Shown: positions 1 through 41,369 of the stretch, piece after piece
How positions within the stretch are numbered: the first letter of the stretch is position 1
Layout of the letters: every line of letters starts with the position of its first letter
Assembly (NCBI GenBank): GCA_016223005.1
Contig: JACRPW010000011.1
Location: 1 to 41,369, forward strand
Direction: 5' to 3'
Length of the DNA: 41,369 nucleotides
Origin: Deltaproteobacteria bacterium
GTDB lineage: Bacteria; Desulfobacterota; GWC2-55-46; UBA9637; GWC2-42-11
The notes under the pieces: generated by a model
What the model saw: only the letters and a program-made list of their open reading frames with translations
Told to the model about the DNA's origin: nothing
Databases searched by the model: none
Program-made: the position numbers and the translations under genes

Positions 1-203
1 GTGTTGAAAACAAGGTTGTTTATTTTATGGGCATAGACAAGGCAAGGTTTAGAAAACCTGTAATGCCGGGGGACAGGGTTGAACTTGTGTTGAATGTTAT
101 AAAAAACAGGGGTGATATATGGGTTTTCAGGGGTGAGGCTTATGTTGATGGAAAACTTGCAGCAGAGGCAGAGATTATGGCAACAATAATGGAGAGGGGA
201 TAA
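1..203 (+). CDS. fabZ: 3-hydroxyacyl-ACP dehydratase FabZ, 3' end only
   Basis: The reading frame is open from the window edge and ends at TAA 201-203. The visible 66 residues include YFMGIDKARFRKPVMPGD, then a stretch ending YVDGKLAAEAEIMATI. This matches the C-terminal half of the hotdog-fold FabZ family, which dehydrates 3-hydroxyacyl-ACP in fatty acid synthesis. The catalytic His and Glu lie in the part outside the window and cannot be checked. Its place just before lpxA is the usual one, since both enzymes draw on the same 3-hydroxyacyl-ACP pool. FabA is less likely given this context. Confidence 0.9.
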   Translation, partial: VENKVVYFMGIDKARFRKPVMPGDRVELVLNVIKNRGDIWVFRGEAYVDGKLAAEAEIMATIMERG

Positions 204-212
204 ATTATACAA

Positions 213-240
213 ATTCAAAAATCAAATATCAAAAGTCAAA
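213..240. repeat. 7-nt tandem array, 4 units (NNTCAAA)
   Basis: Four consecutive 7-nt units, ATTCAAA, AATCAAA, TATCAAA and AGTCAAA, lie between the fabZ stop and the lpxA start. The array ends about 16 nt before the lpxA ATG, just ahead of its AAGGAAG ribosome site. It belongs to the heptamer-array series seen through this window. Confidence 0.7.
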
Positions 241-256
241 ATTAAGGAAGTAAAGA

Positions 257-1096
257 ATGAAGGACAAAAAAAGTATAAAGATACATCCAACTGCCATTAT
301 ACACCCAGATGCAGAGATAGGAGATAATGTTGAAATAGGCGCATACTCAATTGTCGGCGGAAATGTAAAGATTGGCAGCAATGTCAGGATATGTCCCCAT
401 GTTGTTATTGAAGGGTGGACAGATATTGGGACTAACTGTAAAATCTTTCAATTTACCTCCATAGGTGCACCGCCACAGGACCTGAAATTCGGCGGCGAAA
501 GGTCAGAGGTCATAATAGGTGAGAATAATACTATCAGGGAATTTGTTACAATAAACAGGGCAACTTTGCACGGCGGCGGAAAGACAGTTATAGGCAATAA
601 TAATCTTCTCATGGCATATGTCCATGTAGCACATGATTGCAAAATCGGAAACAGTAACATCCTTGCTAACGCAGCAACCCTTGCCGGACATATTGAGGTC
701 TTTGACCATGCTATTATAGGCGGGCTTGTTGCAATACATCAATTTGTGAGGATAGGCTGTTATTCAATTATTGGCGGTGCATCAGCAGTAACACATGACA
801 TACCTCCGTATGTCATGGCAGTTGGCAATCGCGCAAAACTTTATGGGCTAAATAAGATAGGACTTAGACGGCATGGTTTTCCCCGTGAAGAGATAACAAA
901 TCTTAAAAAGGCATATGACATAATCTTTAGAAACGGATTGGGACTTAAAGATGCCCTGGAAAAGGTTGGTAAAGATATCAAGAATTCTGTGCATATAAAA
1001 AACCTGATAGAATTTATTAAAAATTCAAAGAGGGGTATAACAAGGGCAAAACCTACTAGCAGAGAAGAAGGGGCAGATGAAATTGAAGAAGATTAA
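257..1096 (+). CDS. lpxA: acyl-ACP--UDP-N-acetylglucosamine O-acyltransferase LpxA
   Basis: This cytoplasmic enzyme starts lipid A synthesis by moving a 3-hydroxyacyl chain from ACP to UDP-GlcNAc (or UDP-GlcNAc3N). The 279 residues begin with repeated hexapeptides of a left-handed beta helix (IHPTA, IHPDAEIG, VEIGAYSIVGG, running to about residue 190) and end with an alpha-helical tail. The catalytic-His region is AYVHVAHDC at about residues 120-128, with H126 matching the family base. The length is slightly above the usual ~260. AAGGAAG precedes the ATG. The stop overlaps the next gene by 20 nt, which implies translational coupling. The following Gfo/Idh gene raises the possibility that the substrate is a 3-amino sugar nucleotide; that is inference. 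Confidence 0.96.
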   Translation: MKDKKSIKIHPTAIIHPDAEIGDNVEIGAYSIVGGNVKIGSNVRICPHVVIEGWTDIGTNCKIFQFTSIGAPPQDLKFGGERSEVIIGENNTIREFVTINRATLHGGGKTVIGNNNLLMAYVHVAHDCKIGNSNILANAATLAGHIEVFDHAIIGGLVAIHQFVRIGCYSIIGGASAVTHDIPPYVMAVGNRAKLYGLNKIGLRRHGFPREEITNLKKAYDIIFRNGLGLKDALEKVGKDIKNSVHIKNLIEFIKNSKRGITRAKPTSREEGADEIEED

Positions 1097-2042
1097 GGTT
1101 GGTGTTGTTGGCGTTGGTTATCTGGGCAGGTTCCATGCAGAGAAGTATTCAAACATTCCAGAGGCTGAACTGGTTGGTGTTGTTGATATTGATAAGGGGG
1201 CAGCGGACGAAACAGCATCAAGGTTTAATACAAAGGCATACTATGATTACAGAGACCTCATTGGCAGGGTAGACGCGGTAAGTATTGTTGTTCCTACACA
1301 TCTGCACCATGCTATCGCAAAGGCATTTATCAATAACAAGATAGACTGCCTTATAGAAAAACCTATTACAGCCACAATTGAAGAGGCAGATGACCTTATA
1401 GAGTTATCAGATAAAAATGGGGTTCTGCTGCAGGTGGGACACCTTGAGAGATTTAATCCTGCGATACTTGCACTGGGCAGCAATGTTGACGACCCCATGT
1501 TTATTGAGTCTGACCGTCTTGCACCATTTAATATAAGAGGGACTGAGGTGTGCGTTGTGCTGGACTTAATGATACACGATATTGATATTATATTAAATTT
1601 CGTAAATGCCGATGTTAAAAAGATAGATGCAGTTGGAGTGCCTGTTATATCAAGAGAGGTTGATATTGCAAATGCAAGGATTGAGTTTGTAAACGGCTGT
1701 GTTGCAAATGTTACTGCCAGCAGGATTTCAAGGGAAAAACTTCGCAAGATGCGTATATTTCAGCACGATTCATACATATCTATTGATTATATTCAGCCAA
1801 AGATAACTGTCTTGAAAAAGAATATGAAAGAAGGTTCAATCATTCCTGAAATATTTGAAGACAATATAACAATGGAAAAGGGGGATGCCCTTATGTCTGA
1901 GATAAAGGCATTTGTGAATTCAGTTGCATCAAGAAAATCGCCGATTGTTACAGGCAGAGACGGCAAAAGGGCATTAGAAGTAGCAATTAAGATAAAGGAA
2001 TGTTTGAATAAAACAGGCAAAAAGACAGGCTATGGGCTATAG
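1077..2042 (+). CDS. Gfo/Idh/MocA oxidoreductase, GnnA-like (UDP-GlcNAc 3-dehydrogenase candidate)
   Basis: This is a 321-residue NAD(P)-dependent oxidoreductase. The Rossmann motif GVVGVGYLG sits at residues 9-17, the family EKP at 94-96, and QVGHLERFNPA follows. It lies between lpxA and lpxB and overlaps lpxA by 20 nt. In Acidithiobacillus and Leptospira the related GnnA oxidises UDP-GlcNAc at C3, after which GnnB transaminates it so that lipid A carries amide-linked chains. No GnnB aminotransferase is present here, so the activity is inferred from family and position only. The last codons (GYGL and the stop) are made of heptamer repeat sequence, so the C-terminal end may be a late addition. 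Other sugar dehydrogenase activities are possible. Confidence 0.8.
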   Translation: MKLKKIKVGVVGVGYLGRFHAEKYSNIPEAELVGVVDIDKGAADETASRFNTKAYYDYRDLIGRVDAVSIVVPTHLHHAIAKAFINNKIDCLIEKPITATIEEADDLIELSDKNGVLLQVGHLERFNPAILALGSNVDDPMFIESDRLAPFNIRGTEVCVVLDLMIHDIDIILNFVNADVKKIDAVGVPVISREVDIANARIEFVNGCVANVTASRISREKLRKMRIFQHDSYISIDYIQPKITVLKKNMKEGSIIPEIFEDNITMEKGDALMSEIKAFVNSVASRKSPIVTGRDGKRALEVAIKIKECLNKTGKKTGYGL

Positions 2043-2081
2043 GCAATAAAAGCAGGCAATAGGCAATAGGCTATGGGCTAT
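2027..2081. repeat. 7-nt tandem array (AGGCTAT/AGGCAAT), 3 + 4 units
   Basis: AGGCTAT, GGGCTAT and AGGCAAT occupy 2027-2047. After a 6-nt gap, AGGCAAT x2, AGGCTAT and GGGCTAT occupy 2054-2081. The stop codon of the GnnA-like gene (2040-2042) lies in the first block. It forms the left arm of a hairpin with 2095-2122. Confidence 0.75.
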
Positions 2082-2094
2082 GGGTTTTTATCCT

Positions 2095-2122
2095 ATTGCC
2101 TCTAGCCCATAACCCATAGCCT
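2095..2122. repeat. 7-nt tandem array, 4 units, inverted partner of 2054-2081
   Basis: The units are ATTGCCT, CTAGCCC, ATAACCC and ATAGCCT. Read on the other strand they repeat the AGGCTAT/GGGCTAT theme of the facing array, so the two can pair across a 13-nt T-rich loop. This occupies most of the gap before lpxB. Confidence 0.75.
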
Positions 2123-2138
2123 GTATCTATAACCTATT

Positions 2139-3269
2139 ATGAAAAAACTTCTAATAGTTGCAGGTGAGGCATCAGGCGACCTGCACGGTGCAAATCTTAT
2201 AAAATCCATCCTTGAGATAGACCCAAAAGTCAGACTTTACGGCATAGGCGGGAGCCGAATGCAGTCCCTTGGTTTCAATGCTGTTTTTGACACAAGAGAA
2301 CTTGCTGTTGTTGGTATAGTTGAAGTATTAAGCAAACTTCATACAATCAAAAAGGCTTTTAACAAATTAAAGGCGCTCCTTGAAGATGACAGTCCTGACA
2401 TTGTGATATTGATAGATTATCCTGAATTTAATCTGCGTTTTGCAAAGGAGGTCAAGAAGAAAGGCATTCCTGTAATATACTATATAAGCCCTCAGGTCTG
2501 GGCATGGAGAAAAGGAAGGGTAAAAAAGATTGCAAGACTTGTTGACAAGATGCTGGTCATCTTTCCATTTGAAGTAGATATTTATAAGGATGCAGGCATG
2601 GATGTTGAGTATGTGGGGCATCCGCTTGTGGATGAGGTAAGGTGTAAGTTTTCAAGAAATGAAGCGAGGAAACATCTTGATATTCAAGAAAACAAAACTA
2701 TTATAGCCGTTGCCCCGGGAAGCAGGATGAGTGAAATCAGAAATCTATCTCAGGCAATAATGGGTGCAGTAAGGATGATAAAAAGAGAGATTCCTGATGC
2801 AGAGTTTATACTTCCACTTGCCAATACCCTTGACCGTAGGGTTGTTGAATCCTTCTTTCATGCAGCGGATATCCATATTAAAATATTTGAAAACAGTATG
2901 CATGAGGTAGTGCTTGCAGCAGATGCAGCAATTGTTGCATCAGGCACTGCAACCCTTGAAACAGCCATTCTGGAGACACCCATGGTTGTTATTTATAAGG
3001 TCTCTCCGCTTACCTATTGGTTCGGAAGGATACTTATAAATCTTGATTGCGTCAGTCTGGTAAATATAGTTGCAAACAAGAAGGTTGTGCCTGAACTGAT
3101 ACAATGGAATGCAAACCCTGATAATATTGCACATGAAATATTAAAGATATTGAAGGATAAAGAGATTTATAATAATATACTTGCAGGTCTTCAGACAGTG
3201 AAGGAAAGACTTGGCAGAGGCGGGGCATCAAAAAGGGCGGCAGAAATCATTTATGAAACTCTATTTTAA
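2139..3269 (+). CDS. lpxB: lipid-A-disaccharide synthase LpxB
   Basis: LpxB is a GT19 glycosyltransferase that joins 2,3-diacyl-GlcN-1-P to UDP-2,3-diacyl-GlcN at the inner membrane. The protein has 376 residues, normal for the family. The signature AGEASGDLHGA is at residues 8-18, VIYYISPQVWAWRKGR in the middle, and SGTATLETAILETPMVV in the nucleotide-binding C-terminal half. It is separated from the GnnA-like gene by paired heptamer arrays, and its 3' end overlaps msbA by 17 nt. No LpxH or LpxI pyrophosphatase, needed for the preceding step, is seen in the window. Confidence 0.96.
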   Translation: MKKLLIVAGEASGDLHGANLIKSILEIDPKVRLYGIGGSRMQSLGFNAVFDTRELAVVGIVEVLSKLHTIKKAFNKLKALLEDDSPDIVILIDYPEFNLRFAKEVKKKGIPVIYYISPQVWAWRKGRVKKIARLVDKMLVIFPFEVDIYKDAGMDVEYVGHPLVDEVRCKFSRNEARKHLDIQENKTIIAVAPGSRMSEIRNLSQAIMGAVRMIKREIPDAEFILPLANTLDRRVVESFFHAADIHIKIFENSMHEVVLAADAAIVASGTATLETAILETPMVVIYKVSPLTYWFGRILINLDCVSLVNIVANKKVVPELIQWNANPDNIAHEILKILKDKEIYNNILAGLQTVKERLGRGGASKRAAEIIYETLF

Positions 3270-5058
3270 AATTCTAAAATTTGTTGTGCCGCACTGGTTT
3301 TATCTTGTATGTGCAGTATTATGTATGGCAGTCCTTGCATTTTCAACAGGCGCAATGGCATATCTCATTGGTCCTGCGATGAAATTCCTCTTCACAAATG
3401 AGAGTAATGATATTCTAAAATTTGTGCCATCGGGATTTATAAATTTTGACAAGGCAAGGAAGATATATGTAATCCCTTTACTTATTATAGCACTTGCGAT
3501 TGTAAAGGGTTTTTCATTTTTCGGTCAGGCATATCTGATGGGTTATATCGGACAACGTGTTGTTCTGGATATAAGGGAAAAACTCTACAGGCAAATATTA
3601 TTACTTCCTGTTCCATTTTTTACAAAAACCCATACAGGCACACTCATATCAAGGGTTACAAATGATGTAAATCAAATACAAAGTACAGCCGCAGAATCCT
3701 TTGCTGCACTGATACGTTCAACCTTGTCTATAATAGCCCTTACATCAGTTATCATAATACAGGATTTAAAACTTGCTATGGTGGCGCTGATTGCATTCCC
3801 ATTTGCTATCTATCCCTTAATAAGATTCAGTAAAAAGATACGTAAGGTGAGCGCGCAAGGGAATGTTACTATGGGGACAATTACATCTCTGCTTCAGGAG
3901 GCAATATCAGGAATAAGGATAGTAAAGGCATTCTGTATGGAATTATATGAGGAACTCAAGTTTAAGAAAGAAAGTGAAAGATTAAATAAACTGCAGATGA
4001 AGGGGATTCTGGTAAGATCAATATCTCCTCCTGTAATGGAGATGTTTGGTGTAATCAGTTTTGCCTTAACAATCCTATATGCCTCTTCCCGCATAGAAAA
4101 TGGAGATTTAAGACCCGAAGGGTTCATATCATTTTTTGCTGCTGTACTTATGCTCTTTCAACCTATAAAGGCACTTAGCGGCGTAAACTTAAACATACAA
4201 AAGGGGCTTGCTGCTGCCTCAAGGGTGTTTGAAATATTTGATATTAAGGAAGAGGTAATAGACAAATCTGATGCCATGGTATTGAAAGATACAATAAAGG
4301 AAGTTGAGTTCAGGGATGTATCCTTCAGATATGGTGAAAACTGGGTTCTTAGGGGAATCAGCACGAGGGTCAAAAGCGGTGAGGTTATAGCGATTGTAGG
4401 CACAAGCGGAGGCGGCAAGACAACCCTTGTAAATCTGATACCAAGGTTTTATGATGTGCTGGATGGTTCAATTATGATAGATGGGGTTGATATAAGGGAT
4501 ATTAAACTCAAGTCACTGCGGGAACATATAGCCATCGTTTCCCAGCAGGTAATCCTGTTTAATGATACAGTAAAGAGAAATATTGCATACGGAGATTTTG
4601 CTAAAGCAGATGAAGAGATAATCGCATCTGCAAAGGCTGCCAATGCCCATAATTTTATAGAAAAACTCCAGCATGGTTATGACACCTTCATTGGAGAGGG
4701 CGGTATAAGGCTTTCTGGTGGAGAAAGGCAGAGGCTTTCCATTGCAAGGGCAATACTAAAGAATGCACCTATCCTGATACTTGATGAGGCAACATCATCC
4801 CTTGATACCGAGTCAGAGATAGAGGTTCAAAAAGGGCTTAATAACCTTATGTATGGCAGAACAACACTTGTGATAGCACACAGACTCTCTACAATAAGGA
4901 ATGCTGACAGGATAATAGTTCTGGCAGGTGGCACAATAAAGGAGCATGGCAGACACGACGAACTGCTGAAATTAAACGGTGAATACTCCCGTATCTATAA
5001 TATGCAGTTTCATGACACAAGGGAGAATCTCTTAAAAGATGAAAGGGCATGGGTATAA
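3253..5058 (+). CDS. msbA: lipid A export ABC transporter MsbA-type, permease/ATP-binding
   Basis: This is a 601-residue half-transporter. The N-terminal part carries six hydrophobic segments (about residues 10-310). The nucleotide-binding domain has Walker A GTSGGGKTT near residue 383, signature LSGGERQR near 487 and Walker B ILILDEATSSLD. MsbA flips lipid A-core across the inner membrane, and the position inside the lpx operon supports that role over a drug exporter. The start chosen is ATG 3253 (MKLYFK); the frame extends upstream to 3211, but that stretch is hydrophilic and would overlap lpxB by 59 nt. Confidence 0.92.
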   Translation: MKLYFKILKFVVPHWFYLVCAVLCMAVLAFSTGAMAYLIGPAMKFLFTNESNDILKFVPSGFINFDKARKIYVIPLLIIALAIVKGFSFFGQAYLMGYIGQRVVLDIREKLYRQILLLPVPFFTKTHTGTLISRVTNDVNQIQSTAAESFAALIRSTLSIIALTSVIIIQDLKLAMVALIAFPFAIYPLIRFSKKIRKVSAQGNVTMGTITSLLQEAISGIRIVKAFCMELYEELKFKKESERLNKLQMKGILVRSISPPVMEMFGVISFALTILYASSRIENGDLRPEGFISFFAAVLMLFQPIKALSGVNLNIQKGLAAASRVFEIFDIKEEVIDKSDAMVLKDTIKEVEFRDVSFRYGENWVLRGISTRVKSGEVIAIVGTSGGGKTTLVNLIPRFYDVLDGSIMIDGVDIRDIKLKSLREHIAIVSQQVILFNDTVKRNIAYGDFAKADEEIIASAKAANAHNFIEKLQHGYDTFIGEGGIRLSGGERQRLSIARAILKNAPILILDEATSSLDTESEIEVQKGLNNLMYGRTTLVIAHRLSTIRNADRIIVLAGGTIKEHGRHDELLKLNGEYSRIYNMQFHDTRENLLKDERAWV

Positions 5059-5059
5059 T

Positions 5060-5721
5060 ATGAGAGGGTTATCAGATAAAATTGTAGTGTCTGTTCTGCC
5101 ATATCTTGTATATCTCATTATAAGATTTCTGGAAAAGACCCTGAGGATATCTTATGTAAATTTTGAAGGGATATGGAAACACTGGGAAGAGGGTAGAAAG
5201 TGCATAATTACATTCTGGCACGGCAGGCTGCTGCTGATGCTGATATTTCTATGCAGATACTCTTCAGGAACAACAGCACTTGTAAGTCAACATAGAGACG
5301 GTGAACTCATAAGCAGGGTTATAAAGAGATTTAATATAAGTTCAGTAAGAGGTTCATCTACAAGGGGCTGGCTCTCAGGTGTAAAGGGGCTTTTGAGAGA
5401 GGCAAAGAAAGGTAGAGACCTTGCGATTACACCTGACGGACCAAAAGGCCCCAGATATATTGCCCAGCATGGCATCATAAATATTGCAAAAAACACAGGA
5501 CTGCCCATATTCCCCATGACATTTTCTGCTTCAAAAAAAAAACCTTAAAGAGTTGGGATGCCTTTATAATCCCGTATCCATTTTCAAAAGGTGTCTTTAT
5601 CTGCGGTGAGCCGATTACTGTAGATGCTGGTTCAACCCCTGAAGAGATAGAAGAAAAAAGATTGCATCTAGAAAAGATACTTAAAGAATTAACTGAAAGG
5701 GCAGACAGTTACTTTCAGTAA
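5060..5721 (+). pseudogene. lysophospholipid acyltransferase family (DUF374), frame broken at A10 tract
   Basis: The first 163 residues (FWHGRLLLML, then SQHRDGELISRVIKRF and TPDGPKGPRY) match DUF374, an acyltransferase-like family often found next to msbA and waaA in LPS operons. Its exact reaction is not well known. The frame ends at TAA 5546-5548, just after a run of ten A (5533-5542). In another frame the expected tail continues (KSWDAFIIPYPFSKGVFICG, then GEPI) to TAA 5719-5721. One extra A, or two fewer, restores a single ~220-residue protein. The cause could be sequencing error, transcriptional slippage at the A tract, phase variation or a true mutation. The start at 5060 follows the msbA stop by one base. 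Confidence 0.85.
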
Positions 5722-5723
5722 GC

Positions 5724-5759
5724 GGTGAGTAGGCGAGAAAGGCAGGAAAGGCGAGAAAG
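5724..5759. repeat. 9-nt tandem array, 4 units (GCGAGAAAG)
   Basis: The units are GGTGAGTAG, GCGAGAAAG, GCAGGAAAG and GCGAGAAAG, directly after the DUF374 stop. The complement of this arm recurs at about 5769-5803, so the gap before waaA can form a long imperfect stem. Confidence 0.65.
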
Positions 5760-5803
5760 GGTTTTAGCATTTCTTGCATTACCTCATTTCTCGCATATTA
5801 CCG

Positions 5804-5831
5804 CTTACTGCTTACTGTTCACTGTTTACTG
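5804..5831. repeat. 7-nt tandem array, 4 units (CTTACTG)
   Basis: CTTACTG x2, TTCACTG and TTTACTG end four bases before the waaA start codon. The complement CAGTAA(GC) occurs at the DUF374 stop (about 5716), giving an inverted arrangement around the whole intergenic gap. Confidence 0.75.
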
Positions 5832-5835
5832 ACAT

Positions 5836-7131
<1,296 letters not shown>

Positions 7132-7135
7132 TATT

Positions 7136-8219
7136 ATGCACTTAATCAAATACATAGACGGCACATATAATTCCTTTCTCGCAAAGATATTTCTCTTCCC
7201 CTTATATATTATTTCTCTTATTTATGGTCTTATTATAAGGATTAGATTTTTTTTCTACACTACAGGCACTTTTAAAACAAGGCAACTCCCTTACCCTGTC
7301 ATATCTGTTGGAAATATTACTGTAGGCGGAAGCGGCAAGACACCGATGACAATATATCTTGCAAGAAGATTGACCGAAAAAGGCAAAAAGGTAACAGTAA
7401 TAAGCCGTGGTTATAAAGGTAAAAATAAAGGTGTGGGCATTGTCTCTGATGGTCAAAATATCTTCATGAATCCAGAAGAGGCAGGTGACGAGCCTTTTCT
7501 GATTGCAAGTAAGGTAAAAGACTGTCCTGTAATAATCGGCAAAGACAGGTATAAGGCAGGGCTTCTGGCAGTTAAAAGATTCAAACCTGATTTAATAATC
7601 CTTGACGATGGTTTTCAGCAGTTCTCCCCTGTTTATCCTCGACGATGGGTTTCAGCACTGGAAACTGTACAGGGACCGGGACATTGTGCTTATTGATTCA
7701 ATCAGGGGATTCGGCAACGGACACCTCCTCCCGAGAGGTATATTGAGAGAACCTGCAAGCAGTTTGAAGAGGGCAACACATATCCTTATCAGCGGTGATG
7801 ATGGAAAAGAGATAGTTGATAAGATTGCCTTATCCAATATAAACAGCATTAGGTCATTCAGGTATGTTCCAACAGGCATTGTCAACCTTACGAATAATAC
7901 AAAGTTTCCTATTGACTGTCTGAAAAATAAAAAAGTGCTTGCATTTTCAGGGATAGCAAACCCTGTCTCTTTTTTTATAACCCTTAAAAATACAGGTGCT
8001 ATAATAAAAAATACCTTTGTTTTTAAAGACCATCATAGATATACGATAAAAAATTTAGACAATATTAAAAGAGATTCCTGCGGCACTGCTTATATAATCA
8101 CTACAGAAAAGGACAGCGTAAAGATAAAAGATATTCTTCCATCTGATATGGATGTTTATGCCATGACAATAGATATTGTTATTGATAATGAACAGGAATT
8201 TTTAACGCAGATATGTTAA
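7136..8219 (+). pseudogene. lpxK: tetraacyldisaccharide 4'-kinase LpxK, frame broken by 37-nt duplication
   Basis: LpxK phosphorylates the 4' position of the lipid A disaccharide. The first part (7136 to about 7620) has an N-terminal membrane helix and the P-loop SVGNITVGGSGKTPM. The second (about 7635-8219) carries LDDGFQHWKLYRDRDIVLID, then PRGILREP and ITTEKDSVKI. At the join, ATCCT(T/C)GACGATGG occurs twice, 37 nt apart (7598 and 7635), so LDDGFQ is encoded twice in different frames. The first frame stops at 7696. Removing 37 nt restores a normal ~350-residue LpxK. As lpxK is usually essential when lipid A is made, an assembly or strain-mixture artefact is plausible; a real recent mutation is the alternative. 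Confidence 0.88.
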
Positions 8220-8228
8220 AAACAGTTT

Positions 8229-9149
8229 ATGTATTTCTTTATCTTGAAAACTCTGGGTTTTATTGTTGGTCTTCTGCCTCTTTCATTTGGAAGATTACTT
8301 GGGAGGCTGGTATTTTATATTGATAAAAGCCGTAGAGAGATTGCCGTAAAAAATCTTGAAACAGCATTCGGTAAAGAAAAGGATTCTATAGAAGTATATA
8401 ATATTGCACAAAGGGTCTTTGAAAATCTTGGAATGAACCTGATAGAGTTTTGCAGGATACCCCGACTAAGACCAGAAGATATTCATAAAAATATAAAAGT
8501 TACAGGTTTTGATAATTTCCTAAACGTTTATAAAAAAAAGAAAGGGGTATTATTTCTAACCGCCCATTTTGGCAGTTGGGAACTATTAGCAGTTGCCCAT
8601 GCCTTGAGAGGCTATCCATTGAATGTGGTTGTAGGGGAACCTGACAGCCCAATATTTTCCAGATTTGTAAAATATGTTAGGACAATATGCGGCAACAAAA
8701 TGATAGATAAAAATTCACAAATGCGAGGACTCTTAAATGCCCTTAAACATGGTGAATGTGTCGGTGTCCTCCTTGACCAGAATGTTACATGGAGCGAAGC
8801 CGTATTTGTTGGATTCTTCGGAAAACTCGCTGCAACAAATAAGGGGCTTGCACTTCTTGCCATGAGAAGTGATGCACCTGTCCTACCTGCATTTATAATC
8901 AGAAAGGATAATGGAAAACATGAGATGTTTTTTGGTGAAGAAATCCCTCTCCATATTACTGGAGATAAAAAAACTGATGTTCTGACAAATACCGCAAGGT
9001 TTACAAAGGTAATAGAGAATATGATAAGGAAATATCCTGACCAGTGGTTCTGGGTGCATCAGAGATGGAAATCAAGACCTGAAAATGACCCGAATAAGGG
9101 TAAAAGAAGCGAGGCAATATTTATGGGAGAAGAGAATGGGCAAACTTGA
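8229..9149 (+). CDS. lpxL: lysophospholipid/Kdo-lipid A acyltransferase LpxL (HtrB) family
   Basis: This is a 306-residue inner-membrane acyltransferase that adds a secondary acyl chain to Kdo2-lipid IVA. It has an N-terminal hydrophobic helix (residues 3-30), the HX4E catalytic motif HFGSWE with H113 and E118, GVLLDQN, and the family end PDQWFWVHQRWK. It follows lpxK by 9 nt. The exact chain length and position of transfer (LpxL versus LpxM role) cannot be told from sequence; only one homologue is in the window. Confidence 0.93.
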   Translation: MYFFILKTLGFIVGLLPLSFGRLLGRLVFYIDKSRREIAVKNLETAFGKEKDSIEVYNIAQRVFENLGMNLIEFCRIPRLRPEDIHKNIKVTGFDNFLNVYKKKKGVLFLTAHFGSWELLAVAHALRGYPLNVVVGEPDSPIFSRFVKYVRTICGNKMIDKNSQMRGLLNALKHGECVGVLLDQNVTWSEAVFVGFFGKLAATNKGLALLAMRSDAPVLPAFIIRKDNGKHEMFFGEEIPLHITGDKKTDVLTNTARFTKVIENMIRKYPDQWFWVHQRWKSRPENDPNKGKRSEAIFMGEENGQT

Positions 9150-9259
9150 CATATTAGACTCTTTAAAACTAACTGCCAAAGATATATTTTTATGATACAG
9201 TCCTTATGCAGATGCTGCGGCTAAAAGGATTGCAAAGAAGAACTCATAAAGGAGATGAT

Positions 9260-9877
9260 ATGTATTCTTTTAACATCACAGAATTTTTTATAAAGGGCGG
9301 GATATTTATGTATCCCATAGCGGTATGTTCTGTCATATCGCTGGCAATTTTTATGGAAAGGCTTTGGAATATAAGAAGGAAAAAGATTATACCTGATGGT
9401 CTTTTAGATAGGATAGATAATTTTCTAAATGATGGCAAGACAGGTGAGGCAATGGGTTTTTGTGAAAACCAAAATTCACCGCTGGCACGGATATTTCATG
9501 CAGGGGTAAAAAACAGAAGTAAAAACAGGGAGACATTAAAGGCGATGATGGAAGAGACCGGAAGAAAAGAGACTGTCAGATTGTTTAAGAATGTTGAGGC
9601 ATTATCCACCATTGCAAGCATATCCACGCTTCTGGGTCTCCTTGGGACCATATCAGGCATGATAAAGATATTCAGTGTAATATCCCAGCAAACAGTTGTA
9701 AACCCCACAACCCTTGCAGGCGGTATATCCGAGGCACTTAATACAACAGCATACGGTCTGACTGTGGCAATCCCTACTATAATCTTTTACAAATATCTCT
9801 ACAGCAAGGTAAACAGCCTTGTCCTTTCTATGGAAGAATACTCTCTCCATATACTTGAGATTCTGAAAAAGGATTAA
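9260..9877 (+). CDS. MotA/TolQ/ExbB proton channel family protein
   Basis: This is a 205-residue inner-membrane protein. Hydrophobic segments lie near residues 15-33, about 115-140 and 155-175, the three-helix ExbB/TolQ pattern. STLLGLLGTISGMIKIF and AYGLTVAIPTIIFYKYL match the family core. The start at 9260 is set by AAAGGAG five bases upstream; the frame opens earlier at 9206 but with no ribosome site. With the next gene it would form a proton-motive-force motor. No TonB, TolA or TolB is present, so whether it energises outer-membrane import, the Tol system or an LPS-linked process is unknown. Confidence 0.9.
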   Translation: MYSFNITEFFIKGGIFMYPIAVCSVISLAIFMERLWNIRRKKIIPDGLLDRIDNFLNDGKTGEAMGFCENQNSPLARIFHAGVKNRSKNRETLKAMMEETGRKETVRLFKNVEALSTIASISTLLGLLGTISGMIKIFSVISQQTVVNPTTLAGGISEALNTTAYGLTVAIPTIIFYKYLYSKVNSLVLSMEEYSLHILEILKKD

Positions 9878-9880
9878 ACC

Positions 9881-10285
9881 ATGCATTTTAAAAGACCTGA
9901 AAGAAAAGAAATAAGCCTTGACATGACCCCGATTATTGATGTGGTCTTTAACCTTCTCATATTCTTTGCCCTTTCATTTAACTTTGGCATAACACTGGGG
10001 ATACAGGTAAAACTCCCGCCTGCAAAGGCAGATGTCCTGAAGCATGAGAAAAAGGAGGTTATTGTTGTTGTGACAAGGGACGGCAGTATATTCATGGAAC
10101 AGAAAAGGATGGAATTGGAGACACTCTTGTCTAAATTTAAAAACCTAATGCGTGATAATCAGGATATTTCATTAGTGATTCAGGGAGATGAATCTGCTTT
10201 ATACGGCAGGGTTGTGAGGATTATAGACATGGCAAAGAGGGCAGGGATAACAAAGATTGCAGTTGCAACAAGACCTGAAGAATAA
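9881..10285 (+). CDS. ExbD/TolR family biopolymer transport protein
   Basis: The protein has 134 residues with one N-terminal membrane helix containing the family Asp (DMTPIIDVVFNLLIFFAL, residues 13-30). A periplasmic domain follows, including VVVTRDGSIFMEQKRM and the end part VRIIDMAKRAGITKIAVATR. It starts 3 nt after the ExbB-like gene, so the two are surely co-translated. It closes the lipid A operon and converges on rsmE with a 10-bp gap and no clear terminator. Confidence 0.92.
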   Translation: MHFKRPERKEISLDMTPIIDVVFNLLIFFALSFNFGITLGIQVKLPPAKADVLKHEKKEVIVVVTRDGSIFMEQKRMELETLLSKFKNLMRDNQDISLVIQGDESALYGRVVRIIDMAKRAGITKIAVATRPEE

Positions 10286-10295
10286 AGGTTTAAGG

Positions 10296-11051
10296 TCATC
10301 TTAAGCCCAGTTCGTATTTGATTATGCTCAATATGGCAATAGCGGCTGTCTCAGTTCTTAAGATATTACTAAATAATCTGACAGGCAGGAATCCATGCCT
10401 TTCTGCTAAGAGAATCTCCTCTTCTGAAAGACCGCCCTCTGGTCCAACGACAACTATTATACCCGGATAGTTCGAACCTTTAATGGTGTTAAGAATCTCC
10501 TTTAGCAGCAAGTCATTGGCATATTCCCATAGGATAATCTTTAAATATTTGTCCCAGCCAGAAAGCATTTCATCGTAAGATTTTACAGGTTCAATCTTCG
10601 GAACTATACTCCTTTCGCACTGTTTTGCTGCCTCAATGGATATCTTCTGCCACCTTTCAATCTTTTTGCCCTCCTTATCATCCTTGAGTCTTGGAACTGT
10701 CCTTGCTGTAGTAAAAGGTATTATTGATGCCGCACCAAGTTCTGTTGCCTTCTGGATTATCATATCCATCTTTTCGCCTTTTGCAATCCCCTGTGCAAGA
10801 ACTGTTTTGAATCCTTTTTCACCTGCTGGAACTAACCTTTGTTTTATGGATGCAAGTGCCTCTCTTTTACCGATTGTTTTTAATTCTGCAAGAAAGTCAT
10901 TGCCTTTGCCGTCAAAGACACTTATCTCTTCACCCACATTCAGGCGAAGGACATTCTTGAGGTGGTGAAACTGCTCACCTGTAATAATGATATTCTGTTT
11001 GTCAGGATTTATATCTTCTATGAAAAACCGGGGAGATCTATGGGGATGCAT
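10296..11051 (-). CDS. rsmE: 16S rRNA (uracil1498-N3)-methyltransferase RsmE
   Basis: RsmE is a SPOUT-class methyltransferase acting on U1498 of 16S rRNA. The protein has 251 residues. The N-terminal PUA-like part includes HHLKNVLRLNVGEEISVFDG. The C-terminal knot has VVVGPEGGLSEEE and LRTETAAIAIL, the S-adenosylmethionine pocket of the family. The start overlaps the 3' end of pdxA by 14 nt, so it is the distal gene of that operon. Confidence 0.95.
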   Translation of the reverse strand: MHPHRSPRFFIEDINPDKQNIIITGEQFHHLKNVLRLNVGEEISVFDGKGNDFLAELKTIGKREALASIKQRLVPAGEKGFKTVLAQGIAKGEKMDMIIQKATELGAASIIPFTTARTVPRLKDDKEGKKIERWQKISIEAAKQCERSIVPKIEPVKSYDEMLSGWDKYLKIILWEYANDLLLKEILNTIKGSNYPGIIVVVGPEGGLSEEEILLAERHGFLPVRLFSNILRTETAAIAILSIIKYELGLR

Positions 11052-12003
11052 AATTTTTTGCCTTTACCATTTTAACTGCTGTTTCTATTGCACATATCAT
11101 GCTGTCGGGTTTTGCAATCCCTTTCCATGCAATATCATATCCTGTTCCATGGTCAACAGATGTCCTTATAATAGGCAGTCCCAGAGTTATATTCACACCA
11201 TCTTCAAAATGCAGAAGTTTTAATGGTATGAGTCCCTGGTCATGATACATGCATACAACTGCGTCAAATTCATCTTTTTGAACTGCACGAAAAAAGATTG
11301 TGTCAGGGGGAAGGGGAGGGGAGACATCTATACCTAATGCGGATGCCTTTTTTACAGCAGGCATGATTATACTCTTTTCTTCTATGCCAAAGAGCCCTCC
11401 TTCACCTGCATGCGGGTTTAATGCACAAACACCTATCCGCGGTCTTTTAATCCCGAAATATTGTTTTAAGGATTCATTTGTGATGCAGATTGTCTTTAAA
11501 ATGTCTTTTGTTTTTAATAAATTTGGAACATCTCTGATTGCCTCATGTATCGTAACAAGGGATACCTTTAGTCTTTTACCTGCAAGCATCATTACATAAT
11601 CTTTTGTATTGGTAAGATGGGCAAGATACTCTGTATGTCCATGAAAAGTGTAGCCTGCCCTGTTTATTGCCTCTTTACTTATTGGTGCTGTTACTACAGC
11701 ATCTATACCGCCGTCCAAAACCATCTTGACAGATTGTTCAATATAGTTCATTACTGCCTTCCCGCAGGCATTGTCAGGACTGCCGGGTTTTAGTTTTCTG
11801 GGATTTAGCGAGGAGAGGTTTATTATATTGGGTTTTGAGTTTTGGATTTTGAGTTTTAAGTTAATGTATTTCAGGACTGCCTCATCACCAAATATCACAG
11901 GCTTGCAGATTTTTTTAATCTTCTGATTTGAGACTGCCTTTAAGACTATCTCTGGTCCGACCCCTGCAGGGTCACCCATTGTAATACCGATGATTGGTTT
12001 CAT
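11038..12003 (-). CDS. pdxA: 4-hydroxythreonine-4-phosphate dehydrogenase PdxA
   Basis: PdxA oxidises 4-phosphohydroxy-threonine in the DXP-dependent route to pyridoxal phosphate. The protein has 321 residues. GITMGDPAGVGPE is at residues 5-17, GHTEYLA and CMYHDQGLIPLK carry metal-binding histidines, and VDHGTGYDIAWKG closes the active site. Near residues 48-60 a heptamer array (11833-11860) encodes LKIQNSKPNI in a surface-loop region. It lies downstream of the SurA-like gene, echoing the surA-pdxA order of enterobacteria. Confidence 0.95.
   Translation of the reverse strand: MKPIIGITMGDPAGVGPEIVLKAVSNQKIKKICKPVIFGDEAVLKYINLKLKIQNSKPNIINLSSLNPRKLKPGSPDNACGKAVMNYIEQSVKMVLDGGIDAVVTAPISKEAINRAGYTFHGHTEYLAHLTNTKDYVMMLAGKRLKVSLVTIHEAIRDVPNLLKTKDILKTICITNESLKQYFGIKRPRIGVCALNPHAGEGGLFGIEEKSIIMPAVKKASALGIDVSPPLPPDTIFFRAVQKDEFDAVVCMYHDQGLIPLKLLHFEDGVNITLGLPIIRTSVDHGTGYDIAWKGIAKPDSMICAIETAVKMVKAKNYASP
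11833..11860. repeat. 7-nt tandem array, 4 units (TTTTGAG) inside pdxA
   Basis: TTTTGAG, TTTTGGA, TTTTGAG and TTTTAAG are read on the minus strand as LKIQNSK. The same unit recurs inside bioA at 29581-29608. Confidence 0.8.
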
Positions 12004-12011
12004 AGAAAGAC

Positions 12012-12071
12012 AGGTTTTAGGTTCTAGGTTTCAGGTTTCAGGTTTTTTTGACACCTGACACCTGACACCTG
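12012..12071. repeat. paired, inverted 7-nt arrays (AGGTTTC x5 / ACACCTG x3)
   Basis: Between the SurA-like gene and pdxA, AGGTTTT, AGGTTCT, AGGTTTC x2 and AGGTTTT (12012-12046) face ACACCTG x3 (12051-12071). The arms are complementary apart from one base per unit and could fold across a short loop. The SurA-like stop codon follows the right arm by 4 nt. Confidence 0.75.
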
Positions 12072-12074
12072 TTT

Positions 12075-13043
12075 TTACAGCCTTACCTCTATATGGGCAG
12101 TGCTTTTTTGTTCCTCAAGCCATAGTTTATATCTCTCATCAACTATATTACGGTAAAGTATATTTTTTATATCTTCTTTGACTGCCTCCAGAGGTCTTAC
12201 CTCCTTTTCCTTCTTTTCCAGAAGTTTGATTATGTGCAAACCTATCTTTGAACGAATTACACTGCTTGTCTCACCTGCATTTAAACCAAGTACTGCCTTT
12301 TCTATAGAAGGGTCTATCTCGCCTGCCTTGAGAAAACCGATATCTCCCCCATTTTCAGGACTTGGTCCCTGTGAATACTTAAGGGTAAGTGTTACAAAAT
12401 CCTCTCCATTCCATATCTTCAGGAGTATCTCCTTTGCTATCTGCTCTATATACTGCCTTTGTGCGATGGTTGCATTTGGCGGCATTGCCAGAAAGATATG
12501 ATAGAACCTAAATCTAATAGGTTCGTAAAACCTTTCTCTGTTTTGTATGTAGTATGCCTCAATATCCTCATCTGATATGGTTATCTTTGAACGGAATTCC
12601 TTGCCCATAAACTTCATCTGTCTTATCTGGTCTTTTAATTGATTTCTGTATTCCTTATATGTCAGTCCGTTTGCTGCAAGTGCGGTTAAAAGTGTATCGT
12701 GGGTCAGATTATTTTCTTTTTTTACATCATCTATGGCATTATCAATCTCCCTTTCGCTTACTGAAATGCCTGTCTTATTTGATGCCTGTTCAACAAGTTT
12801 TCTCTCTATTAACTGGTCAAGTGCCTTGCTTCTTACTTCCGTTACCATCTTCTTCTTTTTAGGACTAGAGATATTTTTAAGTTCGTCCATGCTTATAGAC
12901 GAAGCAGCATTTAACTCTGACAAGGTTATTATGCTGTCATTGACTATAGCCACAACCTTATCCACTACATCGGCGTTGGCTTGGCTGCATAGGAAAAAAA
13001 CAGAATATAGGATATAGATGCTTAATTTGAAATTTATTCTCAC
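12075..13043 (-). CDS. SurA-like periplasmic peptidyl-prolyl isomerase / chaperone
   Basis: The protein has 322 residues and an N-terminal signal peptide (hydrophobic residues 7-24, cleavage plausible after ANA). It contains a SurA N-terminal chaperone region (VDKVVAIVNDSIITLSEL) and one parvulin domain near residues 175-280 (YSQGPSPENGGDIGFLKAG). SurA proteins assist outer-membrane protein folding. Only one parvulin domain is present, versus two in E. coli SurA. The start overlaps the upstream isomerase gene by 4 nt. Confidence 0.87.
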   Translation of the reverse strand: MRINFKLSIYILYSVFFLCSQANADVVDKVVAIVNDSIITLSELNAASSISMDELKNISSPKKKKMVTEVRSKALDQLIERKLVEQASNKTGISVSEREIDNAIDDVKKENNLTHDTLLTALAANGLTYKEYRNQLKDQIRQMKFMGKEFRSKITISDEDIEAYYIQNRERFYEPIRFRFYHIFLAMPPNATIAQRQYIEQIAKEILLKIWNGEDFVTLTLKYSQGPSPENGGDIGFLKAGEIDPSIEKAVLGLNAGETSSVIRSKIGLHIIKLLEKKEKEVRPLEAVKEDIKNILYRNIVDERYKLWLEEQKSTAHIEVRL

Positions 13044-13999
13044 AGTAGTTCCTCCCTTATATCTATCGTTGCATTATTTTTTAACTCTTTTATCCATTTC
13101 TGAAAAGATTCATTAGCCTTTGTCTTTCTTAGTTTTTCAGCAATATCGTTTTTAACTTCATGCAGTAACAAATTTTTAGCCTTTGTCCTTTCATCCACAC
13201 GGAATATATTGTATCCATAAGGTGTTTTGGTGATGCTGCTTACCTTTTTTATTGGCATTGAAAACAGGACATCCTCAAATTCTTTAGGGAGTTTACCACG
13301 GCTGTAATATATGGACTGTCCTGCATTTGGCATGTTTCTGTCTATTGACACCTCTTTTGCCACCCTTGTAAAGTCTTCACCTTTCTTTAATCTTTTCAAG
13401 ACATTATTTGCCTCTTCTTCTGTGGCTAATACGATTATCCGTGCCTTAACCCTTTCAGGTATTGTAATCTCATCTTTATGCTCCATGTAGTATGCTGTTA
13501 TCTCATTATCTTCCACCGTAACCCTTGAAATAACAGCGGCATCAATCATCTTTCTTGTTAAGAGTTTCCTCCTTATCTCCTCTTTCCATTTTTCCATACT
13601 CCCGTATCTGCTTACTATTGTATCTGTAAAGGCATTGCCCTGATAATCTTTTTTTATGCCTTCTATTTCGCCTGTTACCTCTCTTTCTGATACCTTTATG
13701 CCCTTTTTCTTCGCCTCATCAATGATAAGTTCTTCCTCAATCAGTTGGGAGAGGATGTTCTTTTTTAATTCTTTCTGTTCTTCTTTGGACAGGGATGCCA
13801 TATCAGAATCAGGTATCAATCTTTTCAGAATTCCCTGAAACTCCTGAAGGGTTATCTCGGTATCATTTATCTCTGCAACTACCTTTTTAAACACAATATC
13901 TTTAGGCTCATATTTCTGGCAGTTTGTTAATGCTAACAAAAGACAGATAAATGATACCACACGGTACAGATATTGCTTGTAAAGTGATTTTTGTGTCAT
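13040..13999 (-). CDS. PpiC/parvulin-type peptidyl-prolyl isomerase lipoprotein
   Basis: The start at ATG 13999 (MTQKSLYK) is preceded by AGAGAAG; the frame opens earlier at 14050, but that stretch is not signal-like. The 319 residues have a lipoprotein signal ending LLALTNC, a SurA/PrsA-like N-terminal domain (KVVAEINDTEITLQEF) and a parvulin domain from about residue 180 (MPNAGQSIYYSRGKLPKEF). It is likely a periplasmic, membrane-anchored folding factor working with the SurA-like protein encoded right after it. Confidence 0.87.
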   Translation of the reverse strand: MTQKSLYKQYLYRVVSFICLLLALTNCQKYEPKDIVFKKVVAEINDTEITLQEFQGILKRLIPDSDMASLSKEEQKELKKNILSQLIEEELIIDEAKKKGIKVSEREVTGEIEGIKKDYQGNAFTDTIVSRYGSMEKWKEEIRRKLLTRKMIDAAVISRVTVEDNEITAYYMEHKDEITIPERVKARIIVLATEEEANNVLKRLKKGEDFTRVAKEVSIDRNMPNAGQSIYYSRGKLPKEFEDVLFSMPIKKVSSITKTPYGYNIFRVDERTKAKNLLLHEVKNDIAEKLRKTKANESFQKWIKELKNNATIDIREELL

Positions 14000-14018
14000 C
14001 TTCTCTATTTTAACCAAA

Positions 14019-17000
14019 TTATATAAGTTCTTGCAATAGCCATCTTGCATCTTCTAAAATACCCTTCTTGACATCAATAGACATTGCAATCTTGTCGGGT
14101 GTTATCTTGATTTCCCCTGGGTATCTCTTGAGCAGATTTAAAATCTGTTCCGGGTGTATCTTTGTATCTTTAGTAAAGGTAATATATAGTTTATCACCCC
14201 TCTGGGACATATCTATTGCCTTCAGGGTCTTTAGCATAAGTTTTAATTCCATAATGCTTATTAGATTCTGGCTTGTGTCGGGCAGTTTTCCGAATCTGTC
14301 AATGAGTTCTATCTTTAAATCCCCTATCTCTTCTTTGCTTGTGCAGGAGGCAAGCCTTTTATATATATTCAACCTCTGTCGCATATCATGTATATAATTA
14401 TCTGGAATAAATGCTGCTATCTTTAAGTTTATTTCAGGGTCTATACAAATCCCTTTTCTTTCCCCTTTCATTTCCATTATAGTTTCTTCAAGCATTTGTG
14501 TGTAAAGTTCAAAACCAACATCAGCAATGCGGCCTGACTGGGCATGTCCAAGCAGTTCTCCAGCCCCCCTGATTTCCATATCATGTGAGGCAATCTTAAA
14601 ACCCGAACCAAGTTCAGATAATTCCTGAATGATGCGAAGCCTTTTTTCAGCATCTCTGGTCAGAACCTTTTCAGGAGAGACAAGCAGATATGCGTATGCC
14701 CTGTGCCTGCTTCTGCCTACTCGTCCCCTTAACTGATAAAGTTGTGCAAGCCCGAATTTATCAGCCCTGTTTATTATAATGGTGTTTGCAGATGGAATAT
14801 CAAGCCCTGATTCTATTATTGCAGTTGATAAAAGAATATCAAACTCTTTATTCACAAAACCCATCATAACACTTTCAAGTTTGTGCCTTTCCATCTGTCC
14901 GTGTGCAACTTGAATCCTTGCCTCAGGCAGTATTTTTATAAGATATTCCAGCATGCTTCCTATACTTTCAACCCTGTTATGCACGAAAAATACCTGTCCG
15001 TGCCTTGCCATCTCTCTTATAACTGCGTTGCGGATAGTTTCATCATCAAACATTGTAACAGTAGTCTTGATGGCAAGTCTGTCTTCAGGCGGTGTGTTTA
15101 TAATACTTAAATCCCTTATGCCTGATAATGACAGATGAAGGGTTCTTGGTATAGGTGTTGCGGTAAGGGTCAGTATGTCAATCTCTTTTCTGAGCTGTTT
15201 TAACCTTTCTTTATGTGCAACGCCAAACCACTGCTCTTCATCAATCACAACAAGTCCGAGTTCCTTGAAAGACACATCTTTCTGTAAAAGTCTGTGTGTC
15301 CCAATAATTATATCCACCTCACCCTTTGCAAGCCTTTGCAAGACAGTCTTTTGTTCTTTAGGGTTTTTAAATCTGCTGATTACATCAATTATCACAGGAT
15401 ATTCAGAAAGTCTCTTCTTGAATGTCAGATAGTGCTGCTGGGCAAGTATGGTTGTTGGCACAAGAACAGCAACCTGTTTGTTGTCCATAGCAGCCTTAAA
15501 GGCAGCCCTCATAGCAACTTCGGTCTTACCATAACCAACATCTCCGCATATAAGCCTGTCCATTGGTTTTTCATCTTCCATATCTTTGAGGACATCTTCA
15601 ATAGCAGAGATTTGGTCAGGTGTTTCATCGTATTCAAAAGACTCTTCAAATTCAATAAACAGCCTGTCAGGTTTTGAGAATGCAAAACCTTTTGCTGTCT
15701 TTCTGATGGCATATAATTCAAGGAGTTCTTTAGCCACTGCCTCAACAGATTTTTTTACCCTTAACTTGGTTTTTTCCCATGATGTTCCGCCAAGTTTATC
15801 TATCGGCGGCATCTTACCTTCAACACCTGTGTATTTGCCGACCAGATTCAACTTTGTAACAGGCAGATAGAGTTTATCACTGCCAAGATACTCTATCAGC
15901 AGAAAATCGTTTTCAATGCCTTCAATCGTGATTCTTTTTAACCCTTGATATATGCCTATTCCGTGAAATGTATGCACAACAGGTTCGCCTATCTCCAAGT
16001 CGCTCATCTGAGTTAGGAATGTATCAATATGTCTTGTGGATGACTGCCTTTTCTTGATTCTTTCACCAAAGATTTCATCTTCTGTTATTACCGCTAGTTT
16101 TAAATCATGGATGCGAAAGCCTGTTGTAAGACTGCCTATAACTATATAGGCTGAAGGGTGAAGGCTGAAGGCGGAAGGTGGACTTATAATTGGCAGATTT
16201 AATTCATAGCCTTCCAGAAGTTCCTTCAACCTTTCTCCACCGCCTGCCGAAGGACTTATCAGAAATATATTCCAGTTATCCCCTTGCCACCCCTTTATCA
16301 TATCTACTAATGGCTTAAGTTTGCCTTCTTCTCTTGCAAATGAGACTGCCTGCCTTATATCTATATTAGATGTAGAATATAGCGCGATGGCAATGTCTTT
16401 ATCCGTGATGTCTGTAATATTAACAGCCGCTGTTTTTGCAAGTAGAGAAACAGTTTCTTCTTTGGAGAGATAGAGTTCAGAAGGATGGACAAAGAATTGC
16501 CTTTTCCCCATCGTCTTTCTTTCCATCTCCAGACACTCTTTTGTAAATCTATCCATTTCATCCAACACCCTTTGCTCATCAACAATAAAAAGAGTGGAAT
16601 CCTTTGCAATATAAGGAAAAATCGTTTCGGTCTTCTCGTAGAATAAAGGCATAAGTGATTCTATGCCTGAAAAATACACATTATTATTTATTCTTTCCAA
16701 TATGGTATCTACTGCATTCATTGTGAGTTCCAATCCATTTGCCCGTTCCTTGATTTTCTTATTAGCCGTTATCTTTGTTTCTTCATTTATAATTATCTCT
16801 CTAAAAGGGATGAGCACAATCTCGTTTATTCCTTGTTTCCCTTGCCCCTTATCTATATATGTTAAAGTCCTTTGCGTGTCAGGGTCAAAAAATCTTATGG
16901 ATTCTACTTCATTGCCAAAAAATTCCATACGCACAGGTTTTGAATATAGGGGGGTAAAGATGTCAAGGATGCCTCCTCTTATGCTGATTTCACCCATCAT

Positions 17001-17516
17001 TTCTACAAGGGCAGTGCGTGAGTAACCCATTTGAGTAAGTTCCCCTATAAATTTGTCCCTGTCAATCTCCATGTCAATTTGAATGTGTTTTATAGAAGCC
17101 TTAAAAATATCTATTGGCATAGTCTTTTGCATTAGTGCCTGCGGTGTTGTTACCAAAATCCCTATATCATTTTTAATCAGTTTATAAAGGATATTTAGAC
17201 GGCCGACAGATATATCAGGGTGCGGTGAGAGCATTTCAAACGGCAGTGTTTCAGGGGATGGATAGATATTGACAAAGTCGCTTCCAAGAAAAAAAGAGAG
17301 GTCTGTATAGAATTCTTCTGCCTCATCATCTGATGGGACAACTACAACACACGGTTTTAATGTTTTTATAAAGAATTCTGATATGATAAATGCCCTTGAT
17401 GAGCCATATAGACCTGAAAGGGCGCACCTCTGCCCTGCACATAAAGAGGATATGCCCTCTAATGCCTTAAGGATGGTATGTTTTAATGAAGATTTTTGCA
17501 CGACCTGTAAAAACAA
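14019..17516 (-). CDS. mfd: transcription-repair coupling factor Mfd
   Basis: Mfd is an ATP-dependent translocase that removes RNA polymerase stalled at lesions and recruits UvrA. The protein has 1165 residues. An N-terminal UvrB-like part comes first, then a CarD-like RNA-polymerase-interaction domain (LEIGEPVVHTFHGIGIYQGL near residue 500). The RecG-type motor follows with GDVGYGKTEVAMRA, DEEQWFGV and TATPIPRTLH, and last a TRCF C-terminal domain. The DEEQ box is followed by Trp where many Mfd proteins have Arg. Four heptamer units (16149-16176) encode SPPSAFSLHPSAYI in the N-terminal half. The start is uncertain: the longest frame begins at a TTG, and GTG 17501 is an alternative. Confidence 0.95.
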   Translation of the reverse strand: MFLQVVQKSSLKHTILKALEGISSLCAGQRCALSGLYGSSRAFIISEFFIKTLKPCVVVVPSDDEAEEFYTDLSFFLGSDFVNIYPSPETLPFEMLSPHPDISVGRLNILYKLIKNDIGILVTTPQALMQKTMPIDIFKASIKHIQIDMEIDRDKFIGELTQMGYSRTALVEMMGEISIRGGILDIFTPLYSKPVRMEFFGNEVESIRFFDPDTQRTLTYIDKGQGKQGINEIVLIPFREIIINEETKITANKKIKERANGLELTMNAVDTILERINNNVYFSGIESLMPLFYEKTETIFPYIAKDSTLFIVDEQRVLDEMDRFTKECLEMERKTMGKRQFFVHPSELYLSKEETVSLLAKTAAVNITDITDKDIAIALYSTSNIDIRQAVSFAREEGKLKPLVDMIKGWQGDNWNIFLISPSAGGGERLKELLEGYELNLPIISPPSAFSLHPSAYIVIGSLTTGFRIHDLKLAVITEDEIFGERIKKRQSSTRHIDTFLTQMSDLEIGEPVVHTFHGIGIYQGLKRITIEGIENDFLLIEYLGSDKLYLPVTKLNLVGKYTGVEGKMPPIDKLGGTSWEKTKLRVKKSVEAVAKELLELYAIRKTAKGFAFSKPDRLFIEFEESFEYDETPDQISAIEDVLKDMEDEKPMDRLICGDVGYGKTEVAMRAAFKAAMDNKQVAVLVPTTILAQQHYLTFKKRLSEYPVIIDVISRFKNPKEQKTVLQRLAKGEVDIIIGTHRLLQKDVSFKELGLVVIDEEQWFGVAHKERLKQLRKEIDILTLTATPIPRTLHLSLSGIRDLSIINTPPEDRLAIKTTVTMFDDETIRNAVIREMARHGQVFFVHNRVESIGSMLEYLIKILPEARIQVAHGQMERHKLESVMMGFVNKEFDILLSTAIIESGLDIPSANTIIINRADKFGLAQLYQLRGRVGRSRHRAYAYLLVSPEKVLTRDAEKRLRIIQELSELGSGFKIASHDMEIRGAGELLGHAQSGRIADVGFELYTQMLEETIMEMKGERKGICIDPEINLKIAAFIPDNYIHDMRQRLNIYKRLASCTSKEEIGDLKIELIDRFGKLPDTSQNLISIMELKLMLKTLKAIDMSQRGDKLYITFTKDTKIHPEQILNLLKRYPGEIKITPDKIAMSIDVKKGILEDARWLLQELI
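16149..16176. repeat. 7-nt tandem array, 4 units (GGCTGAA) inside mfd
   Basis: GGCTGAA, GGGTGAA, GGCTGAA and GGCGGAA are read on the minus strand as PSAFSLHPSA, between IISPPSAF and YIVIGSL in the UvrB-like half. Confidence 0.75.
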
Positions 17517-17556
17517 GATACAGATGTAAAGGGTAAGTTGTCAATATTTTTAGTAT

Positions 17557-17584
17557 TTGATTGTTTGTTTAACTGTGCTATAGT
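17557..17584 (+). promoter_or_regulatory. candidate sigma70 promoter for the class II aldolase gene
   Basis: TTGATT (17557-17562), a 16-nt spacer and TATAGT (17579-17584) lie about 60 nt before the aldolase start, in the divergent gap with mfd. This is a motif match only. Confidence 0.35.
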
Positions 17585-17642
17585 TATGCAAAAAAAAATA
17601 TCCCCGGTTGTCTTCGCATTTTTTGGGATTATAGGAGGTCGC

Positions 17643-19079
17643 ATGGAATATCAAAAACTGCAAGATATTTATGACTCTCTTCATGGTATTATAGAGATTA
17701 GAAATAATGAGGCAAGGCTGATTAATGAAAAGAAACTGAAAGATGAGTTAATAGACAGCCTTGTTTATAATGCTGTCTTTGGCAGGGATAAAGAGATAAA
17801 AGGCAGCTGCAGATTTATTATAAAATTATGCGGGGCAGCATCAGGCGCCAAGCCTGCATCCATTCAGGGATTATACGAGGCAATGGGCAGAGGCGATGTC
17901 TCTGGTTTTACTGTTCCAGCAATAAATATAAGAGGTCTTACCTATGATACTGCAAGGGCAGTGTTTCGTTCTGCATTAAAAAATAATGTTGGCGCACTAA
18001 TATTTGAAATCGCAAAAAGTGAGATGGACTATACAGACCAAGCCCCCTATGAATACTCTTCGGTGGTTATTGCATCTGCTATAAAAGAAGGTTTTACTGG
18101 TCCTCTGTTCATACAAGGCGACCATTTCCAAATGAGTGCAAAAAATTATGCAAAGGATAAGGCTAATGAGATTGCAGGAATCAAAGAACTAATAAAATGC
18201 GCAGTTGGTGCAGGTTTTTATAATATTGATATTGATTCATCAACCCTTGTTGAACTAAATCAACCAACAGTGGTGGAACAGCAAAGACCTAATTTTGAGA
18301 TTGCAGCAGAACTCACAAGGTATATAAGGGATGTAGAACCCCCGGATGTAACTATATCTGTTGGCGGTGAAATAGGAGAGGTTGGAGGCAGGAACTCTAC
18401 AGAAGAGGAACTTAGGGTCTTTATGGACAATTATAATATGGCAATTGCTGGGATGGGCAGTCCTAAAGGGATAAGCAAGATTAGTATTCAGACCGGAACA
18501 TCTCACGGCGGAGTTGTCCTGCCTGATGGCACAATTGCAAAGGTAAAGGTTGATTTTGATACGATTGAAAGATTGTCAAAGGTTTCTAGGGAAGCCTACG
18601 GACTTTCAGGTGTTGTCCAGCACGGGGCATCAACGCTTCCTGATGATGCGTTTCATATATTTGTTGAGAGGCATGCATCAGAGGTTCACCTTGCAACAGG
18701 TTTTCAGAATATGACTTACGACAGTAAATATTTTCCACAAGATTTAAAGGACGAGATCTATTCTTACCTCAAGGAAAAATGTGCAAAGGAAAAAAAGGAA
18801 GGAGAAACCGAAGAGCAGTTCATATACAAGACAAGGAAAAAAGGGGTTGGACCATTCAAGAAAAAGATGTGGGATTTATCACAACCTTTAAAGAGCGGGA
18901 TTGGAATGGAATTGGAAGATAGATTTACCATTTTATTTGGCAAACTAAATGTCAAAAATACAAAGGATGTTGTTGCCAAATGGGTCAAACCAGTGGATGT
19001 GCCTTTGAGCCTTGAAAAAGAGATAGAGAACGCTGATTTGAAGGTTCAGGCTGGCGGTCTATCCCATAGCGCTGATTAA
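17643..19079 (+). CDS. class II fructose-bisphosphate aldolase family protein, long form
   Basis: The start at ATG 17643 (MEYQKLQ) is fixed by AGGAGG six to eight bases upstream. The 478 residues begin with a ~75-residue helical extension. The class II aldolase barrel follows, with FTVPAINIRGLTYDTARA, IQGDHFQMSA (zinc His near 161), VGGEIGEVGG and TGTSHGGVVLPDG. Common class II aldolases have 300-360 residues, so this is a longer subfamily. With glpX and pfk next to it, a role in hexose-bisphosphate cleavage or formation is likely; tagatose-bisphosphate or another ketose-bisphosphate substrate cannot be ruled out. Confidence 0.8.
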   Translation: MEYQKLQDIYDSLHGIIEIRNNEARLINEKKLKDELIDSLVYNAVFGRDKEIKGSCRFIIKLCGAASGAKPASIQGLYEAMGRGDVSGFTVPAINIRGLTYDTARAVFRSALKNNVGALIFEIAKSEMDYTDQAPYEYSSVVIASAIKEGFTGPLFIQGDHFQMSAKNYAKDKANEIAGIKELIKCAVGAGFYNIDIDSSTLVELNQPTVVEQQRPNFEIAAELTRYIRDVEPPDVTISVGGEIGEVGGRNSTEEELRVFMDNYNMAIAGMGSPKGISKISIQTGTSHGGVVLPDGTIAKVKVDFDTIERLSKVSREAYGLSGVVQHGASTLPDDAFHIFVERHASEVHLATGFQNMTYDSKYFPQDLKDEIYSYLKEKCAKEKKEGETEEQFIYKTRKKGVGPFKKKMWDLSQPLKSGIGMELEDRFTILFGKLNVKNTKDVVAKWVKPVDVPLSLEKEIENADLKVQAGGLSHSAD

Positions 19080-19269
19080 GTGTAATTCATATGGAAACTA
19101 TTCTGCATATTCACCTGACTTGCCCGGATATGCAGTTATAGGAGCTACGCGTGAAGAAGCAGAGCAAAATATACATGAAGCCATTGAACTGCACTTGCAA
19201 GGGCTAAAGGAGGATGGGCTGTCTATCCCTCAGTCGACTTCCTTTGCAGAGCATGTTGCCATCAGATAA
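19051..19269 (+). pseudogene. HicB-family antitoxin-like small protein, orphan, no normal start codon
   Basis: An open frame from just after TGA 19039-19041 to TAA 19267-19269 encodes YSAYSPDLPGYAVIGATREE, then AEQNIHEAIELHLQGLKEDG and IPQ. This is the HicB/UPF0150 partial RNase-H-like fold seen in HicAB antitoxins. The family match starts near VYPIALIK, but the frame has no ATG, GTG or TTG before it. CTG 19051 would be the only near-start, giving 72 residues. No HicA toxin lies nearby and no C-terminal DNA-binding part is present. It overlaps the 3' end of the aldolase gene by 29 nt in another frame. It is either a decayed gene or one read through coupling from the aldolase. Confidence 0.65.
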
Positions 19270-19332
19270 AATTTCGCTATGGACACTTCTGATAACACCG
19301 CACATCTAAAAATTTTTTAAGGAGGTTTATTT

Positions 19333-20295
19333 ATGGATAGAAATCTTGCATTGGAGATGATAAGGGTTACAGAGGCAGCAGCCCTTGCCAGTGCCCGTCT
19401 TATGGGCAGGGGTGATGAAAAGGCTGCTGACCAGGCTGCAGTTGATGCCATGAGAAAGGCATTAAATTCAATCAATATGAACGGAACTGTTGTAATAGGT
19501 GAAGGAGAAAGGGATGAAGCCCCGATGCTTTATATTGGAGAAAAGGTTGGCAATACTAATAACAGCGGCTCAGCTGAAATTGACATAGCCCTTGACCCTC
19601 TTGAGGGAACTACCATCACAGCAACAGGTGGACCGAACGCCCTGTCTGTTATTGCCATTGCTGAAAAAGGGAATTTTCTCCACGCACCTGATACATATAT
19701 GGACAAGATTGCAGTTGGACCAAGGGCAAAGGGTGCAATTGACATCAGATTATCACCGACAGAAAACCTTGAAAATATTGCAAAGGCAATGGGAATGAAG
19801 GTTAGTGATTTAACAGTTATTATACTCAACAGACCAAGGCATCAGAAGTTAATAGAAGAGGTAAGAAAGGCAGGGGCAAGAATCAAACTTATTCCTGATG
19901 GTGATGTCTCTGCTGCTATTGCAACTGCCCGACAAGGAACAGGTGTTGATGTGCTTATGGGAATAGGCGGTGCGCCAGAGGGGGTTATTGCTGCAGCAGC
20001 GTTAAAATGTGTTTGCGGTGATATGCAGGGTGTGTTGAAACCAAGAAATGATGAAGAGGTAGAGCGGGCAAAAAGGATGGGTGTAAAAGATATAAATAAG
20101 GTATATACCATAGATGAACTTGCTGCAGGAGAGGTCATGTTTGCAGCAACTGGTGTTACAGATGGTGATTTCTTAAAAGGGGTAAGGTTTTTTGGAGGCG
20201 GGGCAGAAACCCATTCTGTAGTTATGCGTTCAAAGACACGCACGATAAGGTATATAACAGCGACTCATCACTTTGAATGCAAGCCGATTTATTAA
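19333..20295 (+). CDS. glpX: fructose-1,6-bisphosphatase class II, GlpX type
   Basis: GlpX hydrolyses fructose 1,6-bisphosphate (some members also sedoheptulose 1,7-bisphosphate) with Mn or Mg. The protein has 320 residues. GEGERDEAPMLYIGE is at residues 56-70, metal site DPLEGT at 88-93, and IGGAPEGVIAAAALKC and VVMRSKTRTIRYI follow. A strong AAGGAGG lies 7 nt before the ATG. The neighbouring aldolase and phosphofructokinase make this a gluconeogenesis or sugar-phosphate cluster. Confidence 0.95.
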   Translation: MDRNLALEMIRVTEAAALASARLMGRGDEKAADQAAVDAMRKALNSINMNGTVVIGEGERDEAPMLYIGEKVGNTNNSGSAEIDIALDPLEGTTITATGGPNALSVIAIAEKGNFLHAPDTYMDKIAVGPRAKGAIDIRLSPTENLENIAKAMGMKVSDLTVIILNRPRHQKLIEEVRKAGARIKLIPDGDVSAAIATARQGTGVDVLMGIGGAPEGVIAAAALKCVCGDMQGVLKPRNDEEVERAKRMGVKDINKVYTIDELAAGEVMFAATGVTDGDFLKGVRFFGGGAETHSVVMRSKTRTIRYITATHHFECKPIY

Positions 20296-20306
20296 ACCCA
20301 AAAAAA

Positions 20307-20342
20307 GCAGGCAAGGCGGGAAAAGCGAGAAAGGAGGTAAAG
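20307..20342. repeat. 9-nt tandem array, 4 units, containing the pfk ribosome site
   Basis: The units GCAGGCAAG, GCGGGAAAA, GCGAGAAAG and GAGGTAAAG follow the glpX stop. The last two supply AAGGAGGT, the ribosome-binding site for the next gene. The unit resembles that at 5733-5759. Confidence 0.65.
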
Positions 20343-20344
20343 GT

Positions 20345-21376
20345 ATGAAAGTTGGGGTCTTGACAGGCGGCGGTGACTGCCCGGGTTTGAATGCAGTTAT
20401 AAGGGCAGTTGTAAAACTGGCAGACAACTACGGCTATGAGGTTATAGGCATAAAGGATGGCTGGAAAGGGCTTGTAAGTAATTCAACAATACTGCTTACC
20501 GAAAATATGACATCTGACATTTTGTCAAAGGGTGGGACAATACTTGGGACATCAAGGACAAATCCATTTAAAGATGAGAAGACTGCAGAAAAGGCAATAG
20601 AGAATATAAAAGGGTTAGGACTTGACTGCATTATTTGCATAGGCGGCAATGATACACTTGGTGCTGCATCAAAACTTTATAATAGGGGAATCAAAACTAT
20701 TGGCGTTCCAAAGACAATTGATAATGACCTTTCAGGGACTGATTTTACATTTGGTTTTGATACTGCGGTAAGCATTGTTTCAGATGCGATGGACAGACTC
20801 CGCACAACAACAGAGGCGCACCACAGGATTATGGTTGTAGAGGTAATGGGAAGACACGCAGGTTGGATTGCGACATTTGGCGGACTTGCAGGCGGCGCTG
20901 ATATGATACTGATACCGGAAAAGCCGTTTGATATAAATGATATTGTATGCCGTGTGAACAAGTATTATAAAACAGAGGGCCGCTACAGTATGATTATTGT
21001 TGTGGCAGAGGGCGCAAAGCCGATAAATATGGAAGGTTATATAACCAAAGATATGAAAATGGATGAATTTGGAAATGTTATGCTTGGCGGTATTGGCGAT
21101 TTTCTTGCGAAGGTAATAGAAAAGAATACAGGGGTAGAAACAAGGCATGTGGTTTTAGGACATCTTCAAAGAGGGGGAAGCCCAACAGCATACGATAGAA
21201 TCCTTGCCACAAGATACGGCATAAAGGCAGTAGAACTCATAAAAGAGGGTAAATTCGGCAGGATGGTTGCGTTAAACGGCAGTAAAATTGTTGATATACC
21301 TATAGAAGAGGGTGTAAAAGAAACTAAGACAGTTGATATGGATACTTATAGGATTATAGATATATTTTCAAGCTAG
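20345..21376 (+). CDS. 6-phosphofructokinase, predicted PPi-dependent
   Basis: The start at ATG 20345 is set by AAGGAGG. The 343 residues have GVLTGGGDCPGLNAVI at 4-19, CIGGNDTLG with D103, GVPKTIDND with K123, and MGRHAGWIA. In this family Gly at the 103-104 position with Gly before TIDND goes with ATP use. Asp there with Lys in PKTIDND goes with pyrophosphate use. Both PPi-type residues are present, so a reversible PPi-dependent enzyme is predicted from known family rules. It ends 9 nt inside the oppositely oriented glcF. Confidence 0.88.
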   Translation: MKVGVLTGGGDCPGLNAVIRAVVKLADNYGYEVIGIKDGWKGLVSNSTILLTENMTSDILSKGGTILGTSRTNPFKDEKTAEKAIENIKGLGLDCIICIGGNDTLGAASKLYNRGIKTIGVPKTIDNDLSGTDFTFGFDTAVSIVSDAMDRLRTTTEAHHRIMVVEVMGRHAGWIATFGGLAGGADMILIPEKPFDINDIVCRVNKYYKTEGRYSMIIVVAEGAKPINMEGYITKDMKMDEFGNVMLGGIGDFLAKVIEKNTGVETRHVVLGHLQRGGSPTAYDRILATRYGIKAVELIKEGKFGRMVALNGSKIVDIPIEEGVKETKTVDMDTYRIIDIFSS

Positions 21377-22645
21377 CAATTCCACAACATGCACAACCTT
21401 TGTCTTTGCGCCTATTTTGTGCAGACCATCTTTGATTTGCATTATGCATCCCGGGCATGATGTTGCAGCAATTTGAGCGCCTGTGTTTTTTATATCCATT
21501 GCCTTTTTTCTGTTTATTTCCATTGAAAACTCATAATTTGTTATGTTGAAACTGCCTCCGAGTCCACAGCATTTGCAAGGATGGCTCATCTCTTTAAATC
21601 TATACCCGCTGAATTCAATCAATTCCCTTGGCTCATCTTTGATTCCCTGACCTCTGCTCAAATGACATGGATCATGGTAGGTGACAATCTGGGAGGTGGG
21701 AGGTGGGAGGTGGGAGGTAAAATATTTAACCCCTACCTCATTTGCAAGCAACTCTGTTATATCCTTTACCTTGTGGGCAAACCTTTCCACCCTTTGCTGC
21801 ATACCATCACCTTCATCTGCCAGAAGTTCTTTAAATCTCCTCTTTAGACCTTCACCGCATGTGGCACATGCGGTTGTGATATAATCAAGTTCATATCTTT
21901 CAAATGCCAGAAGATTTTTTATGGCAAGTTTCTTTGCAGTTTCAATATCTCCTGCACCAACAGCAGGCATACCGCAGCAGGCTTGGTCAAGCGGGACTAT
22001 GACAGATGCGCCTATCCTTTCCAGAACACTTAAAGATGCCTCACCGATATGGGGATAGATGTAATTTATAAGACAGCCAGCGAAGAAACCTATACAATGC
22101 TGTGATTTATCTTTTTTACTTCTGACTTCTGACTTCTGACTTCTGACTTCTAAAAAAAATTCCTTTGCCAATTGCGGCATAAGGCGGTTTTTGCCTATAA
22201 ACGGCAGCGGGAATCTCCTGTGCAGACCGCTTTCTTCAGGAACTCTTTTAAAAAACAGGTTTTGAATCTTTGATGCGAATTTAACAAAGGTGTTTCCAGC
22301 CTTTTCTGAACCAAAAAACTTTGATATTGCAGTGCGGGTAAAATCAATCTTTCCATTTTTAAATGCCTCTCCCCTTGCTGTGATAACAATTTCAGGCACA
22401 GGCACATCATTCGGACAAGATTCTCTACAAGCCCCGCAAAGCACACATTCATTTATATGTTTTATAAACCTCTCTGAAAGTCCTATTTCATTATTCAATA
22501 AAGCTTTGCAAAGCGCTGTCTTCCCCCTTGGGCTTGCCTGCTCCATCTTCACCACATCAAATGTTGGGCATACGCTCCTGCATGTCCCGCATAAGACACA
22601 GTTAGAGAGTAGAGAGTAGAGAGTTGAGAGTGAAGATAAAGACAA
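21368..22645 (-). CDS. glcF: glycolate/D-lactate oxidase iron-sulfur subunit GlcF family
   Basis: The protein has 425 residues, with two ferredoxin-type clusters, CVLCGTCRSVCP (16-27) and CVLCGACRESCP (about 67-78), then two CCG domains (CCGMPAVG, CCGLGGSF) as in GlcF and heterodisulfide-reductase-like subunits. It partners the FAD protein encoded directly upstream. TTG 22645 is the likely start, since AAGGAG in the glcD tail precedes it. The first ~15 residues (SLSSLSTLYSLLSN) are pure heptamer array. Two more arrays encode EVRSQKSEVRSKK and HLPPPTS between domains. Three arrays in one gene is the most in the window. Confidence 0.9.
   Translation of the reverse strand: MSLSSLSTLYSLLSNCVLCGTCRSVCPTFDVVKMEQASPRGKTALCKALLNNEIGLSERFIKHINECVLCGACRESCPNDVPVPEIVITARGEAFKNGKIDFTRTAISKFFGSEKAGNTFVKFASKIQNLFFKRVPEESGLHRRFPLPFIGKNRLMPQLAKEFFLEVRSQKSEVRSKKDKSQHCIGFFAGCLINYIYPHIGEASLSVLERIGASVIVPLDQACCGMPAVGAGDIETAKKLAIKNLLAFERYELDYITTACATCGEGLKRRFKELLADEGDGMQQRVERFAHKVKDITELLANEVGVKYFTSHLPPPTSQIVTYHDPCHLSRGQGIKDEPRELIEFSGYRFKEMSHPCKCCGLGGSFNITNYEFSMEINRKKAMDIKNTGAQIAATSCPGCIMQIKDGLHKIGAKTKVVHVVELLA
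21691..21718. repeat. 7-nt tandem array, 4 units (GGGAGGT) inside glcF
   Basis: Four perfect GGGAGGT units are read on the minus strand as TSHLPPPTS, just before the QIVTYHDPCHLSRG motif of the second CCG domain. Confidence 0.85.
22118..22151. repeat. 7-nt tandem array, 4-5 units (ACTTCTG) inside glcF
   Basis: ACTTCTG occurs four times, plus a partial fifth (ACTTCT). On the minus strand it encodes EVRSQKSEVRSK in the linker between the ferredoxin part and the first CCG domain. Confidence 0.85.
22604..22631. repeat. 7-nt tandem array, 4 units (AGAGAGT) forming the 5' end of glcF
   Basis: AGAGAGT x3 and TGAGAGT lie immediately after the glcF start codon and encode the serine/leucine-rich N-terminus right up to the first cluster cysteine. 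Confidence 0.85.
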
Positions 22646-22646
22646 A

Positions 22647-24032
22647 TTATTCCTTCTCCTTTGGAAAGATTTTCCCGGGATTTAAAATACCCTTTGGGTC
22701 AAAAACCTGTTTGAGCCTTTTCATCAAATCTATAGCAGCGGGGCTTATTTCCATTCCTATATACGGCATCTTGGCAGTCCCTATGCCGTGCTCGCCTGAT
22801 ATTGTGCCGCCCAAATCTATGGTCAATTTGAATATGTCCTCCACAGCCTTTTTTGCCCTTGCTGCTTCATCTGTATTGTTCTTATCAATCATAACATTTA
22901 CATGGATATTGCCGTCTCCTGCATGTCCGAAGTTTGCTATTGTGAGGTTATATTTGCTAGCAATATTATTTATCCCTGATATTGCAGCCGGGATTTTGCT
23001 TCTCGGCACAACAATATCTTCATTGATTTTATCAGGGTTAAGTTTCTTTAGAGACGGGGATATAGCCCTTCTTGCATTCCAGAGTCCTTTACGCTCTTTT
23101 TTATCCTTTGCAAGTTTAAATTCTTTTGAGCCATGAGCAGCGCATATTCTCTGAATTGCTGCAGCCTCTTTTTCTATTAAGTCCTTATCTCCGTCAACCT
23201 CTATCAAAAGCATTGCATCAACATCTTTTGGAAGAACATTGAGATACCCCTCAATACACCTTATGCAATTTCTGTCTATAAATTCCATAGTACAAGGAAT
23301 AATCTTTGAAGATATAATCTTGGATACAGCGGCTGCAGCATCTCTCATATCTGAAAATACAGCAAGCATGGTCTTTGCTGCCTCTGGCAGCGGCAGGAGT
23401 TTTAAAATAATTTTTGTAACAATGCCGAGTGTGCCTTCTGAACCTACGAGCAACCTAGTCAAATCATAACCAACAACACCTTTCATGGTTTGTGTCCCTG
23501 TATTTATGACCTCTCCTGTTGGCATGACAACCTCTAACCCTAAAACATAGTCTCTTGTAACTCCATATTTTACTCCCCTTGGTCCGCCTGCATTTTCTGC
23601 TACATTTCCGCCAATGGTTGAGAATTTCAAACTGGTTGGATCTGGCGGATAAAAGAGCCCAAGTTTTTCAACCTCCGCCTGCAATTCGCCTGTAACAAGG
23701 CCCGGCTCAACAATGGCAATAAGATTTTCAGTGTCAATCTTTAAGATTTTGTTGAACCTTTCCAGAGAGACAACTACCCCGCCTTCAACAGGCAGACTTC
23801 CGCCTGAAAAACCAGAACCTGCCCCTCTCGGCACAACAGGAAATTCCTCAAAATTAGCCATCTTTAAAATAAGGGAGATTTCTTCCGCATTTTTTGGAAA
23901 CACAACTGCATCAGGAAGGAATTTTTGATTTGTTGCATCGTAGGAATAACAAATCAGGTCTTCCTTTGAGAGCAGGATATTATTCTTGCCCACAATATTA
24001 GTTAATTCTTTAATAATGTTTTGAGAAAGCAC
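22647..24032 (-). CDS. glcD: FAD-linked oxidase GlcD family (glycolate / D-lactate dehydrogenase)
   Basis: The 461-residue flavoprotein oxidises a 2-hydroxy acid and passes electrons to the GlcF-like subunit. The FAD-binding 4 region has VVPRGAGSGFSGG (about 68-80), FSTIGGNVAENAGGPRGVKY and VGSEGTLGIVTK. The C-terminal FAD-oxidase domain has NFGHAGDGNIHVN and SGEHGIGTAK. GTG is the start, with AAGGTGG before it. The stop is directly followed by the glcF start. The substrate (glycolate, D-lactate or another hydroxy acid) cannot be told from sequence. Confidence 0.92.
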   Translation of the reverse strand: MLSQNIIKELTNIVGKNNILLSKEDLICYSYDATNQKFLPDAVVFPKNAEEISLILKMANFEEFPVVPRGAGSGFSGGSLPVEGGVVVSLERFNKILKIDTENLIAIVEPGLVTGELQAEVEKLGLFYPPDPTSLKFSTIGGNVAENAGGPRGVKYGVTRDYVLGLEVVMPTGEVINTGTQTMKGVVGYDLTRLLVGSEGTLGIVTKIILKLLPLPEAAKTMLAVFSDMRDAAAAVSKIISSKIIPCTMEFIDRNCIRCIEGYLNVLPKDVDAMLLIEVDGDKDLIEKEAAAIQRICAAHGSKEFKLAKDKKERKGLWNARRAISPSLKKLNPDKINEDIVVPRSKIPAAISGINNIASKYNLTIANFGHAGDGNIHVNVMIDKNNTDEAARAKKAVEDIFKLTIDLGGTISGEHGIGTAKMPYIGMEISPAAIDLMKRLKQVFDPKGILNPGKIFPKEKE

Positions 24033-24109
24033 AATCCACCTTATGTTTTCAGTATATCATATAGAAGAGGAGAGGTAAAAGAGAGATTAGGAAGAATATT
24101 AGGAAGGAT

Positions 24110-25135
24110 TTATTTATACGGCTCTATGATTACCTTTATTGATTCTCTTGCCTCTGCAACAAGTTTGAAACCCTTGCCTGTTTCTGCAAGCGGCAAACGA
24201 TGGGTAATCATGTCTTCTAAATTTACCCTTTTGTTCGCGATAAGTTCCATTGTTGCTGTAATATCAATGCCGCTTGCTGCATAGGATGTGGTTAAGGTAA
24301 TTTCATTGCGCCATAAGTCCCAGAGAGGAATAGGAATTTCCACATCAGGGTTGGTGGGAGCAAAGAAGAGAATTGTCCCTCCCCTATCAACAGACTTTAG
24401 TCCCTGTTGAATTGCAGCCTCTGCCGCTGTGCAGATAATAACTAAATCAGCAAGGAAACCATTGTTTATCTCCTTCAATCTTTTAGGTACATCTTCTTTG
24501 GCATTGATAATTTTATCCGCGCCGAATTTCTTGGCGGCACTCAATCTATAATCGTTTATATCTGTTGCAACAATCTTTCCAGCGCCAAGCGCCCTTGCAA
24601 GTTGAATGTGCAAGAATCCAGAAATGCCGCTGCCGATTACTAGGATTTTTTGCCCTGCCTTAAAATTTGCAAGCCGCAGTCCCCGAAAGCAGCACGCAAG
24701 AGGCTCTATGAAAGTGCCTTCCTCATAAGAGATTTCATCCGGCAATAAAAATGTGCCTCTATCAACATTGATTTTCGGCACACGGATATATTCTGCAAAA
24801 CCGCCGGGCTCAAAATTTGTTGTGCGGAGCGTATCACATACAGAATGGTGTCCTATGAGACAGTAGTGGCAGGTGTTGCACGGCACATGATGGGTTACAA
24901 AAACCCTGTCCCCTTTTTTATATTTTGACACACCCTGCCCAACCTCAACAATATCACCGCTGATTTCATGCCCAAGAACAAGCGGCGATTTCTTAATCCG
25001 ATACCACTCCATAACATCGCTGCCGCAGATCCCGCTGGCAATGACCTTTACGAGCAGTTCACCATCGCTGATTTTCGGGACAGGCCGCTGTTCAAGCCGG
25101 ACATCATTATTATTGTAATAGACTGCTGCACGCAT
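24110..25135 (-). CDS. zinc-dependent medium-chain alcohol/polyol dehydrogenase
   Basis: This is a 341-residue MDR-family oxidoreductase. Catalytic zinc ligands appear in GICGSDV and GHEISG. The structural zinc loop CNTCHYCLIGHHSVC is at about residues 90-104, and the NAD-binding motif is VIGSGISGFLHIQLA. It is related to threonine/sorbitol/alcohol dehydrogenases; the substrate is not clear. It is separated from the LsrF-like aldolase, on the same strand, by three toxin-antitoxin pairs that may have split an older operon; that link is inference. Confidence 0.85.
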   Translation of the reverse strand: MRAAVYYNNNDVRLEQRPVPKISDGELLVKVIASGICGSDVMEWYRIKKSPLVLGHEISGDIVEVGQGVSKYKKGDRVFVTHHVPCNTCHYCLIGHHSVCDTLRTTNFEPGGFAEYIRVPKINVDRGTFLLPDEISYEEGTFIEPLACCFRGLRLANFKAGQKILVIGSGISGFLHIQLARALGAGKIVATDINDYRLSAAKKFGADKIINAKEDVPKRLKEINNGFLADLVIICTAAEAAIQQGLKSVDRGGTILFFAPTNPDVEIPIPLWDLWRNEITLTTSYAASGIDITATMELIANKRVNLEDMITHRLPLAETGKGFKLVAEARESIKVIIEPYK

Positions 25136-25182
25136 AGAAAAATCTCTCCGATACCATTTTGCTGTTATCTGCTTATATTATT

Positions 25183-25443
25183 TTATTCGTAAACATCTTT
25201 TCTATGGCGTACGGATATAATGTCAACAATGCTTTTATCATCATCTATTGCATAAAGCACTCTGTAATCACCGATTCTAATACGCCAAAGATGTTTATTC
25301 CCGCGTAACTTTCTGCAGCCGTGGGGACGAGGGGTTTTCGCCAGCGCCTCAATTTTAGGAAAAATCCTGTTTAAAATATCTTCTTCAAGTGTCTCAATCT
25401 CTTTGCGGGCAGAGCGGGCAAAGGTTATTGCATAATCAGGCAT
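25183..25443 (-). CDS. type II toxin, RelE/ParE family
   Basis: The protein has 86 residues. KLRGNKHLWRIRIGDYRVLY followed by an acidic strand and VRHRKDVYE is the RelE core (basic residues plus R-x-G-x-YRV-x-Y), a ribosome-dependent mRNA endonuclease fold. The start overlaps the upstream antitoxin by 8 nt, the usual antitoxin-first layout. RelE rather than ParE is suggested by the GDYRVLY and C-terminal R-H-R motif. Confidence 0.88.
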   Translation of the reverse strand: MPDYAITFARSARKEIETLEEDILNRIFPKIEALAKTPRPHGCRKLRGNKHLWRIRIGDYRVLYAIDDDKSIVDIISVRHRKDVYE

Positions 25444-25627
25444 GTAATTTCCCTTGTTTTCTCAGTCGTTCTTTTACCGATGCGAGTGATTCTCTTGGTT
25501 CTTTTGCCCTCTGTCTTGCAATCAAATTATCATAGAAGTCATCCCAAAGCCCTCCAAATTTTTTCAGATTGATTTGCACCGCCACTTTCTGCCCTTTTTC
25601 ATTTGTTACAAACTGAATGCCTTCCAT
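25436..25627 (-). CDS. antitoxin partner of the RelE-type toxin
   Basis: The start at ATG 25627 (MEGIQFV) is set by AGGAGG ten bases upstream. The 63 residues begin with a strand-rich part (FVTNEKGQKVAVQINLKKF) and continue into a charged helical tail (RAKEPRESLASVKERLRKQG), as in short antitoxins of RelE-type toxins. I do not recognise the exact family. Its function is inferred from position and overlap. Confidence 0.75.
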   Translation of the reverse strand: MEGIQFVTNEKGQKVAVQINLKKFGGLWDDFYDNLIARQRAKEPRESLASVKERLRKQGKLHA

Positions 25628-25666
25628 GGTTAGATGCCTCCTTTCTTGCAAACTTTTTTGAATTTT

Positions 25667-25686
25667 GGCGGGCGCAGCCCACCCTA
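25667..25686. repeat. GC-rich palindromic element (GTAGGGTGGGC / GCGCCCGCC)
   Basis: Read on the minus strand, GTAGGGTGGGCTGCGCCCGC lies between two toxin-antitoxin pairs, with a GGGC/GCCC stem. It is much richer in GC than its surroundings and resembles REP-type palindromes found between genes in many bacteria. Only one copy is in the window. Confidence 0.45.
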
Positions 25687-25694
25687 CTTACTAT

Positions 25695-25889
25695 TTAAAC
25701 TGACGAGACAAATTGCTCTATAGAGTCAACCTTCTTGATAAGATCTTCAGGGCTTTTGTGTTTCTGAATATCTTTTTTGAGTTCCTCTAAACGGTACTCA
25801 ATGTCCAGTTTTATCTTCTCCTCCAGAAATGAACGTCTGAATTCCTCGGAAGAAACCTGCTTTTTAAAATATTTCTCTGCAATATTCAT
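25695..25889 (-). CDS. putative antitoxin of the Gp49/HigB-like toxin
   Basis: The protein has 64 residues from ATG 25889, which overlaps the toxin stop (ATGA). The frame also opens at 25904, inside the toxin. The sequence is nearly all helix and highly charged (FRRSFLEEKIKLDIEYRLEELKKDIQKH). I see no Xre-type helix-turn-helix, the usual partner of Gp49-like toxins. Its role is inferred from the toxin-first gene pair. Confidence 0.6.
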   Translation of the reverse strand: MNIAEKYFKKQVSSEEFRRSFLEEKIKLDIEYRLEELKKDIQKHKSPEDLIKKVDSIEQFVSSV

Positions 25890-26236
25890 TTTGCACCTCG
25901 CCATAATTCCCTGATAGATTTTGCCTTCTCAATTTCATTTTTAGGTGTTTTTTGCTCTTTCTTCACAAATCCATGCGTGAAGATGATTTGCTTCTCTGCT
26001 TCATAAAAATAAAAACTTCGCGAAATTCTGTTTTCAAAACTCACCCTTAGTTCAAAGATACCGTCTTCCAGATGTTTGGACAATTTCTCTTTGGGCTGTA
26101 TTCCGCTGTTTTTCAACTCCACCAACTTTTCAATATATGCGAATATTTTAGCACGTTCTTTGATAGATAGGCTATCCAAAAAGTCAAGCATTGCAACCTT
26201 GCCATTAACTTCGGCAAAATCATAGGTGAATTTCAT
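25886..26236 (-). CDS. type II toxin, phage-derived Gp49-like / HigB family
   Basis: The protein has 116 residues. FELRVSFENRISRSFYFYEA, IIFTHGFVKKEQKTPKNEIE and the A-K-S-I-R-E-L tail match the Gp49-like HigB group of the RelE superfamily. Toxin before antitoxin is the normal HigBA order. No promoter is evident in the 62-nt gap to the PIN gene upstream. Confidence 0.85.
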   Translation of the reverse strand: MKFTYDFAEVNGKVAMLDFLDSLSIKERAKIFAYIEKLVELKNSGIQPKEKLSKHLEDGIFELRVSFENRISRSFYFYEAEKQIIFTHGFVKKEQKTPKNEIEKAKSIRELWRGAK

Positions 26237-26278
26237 TTATCGCCCCATTTGCTAATCTTGAGCGGAAATATCACTACC

Positions 26279-26315
26279 TCTTCTCATCCTCATAAATCTT
26301 ATTCGCTTCTTTTGC
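26279..26315. repeat. 37-nt direct repeat, copy of the LsrF-like aldolase 3' end
   Basis: This matches 27018-27054 at 33 of 37 positions by eye. On the minus strand it can encode AKEANKIYEDEKR, nearly the same as the aldolase tail AKEANKIYEDGKK. It overlaps the last codons and stop of the PIN toxin gene. Confidence 0.8.
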
Positions 26316-26709
26316 TTCTCAAAAAATCCCAATATTGCCGCGGTGTGATTATTTTTACTTCTTCATACTGTTTTAATGCCAAGAGGTCATTATCGCCTGT
26401 GATTATAAAATCAACATTTCCCCTTAATGCCGTGCCGATTATTTTGATGTCATCTTTATCACGGCACGCTGATTTAGCAACTTGTTCAGGTTCAAACAAT
26501 TCAGCCATGTCCCGTAAATATTCTATTATATTTTTAACGGTATCATCAGGCAGATTAATTTTCTCAGTCAATTTTTCCTGAACTTCCGCCAGAATATGTT
26601 CACTTATTATAATAGTGTCTTCTGCAAGGCATACCTCAAATATCTCAGCGCATAAACCTCTGGCAGCAAAGGCAGCAATAATGACATTGGTGTCTAATAC
26701 GACCCTCAT
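26299..26709 (-). CDS. PIN-domain toxin (VapC-like, COG1569 type)
   Basis: The protein has 136 residues. It has the PIN acidic set: D6 in VVLDTNVII, the Glu in HILAEV, the aspartates of CRDKDD and those of ITGDNDLL. It is likely a metal-dependent RNase. It overlaps the ribbon-helix-helix antitoxin gene by 4 nt. The last residues (LRSKRSE) come from a stretch duplicated from the neighbouring aldolase gene. Confidence 0.88.
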   Translation of the reverse strand: MRVVLDTNVIIAAFAARGLCAEIFEVCLAEDTIIISEHILAEVQEKLTEKINLPDDTVKNIIEYLRDMAELFEPEQVAKSACRDKDDIKIIGTALRGNVDFIITGDNDLLALKQYEEVKIITPRQYWDFLRSKRSE

Positions 26710-26924
26710 GAGATGGCTTTGAAAACATCCTCATCCGTCAGCAGACCTTCTGCTTCAGCGAATGGAAGAACCTGTTTCCTCAACTGCTTGAACCTTTTAA
26801 CAGCAAGATACCTGGAAACAGCGTCCCTGATGATTTCACTTTTAGAGGTCTTTTCTTTCTTCACTACTAGTTCCAGTTCCTGCTGTAGTTTTTCGGGCAG
26901 TCTTATGGTGATTGTCTCTGTCAT
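26706..26924 (-). CDS. ribbon-helix-helix antitoxin (VapB-like)
   Basis: The protein has 72 residues. TETITIRLPEKLQQELELVV followed by KSEIIRDAVSRYLA is a MetJ/Arc ribbon-helix-helix DNA-binding domain, and the acidic tail (FAEAEGLLTDEDVFKAI) would bind the toxin. It is the first gene of the PIN pair and presumably represses its own promoter, which would lie in 26925-27006. Confidence 0.87.
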   Translation of the reverse strand: MTETITIRLPEKLQQELELVVKKEKTSKSEIIRDAVSRYLAVKRFKQLRKQVLPFAEAEGLLTDEDVFKAIS

Positions 26925-27006
26925 AATTTATACCTCACTTTTTAGGCAATCTGTAAGACATTGTAACTCCAATATGTCTATTTGTCAAAATTACCATTCC
27001 AAAAAA

Positions 27007-27795
27007 TCATTTCCCTTTCTTCCCATCTTCGTAAATCTTATTCGCCTCTTTTGCCGACGCGTTTTCATGGATGATGGCGCGGATTGCCTTAATCATCGGA
27101 ACGGGATGTGTATTTTGCCAGATGTTTCTGCCGAGGTTTACGCCGATTGCGCCTTTCCGCATTCCATCAGCGACAAATTCCAAAACCTCAAAATCAGTCT
27201 CTGTTTTTGGTCCCCCTGCTATTACAACAGGGACAGGACAAGTGCTTGTAACCTTGTCAAAATCTTTGCACCAATATGTCTTTACAACCTTTGCGCCGAG
27301 TTCTGCAGCAATTCTACAGCAGAGAGACAAATAGCGGGCATCTCTCTTTTCCAATTCCTTACCAACTGCGGTAACTGCCATGACAGGAATGCCGTATTCT
27401 TCTGCCTCATTTACAAGTGTTGACAGATTTAACAGTGTCTGACGCTCATATTCACTGCCTATAAAAATAGACAAGCCTACGGCAGAGGCATTGAGCCTTA
27501 TTGCCTCTTTTATGGATGTTGTAATGCCTTCATTTGCCAAATCTTTTCCAACAATGCTTGTGCCGCCAGACACCCTTAAAATAATCGGCACAGTATTGTC
27601 AGCAGGCACGCATGAACGCAAAACACCTCTTGTAACAAACAAGGCATCGCTGTAAGGGAGAAGCGGTTTTATGGTTTCCCCCGGTTTTTTTAATTTTTTT
27701 GTGGGACCAAGAAAATATCCGTGGTCAATCGGCATAAACAGGCATTTCCCGTTCTTAATTATCTGCGACAAACGATTTTTCATTCCCCAATCCAT
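27007..27795 (-). CDS. class I aldolase of the LsrF / DeoC-FbaB family
   Basis: The protein has 262 residues. DWGMKNRL, MPIDHGYFLGPT, TRGVLRS, KVVKTYW (Schiff-base Lys), VPVVIAGGPK and GVNLGRNIWQ follow the pattern of LsrF, the thiolase that breaks down phospho-AI-2, within the class I aldolase superfamily. No lsrACDBK genes are near, so an AI-2 role is doubtful and another ketose-phosphate or acyl-transfer reaction is possible. AAGGAGG precedes the ATG. The 3' end is duplicated beyond the PIN/RHH pair. Confidence 0.83.
   Translation of the reverse strand: MDWGMKNRLSQIIKNGKCLFMPIDHGYFLGPTKKLKKPGETIKPLLPYSDALFVTRGVLRSCVPADNTVPIILRVSGGTSIVGKDLANEGITTSIKEAIRLNASAVGLSIFIGSEYERQTLLNLSTLVNEAEEYGIPVMAVTAVGKELEKRDARYLSLCCRIAAELGAKVVKTYWCKDFDKVTSTCPVPVVIAGGPKTETDFEVLEFVADGMRKGAIGVNLGRNIWQNTHPVPMIKAIRAIIHENASAKEANKIYEDGKKGK
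27018..27054. repeat. 37-nt direct repeat within the 3' end of the LsrF-like gene
   Basis: This is the original copy of the repeat at 26279-26315. It lies in the coding frame for AKEANKIYEDGKK. The two copies bracket the RHH/PIN pair with starts 739 nt apart. Confidence 0.8.
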
Positions 27796-27853
27796 ATAAG
27801 TCCTCCTTTTATCCAGTAATTTTTTAGCAAGATACAGGATAAAGTAATTCAGG

Positions 27854-28492
27854 TCAATTGATTTTTGTTTTTATAAATGGCACTTCTCCGAGTATATCTA
27901 TGTCTGTAAACCTTCTTACTTCGGCAGGATTTGCCAATACAGTCTTTTTATTAGAGGTTGTGTTATTGAAGATTATGCCGAGTGTTTTAATGCCAGAGTC
28001 TATGGCACATCTTACAGTCAAAAGTGTATGGTTGATTGCACCCAGTTTTGATGCTGTAACAATGACAATCGGCAGTCTTAAGAGTTTTATCAGGTCAATG
28101 ATTGTCTCTTTATCATTCAGCGGCACCAACAATCCGCCTGCACCTTCAACAACCATAAAATCATGATAGGATGCAAGTTTTTTATAGCAATCTGAAATTT
28201 TAGGTAGTTTAATCCTTCTGCATGAGATCCTTGCTGCAGCAGAGGGAGACGCAGGTTCTTTAAACCTGTATGGATTTATAATATCCAGATGGTCATTCAC
28301 ACCAGCACAGTTTTTTAAAAATACTGCATCTTCTGGTATCAGCGTATCCTTCTTTTTCCTGCAGCCTGTTTCAACAGGTTTCATAACACCAACATCTACA
28401 CCATGTTTTTTAAGTGCCTTTACAATTAACCCTGCAACAAAGGTCTTACCAACCCCTGTATCTGTGCCTGTTATGAAAATGCCTTTACTCAC
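27854..28492 (-). CDS. bioD: dethiobiotin synthetase BioD
   Basis: BioD closes the ureido ring of dethiobiotin from DAPA, CO2 and ATP. The protein has 212 residues. The P-loop GTDTGVGKT is at 8-16, MKPVETGC at about 36-43 and VVEGAGGLLVPL in the middle, all diagnostic. The start overlaps the bioA stop by 4 nt. BioF and BioB are not in the window. Confidence 0.95.
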   Translation of the reverse strand: MSKGIFITGTDTGVGKTFVAGLIVKALKKHGVDVGVMKPVETGCRKKKDTLIPEDAVFLKNCAGVNDHLDIINPYRFKEPASPSAAARISCRRIKLPKISDCYKKLASYHDFMVVEGAGGLLVPLNDKETIIDLIKLLRLPIVIVTASKLGAINHTLLTVRCAIDSGIKTLGIIFNNTTSNKKTVLANPAEVRRFTDIDILGEVPFIKTKIN

Positions 28493-29925
28493 CCGTAACC
28501 CTCTTTACCCAAAAAATGCATTCGGTTTTTATTTTTCGGGTTTATGCAATCGTGAACTATAGTTACCATCTTTTTTAGTTCCGTCTTTTTTATGCAGAGC
28601 GGCGGCATCAGAACTATGGTATCACCAATGGGTCTGATTATAAGCCCGTATTCCCTTGCCCTCATGCAGATTTTATACCCTGTCCTTGCCTCCATTGGGA
28701 AAGGCTCTCTTATTTTTTTATCTTTTACAATCTCTATGCCTGCCATGAGTCCTTTTTGTCGGACATCACCAACATAGTTCTTTCCTTTTATCCCTTCCAG
28801 AAGTTCTGTAAAGTATTTTACTTTACTCTGAATCCGCGTAATGGTCTTTTCCTTTTCAAAGATTTTTAAATTTGCCAGTGCAGCAGCGCACCCAAGTTGA
28901 TTTCCTGTGTATGTATGTCCATGGAAGAATGTTTTAATATCTTTATATTTACCAAGGAATGCCTTATAAACCTTCTCTATTGTAAGTGTTGCTGCAAGAG
29001 GTAAGTATCCAGCAGTTATACCCTTTGCAAGACATAAAAAATCAGGATTTACATCCTCATGCTCACATGCAAAAAATTCTCCTGTTCTGCCAAACCCTGT
29101 TGCCACCTCATCCGCAATCAAAAGGATATTGTATCTTGTGCAGAGTTGCCTCACCTTTTTTAAGAATCCAGTTGGTGACACAATCATTCCAGCAGCGCCC
29201 TGAACAATTGGTTCAATAATGCAGCCTGCAATCTCTTTGTGATGGTTTTTCAAAATATCTTCAAACTTTTTTATGCAGGAGATATTGCATTCAGGATATG
29301 TCTTTCTGACAGGACATCTGTAGCAGTATGGATAATATGCCTTGAATGTTGGGAATAACAAAGGCTTGTATTTTTTTACAAATATATCAATCTCCCCGAC
29401 GCTCATTGAACCAAATGTGTCTCCGTGATATGCACCGCTGAAGGCAATGAATTTTGTTTTTCTGACCCCTGACCCCTGACCCCTGACCCCTGCTTGTTGC
29501 TGCCAGTATTGGAATGCCATCTTTAATGCAATCTCAACTGCTGTTGAGCCGTTATCTGAATAAAAGACCCTTGATAATAGTTTTGAGTTTTGAGTTTTGA
29601 GTTTTGAGTTTACTAATTGAACAAGTTTTTCTGCCAGAAGAATAGACGGAACATTTCCGAGTCCAAGAAGGGTTGAATGGCTGATTTTGTCTATCTGTTT
29701 TTTTATTGCATTATCTATCTCTTTTTTTCTGTGTCCATGTAGATTTACCCAGAGGGATGAGATGCCGTCAAGATACCTTTTCCCATCCATATCTATAAGA
29801 TAATTTCCTTCACCCTTTTCAATTATCAGGTTGTCTCCCTTTCCCCATTCCATCATCTGTGTAAAGGGGTGCCATACATATTTCTTGTCAAGGTCTATAA
29901 GTAGAGATGAACGTTTCTTTGCCAT
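28489..29925 (-). CDS. bioA: adenosylmethionine-8-amino-7-oxononanoate aminotransferase BioA
   Basis: BioA is a PLP enzyme making DAPA for biotin. WHPFTQMMEW, DGISSLWVNLHGH, AYHGDTFGSMSVGE, ADEVATGFGRTGE and LAKGI (PLP Lys) identify it. The start at ATG 29925 (MAKKRSS) is chosen because a consensus promoter ends only 10 nt upstream; earlier in-frame starts fall in the -10 and -35 boxes. This gives 478 residues. Two heptamer arrays add NSKLKTQNSKLL and AGVRGQGSGVRK, and the last ~15 residues (KNKNRMHFLGKEG) come from a hairpin-like stretch. Confidence 0.93.
   Translation of the reverse strand: MAKKRSSLLIDLDKKYVWHPFTQMMEWGKGDNLIIEKGEGNYLIDMDGKRYLDGISSLWVNLHGHRKKEIDNAIKKQIDKISHSTLLGLGNVPSILLAEKLVQLVNSKLKTQNSKLLSRVFYSDNGSTAVEIALKMAFQYWQQQAGVRGQGSGVRKTKFIAFSGAYHGDTFGSMSVGEIDIFVKKYKPLLFPTFKAYYPYCYRCPVRKTYPECNISCIKKFEDILKNHHKEIAGCIIEPIVQGAAGMIVSPTGFLKKVRQLCTRYNILLIADEVATGFGRTGEFFACEHEDVNPDFLCLAKGITAGYLPLAATLTIEKVYKAFLGKYKDIKTFFHGHTYTGNQLGCAAALANLKIFEKEKTITRIQSKVKYFTELLEGIKGKNYVGDVRQKGLMAGIEIVKDKKIREPFPMEARTGYKICMRAREYGLIIRPIGDTIVLMPPLCIKKTELKKMVTIVHDCINPKNKNRMHFLGKEGYG
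28508..28540. repeat. imperfect hairpin CCCAAAAAAT...ATTTTTCGGG in the bioA 3' end
   Basis: It shares the 13-mer CCCAAAAAATGCA with the palindrome at 31528-31555. It lies inside the last codons of bioA. Confidence 0.55.
29463..29490. repeat. 7-nt tandem array, 4 units (TGACCCC) inside bioA
   Basis: Four perfect TGACCCC units are read on the minus strand as GVRGQGSGVR, between YWQQQA and KTKFIAF. Confidence 0.85.
29581..29608. repeat. 7-nt tandem array, 4 units (TTTTGAG) inside bioA
   Basis: Four perfect TTTTGAG units are read on the minus strand as LKTQNSKL in a loop after KLVQLV. The unit is the same as in pdxA. Confidence 0.85.
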
Positions 29926-29935
29926 AGATATCTGC

Positions 29936-29964
29936 ATTATATATGGTGAATGATTAAGGGTCAA
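29936..29964 (-). promoter_or_regulatory. sigma70 promoter for bioA (TTGACC-N17-TATAAT)
   Basis: On the minus strand, TTGACC (29964-29959), a 17-nt spacer and TATAAT (29941-29936) lie 10 nt before ATG 29925. Transcription starting at the normal distance would give a leader of only a few bases with no ribosome site. No BirA-type operator was recognised. Confidence 0.6.
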
Positions 29965-29969
29965 GAACC

Positions 29970-29998
29970 TTTACCTTTATTTTTTCATATACTATAAT
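29970..29998 (+). promoter_or_regulatory. sigma70 promoter for the aldehyde dehydrogenase (TTTACC-N17-TATAAT)
   Basis: TTTACC (29970-29975), a 17-nt spacer and TATAAT (29993-29998) are followed by GTGGAGG and the ATG at 30025. Its -35 box is five bases from that of the divergent bioA promoter, so the two may compete for polymerase. Confidence 0.6.
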
Positions 29999-30024
29999 GG
30001 GCAAAAACCTGTGGAGGTAAATAT

Positions 30025-31485
30025 ATGTCAAAGCAGTACAGATTTCTTATAAATGGAGATTGGCGGGAATCATCAAAAAAACTAGAGGTCAGAAATCCAT
30101 ATAATAATGAAGTTATCGGCATTGTGAACCTTGCCATTGAAAAGGATTTGGAGGATGCTGTTGTTTCATCTCAAAAGGCATTTGAATTCACACGGAAACT
30201 CCCTGTTTATAAAAGGGCAGAGATTTTAGAGAATATTGCAGAAGGTCTTAAATCAAGAATAGAGGAGATTGCAAAAACCATAACCCTTGAGGCAGGAAAG
30301 CCAATAAAGGATTCACGGACAGAGGTCCACCGTGCAGTAAATACATTTCAAATTGCAAAGGAAGAGACAAAACGGATTTATGGAGAGGTTATGCCTCTGG
30401 ATTTGATGGCAGGCTCTGAAAACAGACTTGGCATTGCAAGACGCTTTCCAATCGGTCCTGTCTTTGGTATCACACCATTTAATTTTCCGCTCAATCTTGC
30501 AGCCCACAAGATGGCGCCTGCTATAGCATCAGGCAACACAATGATTTTAAAGCCTGCCTCAAAGACGCCGTTATCAGCAATTATTTTAGGAGAGATTGTT
30601 TCAGATGCAGGCTTTCCAGCAGGCGGGTTTAATGTTGTCCCGTGTTCAGGTTCTCTTGCAGAGAAACTGGTTGCAGATGAAAGGATTAAAAAAATCACAT
30701 TTACAGGGGGTCCAGATGTTGGTTTGAGATTAAAAAACCTTGCAGGTATGAAAAAGGTTACCCTTGAACTTGGCGGCAATGCAGGTGTGATTATCCATAA
30801 TGACGCGGATATTGCCTTTGCAGCAAAGAGATGCGTTATAGGTGCATTCTCACATGCAGGGCAGATATGCATCTCAATCCAGAGGATATTTGTTCATAAG
30901 GATATTTATAAAGAGTTCACTCACAGGTTTCTTGCAAATATAAGGGCATTAAAACTAGGCGACCCTATGGATGAGGCAACAGATATTGGTCCAATGATAA
31001 GTTGTAATGATGTAGAAAGAATAGGTAAATGGGTAAAAGAGGCAGTAGAAGAGGGGGCTGAGATATTGATTGGCGGAAAGGCGAGGGGTGTATTTTATGA
31101 GCCAACTGTTTTAACTGATGTCAAACCATCAATGAAGGTCTGTTGCGAGGAGGTCTTTGCACCTGTTGTAACAGTTTCTCAATATAATGATTTTGAAGAG
31201 GCGGTCAAATCTGTAAATGATTCAAGATACGGTTTGCAGGCAGGGGTGTGGACAAGGGATATAAAAAATGTCTTTCATGCCTATAATGAACTAGAAGTAG
31301 GCGGTGTGATTGTAAATGATATACCAACATACCGCATAGACCACATGCCTTATGGCGGTGTGAAAGATTCTGGTTTTGGCAGGGAAGGTGTCAGATATGC
31401 AATTAAAGAGATGACAGAGATTAAACTCCTGGCTTTAAATTTGGTGGCGGTGCGTGGACTCGAACCACGGACAAAGGGCTTATGA
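30025..31485 (+). CDS. NAD(P)-dependent aldehyde dehydrogenase, lactaldehyde/GAPN-like
   Basis: The protein has 486 residues. TPFNFPLNLAAHKMAPA, the catalytic Glu in LELGGNAG, the catalytic Cys in GQICISIQRI and CCEEVFAPV define the ALDH superfamily; GQICISIQR is typical of the lactaldehyde / non-phosphorylating GAPDH branch. The substrate is open. Relatives end near EMTEIK plus a few hydrophobic residues. Here the frame goes on for about 14 codons (VAVRGLEPRTKGL) through the antisense of a tRNA gene, and the TGA lies across its anticodon loop. A clear promoter and GGAGG precede the start. Confidence 0.92.
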   Translation: MSKQYRFLINGDWRESSKKLEVRNPYNNEVIGIVNLAIEKDLEDAVVSSQKAFEFTRKLPVYKRAEILENIAEGLKSRIEEIAKTITLEAGKPIKDSRTEVHRAVNTFQIAKEETKRIYGEVMPLDLMAGSENRLGIARRFPIGPVFGITPFNFPLNLAAHKMAPAIASGNTMILKPASKTPLSAIILGEIVSDAGFPAGGFNVVPCSGSLAEKLVADERIKKITFTGGPDVGLRLKNLAGMKKVTLELGGNAGVIIHNDADIAFAAKRCVIGAFSHAGQICISIQRIFVHKDIYKEFTHRFLANIRALKLGDPMDEATDIGPMISCNDVERIGKWVKEAVEEGAEILIGGKARGVFYEPTVLTDVKPSMKVCCEEVFAPVVTVSQYNDFEEAVKSVNDSRYGLQAGVWTRDIKNVFHAYNELEVGGVIVNDIPTYRIDHMPYGGVKDSGFGREGVRYAIKEMTEIKLLALNLVAVRGLEPRTKGL

Positions 31486-31518
31486 GACCCCTGCTCTGGC
31501 CGCCTGAGCTACACCGCC
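31442..31518 (-). tRNA. tRNA-Met (CAU), CCA encoded
   Basis: On the minus strand the acceptor GGCGGTG pairs with CACCGCC. The D arm is GCTC/GAGC, the anticodon stem GGGGT/GCCCT carries loop CTCATAA (anticodon CAT), and the T arm is CGTGG TTCGAGT CCACG. Discriminator A and a genomic CCA follow. The features fit an elongator tRNA-Met. A tRNA-Ile(CAU) needing lysidine is the main alternative; initiator is unlikely, since the first acceptor pair is a normal G-C. Confidence 0.92.
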
Positions 31519-31527
31519 ACATCTTAT

Positions 31528-31555
31528 CCCAAAAAATGCAGTTGCATTTTTTGGG
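31528..31555 (-). terminator. perfect 13-bp palindrome between VCBS gene and tRNA
   Basis: CCCAAAAAATGCA, a 2-nt loop and TGCATTTTTTGGG lie directly after the stop of the minus-strand VCBS gene and 9 nt before the tRNA. The T-run is inside the stem rather than after it, so termination is plausible but not textbook; it could also be a processing site for the tRNA. Confidence 0.55.
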
Positions 31556-33199
31556 TTATTTAATATTTAATTTATACCCTATCAGGTAACTGCTCTTTGC
31601 CCCTGTAACTGCATTTATATCCACAACAATGATAACTAAATCCTTCTGTCCATCATTGTCAAAATCCTTTATTGTAAAATCTGCAATATAACCGTCAAGT
31701 GTTTTGGTCTTCCAGTTCTCTTTAAACCTTCCATTTTCCCATGAAAGGTCAGCAACCTCTCCCTTTTTATACGACTCAATCTTTTTAAAGTATCTGCTTA
31801 AGGTGCCAGGTTCATTTTTGTTTACTATAATCTCTATATTGCCATCGCCATCAAGGTCACCATACAATATTCTGCTCTTTAAGTTAATAAATTCTGCAGG
31901 CTCATCAGAGCCTTTAATTAGATGAGAGGTTTCTAATGTTATCCTATTTAAACTTCCACCAAAGTAGTCTTTACTTGTCCACCCCTCCTGCCAGTTTCCC
32001 TTTCCCTCTTTTTTGAATAATTGCAAAATGTCGTTGTTTGTGTACACAAGCACATATTCATCCTTATCAGCACCAAGCGGCAGTCTGACAGAATTGTATA
32101 TGTTAAATCCATCAGGCATATCAATATTTGCCTTTTCAGTTAATTTCCCTCTGTCCCATATAAGATGTTTTATATCTTTAAAAAATACCCTGTCAAGAGA
32201 GAACCCCTGTCCAATGAGTACAGGTGTTTCTTCGTATACGCCGTCAGATACCTTGAAAAACCACGGCAGATGCTGTGCAATCTTTACGAATTCACCATTC
32301 TGGTATTCAATAACATAAGAATCTGTATTCTTGCTTGACAATCTTGAAATATATATCTCAGGGACGCCGTTCCCATTTATATCAGCAACATCAACAGAGA
32401 AATTCTCTTCATACACCTTTCCCTTAAATTCCATCACCATATCCATTACATTTCCACGAATCCTGTAGATATAGAGATTATGGTCGTCTATAAGGATAAC
32501 CTCATTTCTGTTATCGCCGTCTACATCGGCTACTGCAATTCGTTTTAAATTTATAGGTAAAGTTGGGCTCTTCCACAGTTGCTTTTCCTTAACAGTGTCC
32601 TTTGTTGTTATTATAAAATCGCTGCTGCCTGTCTCTTTTTTTGCCTCACCCTTTTTTTTGAATCCGCCGGCATATATGGGTGATGCACCAAAACCAGAAA
32701 CTATAGATTCCAGTCCCTCTTTCTCCAGAATCTTTGCATTTAAATCAAGGGTCAGATGACTTACAGCAGGGATAAGGCTCTCTATGGTTCTGCCCTGCGA
32801 TGTTGATTGAATAGGAGGTTCCTCCCGTTTTGCGCTGATGACTCTGGCATCCAGACTTATCGTTTCCCCAAGAACAGTGAGACTGCCGTAAACAACATAA
32901 TCTGCCCCAAGTTCGCCGCCTATTTTTCTTATGACATCTTCAGTAATTTTATCATTTTCATATTTTGAGAATACATTTTTGACAGATGACTCTTTTAGAA
33001 TTGCAAGATGTTTTTCTGCAGCCATCCTAGATGACACCATGTCGTAGAGGGCATCTTTTATATAGTCAAGTTTTTCTGTGGAATTTACCTTCCACGGAAG
33101 TATGGCGACATTTAGTTTAGTCTTTTCATCTGCCATGACGGAAGACGGCAGAAGAAAAAGCATAACAGCAAGGACATGTATAAATAATTTTATTTTCAT
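31556..33199 (-). CDS. exported FG-GAP/VCBS repeat protein with N-terminal CsgG/TolB-like domain
   Basis: The protein has 547 residues. It has a signal peptide (residues 1-23, cleavage near VMA-DE). A domain follows with LNVAILPWKVNSTEKLDY and GGELGADYVVYGSL, which looks like the TolB-N/CsgG-like fold of outer-membrane assembly proteins. Several FG-GAP-type calcium-binding repeats come next: VADVDGDNRNEVIL, VADINGNGVPEIYI, YGDLDGDGNIEIIV and IKDFDNDGQKDLVI. It probably forms a periplasmic or surface propeller. The function is unknown. Confidence 0.8.
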   Translation of the reverse strand: MKIKLFIHVLAVMLFLLPSSVMADEKTKLNVAILPWKVNSTEKLDYIKDALYDMVSSRMAAEKHLAILKESSVKNVFSKYENDKITEDVIRKIGGELGADYVVYGSLTVLGETISLDARVISAKREEPPIQSTSQGRTIESLIPAVSHLTLDLNAKILEKEGLESIVSGFGASPIYAGGFKKKGEAKKETGSSDFIITTKDTVKEKQLWKSPTLPINLKRIAVADVDGDNRNEVILIDDHNLYIYRIRGNVMDMVMEFKGKVYEENFSVDVADINGNGVPEIYISRLSSKNTDSYVIEYQNGEFVKIAQHLPWFFKVSDGVYEETPVLIGQGFSLDRVFFKDIKHLIWDRGKLTEKANIDMPDGFNIYNSVRLPLGADKDEYVLVYTNNDILQLFKKEGKGNWQEGWTSKDYFGGSLNRITLETSHLIKGSDEPAEFINLKSRILYGDLDGDGNIEIIVNKNEPGTLSRYFKKIESYKKGEVADLSWENGRFKENWKTKTLDGYIADFTIKDFDNDGQKDLVIIVVDINAVTGAKSSYLIGYKLNIK

Positions 33200-33216
33200 A
33201 GATATATTCTTAAATT

Positions 33217-33245
33217 AAAAAAGTGGGGGTTTAAAACCCCACTTT
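33217..33245 (-). terminator. rho-independent terminator after the small lipoprotein gene
   Basis: On the minus strand AAAGTGGGG, loop TTTTAAAC and CCCCACTTT end in a run of six T. This is a textbook intrinsic terminator. It closes the holB-ricT-metG-lipoprotein run and separates it from the VCBS gene. Confidence 0.85.
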
Positions 33246-33326
33246 ATTTTGCAAACCCATAAAGACTATATACTAACAGGGAAAATAAAGTCAAGATGTT
33301 TGATGAGTTTGATGAGTTGAGGGCTA

Positions 33327-33710
33327 CTACCCTTCCTTTATGTCAATCTCAACAGCAGTCCAAATGCCGTCAGGGGTTATCAGTTTTTTTAAGACAACCT
33401 TATATGAGATTCCCTTATTGTCTTTTACAGCAACAATAGATTCCTGATTGTTTTCTGAAAGTATCTGGCAGTTTTCTGTCTTTACATTTACACCCTCGTT
33501 TATAAGTGCTGCATGGGCAACATCCTTTGCACTCCTCCTCCATAACTGATTTCCATTTTCAACAGTTGCCTGAAGTTTTTTTTCATTGTCCATAGATACA
33601 TTCAATTTATAGACCTTCACATTATTTATATGTGCGACTGCCTCTTCAGATTTAGAACAGCCCGAAAGAAAAAGCAGGGAAATGACCATGATACTAATAA
33701 TATTTTTCAT
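33327..33710 (-). CDS. hypothetical small lipoprotein
   Basis: The protein has 127 residues, with a lipoprotein signal ending in lipobox LSGC (Cys near residue 18). The rest is soluble and I do not recognise a family. It overlaps the metG stop by 4 nt and is followed by a strong terminator, so it is the last gene of that operon. No role is assigned. Confidence 0.7.
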   Translation of the reverse strand: MKNIISIMVISLLFLSGCSKSEEAVAHINNVKVYKLNVSMDNEKKLQATVENGNQLWRRSAKDVAHAALINEGVNVKTENCQILSENNQESIVAVKDNKGISYKVVLKKLITPDGIWTAVEIDIKEG

Positions 33711-35239
33711 ACCTCCTCCATTTTAGGGAAAAGAGGCTCTCCTTTTTTGAGTATAGCCCCCTCCTTTAATCCCCCCCATCTTATTTCTTCGTCAAAATCT
33801 ATCTTTGAAATATCCCTTTCAATACCTATCTGCTGCCATATATTTTCTGCTGATGCAGGCATAAAAGGATATATCATAACTGCACTTATTCTCAATATCT
33901 CAAGACAGTTGTATAATATATTTATCAGATTATCTTTTTTTTGAGGTTCTTTTGCCAGCATCCATGGGGACATCTCATCTATATATTTGTTTGCCGTTGA
34001 CAGAATCTCCCATACGGATGTTAAAGCCTTGCTAAACGCAAGTTCTTCCATAGATGCCTCAAACTTTCTAATAGATGAAGTAAGTGTATCTTTTAGGTTA
34101 TTATCCGAGGAGCAGGGTGCAGCAGGTTTCGTAACTTCACCGTTAAGATATTTTACAATCATTGCAAGTGTTCGGGAAAGCAGGTTTCCCAGATTATTTG
34201 CCAGATCACCGTTTATCCTTCCCACGAGTGCCGTTTTTGAAAAATCACCATCCAAACCAAAAGGGACATCTCTAAGAAGAAAATATCTGAACGGGTCAAC
34301 ACCATATATATCAATCATCCCATTTGGATCAACCACATTGCCAAGGGATTTGCTCATCTTCTGCCCTTCAACTGTCCACCACCCGTGGGCGAATATCTTC
34401 TTTGGCAGAGGCAGTCCTGCGGATAAAAGCATAGATGACCAATAAACAGCATGAAATCTTAAGATGTCTTTACCGATAATATGAATATCCGCAGGCCAGA
34501 AATACATGAACCTTTCATCAGGATAACCTGCAGCGGTAAGATAATTGGTCAGGGCATCAAACCACACATAGACGATGTGTTTGGGGTCATCTGGAACAGT
34601 GATACCCCATGAAAATGAAGTCCTGCTTATAGATAAATCCTTCAAGCCATCCTTGATAAAACTCACAATCTCTTTTCTTTTACTTTCAGGCTCAATAAAG
34701 TCAGGATTTGCCTCAATATGTTTTAAGAGTGCATCCTGATACTTAGTCATCCTGAAGAAATAACTCGGTTCCTTTAGTTTTTCTACAGCCCTTTTACAGT
34801 CAGGGCATCTGCCATCCATTAACTGTTTTTCAGTAAAAAATGACTCGCATGGTGTGCAGTACCAGTCCTCGTATTCGCCCAGGTATATATCGCCATTTGC
34901 TGCAATCTTTTTCCACAGATATTTGACAGCCTTTTTATGCCTCTCCTCTGTTGTCCTGATAAAGTCATTGTTGGATATATTCAGTTTCTTCCAGAGTTCC
35001 TTAAACCTGACTACCACTTTATCAGCCAATTCTATAGGCTTCAGGTTTGATGAAAGGGCAGTCTTTTCAACCTTCTGCCCATGTTCATCTGTGCCGGTGA
35101 GAAAAAGGCAATTGCAGCCTTTAAGCCTTTTATATCTGGCAATACAATCTGCTGCCACAGTTGTATATGCATGCCCGATATGCGGGACATCATTAACATA
35201 GTATATAGGGGTTGTTATGTAAAATGGTTTGTTTGACAT
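33707..35239 (-). CDS. metG: methionyl-tRNA synthetase MetG
   Basis: The protein has 510 residues from ATG 35239 (MSNKPFY); the frame opens earlier at a GTG just after the ricT stop, which is less likely. Class I motifs are PHIGHAYTT and GQKMSKSLGN. A zinc knuckle is YCTPCE...CPDCK. It ends after the anticodon-binding helical bundle and lacks the C-terminal EMAP/Trbp111-like dimer domain of longer MetG proteins. It charges both initiator and elongator tRNA-Met. Confidence 0.96.
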   Translation of the reverse strand: MSNKPFYITTPIYYVNDVPHIGHAYTTVAADCIARYKRLKGCNCLFLTGTDEHGQKVEKTALSSNLKPIELADKVVVRFKELWKKLNISNNDFIRTTEERHKKAVKYLWKKIAANGDIYLGEYEDWYCTPCESFFTEKQLMDGRCPDCKRAVEKLKEPSYFFRMTKYQDALLKHIEANPDFIEPESKRKEIVSFIKDGLKDLSISRTSFSWGITVPDDPKHIVYVWFDALTNYLTAAGYPDERFMYFWPADIHIIGKDILRFHAVYWSSMLLSAGLPLPKKIFAHGWWTVEGQKMSKSLGNVVDPNGMIDIYGVDPFRYFLLRDVPFGLDGDFSKTALVGRINGDLANNLGNLLSRTLAMIVKYLNGEVTKPAAPCSSDNNLKDTLTSSIRKFEASMEELAFSKALTSVWEILSTANKYIDEMSPWMLAKEPQKKDNLINILYNCLEILRISAVMIYPFMPASAENIWQQIGIERDISKIDFDEEIRWGGLKEGAILKKGEPLFPKMEEV

Positions 35240-35263
35240 TTTTACTTCTTTATCTCCTGACAC

Positions 35264-35941
35264 CTAATGATTACAGCAGCCATTGTGTTGAGTACCGCAT
35301 ATACTGTCCCCTGTTGCTTCATATGTCAGACAGCACATGAGTCTTCCGCAAACGCCTGATATCTTTGCAGGGTTGAGACTTATGTTCTGTTCCTTTGCCA
35401 TCTTTACAGTAACTGCCTCAAATTCAGTAAGAAATGATGAGCAGCACAACTCCCTTCCGCAAGGTCCTATCCCTCCGATTGTCTTTGCCTCATCCCTGAC
35501 CCCAATTTGCCTCATCTCAATCCTTGTATGGAATTCATTTGCCAGATCTTTAACCAGTTCTCTGAAATCAACCCTGTCTTCTGATGTAAATGAAAATATC
35601 GCCTTACTAGTATCAAATAGATATTCAACTCCAATAAGTTTCATCTGGAGGTTGTATTTTTTAATCCTGTCACTGCATATCTTAAAGGCATCTCCTTCTT
35701 TTTCCCTGTTAAACTCAAGCCTCTCAATATCGTTTTCATCTGCCTTTCTTATTACCTTTTTGAGTCCCTGTTTATATAAGGTTTCATCCCTTTCAACAGG
35801 TCCATAAACAATCCTGCCTAAACTCATGCCGCGCTCTGTCTCAACAACAACCCTGTCTCCGACCTTCAGGTCAAGATTATTTGTAAAAAAATCGTATCTC
35901 TTGCATGCCTTTTTAAATCTGACTCCAACTATATTTACCAT
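35264..35941 (-). CDS. ricT: PSP1 domain protein, RicT (YaaT) homologue
   Basis: The protein has 225 residues. The PSP1 C-terminal region includes MRQIGVRDEAKTIGGIGPCG, then CGRELCCSSF and GVCGRLMCCLTYE, whose cysteines bind an iron-sulfur cluster in the Bacillus Y-complex (RicAFT), an RNase Y regulator. RicA and RicF are not seen, so the role in this organism is unknown. The place between holB and metG is common in many phyla. Confidence 0.88.
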   Translation of the reverse strand: MVNIVGVRFKKACKRYDFFTNNLDLKVGDRVVVETERGMSLGRIVYGPVERDETLYKQGLKKVIRKADENDIERLEFNREKEGDAFKICSDRIKKYNLQMKLIGVEYLFDTSKAIFSFTSEDRVDFRELVKDLANEFHTRIEMRQIGVRDEAKTIGGIGPCGRELCCSSFLTEFEAVTVKMAKEQNISLNPAKISGVCGRLMCCLTYEATGDSICGTQHNGCCNH

Positions 35942-35975
35942 ATTACCCCCGTTCCTACCCCCTGCCTGTCATCCT

Positions 35976-35999
35976 CCAAAAATCAATGTCTATTTTTGG
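35976..35999 (-). promoter_or_regulatory. small stem-loop at the holB stop
   Basis: CCAAAAAT and ATTTTTGG are perfect 8-nt arms around an 8-nt loop, overlapping the holB stop codon. The type is like the palindrome at 31528. It might reduce read-through into ricT or protect the transcript end; this is inference. Confidence 0.45.
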
Positions 36000-37003
36000 A
36001 TCATCCTTACAAATAGACTCTCCATTGCAAGTTGTTTGTTTGCGTATCTTGGAGGCATTATATCTTCTTTTATCTTTGCAAGCAATGCAAAGGCATCCCG
36101 TATCTTTTCAAAATCAGTATTCATGCAGTGTTTTTTTAAGAGCGTAAGCATATCAGTATTTACAATTAGTTTTTCGCAGCTATTGATACAAACTGCCATA
36201 TCCCTGTACCATATCTTTAGGAATTCAAGTATACCATCAATATTGTCATCTTTTGCAACATCCTCTGCAAACTTAAGTGTGTCATCAGGCATGTCAACTG
36301 ACAATCCTTCAAGATGTTCTATCCACTGCCTTCTTTGCTTTAATATCCAATCCTTATCCATTTTGAGTGCCTCACCTATGCTTCCATTGCTTAATGATGC
36401 GATAATATAAGCCTCTTCTACAGAGATATTCATCCTATCCTTAATAAACTCTATTATAAGGTCTTTTTTTATAGGTCTAAAATTTATCCTCTGGCACCTT
36501 GATATGACAGTAGAGAGAAGGTCTGACGGTTTTGAGGTTACAAGTATTATAACAGAATCATAGGATGGCTCTTCAAGGGTTTTCAAAAACTTATTCTGTG
36601 CCGTTCTATTCATCTTATCAGCACTGTCAATAATACATACCTTTTTCCTGCCTTTTTGTTTTATATAACCAATCCTTTGTTGAATGGTTGTTATATCTTC
36701 CTCTTTTATTGTGCCGCTGATGTGGTCAACTTTGCCGCCTTTGTAATCAGGCTCTCTTGGCTCAACAAGAAAGACATCCATAAAAGACAAACTATCTATT
36801 GATATACAATTCTGGCATCTGCCGCAGAAATCATTACCGTCTTTAAGACAGTTCAATGCCTTTGCAAATGCAATAGCAGTTAATCTCTTGCCTATACCTT
36901 CCTGTCCGGCAAAGATAAGGGCATGGGGCACCCTGTTCTGCAAAATACCATTTTTCAGGATTTCTATCTCTTTTTCATGTCCAATAATATCTGTAAATGG
37001 CAT
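35990..37003 (-). CDS. holB: DNA polymerase III delta' subunit HolB
   Basis: The protein has 337 residues from ATG 37003 (MPFTDIIG). It has clamp-loader AAA+ features: HALIFAGQEGIGKRLTA (P-loop), the zinc module CGRCQNC with an upstream Cys, and the SRC motif in VISRCQRINF. HolB helps load the beta clamp. The frame extends to a TTG at 37027, with a Shine-Dalgarno-like AAGGAGG only two bases before it, so the start depends on where transcription begins. Confidence 0.92.
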   Translation of the reverse strand: MPFTDIIGHEKEIEILKNGILQNRVPHALIFAGQEGIGKRLTAIAFAKALNCLKDGNDFCGRCQNCISIDSLSFMDVFLVEPREPDYKGGKVDHISGTIKEEDITTIQQRIGYIKQKGRKKVCIIDSADKMNRTAQNKFLKTLEEPSYDSVIILVTSKPSDLLSTVISRCQRINFRPIKKDLIIEFIKDRMNISVEEAYIIASLSNGSIGEALKMDKDWILKQRRQWIEHLEGLSVDMPDDTLKFAEDVAKDDNIDGILEFLKIWYRDMAVCINSCEKLIVNTDMLTLLKKHCMNTDFEKIRDAFALLAKIKEDIMPPRYANKQLAMESLFVRMIQK

Positions 37004-37017
37004 AAGTAATAGACTTA

Positions 37018-37046
37018 TATATATCAAGACCTCCTTCCAATGTCAA
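37018..37046 (-). promoter_or_regulatory. consensus sigma70 promoter for holB (TTGACA-N17-TATATA)
   Basis: On the minus strand TTGACA (37046-37041), a 17-nt spacer and TATATA (37023-37018) are followed 14 nt later by ATG 37003. The spacer holds AAGGAGG. If this promoter is used, the transcript starts a few bases before the ATG and lacks a ribosome site. Confidence 0.55.
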
Positions 37047-37050
37047 TGTA

Positions 37051-37070
37051 TCCTTAAGTTTCCTTAAGTT
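37051..37070. repeat. 10-nt direct repeat x2 (TCCTTAAGTT)
   Basis: Two perfect adjacent copies, each with a CTTAAG palindrome, lie between the divergent holB and DUF4390 promoters. One helical turn of spacing suggests a possible operator. Confidence 0.45.
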
Positions 37071-37111
37071 TGCAGAACACAACAGGCAGCCATTTTTCTG
37101 CGCCAATATTC

Positions 37112-37140
37112 TTGTCTTTTCTTTCAGTTTTTAGTAATAT
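37112..37140 (+). promoter_or_regulatory. candidate sigma70 promoter for the DUF4390-ntrY-ntrC operon
   Basis: TTGTCT (37112-37117), a 17-nt spacer and TAATAT (37135-37140) lie 33 nt before the GTG start, leaving room for the AAGGAG ribosome site. Confidence 0.45.
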
Positions 37141-37173
37141 CATTATCAATACACGGTATAAGGAGCATTTTAG

Positions 37174-37749
37174 GTGAAAAGAATATTTAATCTATTTATT
37201 TTTGCAATGTTTTTTATCCTTACAGCCAAATCTGCATACTCGCAGAATACCAACAATGCGGCAATATCTAATGTTTCAATATTAAAAAATCCTCAAAGCA
37301 TTTCACTTACCTTTAATGTCAAAGGTGCTTTTACTAAGGAGATAGAGGATGCCATAAAGAGCGGTATCCCTACCCCATTTACATTTATTGTGGAACTCTA
37401 TAAAGAAAGAACCCTTTGGTTTAATGAAAGGGTGGCAGAACTCAAATTCAAGCATATTGTTCAGTATGATACTTTAAAGGCAGAATATGAACTAACCATA
37501 GAGGAAAAGGACCAGCAGGACAGAATTATAAAACTTAAAGATTTTTCACAGGTTAAAGAATTCATGGCAAAGGTTGAAGGTATATCAGTTTCTATTTCAG
37601 AAACACCTCAAAAAGGCAGTAAATATATATTAAAGATTAAGGCAAAACTTGACACTGTTAATCTTTTTTTTCCATTAAATTACATGCTTTTCTTTGTATC
37701 CTTCTGGGACTTTGAAACAGACTGGTCTGAGGAAACAATTCTCTATTAA
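37174..37749 (+). CDS. DUF4390 exported protein
   Basis: The protein has 191 residues with a GTG start and AAGGAG upstream. A signal peptide (residues 4-22, up to AYS) leads a beta-rich domain with FTFIVELYKERTLWFNERVA, YDTLKAEYELT and the final WDFETDWSEE, which fits DUF4390. Such proteins regularly precede NtrY-like kinases in related genomes, so it may act as a periplasmic partner of the kinase; this is inference from gene order. Confidence 0.75.
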   Translation: MKRIFNLFIFAMFFILTAKSAYSQNTNNAAISNVSILKNPQSISLTFNVKGAFTKEIEDAIKSGIPTPFTFIVELYKERTLWFNERVAELKFKHIVQYDTLKAEYELTIEEKDQQDRIIKLKDFSQVKEFMAKVEGISVSISETPQKGSKYILKIKAKLDTVNLFFPLNYMLFFVSFWDFETDWSEETILY

Positions 37750-37760
37750 AGACAGCGATT

Positions 37761-40022
37761 ATGAATAAGTCCAACAATATAATAAAGATTAAAGAAGATG
37801 AAGATATAAAGAGACGGAAGAGAGAAAGGTATGTTATTTTCGCTGTCATCTGCTTGATGACAGTTCTTACCTATGCAGAGGTTCATATATCAAACATAAA
37901 TACGCGTCTGCCTTTCGCAAACAACATCCTTATCTTTAGTCTAATTAATATACAGATAATCTTTTTAATTCTTCTTGTATTTCTGGTAATGCGGAATTTT
38001 GTAAAACTTGCCTTTGAGCGAAGAAGTAAGGTCATGGGCTCAAAACTCTCTACCAAACTGATTGCAGCCTTTTTATTCCTTTCTATTGTGCCAACACTTC
38101 TTTTATTCTTTATAGCAATCGGTTTTATCAATAAGAGTATAGAGAGCTGGTTTGGCATAGCAATAGAAAACTCTTTACATGGGTCACTGGAAATAGCACA
38201 GGGTTATTACAATAATACATCTGAACAGGCAGTATATTTTGCCCGACAGATTGGTGTAAAAATGAACAATGGACTTTCTGTTACGAGTGCTGAATGGTCA
38301 GATGAAACTATGGCAACTCTACGGGAATATATTGAACAAAAAAGAGCTGAAAATAATATTAGTGCTGTGGATGTCTATTCATCATCAGGTGAAAGGCTCA
38401 TATATTCCATAGCCTCCAGTATAAATACAACACTGCTGCCTGATATTGAAAAGAATCTTCTCATGGATGTATTAAATGGCAGGCAGACAAGTTTTGTTCA
38501 AACCCTTGATACAGGCGATATTATAAGGGGTATTGTGCCGGTGTATCTGAATAACTCTAATAATGTTATAGGCGCAGTTGCTGTAACCTTCTATATGCCC
38601 AATCATGTGCTGTCAAGGATAAAGGATATATCGTCAACATTTGAATCATATAAACAACTTAAGGTCTTGAAACAGCCTGTCAAGGCTATATACTTTACAA
38701 CCCTTCTTATAGTCACCCTTGTTATAGTTGTCCTCTCTATGTGGATTGGTTATTATCTTGCCAAACAGATAACAATACCTATACAGAAACTTGCAGAGGC
38801 AACTAACGCTGTTGCAGTCGGCAACCTCAATTATAAGATAGATGTTGAATCCAGAGATGAGATTGGACTCCTTGTAAAATCTTTTAACAAGATGATAGAG
38901 GATTTAAATATAAGTCAGTCCAAGGTAGAGGAGGCAAATCTTGACCTGAAAAAAACTAATATTGAACTTGAACAGAGGCGAAAATATATGGAAATAGTTC
39001 TTGGAAATGTTGCAGCAGGTGTTATATCCATAGATAAAAGCGGAAGGATAAGCACTATAAATAAGGCGGCACAAGATTTATTGGCAATAAATACTGCTAA
39101 TGTCATTGGTAAAAACTATAAAGAGGTATTAAGGTCTAAAGATGAAGAGATATTAAAGGATATGATAAGACAAATGAATGATCTCGGCACTGGGACAATA
39201 GAAAGGCAGATAAAGATAGATTTGAATGACAAGACGCTTATCGTTCTGGTTAATCTGACCATGCTTAAAGATGATGATGGGAAATATATCGGTATGGTTG
39301 CTGTCTTTGATGACCTTTCTCAAATCCTCAAGACCCAGAGGATGACGGCATGGAAAGAGGTTGCACAGCGAATTGCACACGAAATAAAGAATCCTTTAAC
39401 ACCCATCCAGTTATCCGCACAGAGGCTGCGAAAGAAATACGGGGACCGGTTTGCAGGTGATGGCAGGATTTTTGATGAATGCACAGGGACAATTATTCAT
39501 CAGGTTGAGGAACTAAAAACCCTTGTAAACGAGTTCTCAAATTTTGCAAGGATGCCTGCAGCAAATCCTACGTCAAACAATATAAATCAGATTGTTAGTG
39601 AGGCAGCTGCCCTTTACAGGACAGGCAATAAGCATATAGAGTTTAGGGAAATTATTAGTGAAAATATACCTGTTATGGAGATAGACAGGGACCAGATGAA
39701 AAGGGCGCTCATAAATATCATGGACAATGCTGTTGCTGCAATAGAGGGTGAAGGAACAATATCAGTAGAGACTAAGATAGACAGATTATTTAAAATGGTA
39801 AGGATAGAGGTTGCTGATACAGGGTGCGGCATACCTGCAGAGGATAAGGCAAAACTTTTTGAGCCTTACTTTTCAACAAAGAAGACAGGAACAGGACTGG
39901 GACTTGCTATAGTCAATAACATTATCGCTGACCATAATGGTTTTATAAGGGTAAAGGACAATATTCCAAAAGGAACAAGATTTATAATAGAACTGCCTGT
40001 AAAGAATGATGCGTCAGCATAG
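37761..40022 (+). CDS. NtrY-like membrane sensor histidine kinase
   Basis: The protein has 753 residues. Membrane segments lie near residues 22-40, 50-75, 95-125 and 308-335. The long loop between the third and fourth is an extracytoplasmic sensor region (about 125-305). After it come HAMP, a PAS domain (YMEIVLGNVAAGVISIDKSG), HisKA with VAQRIAHEIKNPLTP (His about 540) and an HATPase with IMDNAVAAIEGEG, DTGCGIP and GTGLGLAIV. This domain order is NtrY. Signal unknown. The response regulator follows 65 nt later. Confidence 0.92.
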   Translation: MNKSNNIIKIKEDEDIKRRKRERYVIFAVICLMTVLTYAEVHISNINTRLPFANNILIFSLINIQIIFLILLVFLVMRNFVKLAFERRSKVMGSKLSTKLIAAFLFLSIVPTLLLFFIAIGFINKSIESWFGIAIENSLHGSLEIAQGYYNNTSEQAVYFARQIGVKMNNGLSVTSAEWSDETMATLREYIEQKRAENNISAVDVYSSSGERLIYSIASSINTTLLPDIEKNLLMDVLNGRQTSFVQTLDTGDIIRGIVPVYLNNSNNVIGAVAVTFYMPNHVLSRIKDISSTFESYKQLKVLKQPVKAIYFTTLLIVTLVIVVLSMWIGYYLAKQITIPIQKLAEATNAVAVGNLNYKIDVESRDEIGLLVKSFNKMIEDLNISQSKVEEANLDLKKTNIELEQRRKYMEIVLGNVAAGVISIDKSGRISTINKAAQDLLAINTANVIGKNYKEVLRSKDEEILKDMIRQMNDLGTGTIERQIKIDLNDKTLIVLVNLTMLKDDDGKYIGMVAVFDDLSQILKTQRMTAWKEVAQRIAHEIKNPLTPIQLSAQRLRKKYGDRFAGDGRIFDECTGTIIHQVEELKTLVNEFSNFARMPAANPTSNNINQIVSEAAALYRTGNKHIEFREIISENIPVMEIDRDQMKRALINIMDNAVAAIEGEGTISVETKIDRLFKMVRIEVADTGCGIPAEDKAKLFEPYFSTKKTGTGLGLAIVNNIIADHNGFIRVKDNIPKGTRFIIELPVKNDASA

Positions 40023-40087
40023 ATGATTTTATAAAGAGAGAAGGGTTTGCCAGTGGGGCAGTCAACCTCTCGGAGGGAGATTTTCAA

Positions 40088-41369
40088 GTGAAAAGAATAA
40101 TGGTAGTTGATGACGAAGAGAGTATAAGAAAATCTCTGTCAGATATATTGAAAGACGAGGGGTTTGAGGTAATCCTTGCAAAAGATGGTAGCGAGGCATT
40201 AAAAAAAATAGATACAGCCCCTCCTGCTCTTGTGCTTCTTGACATATGGATGACGGACATGGATGGCACAGCGGTTTTGCAACAGATAAAGATGCATTAC
40301 CCTTTTATTCAGGTTATTATGATGTCAGGTCATGGCACCATAGAGACTGCTGTTAAAACAACAAAGTTAGGTGCATACGATTTTATTGAAAAACCATTAT
40401 CCCTTGATAAAGTCGTTCTTACTATTAATCATGCCCTTGAGAAACAGCATCTCGAACAGGAGAATGCCCTGCTGCGCGGCAGTATGAAAAACCGATATGA
40501 GATAATCGGAAAAAGCAGGGCTATAGAATCTATAAAGTTTCAGATAGAAAGGGTAGCCCCTTCAAATTCATGGGTTCTTATCAGCGGAGAAAACGGCACA
40601 GGCAAGGAACTTGTTGCCAGAAATATCCACCTTATTAGTGATCGTCAGGACAAACCATTTGTTGAGGTTAACTGTGCTGCTATCCCAGAAGAACTTATTG
40701 AAAGTGAACTCTTTGGACATGAAAGGGGTGCTTTTACAGGTGCAATATCTCAGAAAATAGGGAAGTTTGAAATGGCAAACAATGGGACAATATTTCTGGA
40801 TGAGATAGGCGATATGAGTATTAGAACACAGGCAAAGATACTTAGGATACTGCAGGAACAGAAGTTTGAAAGGGTTGGGGGAACACAGACAATAGAGGTT
40901 GATGTCAGGGTTATTGCAGCAACAAATAAGAACATTGAAGAGGAGATTAAAAAAGGGAACTTCAGAGAAGACCTGTATTACAGGCTGAATGTAATACCAT
41001 TTCATATACCGCCTCTCAGAGAGAGGAGAGAAGATATAAATTTGTTCATAGATTACTATCTGAAATGGTTTGCCAGCAAAACAACAAAGGGGCAAAAAGA
41101 GATATCAAAAGAGGCGATTGCACTGTTTGAAAGATATAATTGGCCCGGTAATGTAAGGGAATTAAAAAATCTTATAGAAAGGCTTGTTATAATGACACCT
41201 GCCAATATTATCATGCAAAAAGACATCCCTTCTTATATAGGTGAAGTAGAAACAACCACTGATGTTTACTTAAAAGAGATTTTATCAGATACACTTAAAG
41301 ATTCAAGGAGAGGCTTTGAAAGAGATTTAATACTTAAAAAACTTGAGGAGTTTGGAGGAAATATAAGCA
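40088..41369 (+). CDS. NtrC/NtrX-family sigma54-dependent response regulator, 3' truncated by window
   Basis: The frame runs from GTG 40088 (preceded by GGAGGG) to the window edge without a stop. The receiver has VVDDEES at 6-12 and phospho-acceptor D52 in LLDIWMTD. The AAA+ domain has Walker A GENGTGKE near 167, the sigma54 loop GAFTGA near 214, Walker B GTIFLDEIGD and the WPGNVREL motif. The last visible residues (LEEFGGNIS) begin the Fis-type DNA-binding helix, which is cut. With the NtrY-like kinase it forms a two-component system. Confidence 0.95.
   Translation, partial: MKRIMVVDDEESIRKSLSDILKDEGFEVILAKDGSEALKKIDTAPPALVLLDIWMTDMDGTAVLQQIKMHYPFIQVIMMSGHGTIETAVKTTKLGAYDFIEKPLSLDKVVLTINHALEKQHLEQENALLRGSMKNRYEIIGKSRAIESIKFQIERVAPSNSWVLISGENGTGKELVARNIHLISDRQDKPFVEVNCAAIPEELIESELFGHERGAFTGAISQKIGKFEMANNGTIFLDEIGDMSIRTQAKILRILQEQKFERVGGTQTIEVDVRVIAATNKNIEEEIKKGNFREDLYYRLNVIPFHIPPLRERREDINLFIDYYLKWFASKTTKGQKEISKEAIALFERYNWPGNVRELKNLIERLVIMTPANIIMQKDIPSYIGEVETTTDVYLKEILSDTLKDSRRGFERDLILKKLEEFGGNIS

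What the first reader, a model, noticed from the sequence alone, without database searches (positions are those of the whole stretch)
213..29608. Dispersed tandem arrays with a fixed 7-nt period, mostly four units, but a different unit each time
By direct reading I count at least fourteen arrays: 213-240, 2027-2081, 2095-2122, 5804-5831, 6725-6752, 11833-11860, 12012-12046, 12051-12071, 16149-16176, 21691-21718, 22118-22151, 22604-22631, 29463-29490 and 29581-29608. The period is always 7 and most have four units (28 nt). The unit changes: CTCTCCG, TTTTGAG, GGGAGGT, ACTTCTG, AGAGAGT, TGACCCC, CTTACTG, AGGCAAT and others. A mobile repeat would keep its sequence, and simple slippage would vary in period and copy number. 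A constant geometry with variable content points to a mechanism that measures length, such as a nuclease/polymerase with a 7-nt step or a protein that protects four heptamers. Cyanobacterial STRR repeats are a known 7-nt precedent, but with few unit types. The last 12 kb of the window has none, which is also worth explaining.
Basis: partly seen in the sequence, partly recalled or inferred. Interest (0 to 1): 0.88.

Follow-up and report, generated by a model that had tools for sequence, protein, structure and literature searches.

The report
Seven-letter DNA stutter, locally copied
Across this bacterium's genome short stretches of DNA have been repeated in steps of exactly seven letters, apparently by a copying stutter that starts on tiny matches already present, and inside genes about four copies are common because three extra copies (21 letters) keep the protein readable.

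Summary
Period-7 arrays dominate the window and the sampled genome (71 loose arrays in 355 kb, 57 in 238 kb; other periods at most 7, harmonic 14 apart). The step of seven is real: 4-6 nt matches are about equally common at spacing 6, 7 and 8, but runs of 21 or more matches number 47 at 7 and 0-1 at 6 and 8. "Four units" is no measured length here: outside genes copy number falls steadily (3:42, 4:25, 5:12); inside it peaks at 4-5, as if one resident unit gains three (+21 nt, in frame). Units differ because arrays mostly copy what lies there: one Fe-S protein loop carries seven different heptads in eight genomes, and two pairs of relatives differ by exactly 21 nt at a resident 4-6 nt match at spacing 7. 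No Pfam match to reverse transcriptase, Y-family polymerase or Ku was found in G000. Unexplained: why seven, and why some units recur at unlinked sites. The kind is known (heptameric repeats); the many-unit, in-gene form and the seed signature look new.

The parts
211..243 (.). imperfect heptad array (AAAATCA-like) just before the lpxA ORF
2027..2088 (.). imperfect heptad arrays AGGCTAT/AGGCAAT/GGGCTAT, left arm of an inverted pair, overlapping the end of the ORF 1077-2042
2095..2122. degenerate right arm of the inverted pair (ATTGCCT/ATAGCCT), before the lpxB ORF; below the thresholds
5798..5831 (.). imperfect array (TTACTGC), just before the waaA-like ORF
6725..6756 (+). perfect array CTCTCCG x4.6 inside the waaA-like ORF; some relatives carry other heptads in the same loop
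11828..11862 (.). imperfect array TTGAGTT inside pdxA
12011..12071 (.). AGGTTTC array and TGACACC array in opposite sense, filling most of the gap between two - strand ORFs
16145..16182 (-). imperfect array inside mfd; 4 of 6 ortholog loci compared carry a heptad array there, that is 3 of 4 genomes
21687..21722 (-). perfect array ACCTCCC (coding strand) in the GlpC/LdhH-like Fe-S protein; seven different units in eight genomes at this loop
22110..22153 (-). array AGAAGTC (peptide LEVRSQKSEVRS) in the same protein
22603..22636 (-). array near the start of the same protein's ORF
29462..29492 (-). array GGGGTCA (peptide GVRGQGSGVR) in bioA; orthologs of G004 and G006 differ by 21 nt here
29573..29611 (-). 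array CAAAACT (peptide NSKLKTQNSKL) in bioA; no array in 25 ortholog loci classed as plain, median 24 nt shorter

Best explanation
A mutational process with a fixed step of 7 nt makes the arrays by copying local DNA. Where a stretch of about 3-6 nt happens to recur 7 nt away, the growing strand slips back by seven, re-pairs on that match and copies the seven letters again, once or several times. Each place therefore gets its own unit. Outside genes any number of rounds survives and the arrays decay by point mutation. Inside genes only multiples of 3 rounds keep the frame, so one resident unit plus three (+21 nt, 7 residues) is the usual product, and it survives in tolerant loops; an array, once there, is itself rich in 7-spaced matches and can slip again, so the place lasts while the unit changes. 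Shown here: the 7-specificity, the copy-number peak confined to ORFs, places kept with units changed, and +21 nt differences at resident matches at two loops. Inferred: strand slippage as the physical act, the replicative polymerase as the agent (no replicative polymerase was examined), and recurrent slippage as the cause of unit change.
For: (1) In 1.2 Mb of three genomes, matches of 4-6 nt number 4857 at spacing 7, 5824 at 6 and 4342 at 8, but runs of 21 or more matches are 47 at 7, 0 at 6 and 1 at 8 (existing arrays not masked). (2) Copy number peaks only in ORFs (Fisher). (3) In-ORF arrays with three complete extra units have match runs of 22-27; 25 of 32 exceed 21 by 3-6 nt, where chance extension predicts 5-8%: the trace of a seed match. 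In the second G000 sample 5 of 7 runs of 21-27 do so (all places). (4) Fe-S protein loop: G010 GAATTGCAAATT, G006 (AATTACG)x4 at the same codons, 21 nt longer. BioA loop: G006 CAGAAGTCAGAAGC, G004 (CAGAAGT)x5, 21 nt longer. (5) Of 25 array sites in G000 ORFs with a spanning ortholog of 45% identity or more, 13 have an array at the same site in at least one ortholog; in 9 of the 13 the best unit match is 4-5 of 7, only a little above random pairs (mostly 3-4). (6) Units at the NELxI loop of G003-G006, G008 are the local codons of each genome. (7) G000 has no RVT_1, IMS (Y-family) or Ku match but has MutS; G001, array-rich, has no Y1_Tnp match.
Against: Units recur at unlinked sites more than 7-spaced seeds predict: in ORFs 75 distinct of 132 against a mean of 95 (lowest 84) for stop-free hydrophilic seeds; outside 42 of 61 against 56 (lowest 50). 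RRAGTCA-like units are 0.394 of in-ORF arrays (0.545 of the hydrophilic ones) but 0.175 of such seeds. Net length against array-free orthologs is exactly +21 at only 2 of 19 sites with run of 20 or more (the same BioA site in G000 and G003; some genes occur twice among the 19); the rest range from -78 to +30, and many of these loops also hold other insertions; BioA 29573 is +24. Among pairwise DNA indels of the order, 21 nt (10) stands above 18 (3) and 24 (4), but 27 nt has 11 and only 5 of the ten 21-nt ones lie in a period-7 run; the same indel can count in several pairs. Of seven 7-nt indels between the congeners G056 and G093 only 2 look like a copy of the adjacent heptad, though 7 is a local peak in the sizes. 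Published intergenic arrays suggest a limit near four that the frame cannot explain: GGGAATC arrays of Xanthomonas are mostly four units (PMC4692102), and TAACTGA sets fall from 19 at four to 1 at five (PMC4679880).
Confidence: 0.7

Rival explanations
1. A trans-acting, sequence-biased adder: an enzyme (possibly RNA-templated) adds heptads of a preferred type at breaks or nicks, so units are partly dictated by the enzyme and not by the site.
For: Units recur at unlinked sites and share a loose consensus, better than letter-shuffled units and than resident seeds. Single-unit dialects are published: TAACTGA in Beggiatoaceae, GGGAATC in Xanthomonas (PMC4679880, PMC4692102).
Against: G000, G001 and G003 have no RVT_1 match. 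At the NELxI loop the unit is each genome's own codons. Outside ORFs the RRAGTCA excess is weak (0.197 against 0.131), so much of the consensus may be selection on the encoded peptide.
Confidence: 0.16
2. Dispersal of ready-made arrays as tiny mobile elements or by conversion from other arrays.
For: Shared units at unlinked loci; arrays at the same loop with unrelated units; the run lengths of 28-34 nt alone would also fit a ready-made insert.
Against: Flanks of arrays with the same unit are hardly more alike than others (0.305 over 116 pairs against 0.275, 20 nt each side). Two alignable loops show exact +21 nt at a resident match, not +28 to +34. The one transposase family tested, Y1_Tnp, has no match in array-rich G001.
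Confidence: 0.08
3. A protein that protects or measures four heptamers.
For: In-ORF perfect runs cluster at 4.1-4.9 units (18 of 42). Intergenic Xanthomonas arrays are reported as mostly four units (PMC4692102).
Against: No peak at four outside ORFs here; five-unit and longer arrays exist.
Confidence: 0.04

Closest known systems
Heptameric simple sequence repeats of bacteria (Mrazek, Guo and Shah 2007; not held, known to me only through passages of PMC4692102)
   Same: 7-nt units over-represented among repeats in many bacterial genomes; polymerase slippage was proposed, tied to the DNA segment that meets the polymerase's active site.
   Different: Here arrays lie in ORFs as well as between them, units are many per genome, and a seed match and a frame effect are seen.
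Cyanobacterial STRRs (three heptanucleotides in Calothrix, as cited in PMC4692102; other details recalled)
   Same: Dispersed tandem heptads.
   Different: Few unit types reported; here 71 distinct among 128 arrays.
GGGAATC repeats of Xanthomonas (PMC4692102, section 10 and passages)
   Same: Heptads, mostly four units, 70-75 inverted pairs per genome; mostly between the same genes in a sister species but with different length and sequence.
   Different: One G-rich unit family, 89-93% intergenic; here many units, 73 of 128 wholly in ORFs.
TAACTGA repeats of Beggiatoaceae (PMC4679880, abstract and sections 8 and 15)
   Same: Short heptad arrays (2-6 copies), some in ORFs.
   Different: One unit; [quoted passage not shown]

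Membership tests
Bacterial heptameric SSR / STRR | Tandem unit of 7 nt, dispersed over the genome | tested here: met
Bacterial heptameric SSR / STRR | Few unit types per genome (recalled for STRRs; one unit family for Xanthomonas and Beggiatoaceae) | tested here: not met
   71 distinct units among 128 arrays
Bacterial heptameric SSR / STRR | Mostly intergenic | tested here: not met
   G000: 73 in ORF, 41 outside, 14 partial; per base still denser outside, since about 90% of the sequence is in the ORFs called
Slippage-made repeat | Unit copied from the resident sequence next to a short match at the same spacing | tested here: met
   two alignable loops and the 3-6 nt residual in 25 of 32; other sites could not be read this way
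Slippage-made repeat | Copy number changes between close strains | tested here: inconclusive
   one genome per species is held; between the congeners G056 and G093 one 14-nt difference lies in a heptad array, most other aligned arrays keep their length
Miniature mobile element / MITE / REP | Copies share sequence beyond the array, or target duplications | tested here: not met
   flank identity 0.305 against 0.275; target duplications not examined
Reverse-transcriptase or telomerase-like adder | An RVT_1 enzyme in the genome | tested here: not met
   no RVT_1 match in G000, G001, G003; a diverged enzyme outside the Pfam model is not excluded
G-quadruplex repeat (Xanthomonas type) | A run of three or more G in each unit | tested here: not met
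   3 of the 30 commonest unit types listed contain GGG or CCC

The most novel reading that the evidence does not exclude
A dedicated or altered enzyme, patchily distributed among bacteria, copies DNA in 7-nt steps with a preference for RRAGTCA-like units and keeps rewriting short loops of housekeeping proteins; genomes that carry it show arrays, relatives that lack it show none.
Probability: 0.13. Interest if true: 0.85.

Novelty: new variant of a known kind. Interest (0 to 1): 0.52.

Why it matters
Why bacteria favour repeats of seven has been open since heptamers were noticed. Here is a lineage where the process is frequent enough to dissect: the seed match, the local copying and the frame filter can each be read off. 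It also shows a source of 7-residue insertions in loops of ordinary enzymes, which an annotator could mistake for domains, tags or mobile elements, and the patchy presence of the arrays offers a way to look for the gene behind them.

Tried and rejected
Measured four-unit length: not supported here. Unusual empty tail of the window: rejected. One ancestral unit: a consensus appears (TCARRRG, RRAGTCA; other sampled genomes give other consensuses), stronger than letter shuffles; part of it fits selection on the peptide and the stop-free strand, part does not; left open. Dispersal with flanks: rejected. Reverse transcriptase, Y-family polymerase, MutS loss, Y1 transposase, Ku: none fits as a requirement; G004 has no MutS match and G000 has one, both array-rich. 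A correlation of gene families with arrays over the 198 genomes was not computed. Net insertion length against orthologs over all sites: inconclusive. Congener comparison G056/G093: indel sizes 6:1, 7:7, 8:2, 14:3, but only 2 of the 7 look like copies of a neighbour; 12 of 52 arrays of the G056/G093/G156 sample (reciprocal pairs counted twice) could be aligned in another species, mostly the same array with small changes. In one search the residual count over all runs of 10 or more is biased by its threshold; only the three-unit class is used. In one search, orthologs under 45% identity were left out, orthologs neither plain nor array-bearing were not counted, and some genes occur twice among its 50 sites, so recounts G000 alone. 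In one search, arrays whose unit matched the search seed at 6 or more of 7 were dropped before the survey count. In one search the control (the same pattern read backwards, itself of period 7) also matched, for example 29 places in G000 against 89, and single matches may be chance. Literature: eight searches, seen as listings, gave no report of many-unit in-gene heptads with kept places and changed units; most subscription papers are not held.
Full report
What is there. The window is contig C11 of an unnamed 1.82-Mb bacterial genome, G000; I did not identify the organism. Its genes look like ordinary housekeeping genes: lpxA, lpxB, msbA-like, waaA-like, pdxA, mfd, a GlpC/LdhH-like Fe-S protein, bioA, and in the tail an aldehyde dehydrogenase, a methionyl-tRNA synthetase type protein, a DNA polymerase III delta-type subunit and a sensor kinase. 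All 14 named places hold heptad arrays; Tandem Repeats Finder finds 13 with period 7. Perfect runs with 14 or more matches occur only at period 7, apart from the harmonic 14.

Genome-wide. In 355 kb of G000 the loose count is 71 at period 7 and at most 7 at any other period from 4 to 30 except 14; a second sample of 238 kb repeats it, 57 against at most 5 over periods 4-20. G001 (53) and G003 (42) look alike; a more distant genus has 10 (G056), 8 (G093) and 34 (G156). A pattern for one kind of heptad array matched 73 of 198 genomes of the phylum and is patchy: G012, G015, G017 and G018 of the same class have none; the backward control, also of period 7, matches often as well, and single matches may be chance. 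In those 80 loci, after dropping arrays with units close to the seed, 104 period-7 arrays remain against 8 at period 6, 16 at period 8 and at most 18 at any other period from 4 to 20 except 14 (71); 47 of the 80 loci have one.

Why four. With simple ORF calls (longest ORFs of at least 90 codons, about 90% of the sequence), rounded copy numbers for G000, G001 and G003 are 3:26, 4:48, 5:59, 6:13, 7:2, 10:1 inside ORFs (149 arrays) and 3:42, 4:25, 5:12, 6:2, 7:1, 10:1 outside (83 arrays); p about 7e-7 for 3 against 4-5 copies. Outside genes there is no peak. Inside, one resident unit plus three is +21 nt, the smallest in-frame gain in steps of seven. A coding filter alone would favour steps of 6 or 9; that seven wins even inside genes says the bias lies in the mutation (inference).

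Why seven, and the seed. Matches of 4-6 nt number 5824, 4857 and 4342 at spacing 6, 7 and 8, but runs of 21 or more matches number 47 at spacing 7, 1 at 8, 1 at 11, 3 at 14 and 0 at 4-6, 9, 10, 12, 13 and 15. In-ORF arrays with three complete extra units have match runs of 22-27; 25 of 32 exceed 21 by 3-6 nt, where chance extension gives 5-8%. This is the trace expected if a 3-6 nt match at spacing 7 was there first. A ready-made insert of 28-34 nt would give the same run lengths, so the orthologs matter.

Orthologs. At the loop between LVNEL and VTYHDPCH of the Fe-S protein the coding strands read ACCTCCC (G000), CCGGTCT (G001), ATTGCAA (G003), GGATTTC followed by ATCTCAA (G005), AATTACG followed by ATCCGAA (G006), AGAATTC (G004 and G008) and CAACTCC (G010); 11 of 13 loci could be read between the anchors, one per genome; of the other three, G007 is only array-like, G002 has another insertion and G011 is plain; G012 and the fragment of G009 could not be read, and G012 is plain in the alignment. 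G006 and G010 align with a gap of exactly 21 nt: G010 has GAATTGCAAATT, with AATT repeated at spacing 7; G006 has AATTACG four times. The resident codons N-E-L-x-I supply the match, and each genome's own codons supply the unit. At the BioA loop G006 has CAGAAGTCAGAAGC (CAGAAG at spacing 7) and G004 has CAGAAGT five times, again 21 nt longer; loops of the more distant orthologs are about 24-33 nt against 48 in G000, G003, G004 and G005. The direction of change is not proven in the first pair; in BioA the short form has the outgroup length. Over 25 G000 in-ORF array sites with a spanning ortholog, 13 have an array at the same site in at least one ortholog; in 4 of the 13 some ortholog unit matches at 6-7 of 7, in 9 the best is 4-5, a little above random pairs. 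Places last, units change.

Limits of this reading. The net length difference from array-free orthologs is +21 at 2 of 19 sites with run of 20 or more, both the same BioA site; the rest range from -78 to +30. In DNA alignments within the order, 21-nt indels (10) stand above 18 (3) and 24 (4), but 27-nt ones number 11 and only 5 of the ten lie in a period-7 run. Between G056 and G093 7-nt indels peak, yet 2 of 7 look like copies of a neighbour. Units recur at unlinked sites more than seeds predict, in and out of ORFs; the loose consensus (RRAGTCA) is strong in ORFs and weak outside. Flanks are not shared, so copying of whole elements is unlikely, but a sequence preference of the process, or conversion between arrays, remains open. 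Inverted neighbouring arrays match each other better than random arrays in G000 (mean 5.0 against 3.5 of 7, 9 pairs), G001 (4.6 against 3.5, 9 pairs) and G003 (4.3 against 3.6, 3 pairs) but not in G156 (3.7 against 3.7, 7 pairs); the model does not explain that.

Agents tested. G000 has no match to RVT_1, IMS/Y-family polymerase or Ku, and has MutS; G001 has no Y1_Tnp match. G000, G001 and G003 are 100% complete by the tool's figures, but drafts. So retro-elements, DinB, end joining and REP-type transposases seem not to be required. The replicative machinery remains, by exclusion only.

Known work. Heptamer excess in many bacteria and a polymerase-contact hypothesis are published (Mrazek et al. 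2007, seen only as cited in PMC4692102, passages). Huang and Mrazek report a weak excess of three or more heptamers in some phyla (median 7n3 class: Planctomycetes 2.00, Chloroflexi and Deferribacteres 1.00, Bacteroidetes 0.75, Verrucomicrobia 0.50; PMC4060949, section 9, part 1). Xanthomonas GGGAATC arrays, mostly intergenic, are mostly four units and often in inverted pairs (PMC4692102, section 10). Beggiatoaceae TAACTGA sets number 68, 40, 19, 1 and 1 for 2 to 6 units in the paper's Table 3 (PMC4679880, abstract and sections 8 and 15). Both last points hint at a limit near four between genes that my frame argument does not cover; this report's own counts outside genes show none. I found no report of many-unit arrays in ORFs with kept places and changed units in the listings, within a library that lacks most subscription papers.

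Verdict. Real, widespread, of a known kind, in an unusually informative form. The step of seven is the true puzzle; four inside genes is a consequence of the genetic code; the variety of units is mostly local copying.

Noticed in passing
window 2027-2122 and 12011-12071; L018 13906-13983; L009 19159-19236: Arrays between or near genes often come as inverted pairs whose arms carry similar but not identical units, each arm fairly uniform in itself; Xanthomonas repeats do the same (PMC4692102).
   Followed up: partly
L146, L148, L158 (loops of the Fe-S protein in G007 and G006 and of WaaA in G002): A short palindromic piece (CCTGC...GCAGG) sits inside or beside heptad arrays in three relatives, as if it targets them.
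   Followed up: no
L109 about 13870-14050 and similar loci of G093, G156, G128: A dispersed element of roughly 180 bp recurs in this genus; one copy has a heptad hairpin inside where several other copies have a short plain stretch, and a G093 copy has a different insert at the same point.
   Followed up: partly
L149, L152, L147, L155: The same protein loops also hold longer insertions encoding recurrent peptides (EIASALPRNDI, GHPTKGWVGQ) that look like other small repeats read in frame.
   Followed up: no
L037 about 2417-2480: The BioA ortholog of G001 has a degenerate heptad array next to a run of N, with stops in the read-through; probably an assembly gap at the array.
   Followed up: no
L010 3660-3688, L017 7267-7289, L027 9816-9837: The three perfect period-8 arrays of the first sample have units close to the heptads (GAGTTAAG, TAACTCCA, GGAGTTAG), as if the step sometimes misses by one.
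   Followed up: no

Follow-up and report, generated by a model that had tools for sequence, protein, structure and literature searches.

In the window, the 41,369-nucleotide stretch of DNA from an uncultured deltaproteobacterium analyzed here as a whole, the open reading frame of an aldehyde dehydrogenase (ALDH) runs into the antisense strand of a tRNA-Met gene and stops at its anticodon. We wondered how a protein gene came to end inside a tRNA gene, where the enzyme would normally have ended, and whether the overlap is of consequence for either product.

The ALDH frame and its native end

According to the ORF listing of the window, the ALDH frame (30025-31485, + strand) is intact, begins with ATG and encodes 486 amino acids. 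The protein contains a full-length Aldedh domain (PF00171; E 7.5e-160), with residues 13-467 matching profile positions 1-459 of 461. C282 and E248 are invariant in an alignment with relatives (15 sequences), and we take them to be the catalytic cysteine and the general-base glutamate. The ALDH reaches no curated cut-off among the NCBIfam models listed: the best of them, lactaldehyde dehydrogenase (NF040648), gave 526.9 bits vs a cut-off of 650, and no substrate is therefore assigned.

Comparison with relatives places the native end of the enzyme. The ALDHs of two genomes of the same family terminate in LLALNLM (G001, 75% identical) and LLALNFG (G002), class relatives with a complete ALDH end have their stop at LLALNL or no more than a few residues away, and more distant ones are similar. 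The native end thus lies at about residues 473-475, to within a few residues at EMTEIK-LLALNL, and the native part of the protein is formed by residues 1-473 (30025..31443, + strand). The sequence-only reading had placed the family end at EMTEIK, which is too early, as relatives continue to LLALNL; that additional residues follow the native end is correct, since in the alignment the relatives stop near LLALNL, before the tRNA-derived residues begin.

With LLALNL being native, the added tail consists of the 13 residues VAVRGLEPRTKGL (residues 474-486; 31444..31482, + strand). It is read wholly from the antisense strand of tRNA-Met, and two bases of the preceding codon, 473, are already within the CCA end of the tRNA. 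No tail similar to VAVRGLEPRTKGL is present in any ALDH relative compared, and the longer C-terminal tails found on some distant homologues are unrelated to it. The frame is closed by a TGA (31483..31485, + strand) antisense to T33 and the anticodon bases C34 and A35: the anticodon loop CTCATAA reads TTATGA on the opposite strand, which in the ALDH frame is TTA TGA. The tail requires no selection, because an open frame without its native stop must end at this loop. Re-computed coordinates agree with the earlier description of two convergent genes that have 44 bp in common (31442-31485), with the stop at the anticodon.

An AlphaFold model of the ALDH has a mean pLDDT of 87.1, with means of 68 for residues 471-480 and 45 for residues 481-486; its input alignment was shallow (15 sequences) and residues 438-448 also display low confidence. 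The low values in the tail are compatible with a flexible extension. The tail could in principle confer a new property on the ALDH, such as stability, an oligomer contact or localisation, and it continues the frame of an intact enzyme. However, its sequence is set by the tRNA, its last six residues are those modeled with the mean of 45, and it has no counterpart in relatives, which together make an adaptive tail highly improbable.

The tRNA-Met gene and the origin of the junction

The gene that converges on the ALDH is an elongator tRNA-Met(CAT) (31442..31518, - strand), identified with ARAGORN and RF00005 (match 31445-31518, 63.1 bits vs a 29-bit cut-off). CCA is encoded (complement of 31442-31444) and the acceptor stem, GGCGGTG/CACCGCC, is completely paired. 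The gene has 99% identity with its G001 counterpart and one extra base in the D loop, and on the strength of this similarity it is probably functional. The D loop at 31496-31505 reads GGCGGCCA in the window vs GGCGGCA in the nearest relative, and both lengths occur in the class.

The genome from which the window comes (G000) is a 1.8 Mb draft of 102 contigs, reported to be 100% complete. It has 38 tRNA matches, 30 loci of which were typed, and the typed CAT tRNAs are an initiator (L118), one that resembles tRNA-Ile2 (L114) and the elongator of the window, the elongator and Ile2 types being distinguished by sequence resemblance alone. A DNA search of the genome with the tRNA returned no second copy, and the window's gene is the only elongator tRNA-Met found there. 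A methionyl-tRNA synthetase gene (33707-35263, - strand) lies ~2.2 kb upstream of tRNA-Met. In G001 the 20 kb around the tRNA do not contain this gene, and its closeness in the window may be chance.

The neighbors on each side of the overlap have separate histories. Directly upstream of tRNA-Met and on the same strand is a gene for an FG-GAP-repeat protein (PF13517; 31556..33199, - strand), an ancestral neighbor that occupies this position in 28 of the 32 class genomes (L070-L082, L151-L169); of the four genomes without the pair, some have the loci concerned near contig ends. The 5' neighbor of the ALDH is a bioA-like class-III aminotransferase gene (PF00202; 28489..29964, - strand), and the two are divergent neighbors in both the window and G001. 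The ALDH adjoins tRNA-Met in the window's genome alone: in G001 and G002 it is found elsewhere, and its 3' neighbor differs between relatives. As the FG-GAP and tRNA-Met pair is class-wide, the bioA-like and ALDH pair is present in G001, and no other genome brings these blocks together, the arrangement of ALDH and tRNA is derived, and the comparison supports a rearrangement breakpoint that fell exactly at the tRNA 3' end and removed the ALDH stop. Judged by where the ALDHs end and what flanks the tRNA in G001 and G002, the junction between the blocks is at 31438..31445, where the two parent sequences have at most ~3 bases in common, TGG. It had been suggested from the sequence that a deletion joined the two genes and removed the original stop; the joining and the loss of the stop are borne out, and the event itself may have been a deletion, an inversion or a translocation.

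We consider it very likely that the locus as a whole represents a lineage-specific rearrangement junction, which caused a rare, near-neutral stop-codon shift and left the ALDH with a tRNA-derived tail. A block ending in the ALDH, broken off at its stop or a few bases ahead of it, would have been fused precisely to the 3' end of the opposing tRNA-Met. Translation of the ALDH would then proceed 13 codons into the antisense tRNA and stop at the TGA supplied by the CTCATAA loop, and the ALDH mRNA would carry sequence antisense to the tRNA in its 3'-terminal part. Normal function is probable for both the ALDH and the tRNA, with the tail being non-adaptive.

The joint could instead be an artefact of assembly, a chimera of two loci or organisms that is absent from the cell. 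The genome is a draft represented by one assembly, no same-genus genome was among the relatives found, and the joint falls exactly on the boundary of a tRNA whose near-identity between relatives might mislead an assembler. However, a misjoin through overlap would sit inside common sequence, of which the joint has at most the ~3 bases mentioned above; tRNA-Met is single copy in this genome, the G+C content is alike on either side and the ALDH frame is open across the joint. We therefore regard an artefact as improbable, and the rearrangement as the better account of the junction.

The 3' end of tRNA-Met as an integration hot spot

The sequence that follows tRNA-Met varies in the class. Its 3' neighbor is nadD in G001, tRNA-Lys in G002 and ndk in five members of the order (G003, G005, G007, G008 and G010). 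In 7 of the 32 genomes (G004, G009, G015, G017, G021, G032 and G043; loci L074, L077, L082, L157, L162, L164 and L167) a whole or fragmentary tyrosine integrase lies beside the tRNA-Met 3' end, with the integrases of G009 and G015 verified by Pfam. G004 and G009 also have a copy of the 3' half of tRNA-Met directly before ndk, the position expected of attR. These integrases and attR-like half copies make the tRNA-Met 3' end an integration hot spot in the class. Half-tRNA copies are located at L083, L084 and L085, and in G009 a distance of 37.5 kb separates the tRNA from its half copy on the same contig.

The breakpoint probably lies where it does because the tRNA-Met 3' end is a recurrent site of tyrosine-integrase integration, so that its flank is often replaced. 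An earlier insertion followed by imperfect loss would be a plausible way to arrive at a breakpoint at the exact 3' base of the tRNA. No integrase lies at the ALDH-tRNA locus, and a DNA search gave no attR-like copy of the tRNA 3' half in the window's genome, so a role for an integrase at this locus is suggested by analogy with the relatives. A candidate att remnant, a 17-nt match at C62:13391, is within a flagellar hook/rod-like gene and was taken as chance. As for the reciprocal junction, the nadD gene of this genome is on a contig separate from the window (C92), with no tRNA or ALDH remnants upstream of it.

Consequences of the overlap and relation to known systems

A terminator-like palindrome on the + strand (31528..31555) may be where the ALDH mRNA ends. 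As it comes after the tRNA on this strand, the mRNA would probably include the whole antisense tRNA. The palindrome is a dispersed repeat: its core, AAAATGCAACTGCATTTT, is present in 4-29 copies per genome in G000, G001, G002, G004 and G006, in which the reversed control of AAAATGCAACTGCATTTT has 0 copies. One of the G000 copies (C20:23970) is also near a tRNA gene, that of tRNA-Asn. On the tRNA strand, no terminator-like site was found between the tRNA and the ALDH.

Transcripts antisense to tRNAs have been reported in Pseudomonas aeruginosa (PMC8765398) and Buchnera (PMC6867890), and such RNA is thus tolerated elsewhere. These reports could also be read in favor of an overlap kept by selection, with the tRNA under the control of ALDH transcription or of the ALDH's antisense 3' end, or the ALDH under that of the tRNA transcript. 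The sole elongator tRNA-Met found would face an antisense RNA in the ALDH mRNA, and the tRNA strand lacks a terminator-like site in the interval described above. However, the overlap occurs in one genome only among those examined, its geometry is the automatic result of the joint, and tying the sole elongator tRNA-Met found to one metabolic gene would seem costly, which makes selection for such a function very unlikely. We give still less credence to the overlap being kept as a control in which transcription or mRNA of the ALDH antagonises this tRNA or keeps integrases away from its 3' end, which if true would link aldehyde metabolism to translation or to the entry of elements. Were the overlap functional, the supply of the tRNA would be tied to a metabolic gene; nothing found favors this, and the earlier proposal that the overlap may affect the ALDH or the tRNA-Met product is unsupported.

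For 218 distinct tRNA genes of the sampled genomes, we looked for ORFs of at least 90 codons that reach into or through the antisense tRNA, and 22, including that of the ALDH overlap, had one. The seven most suggestive of the other 21 (L178, L185, L198, L262, L180, L127 and L234) were checked for domains, the remaining 14 being shorter or less suggestive. None of the seven had a Pfam match, and several appear to be antisense of coding sequence. Within this survey and these seven checks, no protein gene verified by its domain was found to end in an antisense tRNA other than the ALDH. A 154-aa ORF ending in the antisense of tRNA-Met in G030 (L160) was rejected, being antisense to a 321-aa glycosyltransferase-like frame, and of ten overlaps in an initial stop-to-stop scan several were artefacts of counting sequence ahead of the start codon. 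A literature search, conducted largely outside subscription journals, returned no paper on a bacterial protein gene that ends inside an antisense tRNA.

The extension of proteins at the C-terminus through loss or shift of the stop codon has been described (PMC4494051; Vakhrusheva et al. 2011, as cited in PMC4161906). The ALDH bears the mark of a stop-codon shift, its orthologues ending earlier at a conserved position, and as in stop-loss extensions, DNA that did not code before now adds a short C-terminal tail to a protein that already existed. Here, in contrast, a functional tRNA supplies the newly coding sequence from its antisense strand, and it was a rearrangement junction that cost the gene its stop. 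The locus also resembles bacterial convergent overlapping pairs (PMC4161906), in which genes on opposite strands have common 3' ends after a stop has moved, except that the partner here is a tRNA gene rather than a protein gene.

Two further comparisons concern the tRNA itself. The tail peptide is a tRNA gene read as protein, as in the spurious tRNA translations collected in AntiFam (PMC9710616; an example is given in PMC5897793). Unlike in those cases, the frame ahead of the tail is that of a verified enzyme with no earlier stop, and from its sequence the tail should therefore really be translated. As at tRNA attachment sites for integrases, the joint is at the exact tRNA 3' end, and the tRNA-Met genes of relatives have integrases and attR-like half copies, whereas the locus in the window retains neither an element nor an integrase or attR. 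The ALDH thus fits the known stop-codon shift, and what is unusual is the partner: a tRNA in antisense, located at a hot spot for integrases. It looks like a harmless genomic accident rather than a new mechanism.

The locus nevertheless provides a clean natural case of a rearrangement on a tRNA integration hot spot giving a protein a tail dictated by an essential RNA. It also bears on annotation: a rule by which protein genes are shortened or discarded for overlapping a tRNA would harm the genuine frame of this ALDH.
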